In this document: one piece after another, positions 1 to 64,000 of the stretch
How positions within the stretch are numbered: the stretch's first letter is position 1
Layout of the letters: each line of letters starts with the position of its first letter
Assembly: GCA_009192285.1 (NCBI GenBank)
Contig: CM018609.1
Coordinates: 575,282 to 639,281 of the forward strand
Length of the DNA: 64,000 nucleotides
Source: Morchella semilibera
Lineage: Eukaryota; Ascomycota; Pezizomycetes; Pezizales; Morchellaceae
Direction of reading: 5' to 3'
Translations under genes and position numbers: made by a program
Notes under the pieces: model-generated
Seen by the model: only the letters and a program-made list of their open reading frames with translations
Databases searched by the model: none
Told to the model about the DNA's origin: nothing

Positions 1-250
1 CGGTGGGGGGGTGGGCGGTAGACGTGGGGGAAGACAGTTCCATAAGGGTGTCAAGGCGCCGAAGCCGGCGGATAAGGCGAGGGATGACTATGAAGTTAGG
101 AAGAAGAGATATTCGGAGGCGAAGGAGAAGGGTCTAGTGAAGGAGTCGGTGAAGAGTGAGTTGAAGAGTAGGGAGCAGATCAGGAAGGACCTGAAGTTGA
201 AACAGAGGAGGAGAGAAAAGAATGCAAGGCCTCAGAGGAAGAGGAATTAG
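1..250 (+). CDS. DBP10: DBP10 ATP-dependent RNA helicase, C-terminal end (partial)
   Basis: This is the last 82 or so codons of a gene that begins outside the window; the reading frame is open from base 2 and stops with TAG at 248-250. The protein is very basic and carries the tail typical of the DBP10/DDX54 family of DEAD-box helicases: a Gly/Arg-rich patch, then KAPKPADKARDDYEVRKKR, and a final REKNARPQRKRN. In the family this follows the DBP10CT domain, and the protein works in the nucleolus in 60S ribosome assembly. The helicase core is not visible here, so the call rests on the tail alone. No start codon should be taken from this window; the GTG at 11 is just an internal valine. Confidence 0.8.
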   Translation, partial: GGGVGGRRGGRQFHKGVKAPKPADKARDDYEVRKKRYSEAKEKGLVKESVKSELKSREQIRKDLKLKQRRREKNARPQRKRN

Positions 251-2543
251 ACGGTCAGTCAAGGGCTTATAGTTGGAAATAATCTTTTTTTTCTTTTTTT
301 CTTTTGTACTTTAAACAAGGGGGTTAATCAAAAAGTTTACATATATGTTGTCAATGATCAACACAGTATTATCGGCCATGTTATAATTCTGATTATGATG
401 TTGTGATGATGTGTGTTGTATTACTTTCCTGGACGAAGGTGCAGATTTCGGCCAGAATGCCAAATCGAAATTCTCGATTTTCCGATTTATCGATTTTCAC
501 CTGCGGCGTGGCTGCTTCACCAAGAATCCGGTATAGGAAACTGTAAGAAAATAAGCTCAGAGGCACAGAAGAAGAAGAAAAAACAGCACTACAACCCACC
601 GTTCACCAGCAGCGACAAGCACGAATGTTAACTTGTAGCAGTACCCATTGTGTAAGCAGTGCAGGAAAAGGGAATAATAAAACATGATATGCCCGACGAT
701 AACTGCTTATTCCTCCCCCCCCCCCCTAATTTAGAGAGTATGCGTTCTGTTTGACATGCGTATGGGAAATAAATAGCGCCTGCTGTCCGCGGCCGTCCGG
801 CCAACCAAAAAAGCAACGACTCGATGCCACCATCACCAAAAAGCCAAGTTATGTATGTATGTATGCACCCAGCGCCGCGGCGGCCAGGACGACGTCGAGT
901 TTTTACTGGCGGGTATTTATTACTGCCACACCCTCCTCCTTCCCCTCAAAAGGTGAGATCGGCCTACTTTGCGACCCAGTGGGCTGGTTACAGTATCTGG
1001 TAATGGTGGCGCATATCTCTGCTCTACACAGCTGGAAAGGGACGGGGGCAGGGGAGTGAGGTGAGGTGGGTGAGCTCATGAAGAAAAAAATGAAACACAT
1101 CGAGGGGGATCTGCAAGCGCCAATAGCGCGTTTGAGAGATCCTACAAAGGCGCTGCCTGCCTGCTGAAGAAAGTTTCCTTAGGAGAGACCTAATATAAAA
1201 AATCTATGTATGTACTCTAAACCTGAGTTGTTATTGTTGTTGTTGTTGTTGTTGCAATTTATTAGAGTGTATGTGTGTTTTTGACCCCTCTCGTATGTAC
1301 CTGAGGTACATACTCTGAATTTGTAGACATGATTGAGGACAGACGACAGACAGACAGAGGTGAGCATGGATGGATGGATGGGAACAATTGGAATGTTTCC
1401 GGGACGGGCTGGGGATATGCGTTGACTGGCGGAGGTGCGTCCGTGTGAATGGGGAAAGTACCTAGTTGAAGATTTCTAGGGGGGAGTTGTGGCAGCCATG
1501 GGGTGGATGGCCACCGCAATCCACTGCCTGGGGATCTACAGGGATTGATGGAACGCCCCAGCGCCTCTCTCCTTCTCTCTCCTCCACGGCTTGACCCCTG
1601 CGGCTATTGGTGAGGAGAGCACTTTGCAATTGGAGAAGAGGAGCAAAGATCTGCCTGAGTTTGGAACAGAACATCTCTCCTTCACCTGTCTGTGAGAGAC
1701 AGACGGCCCAAGAAGCCATGATCGATCGGTCTCCCGGTCTGCGAGGAAAATATAGTGGCCAACCTGCTCTAGAGGTACATGAAGATAGACAGAAGAGCTG
1801 CACAACGCGTCTTCCCCCACCCCCCCCCCCCCTCACTCGTTCTTACTATCCATACACCCCCGCCCAGTATTTGCCATCCATGAATTCGCTAAATTGAAGC
1901 TGTCGTCCGCATCTTGTCCCCTACCCGCCTCCCTCCTTTTCTTTCTTGGTTGTTCTGCTTCTCTGAGGTGTTTTCTGTTCTTCGTCTTCTTCTTCTTCCT
2001 CTCTTTTTCCTTCTTCTTCTTCTTCTCTCGTTAATTAAGAAAGATAACTGTCATCATCATCATCATCATCATCGTCGTACATACAGAAACATCTATAGTT
2101 ATCACAGGAAGAACCAAAGAAAGGAAAAGAAGAAGTTACCTTCAATTTAATTGCACCGGTTGCTGCTAGTTTTTCCCTTCACTTTCTATCGTTCCATCTA
2201 TTCTTAGGAATCTTTACTATTACTGCAGCTACCACCCCACAAACAAGAAAAAAACAACTTGCCCGCATTCGCTCTTGTTACCACCGTTGCCTCTCTCGCC
2301 CCACACTCCACACCCCTAAACAAAAAAAGAGAGGTCGAGAGCTACTACTAGAGCACCACTCCAAAAACCGACTGCCAATTGTTTATTTATTAACGGAAGC
2401 CCACACCCCCGACGACAAAGCACCACCCTATCACATCTGTCGTCGTCAGCTTTCTCCCTATAATAATCACCCCCCCAATCACAAATCCAGATTAACCATT
2501 ACATCCATCATCTTCCTCGATACTAAAAGCACCTTCAGCAATC
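251..2543. other. Intergenic: DBP10 3' flank and BAR-gene 5' flank
   Basis: I see no gene here. The stretch holds simple sequence: a GTT repeat at about 1230-1254, poly-C runs at about 714-726 and 1818-1832, and a CAT/ATC repeat at about 2051-2074. An inverted repeat GTATGTACC-TGA-GGTACATAC lies at about 1293-1313. The last 600 bases before 2544 are strongly pyrimidine-rich, as is common for fungal promoters and 5' leaders. No copy of TACATGTA or of the 17-bp bipartite motif was found. Confidence 0.6.
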
Positions 2544-4197
2544 ATGATGAACAAGGTAAGCCCAATCGCTATCTAATCTACATTTCTGTCTGCACTGCGA
2601 TGCTAATTCTATGGTGGGGGAATTTGCAGAAGCTCGACAGGCTCAAGCAATGGGCAGGTGAACGAATGGGAGGCGAGGTGAAAACCGGTGCATCAGATGA
2701 GTTCAAAAACCTGGAAATGGAGATGAATCTCCGACACGAAGGTACCACCATATCCTACCTGCCATAGACAATTTTTTGTTTGGGTGAGCGGGAGAGGAGT
2801 ACAGTCCGGTCTAACAATGCAACTATAGGAATGGAGAAGCTTCACAAGTCTATGGGTGTCTACATCCAATCTGTTTCGGCAAAGAAAGAGGGCGAGGCAA
2901 GGGAGAAGATGCTGCCTGTTGATGTCTTGGCACAGACAATGATCAACCATGGAGAGGAATTCGAGCAGGATAGCTTATTCGGGAATTGTCTCATTAGTAT
3001 GCTCCCGTCCCCCTCGCCTAGTGTACTACCTGCGTTGATCTTCCGACTGACGTCTTCAAGAAATGGGACAGGCGAATGAGAAGATTGCTAGGATACAGGA
3101 TGCCTACGTAGCGTCAGCCAGCGAGAGCTGGCTCGAGTCGTTGGAACGATCGCTAGCTCAACTCAAGGAATACCAGGTAAGGAAACATGCGGCATGTGCC
3201 GAACCAGTGCAGTTACTGATCCCCCAACGTTTCTAGGCTGCTCGTAAGAAGCTTGAGTCTCGAAGACTTGCCTACGACGCAACCCTGTCCAAGATGCAGA
3301 AGCAGAAGCGCGAGGACTTCCGTGTTGAAGAAGAGCTGCGGGCTCAGCGCATCAAGTACGAGGAGTCTAGCGAGGATGTTTACCGTCGAATGGGTGATAT
3401 TCAGGAGTCGGAGGCCGAATCAATGGCAGACTTGGGCGCATTCCTGGATGCGGAGCTCGAGTACCATGATAGGTGCAGGGACATTTTGATGAATGTTAGA
3501 CGGAGTTGGCCGGCCGGGTACTAAGATCCCGTCATTACCTCATTCGGTGGTCCGAGAGCTAACTGTTATAATTAGATCAGCCACGAGCAAGGCTAAGCGG
3601 ACCCGCTCCCGCTCGGAGACGGCCCATGCCTTCACTGGAAATGGAGCCCGTGAGCGCGAGGAGTCCCCACCACCGCCCGTGGCGGAACGTCCGTCCATCC
3701 GCTCCCGCCACAACGCCGGTTCACCCGAGTCGGAGAGATCCGGCCAGTACCGTCTTCCAACACCAGACCACCGCGATGAAAGGCTCACGCAGAAACCAGT
3801 GTTTCAGAGGACAAATACTGCTCCTGTAGGGCGCAATTATGATTCTATGGGGTCCGAGAGGATGGGAAGAAGTGGATCAGACCAAGGAGCACCACCACCA
3901 CTACCTTCGCAGCGTAGCTTACGACCGGTCAACACGGAGGTGTTCGCTGACAGCACAAATTCTTCGGTTCACAGCTCCCCGGATAGGCACACATATGACG
4001 ACCGTTCTTCTTCCCCGGCGAGATCAAACACACCAATTAGTGGGAAGTTGAGGAGTATTAGTGCCTCGTACACGCCAGCCACAAACAGCGCGAGGAAGCA
4101 GCCTCCTCCACCACCTCCTGTGAGTAGAGGTCTGAAAAAGCCTCCACCACCGCCTCCAGTGAAAAGGTCGGCGTTAGCAAGTGTAAGCACCGAATAA
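2544..4197 (+). CDS. BAR-domain protein with proline-rich C-terminus
   Basis: Six exons read 2544-2555, 2630-2741, 2829-2996, 3061-3176, 3237-3517 and 3576-4197. The first carries only MMNK, so the start lies in a 12-base coding exon; a second ATG follows at 2547. The first 240 or so residues form an N-BAR-like helical domain, opening with KLDRLKQWAGERMGGEVKT and running through long amphipathic helices (YIQSVSAKK, WLESLERSLAQLKEYQ, RKKLESRRLAYDA). BAR domains dimerise into curved scaffolds on membranes and act in endocytosis and vesicle traffic. The rest is low-complexity, Ser/Arg/Pro-rich, with two PPPPPP runs near the end that could bind SH3 or profilin partners. No SH3 domain is visible, which separates it from Rvs167. 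It resembles the endophilin-like BAR proteins of Pezizomycotina. Exon joins agree in frame; the last intron uses GTACTA with a GCTAAC branch site. Confidence 0.85.
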
Positions 4198-6883
4198 GGG
4201 TTACCATCCTTTTCTTTGTTTCTCCTCTTGCGTCTTACGAGTTTCGTTTTTATCCTAGCCACGAGAATAAAAAGGACTTTTATCTCTGCCTTTTCAAAAG
4301 GTAATTGGAGGAAGGGCGGCAATTGTTTGGGTTGTTTTTACCGTTGTATAGGTGTAGTGGGCAGTGATAACAAGTCTTTTTTTTTCTTCTCTTTTTTTTG
4401 TTTGACCGAGTTTTTCTTCAGTGTGCATTTTTTTCTCAGCAGGCGGGTAGGATAGAAATATGTAGGGTTGGTTTAAAGTTACTCTTTGGGCCCAAAAGTT
4501 GGCATATGCAATGGTTATGGGGTTGCGGGGGGAGGGAAGGGTCAATGATCGATCGTCTAGTAACCATTAATAAAAATAACTGACAGTGTCTATCTCCCAC
4601 AAAAACCTGTCTGTTTTTTCTCTCACCAATTAAGCTCGCGGTGACCAAATCAACGGAGAACATACGTGCCTACCTAGCTAGATTTGCCTATGTAATACGA
4701 CGCGGTATTCAATTTACCGAGGATAATCAAATGCCCGGCTCCCCCGCATCTTTTTTATTTTCCGTTTTTACCGGGGGGAGGGTGGCTTTCCTGTTTTTAT
4801 CCCCCCCTGGGCTCTCGGGGGCCGACCGGCTTGACCGGCGGCCCGGGAGGGAGGACACGTAGAGTACTATACATATGGCGCCCAGAGTCTAAAACCTACA
4901 CCTCGTCTCAAATCCCTAATGCTTTTCACCATAACACAAAGCCTTCAAAAACTACATTCTCATAAAGACAACCTGCCTGGGCCTAGGTGAATATGGCCCC
5001 GCCCGTATCACCAAAAATATGTGTTGCCGGGTTTTATTGCCGCCAAGAAAACCTCACTTGAGATGCTGGGCGCCATACCATACTTACCTGTATTGACATG
5101 ACGCCAAGGTCATCATCGGTGGCCCTGGTTACAGGTTACAGGTTACACACCCCTCCTCCCCTCTCGCGGGGGGGCAGGCAGGGCTGCAGATTCATTACCA
5201 CGCCTTATGCAGGTTGGCGGCGCAGGCGTCGTGCGGGGTGGGAGGGGTGGAAAGAAGCTTTCGGGGGTCGGGCCGGTTTGGCGGGACTACTGTGTTGGTT
5301 GTAGGTTTGTAACGTATTGTGGGGCATGTAGGGGTCGGTTTTGTGCGAGTGATGGCGTGTGAAGAAGCAGAGTGAGAGGTTGTGCTGGAAGGGTTAGGGG
5401 TGCACTGGTTGGCTACATGTGTATATGTAGCTTGGCACTGAATTTTAATTGCTTTCCTCGAAGAGACGCTACCGCGCCCGGGGCCCTCTGGTAATTGGGG
5501 CCTGGGAAGGGTCTGGGGGCCTGGTGGGGTATCCGGTCGGGCTTGTTGGTGATACAGGGGAAGAGTGTATACAGTGCTGGTGGCTCATTAGTATACATAC
5601 ATGTACCTTGTCTTGTTATGTTGCAAACCACCCAGAGCCGTGTCGGGGCGGGGCGCGCCGTGCTTCTTTGCCGCCTGTTGGGGCTGGACTAGCTGTGGGT
5701 AGGGCTGGTCCATGTAGCTAGCCCGTCTCTCCCAGATCTAAGGCGACCATGCAGGAGGAGCGGAAGGAAAGATTCCCCAACTGCATTCATTATTACTTTG
5801 GTGAGGGGCTACAGGCCCAGGTAGGTATCAAGCACCGCCCGCCCCCTATGTGAGGTCGTTTTACCCTAGCGCTTTTGTTCCCGGGGTAGGTACATACACT
5901 CACGAGCCATCACTCGATCGACCGGCGGGCCCTAAACCCTCTTTCCTGCTCTCCTTCCTTCCTTCCTTCCTTATTTCCTTCCTTACTTAAGCCACTATAT
6001 ACATGTTGCACTCCCCCCTCCAACAAACAGATCCCATAGTATAGACTAGACTATACGATACGCCCCCCCCCCCCACCACCACACCACCACTAGCTCCAAG
6101 CACGAAGGCCGGGCCGCACCGACACCCACGGCCCGGACGAGCGAGAGAGGGCCCACGACCCGTACGAGGGTTATATGTAGAGTCGCCCTAGGCCCGCCAC
6201 CAACAGTTCGGTCCCGTGGCGGTGGTGGAGAGTATATGCAAGTACATGTAGATATGGGTGATAGATGGAGCCTACGCATCTATTTGCGGGCGGGTTACCG
6301 GTGGGGGACTGGATTCTTGGCGCACGCGAGTGACGGGTTGTGATCAGTGGCTACATGTATTTAGCTCCCCAGCAGTCAGTCCAACTGGCAGAACAGCAAA
6401 CCACGATGTAATTAAGGGGCCATCACTACTACAAGACTATCACACACAACAAAGGGAGGAAAAAGTGGTTCCATGAATACCATAATATTGGCGCTCACTA
6501 ATAGCTGGCGTAAAATTACATCTACATCTTCATCTCAGCTCACTACCACGATTCTAGAGTACACAAAGCCCATGTCGTACAAGGATAAAATAGGAAAGAC
6601 ATTTAAGATGCAACACCACCCATAACATATGATAATAAAAAGGAGATTATGATATTATACAAGCTAGTGCGCGCTATATGGAGCACTATATAGGATAGAT
6701 GATGGGAGGAGGTAGAGGTACTTATCCGAGCCAAAATAACAATAAAGAAAAGAAAAAAGAAAAGAAAAAAAGTCATAACCCAAATCCCACCATTTAAAAA
6801 GCCATAATCAAATCAAATAAAAATAATAAAAGAAACTCGTCCCACCGTCGTTACTCCTCCCCGCGAAATCTCACGCCACACAT
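4198..6883. other. Intergenic between BAR gene and ABC transporter
   Basis: No gene is supported. The stretch holds three tandem GGTTACA units at about 5128-5148, a TTCC microsatellite at about 5948-5980, and a hairpin GCTACAT/ATGTAGC at about 5412-5431. Palindrome TACATGTA occurs at 5598, 6243 and 6352. The 17-bp bipartite motif occurs at 5346-5362 and 6327-6343 (as CGAGTGAY-N5-RTGA on the plus strand) and at 5900-5916 (opposite orientation). The AT-rich 6480-6883 part is the 3' flank of the transporter. Confidence 0.55.
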
Positions 6884-9800
6884 CTACTCATTCTTCCCCA
6901 AGCTCTGCATATTGACAAGCTCAAAGTATTTCCCCTTCTTCGACAGTAGCTCCGCGTGCGTGCCCGACTCAACAACCTTTCCGGCATCAAACACGTAGAT
7001 GACATCTGCCTTCTGGATCGTACTGAGCCGGTGCGCCACGGCGATCGTGGTTCGCCCCTTCGCGGCCGCGTCGAGCGCCGCTTGCACGACCTTCTCGCTC
7101 TCCGAGTCGAGCGCGCTCGTCGCCTCGTCGAGTAGTAGGATCTTGGGGTTTCGGATGAGGGCGCGGGCGATAGCGATACGTTGTTTCTGGCCGCCGGAGA
7201 GGAGGGCACCTTTGGAGCCGCAGACGGTCGAGAAGCCTTCGGGTAATGACATCTGGGGTTTGTGTTAGCTTACTGTAAGGGGGGGAAGGAAGGAGAAGGG
7301 GCGCTTACAATAAAGTCATAGATGTTGGCAGCTTTACATGCTGCGACCACCTCCTCGTCGGGAATAACCTCCCGCGCGCCACCAAGCAAGATATTCTCCC
7401 TGATAGTCCCCTGGTAGAGCGTCGGCTCCTGGCTCACAAGCGCAATATGTTTCCTGTACTCGTTGATCTTGAGGGTAGAGATCTCGCGGCCGTCGACAAA
7501 CACGCCTCCAGCAAGGGGGTTATAGAAGCGCTCAATAAGGGATATAGTCGTACTCTTACCACACCCGGAGGGTCCCACGAGCGCAACGTACTGGCCGGGC
7601 TTAACGACGAGGTCGAGGCCGCGCAGAACGGGCTGTTCGGGCCTAGTCGGGTAGCGGAAGTGCACATCGCGGAACTCGACGGCTCCGTCCATGGTTTCCA
7701 CCGGCGCACCTTCATCGCTCCACGTATCAATCTCTGGGACGCGGTCGAATAGTTTCTTGAGCTCTGACGCCGCAGCGCGGGCCTTGCCCATGTCTGGTGC
7801 GAAGGAGAAGATTGTTCCGGCGGACTGGGCTCCAAAGATGATGGCCGCAAAGACGAGGAAGAACTGCCCCATGTTGTACTCGCCGGTCTTGATGAGCGTG
7901 CCACCGTACCAGAAGCCGAGCGCAATGCAGAGGAACATGAGTGACTGGGAGGCGGCGTAGAGAGAGGATGAAGTGAGGATGGAAACGAGCGACTTCTTGG
8001 CTTGCGCCTTGAGCTGCTCGTGGTAGATTCCCCAGACGTCCTTCTCGCGGGTGAGGGATGCGACAGTGCGGATTGCGGCAGTGGCTTCGCAGGCGAAGGA
8101 TGCGGAGGATTCGTAGGCCCTCTTGCTGCGTTGTTGGAACCGGATAAGCATGAAGAAGCGCAGGAAACCGCAGGCAAGGAGGATTGGAATTGTGGCAGTG
8201 CAGACGAGTGCGAGCTTCCATCCGATGGCGCAGGAGACGGCGATGGCGGCGACGAGCGTTGTGGAGACTATAAGAAGCGTTCCGAGAGTCACGCCGGATA
8301 TACCACTGAGGTGCGTAGTCTCGGTAGACAGGAAAGAAGTCAGAGCACCGGTGCTGTTCTCCTCGCGGTCAAAGTACCCAATCTCCTGGCGGAGGATTGT
8401 GCGGAACGCACGATCACGGACACGGCGGACCAGGCGCTCTGAGCAGAGGGCGAAAGCGACTCCCTGGCAGAGATAGGCAAGTAGTTGGACAATCGCAAGC
8501 ATGAGATACATAAGTGACCAGAAGTTCGCATCCTTCCTGAGCTGGCCATAGTTTGACGGGGGCTGCGAGAGGGCGACAATGGACTTTGAGAAGAAAACTG
8601 CCTGAGTAGGATATCCACCACCAGCAATGATGGAGAAGAAGAGACCAACAGCCATGTAGAACTTTTCTGTCTTGTTGAAACCGGCCGTGAGCTTAATCAG
8701 CGTCCATAATGAGTACTCGGGGTTCTTCTCAGCGGAGCGGTTTGCGAGTGCCAAAGAGCTCTTCGACTTTGAGGTTGCGGTGCGGCCGAGCTTGTTGCCG
8801 AGTTCGAGGTCCTCAGGGTCCACCGGCTTGCCGCCCTTGGTGCTGGCATGAGTGAGTGTCAATTTCAATTTCTCATCATCGTCGATGTCCTCGTCCTCGT
8901 TACCAATGGCCAGTGCCGCGCTATCATTGGCAGCAGAGATGCGCTGCGCCTCAACCAGCTTAAAGTAAGCGCCCTTGCGCTCAAGCAAGATATCATGGGT
9001 GCCAGATTCAACGATTTCTCCGTTCATCATGACAATAATGTTGTCCGCAGTCTTGATAGTCGACAATCTGTGCGCAATAACAATCGTAGTCCGGCCCTTC
9101 GATGCCGCATCAAGCGCGGCCTGCACAACGCCCTCTGAGCGGGTATCGAGCGCAGAAGTAGCCTCATCAAGCAACAAAATCTTGGGGTCAGAAACGATAG
9201 CGCGGGCAATAGCGATACGCTGTTTCTGCCCACCAGACATGAGGAACCCGCGCTCACCGACGTTCGTCTCGTAGCCCTCAGGGAGGGTGCGGATGAAGCC
9301 GTCGGCGTTGGACATGATACAGGCCTTGGTAACAAGCTCACGCTTCTCCTCCTCCGGTGCGTTCTCATACTTTGTCCCAATAAGACCATGGCAGACATTC
9401 CCGAAGATGGTAGTTCCAAAGAGCACCGGTTCCTGCGACACAAGCGAGATGTTCTCTCTCAACCAGCGGAGGTTCAACGTCGAGATATCGTGTCCGTCGA
9501 GCAGCACCTGCCCGCCGACGGGGTCGTAAAACCGCTCCACAAGGCCAATGATCGTCGACTTTCCGGACCCAGACGCACCAACCAGCGCAGTCACCTTCCC
9601 GGCTGGGATCACAACATTCATATTCTTGATAACCTCGACCTCTGGGCGCGATGGGTAGATATGTTTAATGTTCCTTAATTCGATGGTTCCCTGGACCTCT
9701 GGCAGCTTCGCACCTTCCTCCGATGCCGGATCAAGCGGTGACACACGATCAATCGTCGAAAAAATCTTAGCCGCAGCCGCCACCGCCGTCCCAAACGCCT

Positions 9801-10960
9801 GAATATTCGGTGCCACATTCCCAAGCGAGAAGGCACCGATCAATACTGCCAATAGGACCGTGAGAATAGAGGACAAGTTCGTATCTCCAGAGACTAGGAA
9901 GCGACTCCCTTGCCAGAATGCCAGTCCGTAGTTGAGGTACACAATGCACATCATGAACCCCAGCATCACAGCCAGTGATATCTTCATCTTGAGTCCCCAC
10001 TTCTCCGCAACCCTCAGATGCTCATCATACATCTTTGCGAGCTTCTCCTGCGTGCTGAACGCCGTCGTGTTCCTAATCGACGAGAAGACCTCCTCGACTA
10101 CTGTTCCGCCCTCCGCATACGACGCCAACGATTGTTTGTTGTACTTAACCATGAACGTTGACCCTATACCCATGATGAGTGTGATCGCCGCAACTGTCGA
10201 GAGCAGGATCAGCGTCAGCTTCCAACTCTTGATGAAGCCGATGATGAAGGCCGTGAAGAATGTTGCCAGAGCCGTGAGCGTAAGCCCAATCTTCTCCGAG
10301 ATTCCCTCCTGGATCAGGTTTGTGTCAGCCGTGATGCGGGTCGTAATCTCGCCGGCACCGAGTTTGTCGAAGAAGGCGACGTTCTGGCGGAGGATGGCGG
10401 CGAGGTAATGCTCACGGATCTTCTGGCCCATGTGTTCGCCGCAGTAGATGAATGCCACCGTCTCGAAGTAGACCATGACGAACTCGCCGACGGCCATGTA
10501 TATGAAATAACTATTCCACTATCAGAATAACTTCCCCAAAACACAGCCAAAAGAGAAAAAAGCACAAAAATACTCACATAGTAAACCGATTAATCTCACT
10601 CTGCATATGCTCTGGCGTAATAGTCCCCAACGCAAAGTCCTGAAACACGCCCGCCAACTGTCCAAACACGACCGTCATAAGCGGCATGACCGCTCCTGCA
10701 ATAATACTCGCCAAACACGCCGTCGCGATCAATATCTTATCGTTCGTCGTCGCATATCTGAAAAGGGTAAAGTACGAAATCTTTGTCTCTGGGATCTCCA
10801 GCTGCCGCCTCACAATTGCCGCCTCCGACTCTGGTAGATGTGCCAGCGGGTCCTCTTCGCCAGAGGTAGAGCTAGCAGAGGCGGGGATTTTTATTGTGTG
10901 GGATTCAGGAGTGGTGGGGGTCATGGGAGTGATTGGCTCCTTCTCGGAGAGGGAGGCCAT
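6884..10960 (-). CDS. ABC transporter, full-length ABCB/Mdr1 type
   Basis: Three exons on the minus strand, 10960-10578, 10510-7309 and 7252-6884, encode 1317 residues in the order TMD-NBD-TMD-NBD. NBD1 has Walker [10 protein letters not shown] near residue 439, signature MSGGQKQR near 552 and Walker [13 protein letters not shown] near 572. NBD2 has Walker [10 protein letters not shown] near 1107, signature LSGGQKQR near 1213 and the same Walker B. All key residues are present, so both sites look active. The family (Pmd1 of fission yeast, Mdr1/AtrD of aspergilli) exports hydrophobic compounds through the plasma membrane and can confer drug resistance; the substrate cannot be read from sequence. 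The introns are 67 and 56 bp with GTGAGT and GTAAGC donors. The N-terminal 60 residues are Pro/Thr/Ser-rich and cytosolic. It stands alone, with no biosynthetic neighbours, so a general efflux role is likelier than a pathway-specific one. Confidence 0.95.
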
Positions 10961-13900
10961 TGTGGAGTGGGACTACGTGGTCCGGGGGAGTGTATTATTT
11001 TTGGTTTTGTTCTATGAGATGGTGTGTGGGTATGTAGCTCCTTTTATAGATATATGTATTGTGATTATATTGTGGACTTGTATGGGGGATCTCCTGTGGG
11101 CAGATATGTAGACGGTTAGCGATACTACTTCTAATAAATTGTCAGGGCAAGCTCAATCTCAAGCTTAAGCTTTCTGCGTGTGCACGATCCTCGGCCTGCC
11201 ACAGACATGCGCCGGCTAGATTTGGCGGGGGAGGGCTTGTGTGCAGTTGGTAGTTGGTAGGTGGGGTGGTAGTGGGTTGCTGGGTTTTAACTGACCTTAT
11301 CCGTCTCAAACTATCGTTTTCGGCAGGTTGACCAGGGATGGATAGAAGAGAGAGGAAGAAAGGGAGAGAGGGAGGGAGAGGGAGAGAGAGAGAGAGAGAG
11401 AGAGAAAAGGCAGATGAAATCAGAGAGCACTGTAACAGGAAGCTACAGGTCCTGAAGAGACAGAGAGAGTGAGAATGAACGAACTGATCTAAACAGTACT
11501 GGTCGACTGAAGAGGGAAAGAAAAAAATAAATAAGGGAAAATACTGCTCGTTAAGTATCAAACCTTCAATTCCACTTGACAAGGGGATAAATGTGGGTTT
11601 CTATATAGTCACCAACTTAATCTTAACTTCCTTCATGAAATCTCGGAACGACGAACTTCCGAAGTTGTAGTGGTGGTGGTGATACAAGGAATAATAATAA
11701 TATTGGCCACCTCCCTTGAAGCCTTCCATTTCCCCCCACCCCACCACCAAGAAACAAGCAATAGGAGATACCTAATTGGGGTTGAGTACACTACGGCCCG
11801 AACTTTGACTTGCCGTACTTCCCATTCACCCTTCCCCCATGTCAGCAGAGATCTCACACCTGCTTTGCGTGCGCGCACACTCACACTATCACTCTTACTC
11901 ACAAGTACATGAAGTACATATAAGGTACATATAGGTTCCGTACCTATTCTGGAAATGGAGGTCTTTATTAATCTGTAGGGTCCTGCTTCGCTCTAAACGC
12001 CTGAAACACCCAAACACCCAGAACGCGTGGTTGCAAAGGTAGACTTTCCCGCAAATGGCTAACCCTTCGCTAAATTATAAACTGTCACCCTTCGATAGAT
12101 CCTAGCGCAGCTCAGGAGAAACACAAAAACCGCCGGGAAATCGTCGTTCCGAAAAACATACATAATGCACATTGCCTCGAGCTCCAGTAACTCCCCTTTC
12201 ATTTTGCTGATGCGGCCCGCGCCAGCCAAGAGGAACGAAGTAAAGTATGTAAATATACAAGGAGGGGAAAAAAATAACATCGATATTTTTTTTCCCGCTT
12301 CCCCTTCCTCGTTAAGTGGTGGTCGTTTTTAATAAATATCCCCGTATGTTCATTGCATGAGAAGGCGAACCAGTCCCAATCTAAACCCAAGGCCCAAACC
12401 CGCCCTCCCCCCCCCCTTCCCCCAAGACGGAGTTCCGGCACTTTGGGACTCAAGAAGAAACAAGCTTTAGCTAGATGTCGACCAGCGATTGCGCTCGTAG
12501 CTTTTCGTATTCGCTTTTGCGACACCGGAACTCCGTAGACAATCAACCAAAAGGGGTGCTCTAGGATCAACCGCTGATTGGTTATAATTATCATTGATAG
12601 AAAGAATATCTCGGGCGAGAATGAAGGCAAATATGGTCAAGGTGAGGGCGATCGGTTGGCCTAAGCAGGGTCCATGGACCGTGCCACTGGCAAATGTGTC
12701 AATGGGTTCTGCAGACCGCATTCTTTGGCCTTATCCCGGGATAAATAAGAGTCATATTAAGACAGTCTCGATAGTTGTAACCAACCTTCTTCTAAGAGAT
12801 GTTAACGTTAAAGATAACCAATGGGGTTTTTTTTGTTGTTACACTCATGACTCTGCGTGTTATATATGACGTGATGTCACATATACTCCAAGTGCAGAAA
12901 TAAAGACATCTCTCGCTTGGGAACCCAAGCTAGTGAAAGGGCAGTTACACAAGGTCGACTCTCTATTACGCCAGACCAGTTAACAGCTTTCAGCTTAAGC
13001 CCGACGAGGAAGCACGGGCATCCCGACTACTCTGAACCCTTCTTGTCTTTCGCTGCTGCCTCTGTAGTCAGGTGATGATACCGATAAGGCTACGGGTCAT
13101 GAATCGTCACTCGCCCTGTTGCATGACTCATGGAACGCGGATATGGCTGCCGCACAAAGAATACCAGCAGCCTTAATATTGTCGGGACTGTACAAGAATA
13201 CCACGTAATAATAAGGTCCAGGAATAATTGTAACGTGGAATGTTTAGTCATCCAAGATCACTCGTATTTCACCATTCCAGTGGATGGTTGTTTACGTGTT
13301 GGATATGATATGATCTGGACGATCTAGTACATTTCCGGTGTTGTTTCTGATTAAGTGTCTTATTTGTGTGGATCTCCGTGAGTCAGTGGTGCCTTCGTAA
13401 ATATTATCACTATTAATGCAATTGGTGCCAACCTTAAGTCCGGCCCGTAAATACGCATTAGTGCCGGCGAAACCATTTCCCGGAGTAAAAGGCGCACATT
13501 CGTTCGCCAAAAGAAAAAAAAACATCGAGATTCTACCCCTTAGGTACTCAAGGAGTTTTTCAACGAATTCTCTCCATAGGTTTTTGAAATAAGTATTCAA
13601 AACGATGATTAGCACCCAGATGACCGTTTACATGCGTACGGCTTTCACGGATTTATATCAATAGTCCTTTTCCAAAGTTAATACCCTCACCTCCACCCCC
13701 CGCCCTCAATACTAGAGCGGCTTTTTCAACGAACACACTCCATAGACCCTTGAAACTGATCGTAAAAACGATGGTTAGTACCATGATAGACCTTTGCATG
13801 CGTGTGGAATTCATGGGATTATACCAATAGTTCTTTTCTAAAGTTCATACTTCCAACCCCACCCCACCCCCACCCTCAGTGCGTTTCGAACCATTACTCA

Positions 13901-15925
13901 TTCGAATACCTAGCACAATTCATCTAGCTCGGTCAGGGAGAGCTTCCAAAAACCTCTCGATCAACTGCAGCCGTATCGAAAGCAGTACCCACGAATGCCT
14001 GAGGGAGGTATGCTTCGTTTGTGACGCATCGGCCCCGCGAGATGGTTAGTAATCAATAGTAGATGAAAGGGATAGTTGGTGATTTGGATGCTGAAGAGGC
14101 GGATCGGCTTGAGATTCCTACGGGGTGAGTCAGTGGTTAATTTGTGAGACAGATTTATCTACCTACCTATGCGGTCCGCTTTGGATATGGTTTGGACAGC
14201 AGTTCTCTACACCCGCCCGTCAAAGCTTATAGTGTGTCCCAAAGGAACATCAACACGCGAATATCCCCCTAAAAGTTTAGGAATCCCAGGCTAGGGACAC
14301 TTCAGCACGTACACAGAGCTAATGTCAATATACTGAAATTCTGCATCCAACATTTTCGGGATATCTCTTTAGTAGACACACCTCGTGGTTTTCCCGGCAC
14401 CGGTTTAGAAAACGTACGTTTACCTAAAACCAAATTGCAAATCCGACCGTGGTATGAAGTAGTTCCAAGCATCACAGCTAACCTTTGGGATTGAGCAACC
14501 GTAGATATAAACATGAATATAAGCGCCAACGTACTCCTTACAATTACTACACGTACTTCCAGCTTAAATATATCAATATATCCTACTTCATGTATAATTC
14601 ATCACTATCGGTTTCCGGTCACGTGCCCCGCCTCTCTACGGCTCAATCTTACATGATATTCCTTTTCCCGCGTTCTCCCGGTGGCGCAGAAAAGAACTTG
14701 GGGTGCTTGGGCCCGGGTTTCCCTTCGTCTCAAAAACGCCGAGTTTACTTGAGACAAAGGGCGCGGGTTTGGGGATAGCCCGAGCTTGTAGCGATATTCC
14801 CGTCGCCCATTATTTCCCATCTGAGCTTCATCCCATAAGTCCTAACTACATGTAATCATAAAAGGTTCATAGCTAATAATCCGTTTTGTTTTTCTCTAGG
14901 TACATGTATTTACATACTTTGAGGCTTTGGTATCCTTATGATGGAATGCTGCCTTGTATATAGAGTATATGAAATGGTCTTATACAAACTCACATAGGAG
15001 TAATCGGAACCATTCAAATACCCTGATACAGCGCCATCTATACTATAAAACAACTCCTCCGCTGTTCGCTCTGCGAAAGTTTCTCTTCTCTACTACAACG
15101 ATGCGCCCCCCTTAGGACCCGGCTTAAGTTTTCTACTTTGCAGTTAGAGATATACGTTATCCTGTTTCCCCTTATAAGAATAGGACAGCCAAGAAACGCG
15201 CCCGCGGATCAAAGGTACACTTCTAGAACTTCAACAAATTGACCCAGTCCCATAGTTGTTTGTCCCGGGCCCTCAGGAGTCGCGTTTACCTTGTTCTGAA
15301 ACTATTCACCGGGCTTGCTGACCTTCCAAGACTTCTTCTCTCGTGATGATTTCGGTCAGCACTTACTCATCAGCCAATAGTAGCTAATCACGTGCGATTA
15401 TTCGCTAGATTAGTTATATACCTTAAAATGACAGGCCAATCGGATATTTTCCTTTACGATTCGTTTCGGGTCCATTTCCGCTAGCGATGCTCGTCTATCC
15501 AATTAGTGTAAGCTGATGTTATAGAGTTTTAAGGCTTTATAGAAGAACTATCACCTCGGATCTAGGCGGAATACATGTAGCTAAGGAAACCCCGAGTACT
15601 GAGATGTATTGCACATCTCGGCCGCACATGTGTTCTACGGCCACGACTATAAAGGCATAGAAGAAAGAGCAGCAATTGAGCATAAACAGCTTCTGCAGGA
15701 ATTGGATGTGTTCAACGGGCAATTGAACTGGAACTTTCTCTAGACAAGCTCTCATACAGTTTTGTTTATTTCGTTACTGTCATTGGCTCCCGACCCACGA
15801 TACACAGCAACGCCAACAACATCCGTGTCAGCATACAACCGACCCCTTCTCCTTACATCCTCCACAACCAGAAGACCTAGCAAATATCGAACCACCATCT
15901 CTAAGCCAATTCATCAATTTTCACG
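10961..15925. other. Intergenic gene desert with decayed repeats
   Basis: About 5 kb with no gene I can support. A GA microsatellite lies at about 11380-11405. A diverged tandem duplication covers about 13556-13890 (listed separately). An inverted repeat CCCTTCGTCTCAA / TTGAGACAAAGGG occurs at 14721-14733 and 14749-14761 with one mismatch. TACATGTA occurs at 14847, 14901 and 15572, and the bipartite 17-bp motif at 13097-13113 and 13248-13264. The first 200 bases are the promoter side of the ABC transporter; the last 150 are the leader of the F-box gene. Confidence 0.55.
13556..13890. repeat. Diverged tandem duplication, unit about 166 bp
   Basis: Two copies lie head to tail, the first starting at 13556 and the second at 13722, both opening with TTTTTCAACGAA. 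Matching landmarks follow in the same order in both: CTCCATAG, CTTGAAA or TTTGAAA, AAACGATG, TTAGTACC or TTAGCACC, CATGCGT, ATTATACCAATAGT or ATTTATATCAATAGT, CTTTTC, AAAGTT, then a C-rich run ending in CCCTCA. By eye they are perhaps 70-75% identical, with many C/T and G/A differences, so the duplication is old and may have been mutated by a repeat-induced process. No coding potential is seen. Confidence 0.75.
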
Positions 15926-16813
15926 ATGATTAACCTCCTCGATCTCCCTAATGAGCTTATTTTTGAGATTGCCAATTATCTCGAGAATCCCGATGAAGTG
16001 TACTCACTCGTCCTCACCTGCCCCTGCCTCCATAGGCTCCTTGCAGACGTCCTCTTCGATTTTGCTGTTTATGCCCCTAGCACCGACATGCACGCAATGC
16101 GTGTCCTCTACAAATACGCATCGGGTAACCACACGGACCTCATAAAAAAGCTCATCACCAAACGTGCCAATGTTAAGCAACACAGCGACCCCCAAAATCC
16201 GATGCCTCACCTCAAGCTCTGCTCTCGAGTTATGCAGTACGCAATAGCAAAGGGCAATAAGTCAGCAGTTGGGCAACTTCTTAAATGTGGCATCGAAATG
16301 GACTCTCCTAACGAGGGGTTCCTGGCACTGCACACGGCCGTAATCTGGATAAAGGATGATATGTTACGATTCCTTGTCTCTAACGGGGGTGATATCCACA
16401 AGAAGGACGGCCAGTTCCGCGACGCCCTCTCGATTGCTTCACAGCTTGGCCACATCTCTACGGTCCAGACTCTGCTGCAACTAGGGGCCCTTATAGGGCC
16501 CGGTCAGGCAATGAGGACGGCAATACACGAGGCGGCGAGACGCGGTTATACGGAGGTGCTGCAGGTTCTGCTGGAAAGCCCCCAGGCAAAGGCTGTTGTG
16601 GACGCCCAAGACAACAGGGGAAGGACTGCCCTGAGCATTTCAACGCGGATGGGGGATTCGGCGTCGGTCAAGGTATTGCTCGAGAATGGGGCTGACCCGG
16701 ACGTCCAAGACGCTATTGGGAGGAGCCCAAGGTCGATCTCGAATCACCCTGACAGGGTGCCTGTGGCACTTCTCATGGAGATGTTTCCTTCTCGGAAGCT
16801 GAGGGCCTTTTAG
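15926..16813 (+). CDS. F-box protein with ankyrin repeats
   Basis: A single-exon gene of 295 residues. The N-terminus (about 2-45, LLDLPNELIFEIANYLENPDEVYSLVLTC) is an F-box, the motif that binds Skp1 and docks a protein to an SCF ubiquitin ligase. The remainder holds about six ankyrin-like helix pairs, clearest in SKLLKCGIEMD-type, LHTAVIWIKDDMLRFLVSNGGDI, ALSIASQLGHISTVQTLLQLGA, AIHEAARRGYTEVLQVLLES and ALSISTRMGDSASVKVLLENGADPDVQD. Ankyrin repeats would supply target binding. Such F-box/ankyrin genes form expanded, fast-evolving families in ascomycetes. The start is the first ATG in the frame and begins the F-box directly. It sits alone between two gene-poor stretches, and a possible decayed relative lies 1.4 kb downstream. 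Substrate unknown. Confidence 0.88.
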   Translation: MINLLDLPNELIFEIANYLENPDEVYSLVLTCPCLHRLLADVLFDFAVYAPSTDMHAMRVLYKYASGNHTDLIKKLITKRANVKQHSDPQNPMPHLKLCSRVMQYAIAKGNKSAVGQLLKCGIEMDSPNEGFLALHTAVIWIKDDMLRFLVSNGGDIHKKDGQFRDALSIASQLGHISTVQTLLQLGALIGPGQAMRTAIHEAARRGYTEVLQVLLESPQAKAVVDAQDNRGRTALSISTRMGDSASVKVLLENGADPDVQDAIGRSPRSISNHPDRVPVALLMEMFPSRKLRAF

Positions 16814-18589
16814 AGGATAACCGTGGGCATGATTGGATAATTTTGCTCTATCATATTCTTGCGGGGTAAATGTGTTATTGCTTGGATCGCTGGGGCTGAT
16901 AAATGGCAGTCACTACGAAAAGTTTCATTTAGCTGCGGTTTATTTGTGGTTGTATGGTGGATAATAGAATGTTAGAGGGATAAGGAATCGGGCTTGCATC
17001 ATAAAAGATCACTCTATATCTATAGAGGTCTTCCGACGCGGTTGTTACTAAAAAAAAAAAAGGCAAGGAAACAATATATATAGCTTTCAAATAAAGGAGT
17101 CTGTTACTAGAACCAAAGAGATATCACCAGATCACAAACTTGCTATGTAAGTTTCAAATTATCTACAGATTCTGTTGGTGGTGGGCTCGGTTGTGGTTTG
17201 CGGCTTGCTTTCGCAGGTCCGCTTCCGGGTTTCTTTTCTTTGTCCTAGGCCTAGCTTGTTGGGGGGTTAGGACCAGATTAGATCATATTACCTCTCCAAG
17301 TATATAGATCAGATTAAAAACAGTAGAATAGCCAATTCTGTCATACTGTCACGGTGTTGCCAATGTTTTGCAATTGGGTAACGGGCAGATCGTAATAGCG
17401 AGGATTAACCTCATCATCATTAATACCTAATAACACATTTTATACTTCCACAAGCCTCCTGCGCCAATTACCGCAATAGGCTCCTTACAAACGCCACCTA
17501 TGTTATAGTGATGGGCTAGGGTTGCAGTGAGAGGATAAGTGTATCAACTTAAATTCTTATTTGTGTAAATTGACTTTTGGCTTGGGAGGAGCGACGGTTT
17601 AGAAGTGCTACCGTGCATGGGGACTAGCCTTTTTGTTTCAAGCGTATGCTAATACGTCCATTTATAAAGTCAATTTTGGGGCAGCGACGAACCTGGGGCA
17701 ACGACAAAAACACAGGCTTCAGTCAATCAAGCGATTAGATGCCAGCCTAAGCACCTGTGCTCTATCCACCAAATATCCCTGTTCGATCGTCGTTCAGCCA
17801 GTTTCGTCATTGTCCCAAAATGACTTTACAGGTACGTACGTACGGGTAATTTTTAAACAAAGATCCCTAAGTTCTAGCCCAAAAACCACGCCCAATTAAG
17901 AAAAGTTTAAACCCCGCTACCTTATAAATTTCTATAAGGTAGTAAAAGCTATCCCTATCGAACTTTATCCTACCTCAGCTATGGAGTCTCGAGACTCTAT
18001 CCCCGAGACTTCCGCTAGACCTTGAGGCTTTGAGAGACGACCTGGTGGATATGTCTAGCTCTTTTACGTTATCACAGGGCTTAAAACTACATGTAACTAT
18101 ACATGGAACCACTGTGATGGGCATAACCCCCTACTATACTTCCTCTTTGTGAATCTGCACAAAGAGCTAGAGAGGCTCGGATGGTTCGTGACTCATGGAT
18201 TATCACTCGTATTTAGTGTCTACGCCAAAAATACATGTACTTGTCACTAATATTTGAGTGATACTTCATACATGCATGCAGCACTTGTCACTAATAGGTT
18301 TTTGCTCAAAAATATAAACTGTCCAAAACCGCCCCCTCGTAACCTCAAATCACTTCATGCGCTCCTATAATTCTGAGGTAAATATATATAGATATAAGAC
18401 TTTATAAATTTTCCACTAGAGCATTAGAAACACTACAAAGGTCCAAGCCCAAAGTCCCAATCACAACGTATAAGTTTTTCGAGCCAACCCTATCCCGTAT
18501 ATCGAACCGAACCGTAATTCTTCATCCTGCCAATAAAAACAAACATTACATATCAAGAAATAAAACATTACCCACGTGATAGGGCACAT
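16814..18589. other. Intergenic with decayed sequence
   Basis: No intact gene. At about 17404-17500 there is faint similarity to the start of the preceding F-box gene (ATTAACCTC and then ATAGGCTCCTT in the same order, about 30 bp closer). A hairpin CTACCTTATA/TATAAGGTAG sits at about 17918-17943. At 18201-18220 and 18243-18263 there is an imperfect inverted repeat beginning TATCACTC, and the 14-mer ACTTGTCACTAATA is directly repeated at 18239 and 18283. TACATGTA occurs at 18088 and 18232; the bipartite motif occurs at 18193-18209, with a near copy ending CTCT at 16999-17015. Confidence 0.5.
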
Positions 18590-20566
18590 CTAGTGATTCA
18601 TATCGCCCGAGTTGCATGAACCCCACCACCCACATTTATTACAGAACTGCTCGATCTTTTTACAGACATTCTGACCATAGTTTGTACAGGTTTTCCTATC
18701 GTTGCCCCAGTTTTTTGCATTACAAGCGCTGACATCAATATAACAGTCAGCATACGCTCCCCAACATCCAGAAGATTTAGTGAAAGATTTGATTGGCTTG
18801 GCACACCACTTTCCGGCGCAGACGGAGGTAGAAGTGGGTGCTGCGGAGGAAGTGGTAGTGCTGGCGGCGGGTGTGGTGGTGGGGGTTGTGGAGGTTGTAG
18901 ACGTGCTTGAAGCCGCAGTGGTGGGGGTAGGAGTCGGCGAGGAGACTGTTGAAGATGTGGAGCTTGAGGTGGTGGTTGTTGTGGTTGAGGAAGTAGAAGA
19001 AGAAATAGAAGAAATAGAAGAAGAAGAGATAGAAGAAGAAGCAGTAGAAGAAGAAGTTATAGAAGAAGAAGAAGAACTAACCGAAGAGCTACTAGAGGCG
19101 TCTCTATACCAGTTCGCCTCAGGGTCGCCCAAGCAAGTACCAGCAGTCACAGCTATTAACCACAAAGTCAGCATGGATTACTTAAAAGAAGGATTGAGAT
19201 TGAAGCATACCCTTGAAGCCGTAGGTGACCATCTGGTCCAGGAAATAAGCGGTCAAGTTATGTACGCTTTGGTCGTGGATATCGTGCTCAATTGACAAGT
19301 AGTCATCAGTAGCCGAGTTAGCGCCAGACAGGACGCTGTGAACAACATCCTTTGAGAGCTGCTGAGTCTCGGGGGTAGTGTGGAGGTAATCCTGGGTGTC
19401 AAGGTCAAAGTAGGTGATGTGATATCCGAGCTTGGTCATGGTAGACTTGCACACACTGTTGCACTCAGAGTACGGAGGGCGCATGTAAGTTGGGATCTTC
19501 CCAATGATGTTGCGGAGCGCCATCTCGTTCTTGATCATCTCCGTCTCCTGATCAGCAGCAGAGTACGAAGACAAGTTTGCATGGGACCAGGTGTGAGAAG
19601 CGACCTGATGACCCTCTGCGATCATTCTCTGAATGACTGAGGTCCAAGCAGCGGTTGTGTCGATTGAGCCCTTTCCGTTGTTGTTACCAGTGATGAAGAA
19701 GGTAGCCTTAGCGCCATATGATGCAAGAATATCGAGAAGGTCATTGGTGTAGAGGTAAGGGCCATCGTCGAATGTCAAACCGATAACGCCCGGGTTGTTA
19801 CCACAGTCATAGATATCTGCACCGTATGGCACGCTTCCCAATACTGGTCTCGGAATGCTGGCGGTGCTGGCACCAGCCGGTGTCAAGCTTGCATCACAGG
19901 TACCGTATCCAACTAAACAATCCGGGGATTTACAGTAGTCCTCAGTGGTACCGCAGTAGCCAGCAGGACTGCAGCACTCGCCATTACCACAAACTGCACC
20001 GTTGTTCATAGGACCACAGAGAGTATCACTGCCAGTGTCGGCTCCGGTGTCACAGGTTCCATAGGCAGATTGGCACCCGGTGTCGCAGTAGTCAGTGGTG
20101 TTTCCACAGTACCCGTACTGCGAGCAGCAGAGACCTGCGGCACAAGAATTTCCACCATTGGTAGCACCGCAGAGGAGAGGGTCTATTGGGGTGGTTGTAG
20201 TACCGTCACCACCACCAGTACAAGATCCGAAGTCTGATTGGCACCCGGTACCACAGTAGTCCGAGGTAGCACCGCAGTAACCCTATAAAAACTTAATTAG
20301 TATCGGAGATGAAAAGAAAACCCGCCAAGGTACATTATATCATGGGGTACATGAGCACTGACATATTGAGAGCAGCAAGTTCCCTCATTTGCTGTACCAC
20401 AGGTGTAGTTGTTACCAGCTCCGGCGTACGCAAACCCACAAGTGTTGTCTGGGGATACCGCACGCTTGAAGAGAGCCTCCAAGGTAGCATCAGTGAGTGG
20501 GTGGGCGGCCACCAGGCTGCTGAAAGCAGCTAAGGCCCCGATGAGGGATACTGTACTGGAACGCAT
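18590..20566 (-). CDS. Secreted chitin deacetylase: 3x CBM18, CE4, Ser/Thr linker, Cys-rich tail
   Basis: Three exons, 20566-20363, 20282-19211 and 19152-18590, give 612 residues. A signal peptide (about 1-21) precedes three chitin-binding CBM18 modules, each with the GYCG and CCS core, over about residues 40-200. The CE4/NodB domain follows with TFDDGP (from residue 238), HTWSH (His298 and His302, metal ligands), RPPYSE (from 336) and EHDIHDQS, so the enzyme looks active: it removes acetyl groups from chitin in the wall. The second intron (58 bp, donor GTATGC) removes an apparent stop and restores the usual CE4 ending [20 protein letters not shown]. After this comes about 95 residues of Ser/Thr linker and a C-terminal module (537-612) with ten cysteines and several tryptophans that I do not recognise. 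A TATATATA box lies at 20747-20754, 181 bp upstream of the start. The first intron uses GTCAGT. Confidence 0.9.
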
Positions 20567-22436
20567 GTTTTCTGCTCAGAGTATCGAGATAGATATGTAT
20601 TAAGTAGTATAGTAGTATAGCGAAGGGATAGGCGTGCAATGACACCAAAGTAAAAAAAAAGAAGGATATTTAGTACAGCGCTTGAAACGAGTGAAAGAGC
20701 TGTGGTTGTGAGTAGGAATATTTGGGAGGGGAGCAGGGCAGGAGGGTATATATAGGATATCGATACTCTAGTCAGTGGTCATTTTCCCTCCCTCCCCCTC
20801 CCCCAACAAGCGAGCGGGACCTGCAATGAGAAACACCGAATGATTCACCCCAAAATTGTGGCTTCACATTAGGAACCGTACAAACGAGGCCACAGGAAGC
20901 ACAGACGTTCCTCACTTTCTCTAGAACTTCTACTGCTGCCGGATAGCGGCATTCCTGGTCGATACATGTAGGTACGAGTAGGCATGTATAGTGCATGGCG
21001 TGGTACATAGAGCAATTGGTTAAGTACTACTTCTGCGTTATCAATTACAATCACTACCCAACCTACTCTATTTCTTTCCCGATGCGTGCTAAGATCCTCA
21101 CCCCCCAAGAAGCATTCCTCGGTATTCTCACCCCCCGAACCCTTACTAGCCAGGGCTAGGTTGAACAGCTTGAGGACGTAGAGGGCAAGAGTTATGGTGT
21201 TCTTCCCGGGTAAACATCCATCAATACTATATTTCAGGCCTAGTATTCCGAAACTACATATAGGTAAGTCCACTAGCAACGAAGGCCCTTGTATTTAGTA
21301 TGCATATAACGCCTTAGGGGAATCTAAATACATTAGAGTATACGTACTGGTATCCCTAGAGTAGAAATCAACCAAGGGGCGGGAGGATGATAGTCATCTA
21401 GGAAAAGAAAGGGCAGGTACAGTTTACCGATTACACACATCTTCCTTCCATGTGCAGCGAAAGAAATGCTGTTGGACCATGCAAGAAAAGCTTCTTTGTG
21501 TACGCCTTCCCCCCCCCTTTCTCCTTGGACTATGTCTTAGATGCCGAGGTCCCGGGAAATAAAATAAGACACTGCAATTGGGCTCACGAAACCGTTCGTA
21601 TGGTAGAGTAATTGTAAATAGCAATTCGAGGGAAGCCCTTGTGGGTGGTCCTTTGTTGGTTGGTGGTGGCGGTATCTAGCGACTAAATGGGCCTAGGGCT
21701 CGGCCTCCTTTATTCTCGGTACTGGCCGACTCTATCTTAATATCAGATTTTGACCCACTCTACTTGAGGGTGCTCCCTAGATAAATCGCCAATACAGGAA
21801 CGGTACTATGCAGCTAGAGTGTGGTCTTCATCTGTTTACTTCCATAGGTAGAAATCGTATGTGCGGAAAGTCACATTCGACTATGAACGCCGCGAGAAAC
21901 ACGCCTTAACCTCGTGAAAGTTTTCGCTAGTCAACTAGCCTCGTTAGACTTACTAACGGCCCCCTATCCTGAATCCCTAAAGCTTTCCAGGATTCAGGGT
22001 CCTAGTTTCATCCCTACGAACTAGTTAGAACTTCTATGTTTAGTAACCAAACACTTACAGCGCGCCTCCCTCGTTTCGACAAATCCTAACTAGACACTAG
22101 ACTTCCTTCCGATGAAAGTCGGCGGCATGCAAAAACTCCGACCCAAGACAACAAGTTTAGGTGCCATACGATAAATTTACATTGTAGTTCTTCCTGCTAG
22201 AGAAACAAACCTGAAAGAGCTTTAGGTGGAGACCAAGCCGTTGTTCTGTCTCTCCTTACCACCTGCCATGTGTAAGCTGAGGCAGTAGGCCAAGGTTCGC
22301 TTAAGTGATCGCCGGATTGCTACAGACGTCAGTTGCGTCGGGCGGGAACAGCATAGATACCCAAATACGTGCTGAGCGAATAAGCTGGAATAGGCAGAGT
22401 AAACCTGCAAATTGCGCTCTCGAGCCAATCGTTAGA
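20567..22436. other. Intergenic between chitin deacetylase and SWI5
   Basis: No gene is supported. The first 250 bases are the deacetylase promoter. A 9-bp hairpin CCTGAATCC/GGATTCAGG lies at 21968-21976 and 21990-21998. One TACATGTA is at 20963. The rest is AT-leaning sequence without open frames that look coding. Confidence 0.5.
20747..20754 (-). promoter_or_regulatory. TATA-like box of the chitin deacetylase gene
   Basis: TATATATA lies in the GC-richer promoter region, 181 bp before the start codon at 20566. The distance allows a leader of about 100-150 bases. No transcript data support it. Confidence 0.35.
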
Positions 22437-23083
22437 ATGTCTTCAACGCCAGAATCAGAACCGGATACACAACAATCAGATCACGGCTCTCCGGCACCGT
22501 CACAGCAATCAACACAATTACAGCCCGCCTTGCAGCTATCATCCCGTGAACGCAAGCTGGTTCCTTTCCCATTCTCATCTTCCGATGTGCCTCTGGCTGA
22601 CCCCCAACCCCGCAGGAATCACTCAGGGCTAGTAATCTCGCGCTTGAAAAACAGATCGCGCAAGTCCAGGCTAAGCACGACGAGAGTCTCAAGAAGCTCA
22701 AGTTCGTCTTGCCTTACTATTATTGACAGACTCATACATTCGCTGGTATTAATGTGTGCATAAACAGAAACCCTGCAGCATCGGAGACGGTGAAGCAGCA
22801 TATTAAGTTGCTCCATGACTTCAATGAGATACGGGATGTGGGATTAGGACTAATCGGTACCCTTTCTCCTGCATTACCCCCACCCATCTCTATTCTAAAT
22901 ACATCATAGATGTTTTGTTTAAGCTTACTCAATGTACACAGGGATGGTTGCGGAGAATCGGCAACTAAGGGTAGGAGAAGTCATGTCTGGTATGTTCCTA
23001 CCTTTCCCTCTTTCTTGATTTGTGGTAATATCACATTACTTGCAATTGCAGACCTCCATGCAAAGTGCAAATTGGTGGCTTGA
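22437..23083 (+). CDS. SWI5: SWI5/SAE3-type DNA recombination mediator
   Basis: Five short exons (22437-22559, 22616-22701, 22768-22856, 22942-22989, 23052-23083) give about 125 residues. The diagnostic C-terminal half reads TVKQHIKLLHDFNEIRDVG, then LGLIGMVAENRQLRVGEVMSD, which is the Swi5 family core; before it lies a coiled coil (RERKLESLRASNLALEKQ then AQVQAKHDESLKKLK). Swi5 with Sfr1/Mei5 stabilises Rad51 or Dmc1 filaments in recombination and repair, in the nucleus. The N-terminal 35 residues are Ser/Gln/Pro-rich and poorly conserved. The last two introns have ordinary donors (GTACCC, GTATGT). The first two need weak GTTC donors (GTTCCT, GTTCGT), but they alone keep the frame, and the same GTTCGT donor is needed in the tubulin cofactor gene. 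An alternative second intron (donor at 22686, acceptor at 22778) would shorten the coiled coil. Confidence 0.85.
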
Positions 23084-26000
23084 TGAATACGCGTACTGAT
23101 AATAGACGGCTCAGAATTTGGGGTATCTCCTGGTGATTGATAGGTGCAGATACGAGCTGAACTCATTCACTTGACTGCTTATAACATGGAAGGAGGTCAC
23201 GTTGGATAGGATGATAGTGGACGTTCGCTCACAAGCATTTGAAAATTATTAGTTAGCTAGTAGGAATGATATTACTATATCTCTTCAAGTAAAAGCAGAC
23301 GATTTTTAAGGCATTAGCCTAAAAATTGATTGGTATATGCAGGCCACGTAGAGTAATAATTATGGCCTCGTGCGATATCGATATATTGCACACGTCTGTA
23401 GGTAATCAATCACAGCTGTAGCCCTCTACATATTAAACGACTTCGGTAGGGGTTCTCATTGCAGTTTTGTTTTATTCTTAAAAGCTTCACCTCCTCACGA
23501 TACCACGTAACAAACCGCCCTCTCCCCACTAATTGCATGGCTTTATGTAGCACCAGCATTTAACCCCACTAACGACCTTGAGCAAGACATGCAGGGGTTC
23601 AATTGGATGCAGGAACCAGACAGCCTCTTATTAGTACATTCCACGGCCCCGGATTAATAACCCACGGATCTTCGGCCTCAACACTCATCGCTCGGTCTTA
23701 AAAGCCTAGGAACTAATAAGACCCGAGATCGGGTTTCTCAGGTCACTAGGGTAATTTCCCAGTTTGTCTGGCACTGATCAAACATATCTACAGTCAGTGT
23801 CAGCCACAGATCAACGCAAGCGCCAGAAGTCCGTGTCTTGTTTTGTTTTGTCTTGTCTTGTCTTGTCTCGTTTTTGTTTTTTTCTTTTCATGTTTTGCTT
23901 TGTTTTGTTTTGGCTCTAAAAAAAAACACAGCGCGTCCCCTATTCTGTTCTTAGGCCCCATTTTTGTTTGTACGGGTTGGAAGTCGGTAACGCCTAAGCT
24001 CTGGTGTTTGTGCGTTTTCAGCAGAGGCAGAGGCAGCGGGGACGTAAGTTACTCAGAGTACACGCATTTTTCCATGTCCGATTGATCTATAATAGAGCAC
24101 GTTCTTTCTGGTGCCTGCACCGAAGCCAACCTTATTTCCAAGGCATATGGAAATGGGCTATGCAACGAAACGGTGCGAAACGCAGGTGCAGTCTGTGGGT
24201 TTTGGGTTCTTTTTTCGCGGCCCTTTATTGAATATCGCGTCCCTACTATAGCATCATCTTACAAGATATTATGCCCAGCCGAGCGGGCTTTCTAAAAAAA
24301 AAAAAAAACATAGGTTATAATCCTACTAAAACCTTATAATAAGAAACCTAAAAGGCTATTTTGAGCTCCCTAGTGGGGTAACTTTGCTCAAATTTTCAAG
24401 AACCATTCTATATGTACATATTGTTGGGCTGTCTAATATTATGAAAACAGGCACAGGCACATCTAACGCTAGTAATAGAAATGATTAGCTATATATCAAT
24501 ATCTGAGTTTCAACGAGCGCCCTATGGCCGGCTTTATAGATCACTTATCTATCAAAACTCTGCCGTGGTATTAATATGTTTGATAGAATTCTGTTGTGTT
24601 ACGATATATGCAGTACTGCATGTATACATGTAGTTACTGTATGCCCTATACTTAGGGTGAAATAAAGGGCGCGTTCGAAAACCCTTCAAAGCAAGAACTC
24701 CGCCCTAAGTATTGTCCCAATCACTATTATTGCACTGACAACCATTCAGCTCCACCAGACTTGAGACCCTACAGAATCACAATAACTAGCTCAATCCGAG
24801 TGTATTAGAGTCAAGCCACGGCCATTTCTCCATCTAAAAATTAATTGCTATCGTGCGCGAGACAATACTTGATTTCACCGTAAGTAGGGTACTTACATAA
24901 AATGTCTCTAGTTTTACTCTAATAACACGCAGGTATTAGTCAGTGGTACAGGAATTAGAGTAATAAGATCTAGGGGCTGTACCTACTATTCACCTTAAGC
25001 CACCGGAGAAGATTAGAATGAGTGTCAAATACACATGTATGTAAGTATAATTGGGTTACACTAGAGTGGTTAATAAGAGATTTGCCGCAGTTAAGTACTT
25101 CGGTAGATAGGTAAATGTATAGCCCAGACTACATTTCTTGGGCGTGTTTGTCCTTTCTCATATCGGCCAGGCGGTCTCGACCACACCCATCATCAAGAAA
25201 CTCGATACCATGCACCGTTGACAAACACCCGACCTCTTGAAAACCTTGAACAAAGCAAAGGAAACCGAGTGATATCTAATGACTGACTCCCTGCAGGCCA
25301 AGCAATGATGTCTCACCCGTCTGCACCGCCGATCTCAAATCTCGGACCAGTGATCTGGATGACGGCTTAGGTCGCATCTTACCACATGGAGGAATGTATT
25401 AATTGGCTCCGTTCCAGAATATCCCGCTGCAATATCCGATCGCTTTAACACGGTCCACGCGCCGGGACGCTCGAGGGGTGACTTCTAGTCGTCTTGAGCT
25501 TTTTATCTCCGGTGTCAATACATTGTCAAGACAATGACACCCCTTTGTGAAGGCTAAGAGAGGTGGCTAGAGCCGATGGGTATTATACCCAATTATGCTG
25601 TGGCTTTATACCTCACACGAGGGGGTTAGTAATGGTTTATGGGATAATGAGAAAACGAAGGATGTACCTACGACAGATCTCGAGATCATTTATCAGTGTA
25701 TAAAGAAAAGAAGAAGCTAGAACCGATCCCTTTAGTTATTGAGCTTGGGTTATTTTGAATCAAATTGTTCATACAGATACATCTTGATCAGCCTCTTAAA
25801 TTGTAGTACATGTTATTTTGGGCTAGGTTTGAGGCCTGCATGATATTCTCGTATACTTGATATATACTATATATGATCCGCATGTTTGAATATCATAAAG
25901 TATGCAAGTGGATAGAAAAAAATTGGATACCATAGACATGTGTGATATATTCGCAAACTGATAAAAACCAGAGTTGCTGAAGAGACCCGTCTGTATAGTC

Positions 26001-26301
26001 GCGCGTGCCAAATAACGGATGATCACAAGTTTACAATATCTGAAGTTGATAATACATCTATTGTATGGGTGTGTTCCATAGAAGTATTATACATCAAAGA
26101 TTAATATGTTTATATCTGAAATTGAATTCAGACATAGCCAATGGTGTGGATACCGGTAAAGGTTTCTCAAATATCCCACAACTAACCAACTAACAGTGTT
26201 TTTGCCCGCCGCACCCCGTTTGCTTATTCTCGTGTCTAGCTTGTTTTGTACAGACAAGTTGTACCTGAAAACTAAAAGAGTACCGCCTGCCCTCTAATCC
26301 T
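23084..26301. other. Intergenic between SWI5 and the C2H2 gene
   Basis: No gene is supported. A pentanucleotide TTGTC/TTTTG microsatellite covers about 23838-23870. A more GC-rich island at about 25130-25545 has short open frames without a start and ends in a nested hairpin (GGTGTCA/TGACACC with CATTGTC/GACAATG) at 25511-25541. TACATGTA occurs at 24625 and the bipartite 17-bp motif at 25266-25282. The last 500 bases are AT-rich 3' flank of the zinc-finger gene. Confidence 0.5.
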
Positions 26302-27285
26302 TCAAACCAAAAGCCTGAAGTTTCCCTTCCTCTTTCGCAGAGAGTCATTATCATAATCCTGAAGAATACAAAGATGAAAGGTATCACTCTTCATGTGCTC
26401 TTGCCATGCACCCAATGAGCCTAGAATCTTTTCGCAATGATCGCACTGGAAATCCACATGCTCATCCCAAGGATAAGCCTGAGCTGTCTTTTCTGCACAA
26501 TGATTTTGCATCTTATCCAATGATTTGTAGGTCCTTCGACAATTCTCTCTCGGGCATGCAAAGTCTAGTGGGTGAAATTTGTTGATATGTGCCTCAAGTG
26601 CTTTGTCCTTCGGGAAATCGAGCCTACATTCCAGGCAATAGTTGTGGTTCGCGCTTGAATCTTTGTGATTTTTCCAGATGACCAGAGTATCATGTGATGG
26701 GCCTTTTTCACTGAGAACTACTTTGCATCGATGGCAATACATCCAACCTGACCGGTCTGTTACTGTTAAAAGAGAAGGGTCATAACAGACTGAACTTGCA
26801 TATTTCAGGATCTTCCGATCACAATGGATCAAATCTTCAGACTCGTGGCGTCGACGTGTAGATAGCGAGGGGAAGATCATGTAACAAACTTTGCAGTTGT
26901 AACATTGATCAAGGTTAAATCTCAGATAGTTTCCTAGATGGGAACGGCCGGAGGCACCACGACCACGCACATGCTCAGCAAGGTCCTCAGCTGTGCTGTA
27001 GTCAAGTCCACATGCCCAACAAACATGGTGTTTTGCGGTAAATCCCCAGTGATGCAAAAGATTCTTAACGACTTTTGAGCAACGAAAGCAGAAGATTGGA
27101 GTTTCTGTGTAGTTTGGATGTTTAAGTTTCCAAAGGCCAGCGTTAAAGGCATGATATTCATCGTGGCTGAAGTGATGAATTAAGTCTTCATGGGTCCTGA
27201 ATTGGTATACGCAGTTCGGGCATTTGAATTCATACTCCGCATAGGAATACGGAACTCGTAGGTAACGCTGCGCGTCAACTTCCAT
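26302..27285 (-). CDS. C2H2 zinc-finger protein, about eight fingers
   Basis: A single-exon gene of 327 residues made almost wholly of Cys2-His2-like units. Pairs can be followed at FKCPNCVYQF, FCFRCSKV, HVCWACGLDY, CYNCKVCYMIF, MYCHRCKVVL, NYCLECRLDF, FACPRENCRR and FQCDHCEKIL, each followed by two histidines, some with unusual His spacing such as HHFSHDEYH. Such irregular, closely packed fingers are common in ascomycete-specific families and may bind nucleic acid or protein. There is no other domain and no clear nuclear signal except the basic end RKRKGNFRLLV. The start is the first ATG; about 15 residues precede the first finger. No function beyond metal-binding folds can be assigned. It stands alone in a gene-poor stretch. 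Confidence 0.8.
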   Translation of the reverse strand: MEVDAQRYLRVPYSYAEYEFKCPNCVYQFRTHEDLIHHFSHDEYHAFNAGLWKLKHPNYTETPIFCFRCSKVVKNLLHHWGFTAKHHVCWACGLDYSTAEDLAEHVRGRGASGRSHLGNYLRFNLDQCYNCKVCYMIFPSLSTRRRHESEDLIHCDRKILKYASSVCYDPSLLTVTDRSGWMYCHRCKVVLSEKGPSHDTLVIWKNHKDSSANHNYCLECRLDFPKDKALEAHINKFHPLDFACPRENCRRTYKSLDKMQNHCAEKTAQAYPWDEHVDFQCDHCEKILGSLGAWQEHMKSDTFHLCILQDYDNDSLRKRKGNFRLLV

Positions 27286-27992
27286 AGCTCGAGACTCGAT
27301 TGGGATGAAAAATTAAAGAGCAAAGTTCCTTGAGTACTTGAAAGGTTGAATTAATACAGCGCGCAATACTAACGGGAGGAAGGATGGGGACAGTAGTAGA
27401 GCTGAGACAAAGGTGGTTGTGATGCGCTGCTTGAAGTTATTAGACTCGGTTGTAGTGACGACGTGTCTATTGATATGTATAAGGATGACAGACACTCTTG
27501 TATTGTCGGTGTTCGCCGTGGCTTTTATTAAGGATCTGTCCAACAACAGCCCTAGAGAATAGGCTAATTATTTCTATTATTTAGGATACAGTTCGCCGTA
27601 AAGATCACTCAGATGATTCCAGAAAGGTGTTCCTATATGCACCAAATTTACTAAATCTATAAAGATCGTATCATATTGTTTAGTCGGGGTTTGGGGCCAG
27701 TCATTGGTGATCACTCGATCGCATTCGACTTAAATGTTATATATTTTTTTTTATTTATCGTTAAGTTTACTACGATGTTCGGGGAATATTTATACAACAC
27801 TCACAACTAGATAAGTGAAGGCTGTAGTATGAAGTTATTTCCGTGTTAGTGACCTATAAAGTCAATCATGGGACCAAGAAAATGGTGGAGCAAATATCTG
27901 ATATTCAGATCGCACATCTAGCTCTATGGTATCGAAATATAATATTCCCTTGGCTCTAGAGCCTCTCTAGAACAAACTGGACCGTAAAGACT
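27286..27992. other. Intergenic between C2H2 gene and tubulin cofactor A
   Basis: AT-rich spacer, promoter side of the zinc-finger gene and 3' flank of the cofactor gene. One copy of the bipartite motif lies at 27701-27717. Nothing else is seen. Confidence 0.5.
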
Positions 27993-28461
27993 TTATTCAT
28001 ACTCGCCGTATTCCTTAAGGACATTCCTTCCGTCCTCAAGAGCATTAGCGGCCTTCTCCTTTGCTTCGGCGGTCTCGGTATCGGGTGCCTCATCCTATTT
28101 TTTGTCAGATAATGTTCTCACAAAACATTTTAAAAACAGATGCGTATGGCAAGACTGACAAGGGCCATTTGTAGTAGTTCAAGGGCAGAAGCCAACCTCT
28201 TTCTGACGGCAGGAGCCATTACAAGAGTTTCTTCAAGAGCTTTTCTCTATAGGTCAAAGGAGTCAACAAATAGATACATGGAGCTATCTCGAGAACTTAA
28301 AGACGAACCGGCTGCCTTAGCTCATATACATCGGCACCGTCTGCTTCGAGCTTTTCAACCTGAGCTTTCTGTTGAGCAGCTTCCTTATGGTATGAGGCCT
28401 CCTCTTTTACGAGGCGGATGACAGAGGATGTCTTAATAGCGAGGGCTGATGGAGGAGGCAT
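27993..28461 (-). CDS. RBL2: Tubulin-binding cofactor A (TBCA/Rbl2)
   Basis: Three exons, 28461-28309, 28246-28160 and 28094-27993, give 113 residues, the usual length. The start MPPPSALAIKTSSVIRLVKE and the following EEASYHKEAAQQKAQVEKLEA are the first helix of the family, and the spliced middle RKALEETLVMAPAVRKRL followed by ASALELL is the second. The third exon ends ANALEDGRNVLKEYGEYE. The protein is a three-helix bundle chaperone that captures beta-tubulin during dimer assembly in the cytosol. Intron donors are GTTCGT and GTCAGT, both unusual, with acceptors TATAG and ATAG and a CTGAC branch site in the second. The gene is divergent from the proteasome gene, with 250 bp between the two start codons, so they probably share a promoter. 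It is not visible as one open frame, hence easy to miss. Confidence 0.88.
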
Positions 28462-28711
28462 GGTTTGGTTGATTCAAGCTTAAGGTTTGGTTGCGGATTA
28501 GAGGTATCATTACCCGGATCGTATTGCCCTGAGCCCTGGAGCCGCTTCCCAGAAACGCTTAGCGTAACGCGTGCAGCTCTCACCTCTCCCCTCCTGCTGT
28601 CTAATGCCGTAGAGAATATCGAGCACTACAAGTTAAACCCCAAACCCAGAAAACTGCTATCATCACCATCATCCCCCATCCATCCATCGGCTCTCAAAAC
28701 TTCTACTCGTC
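28462..28711. promoter_or_regulatory. Shared bidirectional promoter of RBL2 and PRE10
   Basis: Only 250 bp separate the two divergent start codons, so both promoters and leaders must lie here. No Rpn4-type GGTGGCAAA element was found. A run of CCATCATCACC-like repeats lies near 28660-28690. Confidence 0.5.
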
Positions 28712-29860
28712 ATGGTAGTTATTTCTCCGACTTTGTTTACCAAGTGTTTTAAGATGGATTGTGGGGTGGTTGCGGGGTGGTTGCTGACTGAGGCTTCGGC
28801 TTAGACATCGATCGGAACAGGATACGATCTTTCAAATTCCGTCTTCAGTCCCGATGGAAGGAACTTTCAGGTTAGTTAGGGGCTTTCTCTCTGTTTGTGT
28901 CTTTATGGAGATTTTGACAAGATAGGAGTCCCTTGCTGATTAAACTTTTGTTAATGTCTAGGTAGAATATGCTACTAAAGCTGTCGAGAACGGTGGAACT
29001 GCTATCGGAATACGGTGCAAAGATGGTGTCGTTCTTGCAGTCGAAAAATTAATCGGAAGTAAGCTTTTGGTTCCAGGAAGTAACAAAAGGATCTCTACGG
29101 TCGATAGACATGTTGGAATCGTAAATCTCACTCCCCGATACGCCTTTATCATTACCATCAGCAGCAGATAAACTGACCATTACCGGTCCTCCTTAGGCAT
29201 GTTCCGGCCTTATCCCCGACGCTCGTCATTTTACTTCCCGCGCCCGCAGCGAGGCTGCATCCTGGCGAAAGATTCACAATTCACCGATCCCAATTTCTAG
29301 TTTGGCGGACAGAATGGGCGGGTATGCACAGGCTTACACTCTCTATTCCAGTGTGAGACCATTTGGGGTCACTGCAATCATCGCAGGTATGGACGAGGAA
29401 GGTGGTCCGGGTTTGTGGATGGTTGAGCCAAGCGGTGTCGGTTGGGTATGCAGCGCACTTAAGAATTCCTTCAAAATAATACTCAAATAGCCTTTATCAT
29501 TTACTAAAACTCCTAATACAGGGTTACTTTGGTGCTGCTACTGGTCGTGGCCGTCAGGCTGCCAAAGCCGAGCTCGAGAAGCTGCCATTGCCCAATATAA
29601 CCGTTAAAGAGGCTGTCAAACATGCCGCCCGAATCATATACTTCGCGCACGACGATAACTCCAAAGATAAGGACTTTGAGCTCGAAATGACATGGGTTAG
29701 ACATGAGAAGCTCACTGCCTCTGAATCAGGTGATGGTACAGTAAAGGGATGGGGAAGGCATGAGGAGGTTCCAAAAGAGCTAGTTGCAGAGGCTGAGAAA
29801 CTGGCAAAAGAAAGCATGGTCGAAGGTGGAGATGATGAGGATATGGAAGTAGAAGAGTAA
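28712..29860 (+). CDS. PRE10: 20S proteasome subunit alpha-7 (PRE10/PSMA3)
   Basis: Five exons: 28712-28714, 28805-28870, 28962-29120, 29197-29445 and 29522-29860, giving 271 residues. The first exon contributes only the ATG. The mature order is [19 protein letters not shown], then [69 protein letters not shown] and [20 protein letters not shown], which match alpha-7 rather than other alpha subunits. The C-terminus ends in an acidic [12 protein letters not shown] tail, as in yeast Pre10. It is a structural subunit of the outer ring of the 20S core, has no protease activity, and acts in nucleus and cytosol. All exon joins are in phase. Donors are GTAGTT, GTTAGT, GTAAAT and GTATGC. The single-codon coding exon means the true start would be missed by open-frame searches. 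Confidence 0.95.
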
Positions 29861-31782
29861 TACTCTGTTCCCATTATGCTGCGACCAATTTGTTCTTTTC
29901 GATGAAGTAGAATAGATGGCGGTTCAAGCTCATCAAATAAATAAACATGGATGCCTAATACGGCGGCAGACATTTGATATCATGCAGTTCTCCTAATGAA
30001 GCAATGATTACCTGATTGAACGTCATACTCTATATGCTAGCCGTGTTTGTGCCTATTTAGATAAGATAACCAAGCCTTATTAATTATCCTACTTCAACGC
30101 AAGATACTGTCTGGTTAGAGGTTCGACTATAAGCTTTCTCTCCTAGTGTTGTCTTCTTCAACCTGAATCTCAGATCTTTTATTCAAACAAAACTCATTAA
30201 GTGCAAAGCACACCTCCAAAATTACATCAAGGTCAGTGCGGTCTATCAGGAAACGTATATATCACCCCCCCACCCTCATTGCTAGACACCGGGTCACCCT
30301 CTAAAACCCTCCAAGAATGAGTATTCGCTTTGAGCCGACAAAAATACAACCTACAAGTACAGTGGGAAACAGAGGCTCCATATTATTGACCACCGAGAAA
30401 ATTTAGAAAAGACCCCAGACATGTAGAGTTCCATGTTATATAGCTAGCGGATAAGAGTTACAGTCAAGTACTGCTGTTTGATACTTAAACGATGCCTTCA
30501 TTCGTCGTGCAACGGGGGACCACGTCCGCTGGAAAATCAACTGGTGAGGCACCGAGACAAACATCTTCGGGTTCATATACTGTACTCGGCGTGGTTCTAG
30601 TAAAAATATCATCAGAACTAATCCGGACCTCTGGGACAAGCACGTGATCCTCAATTAATTAAGAGCCGGAATCTTTGCAAGATTTGTGATCTTGACCCCG
30701 GGAGGTTGGGTAACCAGTAGACCACATCCGGAGGTGTCTTTTTCCGACGGCAGATGCTTTGTGCACGAAAAGGAGACTTGCTTGACCGTCTTTAAACCCA
30801 AGAAGACTTGGAAGATCATTGCTATTCTTGGAATCAGCTGAATGACATTGATGAGCACTCCTGGGGCGTTAGACTTTTGGCGGGGTCAAATAAGGTCTGC
30901 TCACCCAGGCATACTCAATAACTTCTAACTACATAAGTAATGGAGGGTGATATTGTTCAAGAACGACCACCGAGTATATCTTTCACCGGTTTCCTGGCAG
31001 AAGATTTTGCATTGCGCCGCTGCCCGTGTAGAGTAGCTCTATGCCCATGGACGATATGCATAACTACAATACTTTCTATGCATTTGGCTCGGTCTTCGCG
31101 CGTAGTATTAATCATTGCAAAGGCCAACAGACCAAAAAACTACCCCGTCACCAAGTATCACTCGTCTTGGCAAATTACTCTTACATAAAATAAATAATAA
31201 TATAATAAACTTTCCTTGAATTTACATGTGAATTTTTTTAAATAACGATCAGAAACGTCCATGACACTCCGGTCCCTGTCCCTCGTCCCTTTGCTCATTT
31301 AAAACCCTCATTGTGACAAAAGAAAGTCCCTTATTTAGTGTAAACTTGGCTGGGAATAAGCCAAAGGCTTTGAACCGTCGAGAGGGGGAACAAAAATATA
31401 AATAAAAAGGGAATAGAGAACAGAAGATAATCCCACTTCTAAGAATGAATAGTAAGCTAAATTGACACTCGTCGGGGTAAAAGTTGGCACCATTTAAGTA
31501 TATATGTGAATCGAACGAGCTATAAAAATGCGGGGATAGGGCGTGTAAGTAAATAAAAAGAAAGTAGGAAAAAAATATGTAAGGGGTACCAAGACCCCTA
31601 GGAATGAAACCTAAAAACTCCATCAACCAAATCATTTACACCACTATTACACCACTACTCAAAATTTCGTGTAGATTTCGCTATTGTCGGGTCGGACCCT
31701 CATGCCACTTTTCATAATACCTTCCCAAAACTTTCAAATAACCCGTTTGCTTTTGATTCATCAAACCAGATCGTATCCAAAC
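29861..31782. other. Intergenic between PRE10 and the RGG-rich gene
   Basis: No gene is firmly supported. An open plus-strand frame of 60 codons without an ATG runs 30659-30841 and reads like protein (PGGWVTSRPHPEVSFSDGRC then ETCLTVFKPKKTWKIIAILG), so it may be an exon or the relic of a gene; upstream short frames near 30490-30540 could belong with it. The bipartite motif occurs at 31148-31164. The 31200-31780 part is AT-rich 3' flank of the RGG-rich gene. Confidence 0.45.
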
Positions 31783-34700
31783 TCAGTGTGCACTCCCCTG
31801 AGAAGAGCCAGGGTTTCCACTCCCAGGAGTTCCAGAACCCCAATTGCCATCTCTGGCCATTTGGTTTAAATTTTTTGACAAATTATCCTCTTCGAAAACT
31901 GTTCCTTGCGATAGTGCAAGTGAAGGTAGTCTCTCGATTGTTGAAGGTGCAGTTTTATAAACCCCATCACCAACATAGTACTTGACTGGTTCTTGTTGCA
32001 GACCTGGAGCTGTTGGGGTAGTAGGTGGCAGAGTAAATAATTGTGGTGGTTTCCCCTCGTAGGGAGGCTTTCCCGGTAGTACACCACGGGGATTTGTTGG
32101 GGTGCTTGGAGATTGCGAAGCCCCCCAGCTCGGATTTGGAGGGTACTGCCTCTGGTATGCTGGCGGTAAAGGCGTGCTCGGAGCATAGCCTGATGAAGCG
32201 AAGTAAGGAGATTGGCTATTATAAGGAGTTTGAGTAGAGTTATTAGGTTGGAAAGGGTTTCCAGAAGGCCCCGGGGTATTCCGAGCTGGGACGCCTGGGA
32301 CACTCGGGACGCCATAGGAGCCATATCCAGCAGTAGCGGGTTGGTATGAAGCCTGAGGAGGCACTGAAGAACGGGAGGGGTCATAGCTGTACTCTCCAGA
32401 AGGTGGATATGGAGATGAGGATTGACCTGGGCTCGCATAAGGAGGATAAGCAGACCCAGCCCATGCGGGGTTGGGACTATCGCGGAGATCATATGCGGGT
32501 CTTGACTGACTCCTCAGCGGGGAAGGCGTTGTGGCAGCAGTATATGGCTTCAGATACGGTGATTGGGTAGTGGAATTCGACTGTATCGGAAATTTTGGTT
32601 GGGGGTATCCAGTTGGGGGATAACCTATCTGTGATGCTGCTGGAGGTGGCTTGGGTGAAAGGATACGGCCTTTGCCTTGCAAAGGATATTCGGGCTGCGC
32701 ATACGCCAACGAGGCGGGGGGGTTGTTGGGCTTTCGGCCGGGTCTGCCAGGTTCTTTGCGTAGAGCCCCTCTCGCTCTAAAAGTAGCACCAGGAACCGGC
32801 CGATTACCTGCTATCCCAAGGGCACCATTCGAAGGAGGGGAGGACATCAGTACGGGAGGAAATCCGGGGGAATCTGTGAATGGTTTCTGTGCGTTCTTTT
32901 GCGGACTATGGTTCACAGTAACCACATTATTTCCGTTCATCTGTTTGTCAAAATTTCTATCGTTTAAAAATGGATGTCTAGCACCAGTAGAAACCCCCGG
33001 ATAGATGGTATCATAAGGTGGTCTTTTTAGTGGCCTTATAGTTTCTGTTCTATCGTTCGGAGGCTTCGGGATATCGGGAAGCTTCGGTCGAAGGTTTTCT
33101 TTACTATAATCCTGTTGCGCCTTTTCGGATCCATCACGAAGGCGTTTTTGGGACGAACCTACAACCTTGACTAAGGTTCCATTTCCGGGTGCTGGCGGTG
33201 TAATTTTGCCGCTTGAGTGACCTTCGAGTAAAGGTTTGTTAATTTCTTTATCTCTTAACTACAAATAATAAAGTAAGATAGACCTACCATTTTCCTTTCG
33301 GGGGAGATCAGGACTAGTGCCCAACACTTGTACCTCCCCATCTTCTACAGCACTGGCTGGATAAGAAACAGGAACTTGAGACGATGCATCAGGGGTCAAT
33401 ACGAAATCAAAATGCTTAGATGTGAGAGGGCCAGACGATGGTGATCTCTCCCGAGTGGGTTCAGTGCCTGAAGGCTTAGGTTCAGCAAGATAGTTGGAGC
33501 ACGGCATTATGACCTCTTCCCTTTCAGACTCCACTGAAGACTCCCGCCTCTCCCCACTATTCCTGCGAAGATTGGAAACTAGACGTTCCCACCTTTCGCT
33601 TTCTCTTTCAATATCATCCTTGTTGCTATCACCATTTCCAGAAGCACCTTGATCGGGGCCTCTTTCGATAGATAAATCCTTGTCAGACATGATCTCATCC
33701 CCCTCATCATCGTAATAGTAGTCCCCGTCAGAATATTTATCGAATTCGTCCTCTGAATCAAGCTCTATACCCTCCTTCAAGCGAACTAAGCTATCAACAG
33801 CCATAGCTTCGCGAGTTGTGTATCTCCTGGGTGGGAGAACTTGAGCAGGGTTTTTAGGGTCGTATTTGTCTAAATGCGTGGTGTTAGTGGGTATTCAATC
33901 ATGGAATAAGATGAACCGAAAAAAGAAAGAAGAAAAGAAAAAAAAACTCACGATCAAGAACAAAATTAACCTTCCCAACTCCTGGCTTGTCGCTATCCCG
34001 AAGATGATCGTAAATTGATTGATCCGACAAAATTTCATCCAATATTTGACTATCGATCTCCGTAACATCTGTGTTACTTGGTCCCAATCCTGGTGATTGA
34101 GGAGGTGTCATAAGTGAGGCCTTTTCAACCCTAATACACTCGCCAAAAATTCTCCTCGCTCTTGCAGTGTATGTTTCATTGACCCTGCGGTCAAAAAGAC
34201 CTTCGTTTGTCCGAGTACTTATCTGTGGTCGATCATATCTACAACGATCGCGGCCTTCACGATGCATGAACGTTTCGATTAAATCAGTCATCGTAACATT
34301 TTCGGTCCTGTTTATCCCACATCTGCGGAGGATCCACTGATTAAGATACGGGTCTCTGACTTTCCAGAGTTCAGAGATATCACGCTTTTCTCGGATGAAT
34401 GCTATAACACAACGATCCATCCATTCGCCCATTGAAATCTAGAAATAGGGGGTTAAAAGTTTGCATCAACTGTTCTTTATATTTAGATATAGTAGAAAAT
34501 GCCTACCTCGAAAGATCGTTGTACGATTTTACAGCTGTTCTGAAAAACCTGCACCCCGTTGATCTGCTTAAACTCCTTCTCACCATCTAGATGGCTCAAA
34601 TGCGTCTCAAGCCTATTATCCAATGTATTATAGATCTCCTTAGCCCATGGCGCCTGGCTGGTAACATCCCGCCCTGTCTTCAATTCCTTCAAAGTTTTGC

Positions 34701-35685
34701 TTGCACGAGTCTGGTGGCGAGTAACTATTAGTTTTGCAACAACCTTAAACCGATCCTTTATATCGGAGTTGCGTTTTTTAAGGTCTTCCAATGATGCCAA
34801 GTCGGCAGCAAGCTTAATCTTCTTTTCCCGAAGTGCATCTAACTTGCTGTGTAATGGATTACGATAGGAAGTACCTGTGACACCAGGATACCATTCGGTA
34901 GCCGACGTGGTGCCCTGGTCTTTCTCTTCTTTTTCTGGGATTCTTATCAAAGGGGCCTCTACTGCAGGTCCCTCTACCACAACTCTGGCCGGGACGCTAC
35001 CGCCTCGGCCACCTCGTCCTCTACCCCGTGTGCGATATGCACCTCTTCCGCCTCTTGAGCCGGGGCCACCACGTGACCCTCGGCCTCGGCCTCTACCTCT
35101 GCTACCTCTAGGCCTACCGACTTCTGCACGAGCTCTCCCACGGGCTCTTCCCCGGCCCCTGCCTCTTCCCCTTGTGGGGGTGGTAGGTGCAGCATCCGAT
35201 GTAGGAGCAATTGCATTAACTGATCCATTTTCAAGAATTCGTCTTCTTTTTGGCTGGCGATCCTCAATTTCTGAGGAGGATCCATCAGCGCCTGAAGTCT
35301 CCATCGTAGCAGGAGTATTAGGCGTGTCAGCGGCAATGGCAACAGCAGCAATACTTAAGTTGTTCTCCTTTGCCATTTCATTATCGGATGGACTACTCTG
35401 CAAGCCTTTCCTGGCGCGCAAACTAACCTGCAATGGCATTGAAGGAAGGCGGGCCAACGTTCTTGGGGCCGGAGGAGTAGGGACAGTAGGAGCAGGTGAA
35501 ACCTCATCCTCATCTACTTCTATTTCCTCAGGCTCACCATCTTGCGGCTGAGGTGTAGGAGGCCTCGATGACTCCTCAATGTTATTATCTTCCGAGCCTT
35601 GGTCGGTGAGTCTGCGTTGTGGGTAGGATTGCCCACGAACGCGTCCTCGACCTCGACCACCACGTTGACCTCTTCGGCCCCTCAT
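31783..35685 (-). CDS. Large RGG-rich protein of unknown function, probably nuclear
   Basis: Four exons, 35685-34507, 34438-33952, 33869-33334 and 33258-31783, give 1225 residues. The N-terminus starts MRGRRGQRGGRGRGR and a longer run of RGRGR/RGG repeats sits at about 165-235, a sign of RNA or nucleic-acid binding and arginine methylation. Residues of about 265-610 look like the conserved core: a charged helical part (NPLHSKLDALREKKIKLAAD), a helical domain with WMDRCVIAFIREKRDISELW and then DPYLNQWILRRCGINRTE, and the stretch KYDPKNPAQVLPPRRYTTRE followed by an acidic patch. The last 480 residues are Pro/Ser/Tyr/Gly-rich low complexity of a prion-like kind. I recall this layout from uncharacterised Pezizomycotina proteins but cannot name the family. 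The third intron is the least certain: the chosen donor GTACAA gives 75 bp and keeps phase; a GTAGGT donor would give an improbable 36-bp intron. Confidence 0.75.
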
Positions 35686-38376
35686 GATGATTGATGTTGA
35701 TTGGTGGTGTATTAAGAGCAACCACAGCACACACAACAAAAAAGATTATTACGAATAAAGTTGCTATAAATTATTAGCCAGTTAAAATCAAGCAATAGTT
35801 ATGATATATATGATGTATATTGTTCAAGTAGATGATGGGTTGTCGATGACGACGACGGAAGGTGTTTATGTAAGGAAAAGAAGAAAGGGGGGGGGGGTGT
35901 AGGTAGGTTAGGTTAGAGGCAATAATGGCATTAAGCGACAGGGGTATCAAGACTGATACAAATTTTTAAAAGGCAAAAAGAGGTTCTTCCACAAACAGAA
36001 ATAGCACCAACGTGTTGTGAAAGAGAGACAAGGCAGGGGAAGAAAAGTACAGTGATGGTTTTGGGGGGGGGAGGGATTGTGGCACTTACAGATTTTTGAG
36101 ATGGGTTGTTAGACAGAGAGAGATCAGAGAGGTTGATCAAATATAAGCACCCTGCAAACAGAGAGGTACTTCTATAAACTCGTGAGAGTATTATTAGCTC
36201 TTAGTTTTCGGGGATAACTCAAATAGAAGTAGTAGAAGAGAAGGAGCCGTATTAAAAAAAGATTGTACTGACTTGTTATCAATCAGGCTCCCCCGTGTAG
36301 TGTAATGAAGGGAGTCGAGGATGGATAGAAAGGCGCAAAAAAAAAAAAAAACGTGAATGATGATGACCTACACCCCCAAGCCAATCGTTCGGGGATGTAA
36401 AAAAGCGAAAAACGGAAATGTACGAGGAAACGGCCGCGTTTATCAAAAGACGCACAAAGTAGAATGAATAAAGAAAGAAGGATTAATTACCGGTAAAATA
36501 AAAAGGCCCGATTAGATATGGTATCAGTCGAGACAGATGGGGTTGAGAGGTTCAGTCAGGTAGGTTGTGTTGCAAGAGGGCTCTGGATCGAAGGGATGAT
36601 GGATGGGAAGATTACTGGCGATGCGCGGAGGTTGATTGATTTGATCAGACAGCCCTCCTCCGGTTTTTCCGGCGCCCAAAGAAAATAAAGAAATATCGGC
36701 CGTGTATTTTACTTAGCTCTTAAGATCTTCGTGAGAAAAGTAGAATCAATGCTCTCTAGGCGGTTGACAGATACTTTTCTATGAGTGCATGTAGGTAGGT
36801 TCTTTTGGGTAGAGAAAGATAGATGTGGTCTGGGAAGCTGTGTTGCCCAGACAAGACCTCCTGTATTGGGAAAAAGAACAGAGGTACGTTCGGCTCGCCA
36901 CACCCTTACTAAGAAGTGTAGCAACAAATGCACAGCTTTAAGAACAAGCAGAAGAGTGATTTCCACCTGCCCGCCTAGTCAACAGAGATAGAATAGGAGG
37001 GATAGTGGATGTGCAGCTAAGGGTCGGTCGAAGAAAGTTGCTAAAGGCAATCAACAACTGATGCTTAGTGTAGAGTAAGGGAAAATGCTTGGAAACTTGC
37101 GAATTGGGATACTGAACCAGTCCAAATTGAAATGCCATCCCATAGGATTAAGGTCAGGCATGATCATTGTTGCCTTACTTTTCTACTCACCTAATTCAAT
37201 ACTCTTGACACGATCTGAAGGGACCTTTATGGCGAACAGATTTAAATCCTTTCATGATGGCCATGGGCTCTAATACTATTTCTTTTTGGTCCAATGCCTT
37301 CTTATATAAGTGAGAATCTGTATTGGTGAGGTTGAGATTTACCAAGCAAGCAAGAATTTACGCAACCAGCCACTTGGAACATGGTCATCTCCTTTCGACC
37401 AGCTGAATTACAACTGCTGCATCTCATCTACAGTCGCGGACAATGAAGATACATTTGTATATCTTTTTCGACGTTTTATGTTTGTTAGATTTTATCATTT
37501 TGTTAGGGCCACCCTGCGTGTTAATTATTTTTATGTGGGTTTGAATGGCAGAGTATAGAATCTAATACATGTAGCAGCTACATATACCGGTACATGTACT
37601 CTTCTGCGCACATGTGTGTGTGTGTGTGTGTATGATGTAGGTACATGTAGTCATTTATAACAGACGCGTGCCCGTAAACCTTTCGTCTCCAAGAAGAGAG
37701 GTCTATGGTAGCAACTCATACAACGACATGCATACACCGCCCAGTGGGTGGTTTAGTTACATACCGTTCCCAACCCTTGGCGTGCACTGCTGATCATGAA
37801 AGAAACCAGACTGCCCTCTCTCCGGCTGACAGTGCACCTCTAACTACGGAAACGAAACAACTCGGCAAGCCGGGAAACACAGACCCGAATCAGCGGCATG
37901 GTATAATCTAGGTTTTTTTTTTTTTCGGATCTAACCGAATTTAATGGGCAAGAAGACCTAAGCTGGTTAAGAATCATATAAAGAGTTTTAGAATTAAGAG
38001 TATGACTCTAGAATCCCCTGGCAGTGTTTGAAAGCGGCGCAGACAAATGAACTTCTTCATAGACTAGGCTAAATCAACATACTTCCAACCAGTCGCAGTT
38101 CGAGAGGGTTTAACGTTGACTTCGTGGTTTATCCCCAACTTCCGTTATAGGACATGCTTGTACTACCTTAGGTCTCCTTTTTCACGGAGGCGCGATGATT
38201 GAGAAATTTAAGCTTCTTTACTTGCGCTTAAAAAAAGGGATAAGAAGCCCGAACTTCGCTCTTTCTTTGCCTTTTTTCAGTATCATCATTCATTGCATTG
38301 GCCGGTATTCACATTCTTTTGATCTAATTCGTTCGTTAATAATACCTCAATAGTAAAATCATTAGCCGCCAACAAC
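35686..38376. other. Intergenic between RGG-rich gene and CFEM-like gene
   Basis: No gene is supported. The first kilobase is the promoter side of the RGG-rich gene, with poly-G and poly-A runs near 35887, 36064 and 36338. A TG dinucleotide repeat is at about 37613-37631. TACATGTA occurs three times within 85 bp, at 37566, 37591 and 37642. The last 150 bases are the leader of the CFEM-like gene. Confidence 0.5.
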
Positions 38377-39993
38377 ATGGTCTCTCAACGCTCTTTACTT
38401 AGCGCTCCGCGCCTATTGACTATCCTTCTTGCGTCTTTTACTGTGCTTTCCAGTGTCAATAGGGCCACTGCGCAGGATGATTCTGACTATAGCTCTGACG
38501 ATTCTACAACCGTTAATGGTATTACCATCAGTGAAGCCGACCAGGCGCCAGAGTGCATGTATGAATGCCCTGTACTTGAAAAATACGGCACGGCAACGGA
38601 ACTTCCACAAGTACGCACACCCACTGATTTTTCTTGTCTCACTGCATTGTCACATGACTGCCTTATAGGCTACAGGTTCTGATAATCATCCGGTGTCAAT
38701 TTAGTGTATCACGGAAGGACTCAAAGATCCAAAATACTCAAAATATGCCGATTTGATCACAGGCGACTCGTACGATACTGATATTGATGAGGAGGCTCAG
38801 CAAGATATCACCGATATCATGAGTTGTGTTTGCACGGATGTTGACTTTGTTAAAGAACTGGCCGACTGCGTTTTCAATGAACCTGTAAGTTTCCGGCCAG
38901 CCACTACTCCGGTCTTATTTACAAAGAGTCATCAGGCTAATATATGATCACTGTTTCTATTAATACATGTAGTGTGGCAACAACAACACCGCCATGTAGG
39001 TTCATCCTTTAAGAAAGCCCCTTTCAATCCTCGTTTGGGAAGGGGATTTTCATGAAGGTTCTTTTAGAGTAATAGTGCTGACTCCCCCGATCTGCATTTA
39101 GTTATGAAGCTATCAGTATTGGTTACAAACTTTGCGGAGTTATGTATAATGTTACCTACCCGGCCCCAACAGGTAAGCAACCTGCATTATTATTCTCCCC
39201 CTCCCACCCACCCTTGGCATGGATTTCCCTCACCGGCACTCAAAATCCATTTGCGACAATTTCTTTCTCGAAAAGACTCGTCAGCATAGTATGGCGTGCC
39301 CCCTGCCCAGCCACCCTCCCTCGACCTCCTTAGTGAAAAATAATTCCTTTTTTTAGAAGCACTGCTGATCGGAAGGCACAAAAATGATATAAAGAGGTCG
39401 TCAAGATGCTCAATATTTCTGTCTCTTCTGGTGTTATCGTCCCTACTACAATCACAGGAGTACCTCAAGCAACTGCCTGGCCAGGAAAAACAGCCCCATC
39501 TGCTACTGTCACTTCCTCCAATCCTTCATCTACCGCTACTTCATCCACCTCCTCAAACTCAACCATCGTCGCCGCAAACACAAACGCAGCCATGAAGTCC
39601 TCTCCAAGCTACTACCTCGTCTTCCTCGCGTTCTTCGCCTTCCTCGCTGCCTCGGTTTCTGCCCAGTCAAATACAACAAACCCTATCCCTAGCACCGTCA
39701 CTGTTTTACCAACAACGACAGCAATTGCCAATGGAACTTTGACATATTCATCTACTGTCTCCGTCACAAGTGCTGTTTCAAATGTAACTTTGACCACCAC
39801 TCCCCGTACAAACAGCACTTCTACTACTGCCAGCACCCGAACCAGCACGACAACTGGTACCAGCTCTACTACTGCTAGTAGCACCTCCGATGCCTCTGCC
39901 TCTTCAACCGATGCCCCTGGCAGTGCCGTCAGAAACGGTGCCTCTTTCGGCCTTGTGGCCGCAGGTGCTGTTGCCGCGGCATTCCTGTTCTAG
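38377..39993 (+). CDS. CFEM-like cysteine-rich surface protein with two Ser/Thr regions
   Basis: Exons 38377-38610, 38705-38884, 38973-38995, 39102-39172 and probably 39395-39993 give about 368 residues. A signal peptide (cut near ATA-QDDS, residue 32) leads to an eight-cysteine domain: CMYEC, CITEG, SCVCTDVDFVKELADC, CGNNN and LCGVMY, which follows the CFEM order though with longer spacing. CFEM proteins sit in the wall or membrane and some bind haem. Then comes a Ser/Thr-rich stretch, a hydrophobic segment YYLVFLAFFAFLAASVSA, a second Ser/Thr-rich stretch and a hydrophobic C-terminus ending GAVAAAFLF, typical of a GPI signal. The inner hydrophobic segment follows an ATG at 39592, so 39592-39993 could be a separate small GPI-anchored protein of 133 residues. 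The last acceptor (AAAG before 39395) is the weakest join; a TAG at 39331 ends the unspliced frame. The third intron's acceptor overlaps a TACATGTA. Confidence 0.6.
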
Positions 39994-41224
39994 ATTGAAA
40001 AATAGTTCAAATTATAATAGTCAATTCATTACATCTTCACCACACTAAATGGGAGATTTGGAAATGGCGATATTGTTTTTTTCTGTTTTTCTTTCCTTTG
40101 TAATGTACTATTATGGTAAATGTGTAAAGGGGTGGAATGGGGAACGCAATAATTCAGGGGTATGTTAAACGTTACGTGGGGGGTGGTTGTAATGGAGAGA
40201 AATAAAATACGAAGATTACATGTATCTTTATCTGTTGCCTTTGTCCTACGCATCATTTCCACATCTCGGGTGAAACCTCGCCTACATGATACATACATGT
40301 ACCTACATGTACAGAATTGCTTTTTTTCGACAGGTTACGTACATACATATGTGCTTTAGGGTAGTGAGTGATAATAATAATTAGATCCGCGGCTCATAAA
40401 GTAGCTACAGTCACAAATCCTCTTAAATAGGCCGCACACATCCAGTAGTAGTGAGGTGATTGAACGCGAAAAAAAAAAAGGAAGATTTAGCCCATCCGAT
40501 TCACCCCTATAATAGAAAATCGTGGTGATCAATAACCTCATTGAAGTCGACGGGAGTGAACACAGTGTAACTATTTATCTAACGGCATAAGTTGGCAGTG
40601 GCGACAACGGGTGATATCGTATGATGTTCATATTTCCTTATTATCTCCATACAATACCTTACTACATGTAGTTTAACTCTAGTTAGACAACAATAGGAGA
40701 AAGAAAAAAAAGACAACAAATTATGGCCGCAGAACCGGGGTTAGCGTTAACCTCAAATTAAGCTTAACTTCCAAGGTTGTGAGAGTGACACTGCCAAGGA
40801 TTAGAATGTCCAGTTTCCGGCAGGCTTCCAAACATCAGTCCGCTTTACCGACACCATTTCCTCTAAAGTTTGTACCTACCTTCTATTTCCCATCGTGCAA
40901 TAACAGGACCAATTTATGCAATGGTCGCCAAGCGCATATCCATGTCTCATCGGCGGCCCCATCGGTTCAAACCCCGAAGCTCTTGTACCTGACATGAATG
41001 CCCAGATTCCAGATCAAGTACAGTTTCATATAATAGCCGGGTACTCTCTTGTTGCCTAATTAATTGATTGACTATCTAGACGAAGTAATCTTAGTATACC
41101 AAGAAGATTTCGGGGCATCGTATATTGAACTCCGATGGGTGCAATATAGAACTTCTGGGCAATGGCCTTTATAAACTGAGGATGTTGTAGATTATTTCTT
41201 CACCAGCTTTGCAATACTCTCGCA
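39994..41224. other. Intergenic between CFEM-like and glucanase genes
   Basis: No gene is supported. TACATGTA occurs four times, at 40218, 40294, 40304 and 40663. The part after about 41000 is the glucanase promoter. Confidence 0.5.
41168..41175 (+). promoter_or_regulatory. TATA-like box of the GH5 glucanase gene
   Basis: TTTATAAA lies 50 bp before the start codon at 41225, at a position that would give a short leader, as in many highly regulated secreted-enzyme genes. Inference from sequence only. Confidence 0.4.
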
Positions 41225-43158
41225 ATGATGTTGAAAGGACTCTATCTTCTTGCTGTGGCCGGCAGCGCCCAGTTTGCTGTTGCGTTTAGGGTTGTTACCG
41301 CTGAAGAGGCATGGTCTGCGATCAATCCCGGATGGAATGTAAGTGTTTATGTCGGTCTATTCTTAAGAATAGATATCTAATTATTCCACAGCTTGGGAAC
41401 ACCCTCGATGCTATCCCGGATGAGACAAGCTGGGGTAACGCAGCAGTGGTCGAGTCTACTTTCGACGAGATTAAAAGAGCCGGCTTCAAGTCTGTCCGCA
41501 TTCCAGTAACATGGACCGATCACTTTGCAACTCAAGCCCCAGACTGTATGTTATGACGGCCTCACTCATATAATCTTTGGGTTTTAGTGCTGACGTTAGG
41601 TGTAGATACCGTGAATGCAGCGTGGATGGATCGTGTTGAGACAGTTGTAGATTGGTCTCTTAGTAAAGGATTCTGGGTAGTCCTTAATGTCCATCACGAC
41701 AGCTGGCAATGGGCAGACTTTACAATTGAGCCAGAAACCCTTGAGGAGAGAAAAACAAAGTTTGAGAAACTTTGGGTCCAGATCGCGGACCGGTTCAAGT
41801 CAAAGTCCGAGAAGCTCATTCTTGAGTCTTTGAACGAGCCGGCTGGTGGCAGCAGTCAAGAGAATGCCGAGCAGTAAGTCAAGCCATCTACCTAGCTATT
41901 CATCTTTGTGATTAGTGATATTAATGCAACTCAGATATAACGATGCAAATCAACGCTTCGTTGATATTGTTCGCTCCTCCGGTGGGTATAATGCCGATCG
42001 CCTCCTCACCCTCCCCGGCTTGAACACAAATATCCAACGCACAGTTGATTGGTTCGTTGAGCCAGCCAACGCTTCCAACTATATTCTCCATGTTCATGAC
42101 TATGATCCCTGGGATTTTGTGTCCACCTCCTGGGGCCGCACCTTTTGGGGAACTGCCGCCGACAAACAGGCCATTGAGGATACCTTTATCGCACTACAAA
42201 CAAAATTCCAAGCTCCCGCTATGGTCGGCGAGTGGGGTCTCACGGGAACTTCTGTGGAGAACGGAGCGGCATGGAATTACTTTGACTTCTTTGTCCGCAC
42301 AAGTAAGAAGTACGAGCTTGGTACAATTCTCTGGGATAACGGAAACGATCATTACGACCGTGTCAACAAAAAATGGAGAGATCCAGTTAAGCTAGCAATT
42401 ATTCAGAATGCGGTGAAGGATATTCCAAACACTCTGCCCGCATACGGACAGCTTTCCACGATCTGGGTGAAGAAAGGTCAATCGGCCGGGGCAGCAGCAC
42501 AGGTAAACTTGGAGTACAACGGAAACGTTTTGAGAAGCGTTGTCAACAACCAGGGTAGTACGCTGAAGAAAGGAACTGACTACATTACCACTACAACGGG
42601 ATTTAATCTCACGTCGGCCTATTTCGATAAGGTTACCAAAGATGCAGCTGTCGGTGTGAGAGATACCTTGACAGTTAAAAGTTCAGCTGGTATCCAACTT
42701 CCTCTTGAAGTCACCGTGTACGATACTCCAACTGTTTCCCAGAGCGTTTATGAACTCACCAGCACCGCTGATTTGAGCATCCCGGTTGTGTGGAATGGGG
42801 CTAAATTAGCAACTGTCAAAGCAGTTAGAAAGGACGGTGTATACCTCAAGGATGAGTGGACACAATGGAACGGACCTTTGCAGCAAGCGTAATCTTCCCT
42901 AATCCCATCCTTTTAGCTATTACTAACGTTTTGCAGTCGTATCAACTGGGGTGACTTTGGAACAAGTGGGAACAATATTGTACTTTACTCGTCCATCTTG
43001 AACACAGTGAAGAGTTCAGGACAGGCAGTTGATTTCACTTGTAAGACTCGCCTAACCCTCACTTGTCAAATGGATCTCTGCTAATATCGTTTATAGTCGA
43101 GTTCTGGCCAAGAACTGATGAAACTAATAATGTCATCGTAACTGTTTCGGTCGTCTAG
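41225..43158 (+). CDS. Secreted GH5 glucanase with X2 and CBM46-like modules
   Basis: Six exons (41225-41338, 41392-41545, 41606-41873, 41935-42888, 42937-43040, 43097-43158) give 513 residues. A signal peptide (about 1-21, MMLKGLYLLAVAGSAQFAVA) leads to a GH5 barrel with GWNLGNTLDA, SVRIPVTW, NVHHD, the acid/base Glu167 in SLNEP, HVHDYDPWDF, the nucleophile near Glu278 in VGEWG and LWDNGND. It is thus a retaining beta-glucanase, likely acting on cellulose, beta-1,4-glucan or xyloglucan outside the cell. Residues of about 355-445 (QVNLEYNGNVLRSV, LKKGTDY, LTVKSSAGIQLPLEVTVYD) form an Ig-like X2 module, and the end resembles CBM46. The order GH5-X2-CBM46 is known from bacterial endoglucanases such as Bacillus Cel5B. 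The introns show the gene is at home in a fungus; an old transfer from bacteria is possible. There are two tandem ATG codons at the start. Confidence 0.9.
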
Positions 43159-46102
43159 GGGTGTTTGGGGTTTTTGCAGTAGTGAGTGTGATATAAAAGC
43201 ACATAAATGCATTATTAAATTGAATACTTACATTGTCGCCTATTGCAAACTTTCTGTGTGATTGGCCTGTAAAATCGTACTCTGGTTGGGTAAAGCGTCT
43301 GATGAACCCGTAGATTCAATACCAGAGAGCCGGGTGCGCAGCAAGTTCTTGATGGAGGCGGATGCCTAGAGCTTCATCCCTTCTATTAGCATGAGGCCGC
43401 TATATCGCGCCTGTATTTGCATCTAGCCGGCGGAACGACTTTGAGAGTTAGTTGGGATAAGAATGCATGGAAGTTTGAAAGGCTTTAGTGGGGCCTACAT
43501 TTATTTTGGGCTAGTAGGAAGGAGTGTGCGTGAGTGTAGTGGTTGGGTGTGATGATAAAGATTACCCTAAATCAAGTCTAAGAGTGGGAAATTAAAGAAC
43601 GCCAAGAGCATGTCCATACAATGGCACGTACCCCATAATTTCCATAACCGATAAACTCCAAGGGTAAAATTTTCACAACTTCAGATCATATCTCTAGCAC
43701 ATTTACTTCAAGGCCATCTTTTTATCAAGAATTTCTCCACAAGTATACCGTGCACACTTAACCTGGGTACTACATGTACATACATTACTACCGACTGAAA
43801 ATTCGGTTACGTGAACGCCAAGCTCTGACTTCAATGCCTTCACCACTTGTTAAGTAGATTTCCGCGTGACCTATATTTCAGTCGGAATCCACAGTATAAT
43901 CGGGGAACCATAGGGTACAGAGGTAGATCTAAATTTTTGGCTACATGCAGCTTTATATTACATTACATGTTGGTAAGTAAGTGCATGCACGTAATAATAT
44001 ACATACTTGAATAATGATGGGCTACCATTTTGGGTTTTCACCGACGCTACATTGATGTACTTACTCCCACGAGCACAATAGCGGTCTTTGGGCTCTAGGA
44101 ACCGCTAGTGCTTAATTGCTCCATTGGTTAAATGTAGTACATGTACATACTAACATTGTACGTGTCATAATACCCTCACGAGGACTTTGGAAAGTATAAA
44201 CTACATAACATGCACGCCCAACTAGCACAACTCTTAGTCGATCCACCTGGGTCATGGTGCCAGTCAGACCGTCAATCTTAAGAAAAATTCCCGGCTTTCT
44301 GATCACAAAAGCCCTTGAATTTGAAGAGTGGCCGCATGTACATACTGCGGTATCACCGACATGTATGCGTACATGCAGTACATGTATAGAAAGTGGCATA
44401 CATGTAAGAGGTATAGCACATGTACTAAGGCCCCATCAAGGCCCTCAATAGCAAAGTTTATTCCTCAAACTACAGCACCAAAAAGAGGACAATTTGACCC
44501 TGTTCCTGCTCACCTTCTGTGACCCGCGAGCCATCCCAGGTGGGCTCACTACGTTAATACGCTAGCAATGCGGTATATAAGAATACAATATTGGTACAGC
44601 ACTCCCCCTCTAATGCCGGTTTAATTCGGTATTTGTCACTAAATCCCGTAGTCCCATGGTAGCGATTCCACCCAATTTCCCCATACTGTACGTATACCTA
44701 GGATATAATGTGGCGTATCTATGGCATCGTGCTACGTGTGTTTACGGCATTTCTCGGCATCAACCATCGAGTGATAACCTGTGAATGGCAACCTTGTTTG
44801 GGATAGGCCCTTGGTGGGGGGTCTAATTTAATGGATCCATCATATCGCCAGATGCCCATAAATATGTATATATATATATAAATATATTTCTCCTCTACTA
44901 CAAGACATTTACCGCACTTTGTGCTTGATCGCTTGACCAGTTTTGAAGGGTTTGCCCGGTATAAGCCGACAGCTCAGGCAATACTCTATCAACCCTCCAA
45001 TTAAATATCCAGAGATAAGTTTCGTATAGCCCACCCTATCCAATCAACACACATGGTTAGGTAGTATTATTAATCGTATCCTGATTTTTAGGCCTAAGTT
45101 GGAAATGCTGTTCATGGGCTTAGTAATTATAGCATAAGCCCCGGTGTTTATAGGCTATGAATGAAGAGTACATGGTCTGTACATCTATTACCAATCCCAA
45201 CGGTGATGTATTGGTACGTTATTTAGTATCTGGGCGGAACTCGGCCAGGTTCCTTCTAAACTATAGCCATAAATGTATTCGGGGCGTTGTGTGGGTTGTA
45301 TGACTTTCTCAATTGTTCCTGGACACAAGCAGATTAAAATAAAGAAATAAACAGCTATAGGTGTATGATGTAGATCTAGATGCAGTCAGCCCGGCACCCT
45401 TACTTGCTACCCCGGTATATGCAGCATTACCTTTCAAACTTTTGCCCTGCGAATAGGTGATTGCGGTTCATCTAGACCAAGTCTTTGGGTGCTTTATAGA
45501 CATGGTTTCGGTCGAATTGATTGGGTGTGGAAAACCGCCAAGTTATTGAAACGGTAGGGGTAGGTTTGGGTGGATCGATACACGAAATACGTCGCAAAGC
45601 CGTAAAGAATTTTCATTTCAAAGTGGTAGAAGGGTAAACAATATCTCATTCCCAGGCTCGGTGAAGATGGGCTAGCTCTGGACTATCGATGACTGAAACA
45701 AGGGTTGAATCGGCCGGGTCTGTGAACAGAGAGGGGCACATGGCGTCTAGACAGGGAGATGTTGCGGCTTTTCAACCAAAGCGCCGACCCGGTAAGATAA
45801 TAATTCTCTAGAGCATACGCAAATAGATGCTTAAGGTGGAGACGAAACGCGAAACAAGTTGACCTCAGGGTTAGGGCTCATCATCAGGCAACTCCAGGCG
45901 GCACCAATCAACCACACATCCCCAAATTGCAAAGCTCACCCCCGTCCGTCACACCCAACAAGCTGCTTGCTGCTGCTCCACGGCTTGTTTTCCGCTGCGC
46001 AGTTAGAAAGCAGATATTTTATAATTCTCCTACTTTTACCCCTTCTTTTCTCACCACTCTCCCATCTCTTCGCTCGAGAATCGGATCTCCCTTCACTCAC
46101 AG
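43159..46102. other. Intergenic between glucanase and alpha-actinin
   Basis: No gene is supported. TACATGTA occurs at 43771, 44138, 44379 and 44399, within a stretch (44130-44425) where ACATGT or near copies appear every few tens of bases. The bipartite motif lies at 44768-44784. A TA repeat is at about 44870-44890. The last 200 bases are a pyrimidine-rich leader of the alpha-actinin gene. Confidence 0.5.
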
Positions 46103-48363
46103 ATGGCTCAACAGCAGTGGATCGTCACTCAGGACAAGACCTTTAGAAAATGGTATGTTTCCCCCCCTGTTATCGTCGCCCCGCTTCCCCTCCATCGACC
46201 ACTACGTTATCCTCCCCCTGAATGAGGCCTGGCAGATGTGAACTGTGACTAACTGGCAATGTTTTCAGGCTCAACTCCAAACTTGCAATTCGGAATATTC
46301 CTCCCGCAACCTCTTTGGAGAAGGACCTTGCCACAGGGGTATTGCGCCTTTCTTTCCTTGCTCTGTCCCACCCTCCTTCACGTGGCGCATGTGCGATAAA
46401 CAAACAAACAATGGTGGGGTGACTGACCTGGTAACGAGCCAACTTAACAGGTACTACTTATCCACCTCCTAGAAATTCTCGGCAATGAATCACTAGGGAA
46501 GTATGCATCGAACCCTCGACTGCGAGTACAAATGTGCGAGAATGTCCATAAGGCGCTCGAGTACATCCGTGGCCGCGGGATTCAGCTCTTGAATATCGGC
46601 GCCGAAGATATTGTAGATGGGAATCTCAAGCTTATCCTGGGCCTGCTATGGATGCTGATTCTGCGATTCACAATCAACATCAACGAGGAAGGTTTAACAG
46701 CTAAGGAAGGTTTGCTACTCTGGTGCCAGCGTAAGACGGCATGCTACGAGGAGGTTGATATCCGGGACTTCTCGAGCTCATGGAACAACGGTCTCGCTTT
46801 GTAAGAAAGCTTCCTCCCCCCCCCTCCATCCCCCGGCGGGCTATGCTAACAAACAAACAGCTGCGCCCTCTTGGATATCCACAGACCAGACTTGATCGAT
46901 TACGATGCTCTGGACAAATCCGACCACAGGGGAAACACTGCCCTCGCTTTTCATATCGCAACCAAGGAAATCGGCATTCCCGCCCTTCTCGATGTGGAGG
47001 ATGTCTGCGATGTCGCTAGACCGGATGAAAAATCTTTGATGACCTATATTGCTTACTGGTTTCACGCATTTTCGCAACTTGATAGAATCGAGACTGCAGG
47101 GCGAAGGGTTGAGAAATTCGTGGAGGTCATGCAAGGGGCATGGAGTATGCAACATAATTTTGAAAAACGGATGGCCGAGCTGCTTAAACAAATCAACGAA
47201 GTTCGTAATACGTGGACGACTGCAAAATTTTCGGGAACTTATGCGGACGCAAAGAGTCAATATGCCAATTTCGGTGCCTACAAACGGACACTCAAGCGTG
47301 CGTGGGTAGCGGAGAAGGCAGACTTAGTGAGTTTACTGGGTAATATCAAGACCAAATTGAGCACGTATCGGTTAAAGGACTACGAACCACCCGCTGGATT
47401 GAGTTTGGCAAATTTGGACAAAGAATGGAAAATCCTCCTTCAGTACGAGGGTAAGAGGAGTATGCAGATAAACGAGAAGATTAGGGATATCAAAGAGGGA
47501 TTGCGTCGGGAATTTGCCAACTCCGCAAATGAGTTTGCACTTTGCTTGAATACCGTATCGCTTAAAATCAGTGAACTCGACGGAGAACCAGAGGTAAGTT
47601 GCAACCGCTTTCTTTCATGATTACTCACTCGGATTTATTGCTGACATGCCCACTATAGTACCAACTCCGAATAGTTCGCACACTCCACAATAATATTATT
47701 CCCCTCGAGCTTGAACTCGATCGCATCGAGAAATTAACGGAAGACTGCGAAGAGGCCAACATTGAGGAAAACGACTACACTGTGTACTCATATGACGAGC
47801 TTGAATATGAATACGGGCTTGCAAAGGAAAGTGTTGCCAAGAAGCTTTCCTTCTTGGATAACCAGATTGTCGCCCGGAACATGACAAATCTTACCCCTAT
47901 TCAATTGGAGGAGTTTGAATCCGTGTTCCGTCACTTCGATCGCGATCTCTCCAACTCTCTTCACGAGCTGGAGTTCTCCGCCGCCCTCGCATCGCTCGGT
48001 TTGGTCTATGATGAAGAGGAAATGCACAGCGTCTTTAATACCGTAAGCTCTGGCGGTCGGTCAGTGACGTTTGAGCAGTTCATCCGCTTCATGGTTGAAG
48101 TAACAGAAGACCAAAACTCGGCGGAGCAGGTATGGCAAAGTTTCAGAGAAGTTGCCGACGGAAAGCCTTATGTAACTGAGGTGGACCTACGACACTCATT
48201 GATACCAGATGGAATGATTGAACAGCTTGTGAAAACGATGCCCAAGGTCCGTGTTAAAGTCGAGGATGGTGATGATGAGAGAGAGGAGGAGGGGTTCGAC
48301 TACGAGAAGTATATGGAAATTTTGACAGGCAAAGGGCCCGGGACAAATGGGGCCGGTAATTAG
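46103..48363 (+). CDS. acnA: Alpha-actinin (F-actin crosslinker)
   Basis: Five exons, 46103-46152, 46269-46338, 46451-46800, 46861-47593 and 47659-48363, give 635 residues. Two calponin-homology domains form the actin-binding head: CH1 at about 8-112 (WIVTQDKTFRKWLNSKL, VLLIHLLEILG, NIGAEDIVDGNLKLILGLLW) and CH2 at about 123-230 (GLLLWCQRKTACYEEVDIRD, NNGLAFCALLDIHRPDLIDY, IPALLDVEDV). A shortened rod of spectrin-like helices follows (about 240-460), then EF-hands: FDRDLSNSLHELEF, a second degenerate hand, and a third, calcium-poor pair at the end. Fungal alpha-actinins have fewer spectrin repeats than animal ones, which fits. The protein bundles actin at the septum and cell tip (acnA of Aspergillus, Ain1 of fission yeast). 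All splice joins are in phase. Confidence 0.95.
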
Positions 48364-51300
48364 ATAAAGCAAGCCCCAAGGCAGCGGGAAATTGTTTAAG
48401 TATTAATTATAGCATTGGGTTCGCGACTTTACCCTTTCTTTCTTTTTGAAAAGCGTCCACAACGTTCAGTGGAAATGGGGGAAATCGTACAATTGGTTTC
48501 CTTCAAACGCAAATTGAATGGCCCTTTGCGCTCCTAGGGGTCATTTCTTGTTTACTTCCCGTTATCTTTTTTTTCGTACCTTTGATTGAAATACCCGATT
48601 TTGCTAGCTAAACTTTAGGAAATTTTGAATGTCTGGGTTATCCTGTTTCCCCAGACCTGCTTTATCTCTTCTTCTTTCCCAACACCTTTATTATTTATGT
48701 ATTTCTTTCCCTTACTCTTTTTGCGGGCGGTTTCCACAAATTGCATTTCGGCGACCGGTCGGTTTGTAGAGGGGGTTTTTGCAGCGTGTTATCTGACCTT
48801 GAATGAAACGATCGTGGACGTGCTCAGGAAGGGAGACCAGCGATGTAATTATGATAAATGCTTTTCTTCTATTTTCTTGTTGTTATCCTTGTTTGTCTTT
48901 TGCTTGCTGCTACGGGTGGAATTTGTACCTCTAGTTATTAGTAATATGGAGAAGCTAGGTGGGTGTGAATTCTATCTAACCAGGCCGCTACCGCCGCCGT
49001 TATTATAGCAGTACATCTTAGGGCCCGTTTGGCAACTAGACAGAACGGAGTTTCCAAGGATCAAGACCTAGCAGAAGGATCGTTGAAAGGGTGAAAACTC
49101 CTGTTGCCAAACGAGCCCTTAATCATCATCTCTCACTCCTGTGTGCGCACTGACCTCAATGGGCTCCACATGTCTCACTTGGCCGCGGGGTTATATATTG
49201 CAGCGTGTGATATGATGGAGGGGTGATAACATGTATCTATAGGTGTCAACCTGTCTTTTGCTGGATATGCACGCAGACTTAGTGTCGGGGTCTCTGCCAC
49301 AGTGAAAGACCCCTATTGGCTGGTCCGTGCCCGGTTTCCGAATGACAAGCAACTGGGTAAGGACCTCTTTTTTGTAAGGCCTGAAGAAAGATTGATCACT
49401 GCCCTCGCCCTTGGTAAGGCCAGTAGTAGTGTAAGACATGACAGGCGCACCTCCGGTTGTGGTGGATATTGACCGAACTCCCTTCACATCCTGCCACTGT
49501 ATTCTTACATTGCAGGTCCCTGGTACATGTGTGTGTTTTTGCTCTCCAAGCTGAAAGTCGAACCCCCCAATTAACACCCAACCTGGTAAAAAGCCCAAGC
49601 GTTTACTATGGCGAGTGATATACTATGATCCCATGTATATTACGAAGGTACATGTACTTACCCCTTGGCATCGATAGACAGGTGGTACATGGGTATGCTG
49701 ATAGATAGCGTGTATATATATAGCCTTGGTTTTGTGGGTCTGGGTCATAGATTGTTCCTTTGGGTACGTCTCATGCCCTCAGCGCTGCAGACAGCTGCGC
49801 TGCGTTAACCCCTCTGTAGGGCTACGTATAACGTTTATTGACAAGCCCCAGTGATGGGCTGGTATTCCCTGCCTGGCCCCAGGTTATGGAGCCCCTGTAT
49901 GATGGGGTATAAGGCACATTATACTATGCGGCGCTACAAATCCTCAAGATGCCCCAACAGTCAGCATCCGGCACACCAGGAGTCAGCTTGAGAGGCTAAG
50001 CAGGTTGGAAATCAATGGCTTAGGAGCGGATTGGAGTGCCTCTCATGGCTCTGCTTCTTATGGTGCGGTACTGGGTAAATGTGAGATCCTTGATTTGATA
50101 TGGGGTTGGTTGGCGGATCATACATTCCTTTCTGGAGTGACTGTAGTAAGTTAGTTGGAGTCTCTAAGTAACATGATAGACGTACGTAGTGCTCGAGCCA
50201 GAGGGCTTAAAACACCCGGAAATCTAGCCCGGGGGTATATAACCCGAGGACGCTACATTAGGCTCTAGTTAGTGTACGTAGAAGGTTCGACGGTATTTCC
50301 AGATACTTTCTTCAAATCACGGTTTACGCGTTGAGCCATCACCAATTGTGATACAAATGGGAGGTTAATGATGTAGGGGGCCTGAGAACGCCGTAGGGGA
50401 GTTTGGGGGGTGGGGCTGGTTTTGTCTTTAAGCTGCATTAAAAGAGGGCCCTTGCCTTAAGGTGCTAGAGTCAGCATCATGAGCTATATACATGTATGCA
50501 GCCCTCACCACTAGCCGCCGTGGGGGATCACGGAATATGGTGAATAAATACTCTACACAGCTGCAGCCTGTCCACATACTTCATATCCACACTCCATGTC
50601 ATCCCTCGCTACTAGAGCTGTCAGATTCGGCAAAGCCCAGACCTTACCCTAGTGTAACCTACGCGTAGCTAGGCAAATTAGCGGCATTCGAGTATAGTAT
50701 AACGACCACGGGATATTGGAGTCACAGGGTATCACTCGCCATATAGTACCACGTGTTTGCCGTTGTCAGTACATGCAGTGACGGGCATGGCCCCGCCCGT
50801 GACAGGCAGACAGACAGACAGACAGGGTAGGTTGGTGTCGGGCGGCTGCAAGCAGCTCACGGATGCCAAGCCCGCAGGGCGGACGCAGTCCCGCCCCCAC
50901 AAACTGCCAGATCTGAGAGCCTGCTGAGGAAGCCAAAGCCGCACAGTGCGGCCAAACGATTAAAGTATACAAGTATACACAAGGCAGCGAGAGGGGAAGA
51001 GGGCGGGAAAGAGCACCCACAGATCTAGAGGCAATCAAACCGGTCCAGCTCTGCAGTTGCGATCGAACTAGCAGTAAACAAATCCTTTTCGAGGGACCGA
51101 GAGGAAAGGGTCGAAACCCATGGAGGACAGCCTACAAGGCCTAGGTACTCCACGAGTCAAGGGCAAAATTCCCCTCCTACCCCCCACCAGCGAGGATCCT
51201 CCAAAACGTGACTTCCTAAATATCGCCACCCACCCCACCCCACTTTTGGTATCTACAGTACAAAGTACTTTAGGCATGGCGAGGTGTAGAGGTGTGTGTT

Positions 51301-53441
51301 TTACACATGATGGTTCGCGGAGGTTTCACCGTTGGGACTAACTGTGCATGTGGTTGACATGGGGTATTGGATGTAGATCCTTGTTGAAGTTGGGGTCAGA
51401 TCTGAGCCATGGGTCAAAGGCTTGTTTCTCTACTTTACTGGGCCTGTAGATGGTTAATGCTTCCATGTGCTTGGCTGTGGAATGTGCGCGCGGTAATGGC
51501 GCGCTTATCTAGGTTCATGACTACATACACACTCCAGGACGCTTGATCGTGGGTATGATTGTGTGCTTATACTTGTAGCCACTTACTTAGGAGGAACACA
51601 GGCGGACGATGTCTGGAGAGGTGGTGTTGGTCACAACGGATCACTCGGCCCCAAATCTAGGCAGGCATTGTAGTGGCCACCCTAGGTGGTTGGCGTTAAC
51701 TGTTCTGTACGCGTGCAGTGTTAAATCAATAACGTCTAATCTATTGTTTATAACTGGTCGGTTACTGGGTAGTCAGTTTCATATTCACCAGTCTGGCGAA
51801 GTATCAAGGGATCAGATTACATGTATTTATCCAGGACTGCTCTCATGCATACATGTATTTATCCTCATTTTGAAGTCATGTACGCCTATGTAGGGATACG
51901 AGTCCATGCGTGCCTCCAATTGACAGCTCAAGGTTAGATATTGCTACGAACCGGTGGGGTCGTAACCACTTCCAGATCCACACACCCCTACTTGTAGCAG
52001 CTGTGTGGTCGCTACAGGGCTTGCCATATTGGAAGAGGCTTGGAGATCTGATGATACAGTATGCGCCCATAAATTCAATTGGCGATATCCGTGCTGAAAG
52101 AGCTACGAGTTTGTTGCAGGGGTAAGTTAACGACTCTACATGTATGTGTACTCAAAATAGACTATGAGACAGCCTATGGTAACGCGGAAATGGGAGGGAG
52201 GGAGGGAGGGACAATGGCGCCATCCAGAGAGGTCAGTGCTGTAAAATTGCCCGGACGGCCATGATGGTCACTATAAATTAAGCTTAGTGTTACGCGTACG
52301 TACTGAGGCATCATAGCGATGAGGTTTGGACATGTGGCTAGCACATGAAGTACATACAGGTAGCAACACCAACTCCAAGTACTTAAGACATTGAGGAAGC
52401 TGCTGGTCATCCATAGTGCCTTTGAACAACAGAATAGAGTGCTGATGATCACTCACGTTTTTCAATACCCAGATCGCTTCCAACCAACCAACCAACTACT
52501 CGGGACCTCGGAAGTCGGAACAGAGAATAGGGCTGCCTGTAATGATGATGATGTGCTTGACATATATCCGTAATTCCCCCGTTGGCCGTTTTTGAGACCC
52601 TGATTTCTTGGCAGGGGGGGGGGGGGGGGGCGAGATGTTGGACCCTGGTAATAGCTACTAGCTGAGTACAGGGTATCTGTGTTCAAAGTTCTTTTTTTGG
52701 AAGGGTTTGTTTAACTGCGGCTGTGAGGAAGACGACGACGACGACAGGACAGGACAGGACAAGACAGGACAGGACAAGATGTTTGTGGAGTCTAGTATAT
52801 ATATATACTGAACTGTATATTGATCAGGTACCACAAGTATAATAGGAGCTGATAAAGTTGGTACACATACATACTTTAAATATTCGCATATCTGCTATAC
52901 TCTACTGCTATTGGTCGACCTATGATCCATCGACTAAACTGCATACCTGGCTGGCTGTCACTCACTCCCGAGTTTTCCTAGAGCCCTGTAATACCCTTCC
53001 TTCCTTCCTCCTGCATTGCAAGCTGGGCCCCACCCCCGTGCTGCATTACGTTGTTCCAACTTCCCACCCCCCCCGCGCCCGATACAGTACCTTTTCAGGA
53101 GACGGATTCAACATTGCGCAGGCGCAAGAAAAATCAATCTATCTCTCTGTTTCTTATCAAATATCTGTCTCCTTCAAAAAAAAAAAAAAAACATCCATCC
53201 ACCCATTCACTCACTCACACACCCCTCCAACCCCCCCAACCACTTTACACGACTCACGAAACCCACGCGAGCCAATCTCCGACATACGCTGATCAGTTAC
53301 AACGCCTCTTTCTATCCTTTATTCTCGATCTATCCGTTGAAAAGTGTGCTGGTTGGCCCTCGAAAGTTCACTAACAAAACGGAGGAGAGGAGTGTAGAGT
53401 GTGAGGGAAGGAGGAAAGGATAACTGCGTGCTTGGACGAGA
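48364..53441. other. Long intergenic stretch between alpha-actinin and MID1
   Basis: About 5 kb without a supported gene. After the alpha-actinin 3' flank comes the small inverted-repeat element at 49021-49118. An open minus-strand frame of 135 codons at 49191-49598 has no recognisable family. Simple repeats: GGGA at about 52194-52211, poly-G at about 52613-52631, a GAC/AGGAC repeat at about 52731-52780. TACATGTA occurs at 49649, 50489, 51818, 51850 and 52137; the copies at 51818 and 51850 share the longer word TACATGTATTTATCC. The bipartite motif occurs at 49612-49628, 50722-50738 and 51631-51647. The final 450 bases are the pyrimidine-rich MID1 leader. Confidence 0.5.
49021..49118. mobile_element. 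Tourist-like MITE (PIF/Harbinger group), 98 bp
   Basis: The ends form terminal inverted repeats, GGGCCCGTTTGGCAAC on the left and the complement of GTTGCCAAACGAGCCC on the right, 16 bp with one mismatch; a further GGAGTTT pair lies inside. The element is flanked by TTA at 49018-49020 and TTA at 49119-49121, the 3-bp target duplication used by PIF/Harbinger transposases. The GGGC-CGTTTGG end also fits that superfamily. It is far too short to code for a transposase, so it must be non-autonomous. It lies about 650 bp beyond the alpha-actinin stop. No second copy was found in the window. Confidence 0.75.
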
Positions 53442-55433
53442 ATGCCCTCGCTGTCATTATCATCATGTTCGTTTAGCCTCACGCCGCTACAATCAAAATT
53501 CTTCGCGTCCTTTTTTCATGCGACCCTGTTTGTGTTTGTGCTGTTCTTTGTGTCAAACCCGAGAACTGTGTACTCGTTCGATAGTGGTGTTCGACTGCCT
53601 GGACTCGAAGCTCTTGGCGGTTTAGAGCTGAATGGCGACTTTTGTGCACCGCTTGATGAAGACTGCCGTGGGGGAGGAGCAGCCGGTGGAGGTGATGTGG
53701 ACGACACTAACGGCTTTCATGAACAGATACTGGACTTGCAGGACCTTCAGGAATTGAGAACGAGGGATAATGAAATTGTTCGTGGGCTGGGGAACGGTGT
53801 ACCTGGACGGTATAACCTCCAGTTTGGGGAAATCAACTACTGGCTTCTGGAACCGAATGATCTCTACGGGTCGACAACCGCTAAACGGGGCACAGGAGGT
53901 GAGCTGAGACGGGGAGACGGGGAGCACGAGAACGAAAAGCGTCAAAACGGCGATCCAGTGGAGCTCTACATTACGTTCAACACATGTCTTCAGCCCCAAC
54001 CAAACCAAGATCTTCCGGAGTCGCAGCGTCCCACAGAGTCACCCCCGCAGCTCCAGGTCTACATGTCGAACACCACCGAGAATCAGGCCCCAGGGCCGGG
54101 AGCTGCTGATAAGCCGCAGATTGAGATACCGATCATTGGTGGTTTTGGAAATCTCACAATCTGGTCATCTGGCTCAACGTGGATCGGGATTTATGCACCA
54201 ACTGTCGATGATAATGACCAATGGGTTGATATCTGGAGTTACGAAATTGTGCTCTCTACCACCAAGCCGTACCACCAATACATCGAGGACCAGTTCCTCT
54301 ATCTTATCGATACAGATGATACCTCCGCTCTACTCATCACAGGGAACATGACTACGACCTCATCCCACGAAGGTGGTTTTGACGAGGACGTAGATGGCGA
54401 CGAGCTCATGGAACGCACCCCTCCTTACAAGATGTACGCGCAAAACACTGGTGTGCAATCCCGATTCAATGGGCTTGAGCGCTCCTACTGCGCCGTGAGG
54501 GGGTTGGCCCAAACCAGCACCTCCGACGTATCTATGACTCGGCGAGGCCTGGGCAACCTCCCTAAGGAGCAGTTCCACCTCCGGGAACTCAACCGCTCCT
54601 CCACGTACCTTGGCTTCCTGACCCGCCCCGGTGGAAATGGCTCTAACGCAGATGACACCTCGGGAACAGTCTGGCGCGCAATGCGTATCAATACCAAGGG
54701 TGACGGGAACTGCCAGATTATTTACAACCTCCCGTTTTGCAGCGAAGTCGCATACGCAGTCCCCAGCAACCCGACCCTTTTTGGCATCCAACAGCTCACG
54801 TCCTTCTACGACAACATTGCCACAAACTGGTACAAGAACTTTAGCTACTCGCTGCAGCTGATCCCATGTAACGCCACCAAGTCCGCGGCCTACTCGCTCG
54901 TGCGCGGGTGCGACGACTGTGCCTCTGCATACAAGAACTGGCTGTGTGCCGTGACAATCCCGCGGTGCATGGACTACTCGTCAACACTCCCGTATCTTGC
55001 CGAGCGCGCGTCCAACGAGCTCTTCTACAATGCCACCAACCAAGCCCTACAGTTGCACCCCTATTCGCCGGCGCTATCGCCGGCCGCGCTCGCTGCGCGT
55101 GTGAATACGACGGAGACGAGCGTGGCAAGTCGCAATAAGCAGATTGATCAAGTGGTAAGGCCAGGTCCGTATAAGGAGGTAAAGCCTTGCATGGACTTGT
55201 GCTGGACACTGATGCAGAGCTGCCCGACGACGTTCGGGTTTTCATGCCCGGATATGGGACAGCCGGGGGGGTTGCAGAGTTATGGGAACAGGGACGACGA
55301 GGGAGACATCACTTGTAGTTACCTTGGTGCCGTCTATTTCCTGAGCGCGGCTGGGAGAGTGTGGGGTTTTGGGTTGGGTGTGGTGGGGTGGACGCTGTGG
55401 ATATTGGTGTGGATGGTGTGGGTGGGTATGTAG
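53442..55433 (+). CDS. MID1: Mid1 stretch-activated calcium channel component
   Basis: A single-exon gene of 663 residues. A hydrophobic N-terminus (about 10-45) acts as a signal sequence. A long extracytoplasmic part with several NxT/S glycosylation sites follows, including the IYAPTVDDNDQWVDIWSYEI segment and TVWRAMRINTKGDGNCQIIY. The C-terminal third is cysteine-rich with CNATKSAAYSLVRGCDDCA, NWLCAVTIPRCMDY and KPCMDLCWTLMQSCPTTFGF, which are the hallmarks of Mid1. The protein ends in a hydrophobic helix (GFGLGVVGWTLWILVWMVW), likely a GPI or membrane anchor. Mid1 with Cch1 forms the high-affinity calcium influx system used in mating, wall stress and tip growth. The start is the first ATG of the frame and gives a proper signal peptide. 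No odd features. Confidence 0.93.
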   Translation: MPSLSLSSCSFSLTPLQSKFFASFFHATLFVFVLFFVSNPRTVYSFDSGVRLPGLEALGGLELNGDFCAPLDEDCRGGGAAGGGDVDDTNGFHEQILDLQDLQELRTRDNEIVRGLGNGVPGRYNLQFGEINYWLLEPNDLYGSTTAKRGTGGELRRGDGEHENEKRQNGDPVELYITFNTCLQPQPNQDLPESQRPTESPPQLQVYMSNTTENQAPGPGAADKPQIEIPIIGGFGNLTIWSSGSTWIGIYAPTVDDNDQWVDIWSYEIVLSTTKPYHQYIEDQFLYLIDTDDTSALLITGNMTTTSSHEGGFDEDVDGDELMERTPPYKMYAQNTGVQSRFNGLERSYCAVRGLAQTSTSDVSMTRRGLGNLPKEQFHLRELNRSSTYLGFLTRPGGNGSNADDTSGTVWRAMRINTKGDGNCQIIYNLPFCSEVAYAVPSNPTLFGIQQLTSFYDNIATNWYKNFSYSLQLIPCNATKSAAYSLVRGCDDCASAYKNWLCAVTIPRCMDYSSTLPYLAERASNELFYNATNQALQLHPYSPALSPAALAARVNTTETSVASRNKQIDQVVRPGPYKEVKPCMDLCWTLMQSCPTTFGFSCPDMGQPGGLQSYGNRDDEGDITCSYLGAVYFLSAAGRVWGFGLGVVGWTLWILVWMVWVGM

Positions 55434-56760
55434 GCGTGTCTAGTTCATCCTCTCCTTTTCTGCTTCTTCCATGCCGTCGGACTGCGTTTCTGGTTGGAAT
55501 TTTCTTTTCTTCTGTGTGAGATTTATGTACTGTTTGTTGTTACTTAGCAGAGGAGCAGAGCGATTTGACGAACAGAGAAGGAAAAAAATGTTTATGACTG
55601 AGTGGCTTTGGGGACCTGGGGTGAGGCGTTTATTCCTTGTATTTCTTTTCTTTCTTTTTTTTCCCTTCTTCAATACCTTTGGCTTTTTCTTCTTCCTTTC
55701 CTCCCTTCCTTTTTGTACTCTTTTAATATCCCTCTTATGTTCTTTTGGCACTTGCGCTTGTTGGTATCTAGTTACTTGGCTCGTTTTTCTCTATCATGTT
55801 AGATTAGGATCTTTTTTTATTTTTATTTTTTTTCGGAAACGGTATTTGGGGGTGGGGTGGGGAAAGGTAGGGATATAGATACTTGTAGACGGGGTGTGTG
55901 AGGTACAAAATGAGAGATTTGAAAGCTATGTTGTGGATTTAAAGATGTGCGTTTTATCTTGTGGTGTGCTTGTGCGGGGGTGGTTAGTAGGCACATGTAA
56001 GTATGGTTCGTGCGGTGTGGGGGTGAATGCGGGTGAGTATGGGTGCGGGAGCACTGGAATGGAAATGATAGTGTTCACGTTAGGGTTGGGGTTGGAGGGA
56101 GCGCTCTGGACACAACCGGGATGGGTGCGTCATGGGAAATCACCCGGTGCCTAGTTAAGGCGGGTGGGCGGGGCGTGGGCGTGGAGAGGAGCTGTACTAG
56201 GCAGACAGGGAGAAGAGGGTTTACGAGGACTACAGGTAATACAATAGGGTAGCTGTAAGACAGAGGGGGGGTAAAGGTAAAGGTATATATACCCAGCACT
56301 ACATGTAGTTAGGCAATACAAAGTTCCACATGGGCTTTATAAACACGAGTGATTTTGTATGTTCTGGAAATGAGTTATTTGGCCGGTTGACTTTGGTGCT
56401 ACATAATACCAGTTGAGAATGGGAGGTGTTGTTATTTTGGCTCTTTTATTATACTGGGGTTTTGATAGATGCTTGTGGACCTACTACTACTACTACTATT
56501 CTAAATCTACTAAATGCTGGCTGGCATGGCATGGTATGGGAACTCTGAATCCGGTAGCAATTAGCTATTGCCTGGCAATTGCAGCTCCCAATATACCCCA
56601 ACCCTCAATTGGAGCTATTTATGTAGTCCGGCCCATAAACTACTACTATTCACACACACACCGGCCCATAAGAACATTGCAATTACAAAAAAAAAAGAAG
56701 AAAGGAAAGAAAGAAAAAAAACACCCTTAGATTGCGGTGTTTCCCTCTATACACAATCCC
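55434..56760. other. Intergenic between MID1 and complex I subunit gene
   Basis: T-rich 3' flank of MID1 to about 55830, then GT-rich sequence. A TAC repeat is at about 56482-56497. TACATGTA lies at 56300 and, 46 bp on, an imperfect copy of the bipartite motif (CGAGTGAT-N5-ATGT) at 56346. No gene is supported. Confidence 0.5.
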
Positions 56761-57051
56761 CTAGTGGTGCCCCGCCTCCTTTGCATGCCCGTGGCCATCC
56801 TTCAAGAACACCGCCTCGTACACGCAGTACCCCGCGAACGCCACCGTCGCGATGCCGAGGCCCGGGAACGCGCCCTTGAAGCGGTTCCAGCGTGTGAACG
56901 GGCCCGTGTAGCGCCATGTCTCGCTGCTCAGTGCCATCGTTAGCTACCGTCCTGGATGGGGGGAGGGGGGGACGTACGTGTGGGCCCAGGGGTCGGCGCG
57001 GGAGGGCCTCTTGAGGAGTGATCGGATATCGAAGGGGGTGCGGGGGTCCAT
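56761..57051 (-). CDS. NDUFB3: NADH:ubiquinone oxidoreductase B12 (NDUFB3-like) subunit
   Basis: Two exons, 57051-56978 and 56923-56761, give 78 residues. The spliced centre DPWAHTETWRYTGPFTRWNR and FKGAFPGLGIATVAFAGYCV matches the B12 family of mitochondrial complex I: a short N-terminal matrix part, one membrane helix and a short tail, here ending HGHAKEAGHH. The protein is an accessory subunit of the membrane arm of complex I in the inner membrane. The 54-bp intron has donor GTACGT, a GCTAAC branch site and acceptor GCAG. An unspliced reading from the ATG inside the intron would give a shorter protein lacking DPWAH, so the spliced model is better. It is divergent from WDR70, 263 bp between starts. 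It is too short and split to show as one clear open frame. Confidence 0.88.
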
Positions 57052-57314
57052 TGATGGCTGTTGGTGGTAGTGGTTCGTGTGGTTGTTTGGGGTGGGGGTG
57101 CGTGGTGCGGGCGGTGGGGGTGGGTATATCGAGGGGCGGTCCGGGGGGGAGGAGGGAGGAAGGGGTGGGTTACCCTGTCTGATATGCGTATGAACAGGGT
57201 ATGCATGATGTATGTATGTATTTGTATCATGCAGGAGAGCTTTAAGCTCTTTTTCTCTACCTATTCTACATACATACTCTATTCCACACACACACACAAA
57301 AAAACCACTCCGCA
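57052..57314. promoter_or_regulatory. Shared bidirectional promoter of the B12 subunit and WDR70 genes
   Basis: 263 bp separate the two divergent start codons. The half next to the B12 gene is GC- and G-rich on the plus strand; the WDR70 half is AT-rich with a CA repeat at about 57287-57299 just before the start. Confidence 0.45.
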
Positions 57315-59259
57315 ATGTCCAAACCCAGGTCCAAACCCCTCAAGATGCTCCCCGGCGAAGAAGAGGCAGAAGAAGACAATGAGCCAATTGTTGAAACCTC
57401 ATTCCTCACTGCCGACGAGGAGGCAGCAATGCGCGCGTTCATGCCCACCTCCTTCGGGAAACAGACCGTGAAGCAGGACGTCGAGGCCCAATTCGCGCAG
57501 ACACGGCGTCGCCCACTCGACGCGCCCAGTTCGCCAAAGGGGAAGGGGAAGGGGAAGCAGGTCTTTGTTGCGCAGCGCCGCGTCGACGACGAGGAGGATG
57601 AAGCAGAGGTTGTTAGGCGTAATGCTGGCATAGCAGGTGGCGATAATGACAATGATAGTGACGACGATGACGATGACGATGACAGCGATAGCGACGAAGA
57701 GGAGTACCCAATATCGCACGAAATCGTCCTCAAGGACCACACAAAGCCCATCTCCACCATCAGTCTCGACCCCTCGGGCACGCGCATCGCCACCGGCAGC
57801 CACGACTACCTGGTGAAGCTCTGGGACTTCCCGTCCATGTCCCGCGACCACCTGCACGCCTTCAAGTCCCTCGAGCCCTCAGAGTCCCACCACGTCCACA
57901 CCGCAGCCTTCTCGCACACCGACAGCGGCCAGAGCATCCTCGTCGTGCCGGCCGCCCCACAGGCAAAGGTCCTCTCGCGCGACGGCGACACCCTCGTCGA
58001 GTTCGTGAAGGGGGACATGTACCTGCGCGACATGCACAACACCAAGGGGCACGTGTCGGAGCTGACGGGGGGCGCGTGGCACCCAACGGCGAAGGGCGTG
58101 CTGGCGACCGCGGGGACGGACTCGACGATCAGGATCTGGGACGTCGACAGGAAGAGGCAGCACAGGGATATCATGGTGCATAAGAGCCGGACGGGCAAGG
58201 GCGGCAGGAGCAGGATGTGCTGTCTTGCGTGGGCGGGGGGCGCGGAGGCGGCCCAGAATCTGATTGCGACGGTGGCGCTGGATGGGGTGCTGGCGCTGTA
58301 TTCCGGGGATGGGCCGTATACGAGGCCAGTCATGGAGGTGAGAGATGCGCATAAGAGGGATACGTGGACTGGCGGGCTAGCATTCTCGCACGATGGCAGG
58401 ATGCTGGTGACGAGAGGGCAGGACGGCGATATCAAACGTAACCCCCCCCCTCCATTTTTCCGGCATAACGATCATTACCCCTCCCCGTGATCATTACCAG
58501 TTATACTAACACACACCCGTAGTCTGGGATACCCGTAAGATCAAGACCCCCATCACAACACGCACAGACTTCGCTGTCCCCCTCCACCCCGAATCCAACA
58601 TCGTCTTCTCCCCCAACAGCACCACCCTCATCACCGGCGACACCACCGGCACCCTCCACCTCCTCTCCCCCGCCACCCTCCGCACCGAACACTCCGTCCC
58701 CGTCACCCCCGGCATCCCTCTCATCGCCGTCACCTGGCACCCGCGCATCAACCACATCCTGTGCGGCAGCGCAAACGGCCACATCACAGCCCTCTACTCG
58801 CCCAATCTCTCCACACGCGGCGCCTGCCTCGTCGTCGCCAAGGCGCCGCGCAAGCGGCACATCGACGACACGACCGAGACGGCGGGCGTGTCCGCGGACG
58901 CCGTGATCCTGCCAAACGCCATACTGGGGGGTCCGGGGCGGGGCGCGGGCGCAGGCGCAGGCAGCGAGAAGGACCCGAGGAGGCCCGCGAGGCCCGCCGT
59001 AACCCCGTGGGGCAAGAGTCAGCCGGACCAGGGCCACATCGAGAACAGCATCCCGCTGGCCAGCATGAGGGATGAGGACCCGCGGGCGGCGCTGCTCAAG
59101 TACGCGGAGGTTGCGGAGAGGGAGCCAATGTTTACGGGCGCGTGGAGGGAGACGCAGCCCGTCACGATATATGCGCAGGTGGAGGAGGGGGAGGAGGAGG
59201 AGGCGGAGGCGGCGGGCAGGGGGGACGGGAGGGCGAGGAAGAGGAGGAGAGGGGGCTAG
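57315..59259 (+). CDS. WDR70: WD40-repeat protein WDR70
   Basis: Two exons, 57315-58437 and 58523-59259, give 619 residues. An N-terminal tail with ADEEAAMRAFMPTSFGKQTV and a run of Asp/Ser (about 110-135) precedes a seven-bladed WD40 propeller: GTRIATGSHDYLVKLWDF, KGVLATAGTDSTIRIWDVDR, GRMLVTRGQDGDIKLWDTRK and further weaker blades. The C-terminus has SIPLASMRDEDPRAALLKYA followed by QPVTIYAQVEE, the conserved end of WDR70, then a basic nuclear signal (RKRRRGG). In fission yeast and humans WDR70 associates with the CRL4 ubiquitin ligase and promotes H2B ubiquitylation and DNA-end resection after damage. The 85-bp intron splits the LWD of a blade (donor GTAACC, acceptor GTAG). GC-rich codon use is stronger here than in most neighbours. 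Confidence 0.92.
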
Positions 59260-60965
59260 GGGAGGGTGGTAGGGTAGGGTAGGTTAGGGACTTTTATGTA
59301 GAAAAGTTAGATTGTATTGTTAAATTGTATTAGGCGTGTTCTTTTTTTTCTTTTTTTTTCTTTTCTTTTTGCTTCGTGACTTCTTCTTTTCTGCATTGCC
59401 TGTATACTAGTAGCATAGCCTGGCAAGAGTCTATAGAATCAGTTCTTTCTACCTTCCCCAGTCCCAGTTCCAGCACCAGTGATAGTTTCCTCCTCCTCTA
59501 GACACACACACACCCACAGCAGCGGAGAGCAAACGTATATCACAACCATACCCCCCCCCCCCCCGGAAGCGGCAATCATATGTAACCATCCCGGCGGTAG
59601 GGTGCCCCAGGAGTGTACTATGGTGCCGGTCGCGATAAATCTACCAATACTCCCCCTCAACATGCCCTCCACACCTCACCTATAACACACCCCAAGATTT
59701 TAGATATAGAAAATTTTAAAACATAGATTAGGTAGCTCCGGTGATTATCTACAGAGTGGCTGTTTTGGATTTCTAGATTTCTAGATTTGAATGTGGGTTG
59801 ATAGGTTTCCTAACTGGGTGGTTTTGGTGTAAGAAGTCTTCAATGTCCGCTATGAAAAGTGTCAATATCATAGGGTTAGGGTGAAAATACTGAGGGTTAG
59901 GGGACTGGGAGTCTAGAAAGGTAGGTTTTTGTCCTCAAAAAGACATTAAGTTTTGAGAAAAACAGTTTCTATGCCCAAAAAAACCACTTTTTGGTCCTGG
60001 GCTAATGGATATGTAGTCCTGCTGTGGCTGCGTGTGTCCAGTTCCCCCGGGGGCGGACACATCCGGTTAATTAATTTAGGGGCCACGTATGCAACCTACA
60101 TGTACAGGCGGGTCCCGTCAATTGCATTAAGGAGATTAGGGCTGGTCTATGTCTATCTACATGCCGGTGGGATGTACGAGGTGGGAAGGGCATCGAGTGA
60201 TCTGTCGTGATCGTGACCCGCCGATTTCGCCCGCTTCCACCGCGTACCGGTCCCCCGCCGCTCTAGACATAGTACTACTACACTAGGGGCTACCACCTCG
60301 CCTCAAGCAGGTACATGCATGTATACACGTACTCTGGTTATCCCCCCTCCGCTCCCCCAATCCCATGCATTCCTGCCAGTTAATTTCATTGCCCTGAAAT
60401 GAATGATGTAATTGCCAAGGAGATCGATCTTTCCACAAATGGGGGGGGGGCTCATAAACTACAATGACACAAACAAAAGCATCGTGGCGTGGCCTAGTGG
60501 TAATACACTGGGCTTCGTCATATGACCACGACAGGTTCAAATCCTGGTGGGAGCAGTGATGAGAAAGCCCAACATGGTAGCGACGCTCTTGAGGGATGAA
60601 TACTTCTTCACGTAAGTCTTTTGTTGCCGGCTTTTTTATCATTTAATTTGACCGCGAGTTATGGAACAGTGGTAGACAAATCCTCTCCACGGTACGTACA
60701 TGTTGTCACCCTCAACCAATAGGTTGCGGGGCGCAAAAATGTGGTTGCAGGGCCTACGAGTGACGGCTTGTGATTCGAGAGTGGCTAAGGTTGCACCTGC
60801 AACACACACACACCGCGCCCACCAGCTAGAACCTAAACACGGGTGAGAGAGAAAAAGAAGAAAGGTCTGGTATTCGACTAGCAAGCCCGTATAAACGCTA
60901 CCTAAACTAAGGATACACAAAACAGAGACGAAAACGAAAAAAAAAAACCGAGCTACACATGAATT
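59260..60965. other. Intergenic between WDR70 and citrate synthase 3' ends
   Basis: Convergent 3' flanks. A poly-C run is at about 59551-59564. Short TAGGGTTAGGGT and GAGGGTTAGGGG words at 59870-59903 resemble telomere repeat but are not an array. TACATGTA lies at 60097. The bipartite motif is present at 60194-60210 and 60757-60773. A tRNA-like head lies at 60483-60554. Confidence 0.5.
60483..60554 (+). repeat. tRNA-like pol III head (degenerate tRNA or SINE)
   Basis: An A-box match TGGCCTAGTGG at 60490-60500 and a B-box match GGTTCAAATCC at 60534-60544 are 44 bp apart, exactly tRNA spacing. The T-arm pairs over four bases (CAGG/CCTG) and the D-arm weakly (GCC/GGC). The acceptor arms (positions 1-7 and 66-72) do not pair, and no normal anticodon stem forms, so this is not a working tRNA gene. 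It could be a tRNA pseudogene or the head of a tRNA-derived SINE; a T run follows at about 60630. Confidence 0.5.
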
Positions 60966-62596
60966 TTACAGCTTTGCGCCTAGCCTTCTCTTGCTCTGGT
61001 AGTGCGGCAGCTCCTTGACGCCGTCCTTGCTGTCCACAATCTCCTTCTCCGCCCGCCCCTCCATGGGGACGTAGTCGCGCAGCTTCTCGCCGACGTAGAC
61101 CTGTCGTGGCCGCCAGATCTTTGCGCCGGATGAGTCGAGGGCCTGCTTCCAGTGCGCCACTATATATATACGCCGTTAGCATTCCACATTTCACCTTGTA
61201 GGGAGAAGGGGGTATCTTACGCCAGCCGGCGACTCGGGGAACTGCAAACAGGATCGGGTAGAAGTCTAGTGGGAACCCCATAGCCTTGTAGATCAGACCC
61301 GACCAGTAATCCACATTGGGATACAGTTTCTTCTCTACGAACCACGGGTCCGCCAGGGCAGCGTCCTTGAGTGCGATAGCAACCTCAATCAGTGGCTCCC
61401 GGCCACAGGCCTCAAAAACCATCTCCGAGACTTCCTTGATGATCTTTGATCGCGGGTCCGTATTCTTGTAGACTCTGTGACCGAAGCCAAAGAGGAGCTC
61501 CTTCTTCTCCTTGACGTCCGCCAGAAACTTCGGCACATTCTCGACCGTGCCAATCTTCTCGATCATCCTGATGACGGCCTCGTTCGCGCCACCGTGGAGC
61601 GGCCCATACAGCGCAGCGGCAGAGGCCGCGATCGCCGAGTACGGGTCGACGAGAGAGCTGCCGACATGCGTCATGGTGGATGTGGAGCAATTCATCTCGT
61701 GGTCTGCGTGCAGGATGAACAGGACCTCAAGAGCCCTTGCGAGCCGGGCGTCGGGCTTGTAGTTCTCGCCCTCGGACATGGAGTCCATCATGTAGAGCAT
61801 GTTCTCGGCGTAGCCAAGGTCTGCTCGGGGCGATATGAAGGGGCGGTTCATGCGCACACGCATTGAGAATGCGGCGACGGTCGCGGCTTTCCCGAGGATG
61901 CGGATGATGTTCTTGTTCATGATGTCCTTGTTGTTGATATAGAGGTTGCGGCCCTGTAGCGCGGGGTTCGCCTCGGGGGCGAATGCACCCATTGCTGCAA
62001 AGGCGGAGATAAAGATGGACATTGGGTGGGAATCTGATGCTGTTAGACTTGACCAGGAGGGGGAAAGGGGTTTCTGGTCATACCATAGCGCATGGAGTGG
62101 ATGAGCTTCGTGAGATCGTCCGCGAGGAAGGTGTGGTGCATGACCTCGTACTTCCACAGGTCGTACTGCTGCTTGGCTGGCAGATCCCCAAAGATGAGGA
62201 GATATGCCGTCTCCAGGAAGTCGCTCTTCTCGGCAAGCTGCTCAATCGGGTATCCGCGGTGCATAAGGAAGCCCTTGTCGCCATCTATAAATGTGATTTT
62301 TGACGAGATGGCGGCGGTGTTGAGGTATGCTGGGTCAAAGATGCGGATGCCGTTGGCAGTGTCGTCCGTGTCGATTCCATCCTCGGTCTTGGGGACTGGG
62401 CCCTTGAGAGCCTTGAAGGCCGTTGCGGGGATTGAGTTATGGGTTATTGGGATGACGATGGTCTTTCCAGTGCGGTTATCGATCACTGTTATGGAGTTGT
62501 CGCCTTTTGAGGGACTGTGAGAAGTGTTAGTTACGCTTTTCAAGGTGGGGGTGGGTGGGTGTAAGAGGCTTACGCTTGTGAGGTTATAACGGCCAT
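60966..62596 (-). CDS. Citrate synthase, probably peroxisomal
   Basis: Four exons, 62596-62574, 62514-62084, 62033-61221 and 61159-60966, give 486 residues. The fold is clear: NSITVIDNRTGKTIVIPITH, FIDGDKGFLMHRGYPIEQLA, the catalytic His in PLHGGANEAV, the second His in GFGHRVYKNTDPR and the catalytic Asp in NVDYWSG. The enzyme condenses acetyl-CoA and oxaloacetate into citrate. The N-terminus (MAVITSQAPSKGDNS) has no mitochondrial targeting helix, and the protein ends in AKL, a PTS1 peroxisome signal, so it likely serves the glyoxylate cycle or acetyl export as yeast Cit2 does. The last exon is needed for this tail. Introns have donors GTAAGC, GTATGA and GTAAGA; the second has a CTAAC branch site. 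A TATATA-like box lies about 100 bp upstream near 62697. Confidence 0.93.
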
Positions 62597-64000
62597 GGTG
62601 AAGGGTCTTTATGCAGGGACGGATGTGCTAAGGCGTGTCAACGGGAGTGCTAGAAGAATGTGGAGTAGAATCTAGGAGCTGGGGGGACCGTACTAGTATA
62701 TAGGTAGATAGAATAGGTTGTGTAGGTGTATCTGAGAAGTGGGGAGAAGGGCAGGAGGTGAGAAAGAGAGAGGGAGAGGGAGAGAGAGACCCGTGATCGT
62801 GAGGTCTCAATCTTTGTCAGGGCCGTGGTTAACCCGTAAGCTTGTGATCGGTTGTGTTGCTCTAGGTACGTCATCTGCTTTACCGAGGCATCTCGGTCGT
62901 CCCAGTTTCATCGATCAGCAGCACCCAATAGACAGACCCCTTTAGAATAGATATTGCTTTTGTCGAATTGGCTGCGGGGATCCGTTGCATGTATCGATTT
63001 GTGAACCGTGAGGGCTCTTAACAGTTTGATGTTAGCTATAAGAGTATGCATCTCCTAACAATAACTCGTAGTTAGGCTGTCTCCTACTCGTCTGTCAGCT
63101 TTCATGACTTGGTGGACGTCTTTCCAAGACCACCGGGTGGGTTCTCACCTCTCCGTACATGATGGTGCGTGCGTTGCCGACGGAATAATGGAGCTACAAC
63201 AGAGAGTGCCATGGAGGCTCCGGGAACACTCCATAAAAGCCCACCGAGATATATCTCGGAAGACCGGATGAAAACTGGGCGGTATAGCGGAGATGGATTG
63301 TGGGGTAGTGAAATAGTTTTACAGAGAGAAGGGAAAGATCGAGAGTTCAAGGTCAATAGATTCACATAGTATCTGATGGATAATAGGATATGGACTGCTT
63401 AAAATAGGCACTAGGATCCTTTTTGACTCTCTATGGATTATCCAAAGTGGATATCGTCTCTACTTTATAGGAACGAAAGAAAGCATTATCCCGATTAGAA
63501 AAGACAAAGACCTATTAAGGAAAGACAAAGAAAACAAAGATTTTACGCTGATTCGTCAGCTTCTTTTTCTTGTCTCGAACCAGACCCAATTCGGCTTAGT
63601 GTGGTTGATAAACAACTTGGTTGCCATCTCAACGCCAGGTTTATTAATTATCCTAGGCACGTGACCCACCTAGCGTCTGGTTCGAGACAACCTATTGCTA
63701 GCTTTTCGGGTTAGACTTTTAGGAAGTGCTATGCAGAAATCACGAGAACTTTTGTCACCTTACAATAGCTCCCGGGGTTCCTGCATCACGTGAGTTGTCA
63801 CCGCACCTCTAAGATTCACAGGCGATCACTCGTCGCTAATGCCCCCCGAAAACTATAGAGTAGTATAGTCTCGGCCAAGTTTACTTTGTGGTCCTTTGGC
63901 TTTGAGTCTATGATTACTTCTTTTTGTGAAGAGGACAGAGCAGTACAAGACTCGGTTGACATGACTGGCTACATGTATATACAGTATAAGAGAGATGTCT
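62597..64000. other. Intergenic upstream of citrate synthase to window end
   Basis: The first 300 bases are the citrate synthase promoter, with a GA-rich run at about 62763-62790. Beyond it I see no gene. The inverted-repeat element at 63570-63690 is listed separately. The bipartite motif occurs at 63816-63832 and TACATGTA at 63970. Confidence 0.5.
63570..63690. repeat. Short inverted-repeat element, possible MITE, 121 bp
   Basis: TTGTCTCGAACCAGAC at 63570-63585 is matched exactly by its complement GTCTGGTTCGAGACAA at 63675-63690, a perfect 16-bp terminal inverted repeat around 89 bp of unrelated sequence. I see no convincing target-site duplication, so the superfamily is open and it could also be a chance or structural palindrome. 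It has no coding capacity. Confidence 0.55.

Follow-up and report, generated by a model that had tools for sequence, protein, structure and literature searches.

A bipartite 17-bp motif iterated in gene spacers of Morchella semilibera: putative binding site of a possible general regulatory or architectural factor

Genes and motif copies in the analyzed window

The analyzed window comprises 64,000 nucleotides of contig CM018609.1 of Morchella semilibera (positions 575,282 to 639,281). Its genes were predicted with a small model of codon use and splice signals, for which the long ORFs of the window itself served as the training set, and were named by Pfam. The named genes code for BAR, an ABC transporter, an ankyrin protein, a C2H2 zinc-finger protein, a GH5 cellulase, a calponin-homology protein (actinin-like), Mid1, a WD40 protein, citrate synthase, a chitin-binding polysaccharide deacetylase, a proteasome alpha subunit and tubulin cofactor A (TBCA). 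The TBCA gene was missed by the predictor and spotted by eye, so other small intron-rich genes may be missing from the map as well. In terms of gene content, the window would fit a filamentous ascomycete. A search for relatives of the alpha-actinin-like, citrate synthase, WD40 and ABC proteins among viral contigs, and of Mid1 among genome contigs, yielded pattern matches of which none was confirmed as a relative.

The spacers between these genes carry the bipartite motif TCAY-N5-RTCACTCG. A pattern search on both strands of the window found exactly 16 matches, nine on the plus and seven on the minus strand, which corresponds to approximately one per 4 kb. These are the same 16 copies, in identical positions, that an earlier note on this DNA had listed.

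Three copies were located in the convergent spacer between the BAR and ABC transporter genes: TCACACGCCATCACTCG (5346..5362, minus), TCACGAGCCATCACTCG (5900..5916, plus) and the G variant TCACAACCCGTCACTCG (6327..6343, minus). The divergent spacer between the ABC transporter and ankyrin genes contained the G variant TCATGAATCGTCACTCG (13097..13113, plus) and, 151 bp away on the same strand, TCATCCAAGATCACTCG (13248..13264). A single copy, TCATGGATTATCACTCG (18193..18209, plus), was present in the convergent spacer of the ankyrin and chitin deacetylase genes. TCATTAGATATCACTCG (25266..25282, minus) lies in a tandem spacer, TCATTGGTGATCACTCG (27701..27717, plus) between the start of the C2H2 gene (27285) and the 3' end of the TBCA gene (~27993), and TCACCAAGTATCACTCG (31148..31164, plus) in a convergent spacer downstream of the proteasome alpha gene. 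The tandem spacer between the GH5 and actinin-like genes carried TCACAGGTTATCACTCG (44768..44784, minus), and the one between the actinin-like gene and Mid1 carried TCATAGTATATCACTCG (49612..49628, minus), TCACAGGGTATCACTCG (50722..50738, plus) and TCACAACGGATCACTCG (51631..51647, plus). Two further copies, TCACGACAGATCACTCG (60194..60210, minus) and the G variant TCACAAGCCGTCACTCG (60757..60773, minus), were found in the convergent spacer between the WD40 and citrate synthase genes. The last copy, TCACAGGCGATCACTCG (63816..63832, plus), is located 1.2 kb upstream of the citrate synthase start and thus outside the 13 internal spacers.

None of the 16 copies was located in a predicted exon, even though exons make up 34% of the window (P=0.0013). 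The best local coding scores at the sites were all at most 3.7, compared with -3.0, 4.6 and 12.0 for the 5th, 25th and 50th percentile of known exons; since a quarter of the known-exon positions score below 4.6, a single exonic site could escape this measure. A Pfam scan of 41 ORFs (38 over 21 sites and three TBCA exon pieces) gave one match, a TBCA exon; nine ORFs over sites are not part of this set and had been scanned separately before. An exonic signal was rejected on the grounds of the exon map and the low coding scores, in agreement with the earlier note, which had placed every copy outside coding exons; a lone miss is possible.

With respect to gene orientation, seven of the 15 sites in internal spacers were found in convergent spacers, which account for 23% of the spacer length (P=0.035), two in divergent (26%) and six in tandem spacers (52%). 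A 3' end was the nearest gene end for 11 of the 16 sites (background 0.44, P=0.038). Both tests are post hoc and rely on a gene map from which small genes are known to be absent. On earlier maps the convergent-spacer excess gave P=0.024 and 0.073, and we regard it as weak. Only one site had a predicted start within 500 bp (2.6 expected), and the median distance from site to start was 2.2 kb compared with a background of 1.5 kb. On the incomplete gene map, the sites are without promoter bias. The earlier note had claimed no link to promoters, and none was found in the window. Its statement that most large spacers are occupied is literally true, as nine of 13 internal spacers carry a site, but this is barely above the Poisson expectation of 7.9.

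Fixed spacing, sharp consensus and unrelated flanks

The two halves of the motif are strictly coupled. The window contains 17 RTCACTCG words (14 ATCACTCG and three GTCACTCG), and 16 of them have TCAY at one fixed distance, as had been noticed earlier. In a scan of TCAY offsets from -40 to -4 and from +8 to +40 around the cores, offset -9 occurred in 16/17 cores and every other offset in at most 2/17. The use of other spacer lengths as internal controls, suggested by the earlier note, was equally clear within the window: spacings 0-4 and 6-10 gave no match and spacing 11 gave one.

Order-3 Markov sequence contained a mean of 0.04 copies of the full motif with a maximum of 2 (200 sets), and 2.75 RTCACTCG words with a maximum of 7, compared with 17 observed. 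The word ATCACTCG alone was found 14 times against 1.7 expected, close to the expectation of about two given before. Of 300 motifs obtained by permuting the columns while the gap was kept, 288 had no match and 12 had one. When all 5-mer pairs separated by 0-20 bases were scanned across the non-exon DNA of the window, the top words listed comprised TACATGTA-built words, one TCATC repeat and, as the remaining gapped dyad, TCAY-N5-RTCACTCG. The iteration of the motif is therefore confirmed as a real signal that is much too regular for chance.

A weight matrix scan of the window separated 16 copies of at least 19.5 bits from five more at 15.4-15.8 bits, with the next at 10.9; the matrix was trained on the same 16 sites, so its scores are not independent evidence, and the mismatch counts given below use the consensus of the earlier note. 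Two of the five near copies had been listed there and are real: ACATACAAAATCACTCG (56346..56362, minus), with the first T changed to A on the motif strand, and TCATAAAAGATCACTCT (16999..17015, plus), with the last G changed to T. The other three one-mismatch copies are additional. TCATACGATATCACCCG (40608..40624, minus) and TCATGGGAAATCACCCG (56130..56146, plus) are T-to-C variants; they contain the only two RTCACCCG words of the window, both with TCAT in place. The third, TCATGATTACTCACTCG (47615..47631, plus), consists of CTCACTCG with TCAT and is located in a predicted intron (47594-47658) of the actinin-like gene.

As both RTCACCCG words carry TCAT in place, we widened the 3' side of the consensus to RTCACYCG. 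Since TCAY is found exactly 9 bp upstream in 18 of the 19 RTCACYCG words, including both RTCACCCG words, the two halves stay coupled, and the motif is rewritten as TCAY-N5-RTCACYCG. The near copies at 56346, 16999 and 47615, each with a single change, may be due to chance, given that 0.77 one-mismatch copies are expected; the one at 56346 may likewise be a degenerate site.

The numbers of copies observed and expected (60 Markov sets) at 0, 1, 2 and 3 mismatches were 16/0.03, 5/0.77, 5/12.0 and 112/106.8, respectively. The excess is limited to zero and one mismatch, and two-mismatch copies fall below chance. Such a sharp profile is expected of selected sites and not of decaying relics. It also argues against a neutral family of old copies, because near copies should then outnumber perfect ones and the reverse was seen.

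The sequences surrounding the conserved positions are heterogeneous. All 16 N5 gaps differ from each other. For 250-bp flanks the best match between non-overlapping sites scored 29.2 bits, compared with best matches of 28.2 (mean) and 34.6 (maximum) in random spacer sets; two higher scores came from overlapping flanks of neighbouring sites. No repeat family of at least 30 nt in the window contains the motif, and inspection of the aligned flanks by eye showed no target-site duplication. A repeat or transposon family was therefore rejected, as flank homology does not exceed the random level and the sites belong to no repeat family; the earlier note had argued against a recent transposon from the unrelated middle bases and flanks. 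The pattern fits a site that selection probably maintains for a single exact contact between protein and DNA. An RNA gene or tRNA-like element was rejected as well, since an Rfam scan of the window gave no RNA family and ARAGORN (bacterial code) no tRNA. The window contains no rDNA.

The word TACATGTA was found within 50 bp of 3/16 sites (1.2 expected, P=0.12) and, with the near copies included, of 5/21 sites (P=0.017). One such word starts at 6352, 9 bp beyond the copy at 6327..6343.

Comparison with known binding sites

The Abf1 site has the consensus RTCAYTNNNNACGR. It resembles the motif in being bipartite and non-palindromic, with an RTCAY half and then five bases that are read loosely, and in being a general regulatory site located in spacers. 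The second half is different, namely ACG in Abf1 and RTCACYCG in the motif. Positions 11-12 of the motif read TC in all 16 copies, which does not agree with the RTCAY-N5-ACG required by Abf1. In the window RTCAYTNNNNACGR was found 0 times (0.8 expected) and TCAYN5ACG 10 times (11.6 expected). A passage of PMC12305957 gives the Abf1 core of budding yeasts as CGTNNNNNRNGAB, and no Abf1 ortholog is reported for D. hansenii, C. albicans or Y. lipolytica (PMC2897762).

For Reb1 the site TTACCCK is given in the same passage of PMC12305957. RTCACYCG and RTTACCCG are only one to two transitions apart, and tandem half-sites would suit a Myb-pair protein, but in the cited Reb1 consensus no TCAY is required at a distance of 9 bp upstream. 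The Reb1 core TTACCCG was present five times in the window (5.5 expected) and in no motif copy.

In the case of Rap1 one protein reads two half-sites in direct orientation with a spacing of 8 bp, and the consensus is ACACCCRYACAY. The motif shares the tandem half-sites in direct orientation and differs in their spacing, which is 10 bp. ACACCCRYACAY was found 0 times in the window against 0.06 expected, an expectation too low to be informative. Targets of bacterial type I restriction/methylation (TCAYNNNNN... strings) are bipartite with a free gap as well, but they are bacterial and have other half-sites, whereas the genes of the window are eukaryotic.

In total, the consensuses of Abf1, Reb1, Rap1, HomolD, SREBP, AP-1 and CRE were rejected, as none is enriched in the window. 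Tbf1 AACCCTAA (3 against 1.5) and Cbf1 TCACGTG (9 against 4.1; sd 2.3, max 10) showed a mild increase unrelated to the sites. Literature string searches of the main text of mostly open-access papers gave no description of the motif among the matches listed, and the matches followed up were primers. The half-site strings were likewise absent from the main text of the fungal motif papers checked.

Putative function of the motif

The motif is non-palindromic, its spacing is fixed, its gap is free, near-perfect copies are strongly enriched and all 16 copies lie outside predicted exons. From these sequence features we consider it likely that one sequence-specific DNA-binding protein or rigid complex recognizes TCAY-N5-RTCACYCG. 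The binding-site reading of the earlier note stands with regard to a constrained bipartite spacer-only signal of fixed spacing that is not a recent transposon; its consensus had to be changed to RTCACYCG, and spacer occupancy is near random. A general or architectural role of the putative protein is a tentative assignment. The combined proposal, i.e. a binding site of a protein that would act in the manner of a general regulatory or architectural factor of fungi, is correspondingly put forward with some reserve, at somewhat less than even confidence.

Two similar reading heads may touch TCAY and RTCACYCG, with both half-sites in the same orientation. As the TCA cores start 10 bp, or one helical turn, apart, the heads would lie on the same face of the helix and the gap would be spanned without base contacts. 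Such sites could be read by two-Myb-domain proteins (Rap1, Reb1, Rtf1), by TALE homeodomain pairs or by arrays of zinc fingers of which one is silent. The bound protein might stay long on its site, exclude nucleosomes and mark or partition intergenic DNA; it could serve as a boundary, as a roadblock against read-through where genes converge, or as a platform for other factors.

Yeast general regulatory sites occupy nucleosome-free regions of promoters according to a passage of PMC2897762. The motif shares with such sites that it is sharp, strongly enriched and non-coding, but it lacks their concentration at promoters, with 2/15 sites in divergent spacers and 1/16 within 500 bp of a start on an incomplete gene map. 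If extended, one site in 4 kb would amount to approximately 10,000 sites per 40-Mb genome, which would be high for one factor. The same paper describes that yeast lineages replace general regulatory sites and that Y. lipolytica has novel ones. In view of this turnover a new site in another fungal lineage is plausible. Given how numerous and sharply defined the sites are, and that they show no link to promoters, our order of preference is a general or architectural factor, then an ordinary regulator, then a terminator or fork barrier.

An ordinary transcription factor that controls a large regulon through distal upstream activating or silencing elements seems rather unlikely to us. The length, polarity and bipartite form of the site are usual for such factors and the spacers are long. 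However, a promoter bias is absent, the genes next to the sites do not share a function (ABC transporter, chitin deacetylase, tubulin cofactor A, proteasome alpha subunit, Mid1, citrate synthase) and the sites seem too dense for a single regulon.

Myb-pair proteins use tandem half-sites, and the half-sites of the motif are in tandem. A replication-fork barrier, transcription terminator or origin-associated site of a Myb/SANT-type terminator protein (Reb1/TTF-1/Rtf1-like) would also agree with the convergent-spacer excess. Furthermore, S. pombe Reb1 binds Ter-like sites outside the rDNA as well and arrests forks and Pol I, as described in a passage of PMC5368702. Yet the consistent orientation expected of such sites was not found: by hand count, among the 11 sites whose nearest gene end is a 3' end, five are on the same strand as the gene concerned and six on the opposite one. 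Since the Reb1 core is at chance level too, we judge this explanation unlikely.

The dispersed, spacer-only distribution and the predominance of perfect over near copies, as after a recent burst, would be compatible with a remnant or target of a mobile element or with another recurrent DNA-processing event that involves no host protein-binding site. With flanks at the random level, 16 different gaps and no target-site duplication by eye, this is improbable. Chance or base-composition bias, conceivable in a window scanned by eye for anything unusual, has a negligible probability given 16 copies against 0.04 and at most one match for any of the 300 permuted motifs.

Returning to a general regulatory or architectural factor, a more far-reaching and speculative version can be formulated. 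A lineage-specific genome-organising protein of filamentous fungi, without known counterpart, might mark intergenic DNA every few kb via a near-invariant tandem 17-bp site, prefer convergent spacers and act there as boundary or roadblock. Such a protein would be an analogue of CTCF or Reb1 with another recognition code.

General regulatory and architectural factors have mostly been described in yeasts and animals, and little is known about those of filamentous fungi. If the count holds genome-wide, the site would offer a direct bait for finding its protein and a test of the evolutionary replacement of general regulatory factors.

The palindrome TACATGTA and its neighbourhood to the bipartite motif

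Word counting in the window revealed 30 copies of the palindrome TACATGTA where 2.1 were expected, among them those at 5598, 6243, 6352, 18232, 37566, 40294, 44379, 49649, 51818, 60097 and 63970. Its over-representation was greater than that of the bipartite motif TCAY-N5-RTCACTCG.

When one-mismatch copies of this motif were included, five of the 21 sites (6327, 18193, 49612, 40608 and 56346) had a TACATGTA copy no more than 50 bp away, with 1.6 expected (P=0.017). Restricted to the perfect motif copies, the same distance applied to 3 of 16 (P=0.12).

The word itself has been described elsewhere. It is reported as an abundant motif of Phytophthora promoters, as one of the sites that Irx homeodomains prefer, and as a rare footprint left by Tc1 excision in C. 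elegans (PMC3520976).

Two further over-represented words

Two other words each had 14 copies in the window, some of these within predicted exons. For GGAAATGG 2.2 copies were expected; the flanks of its copies (for example 2713, 11951, 40060 and 52186) were unrelated to each other. For AGTCAGYR the expectation was 4.2, and examples are located at 13381, 14128, 20090, 20770 and 24938. The full list of AGTCAGYR copies includes six of AGTCAGTG, of which five were followed by G.

Genes of note

The codon-based predictor overlooked a small gene with introns at 27993-28466 on the minus strand, which encodes tubulin cofactor A (PF02970). On the plus strand, a GH5 cellulase carrying a CBM_X2 domain is encoded at 41228-42892, a pairing known mainly from bacteria.
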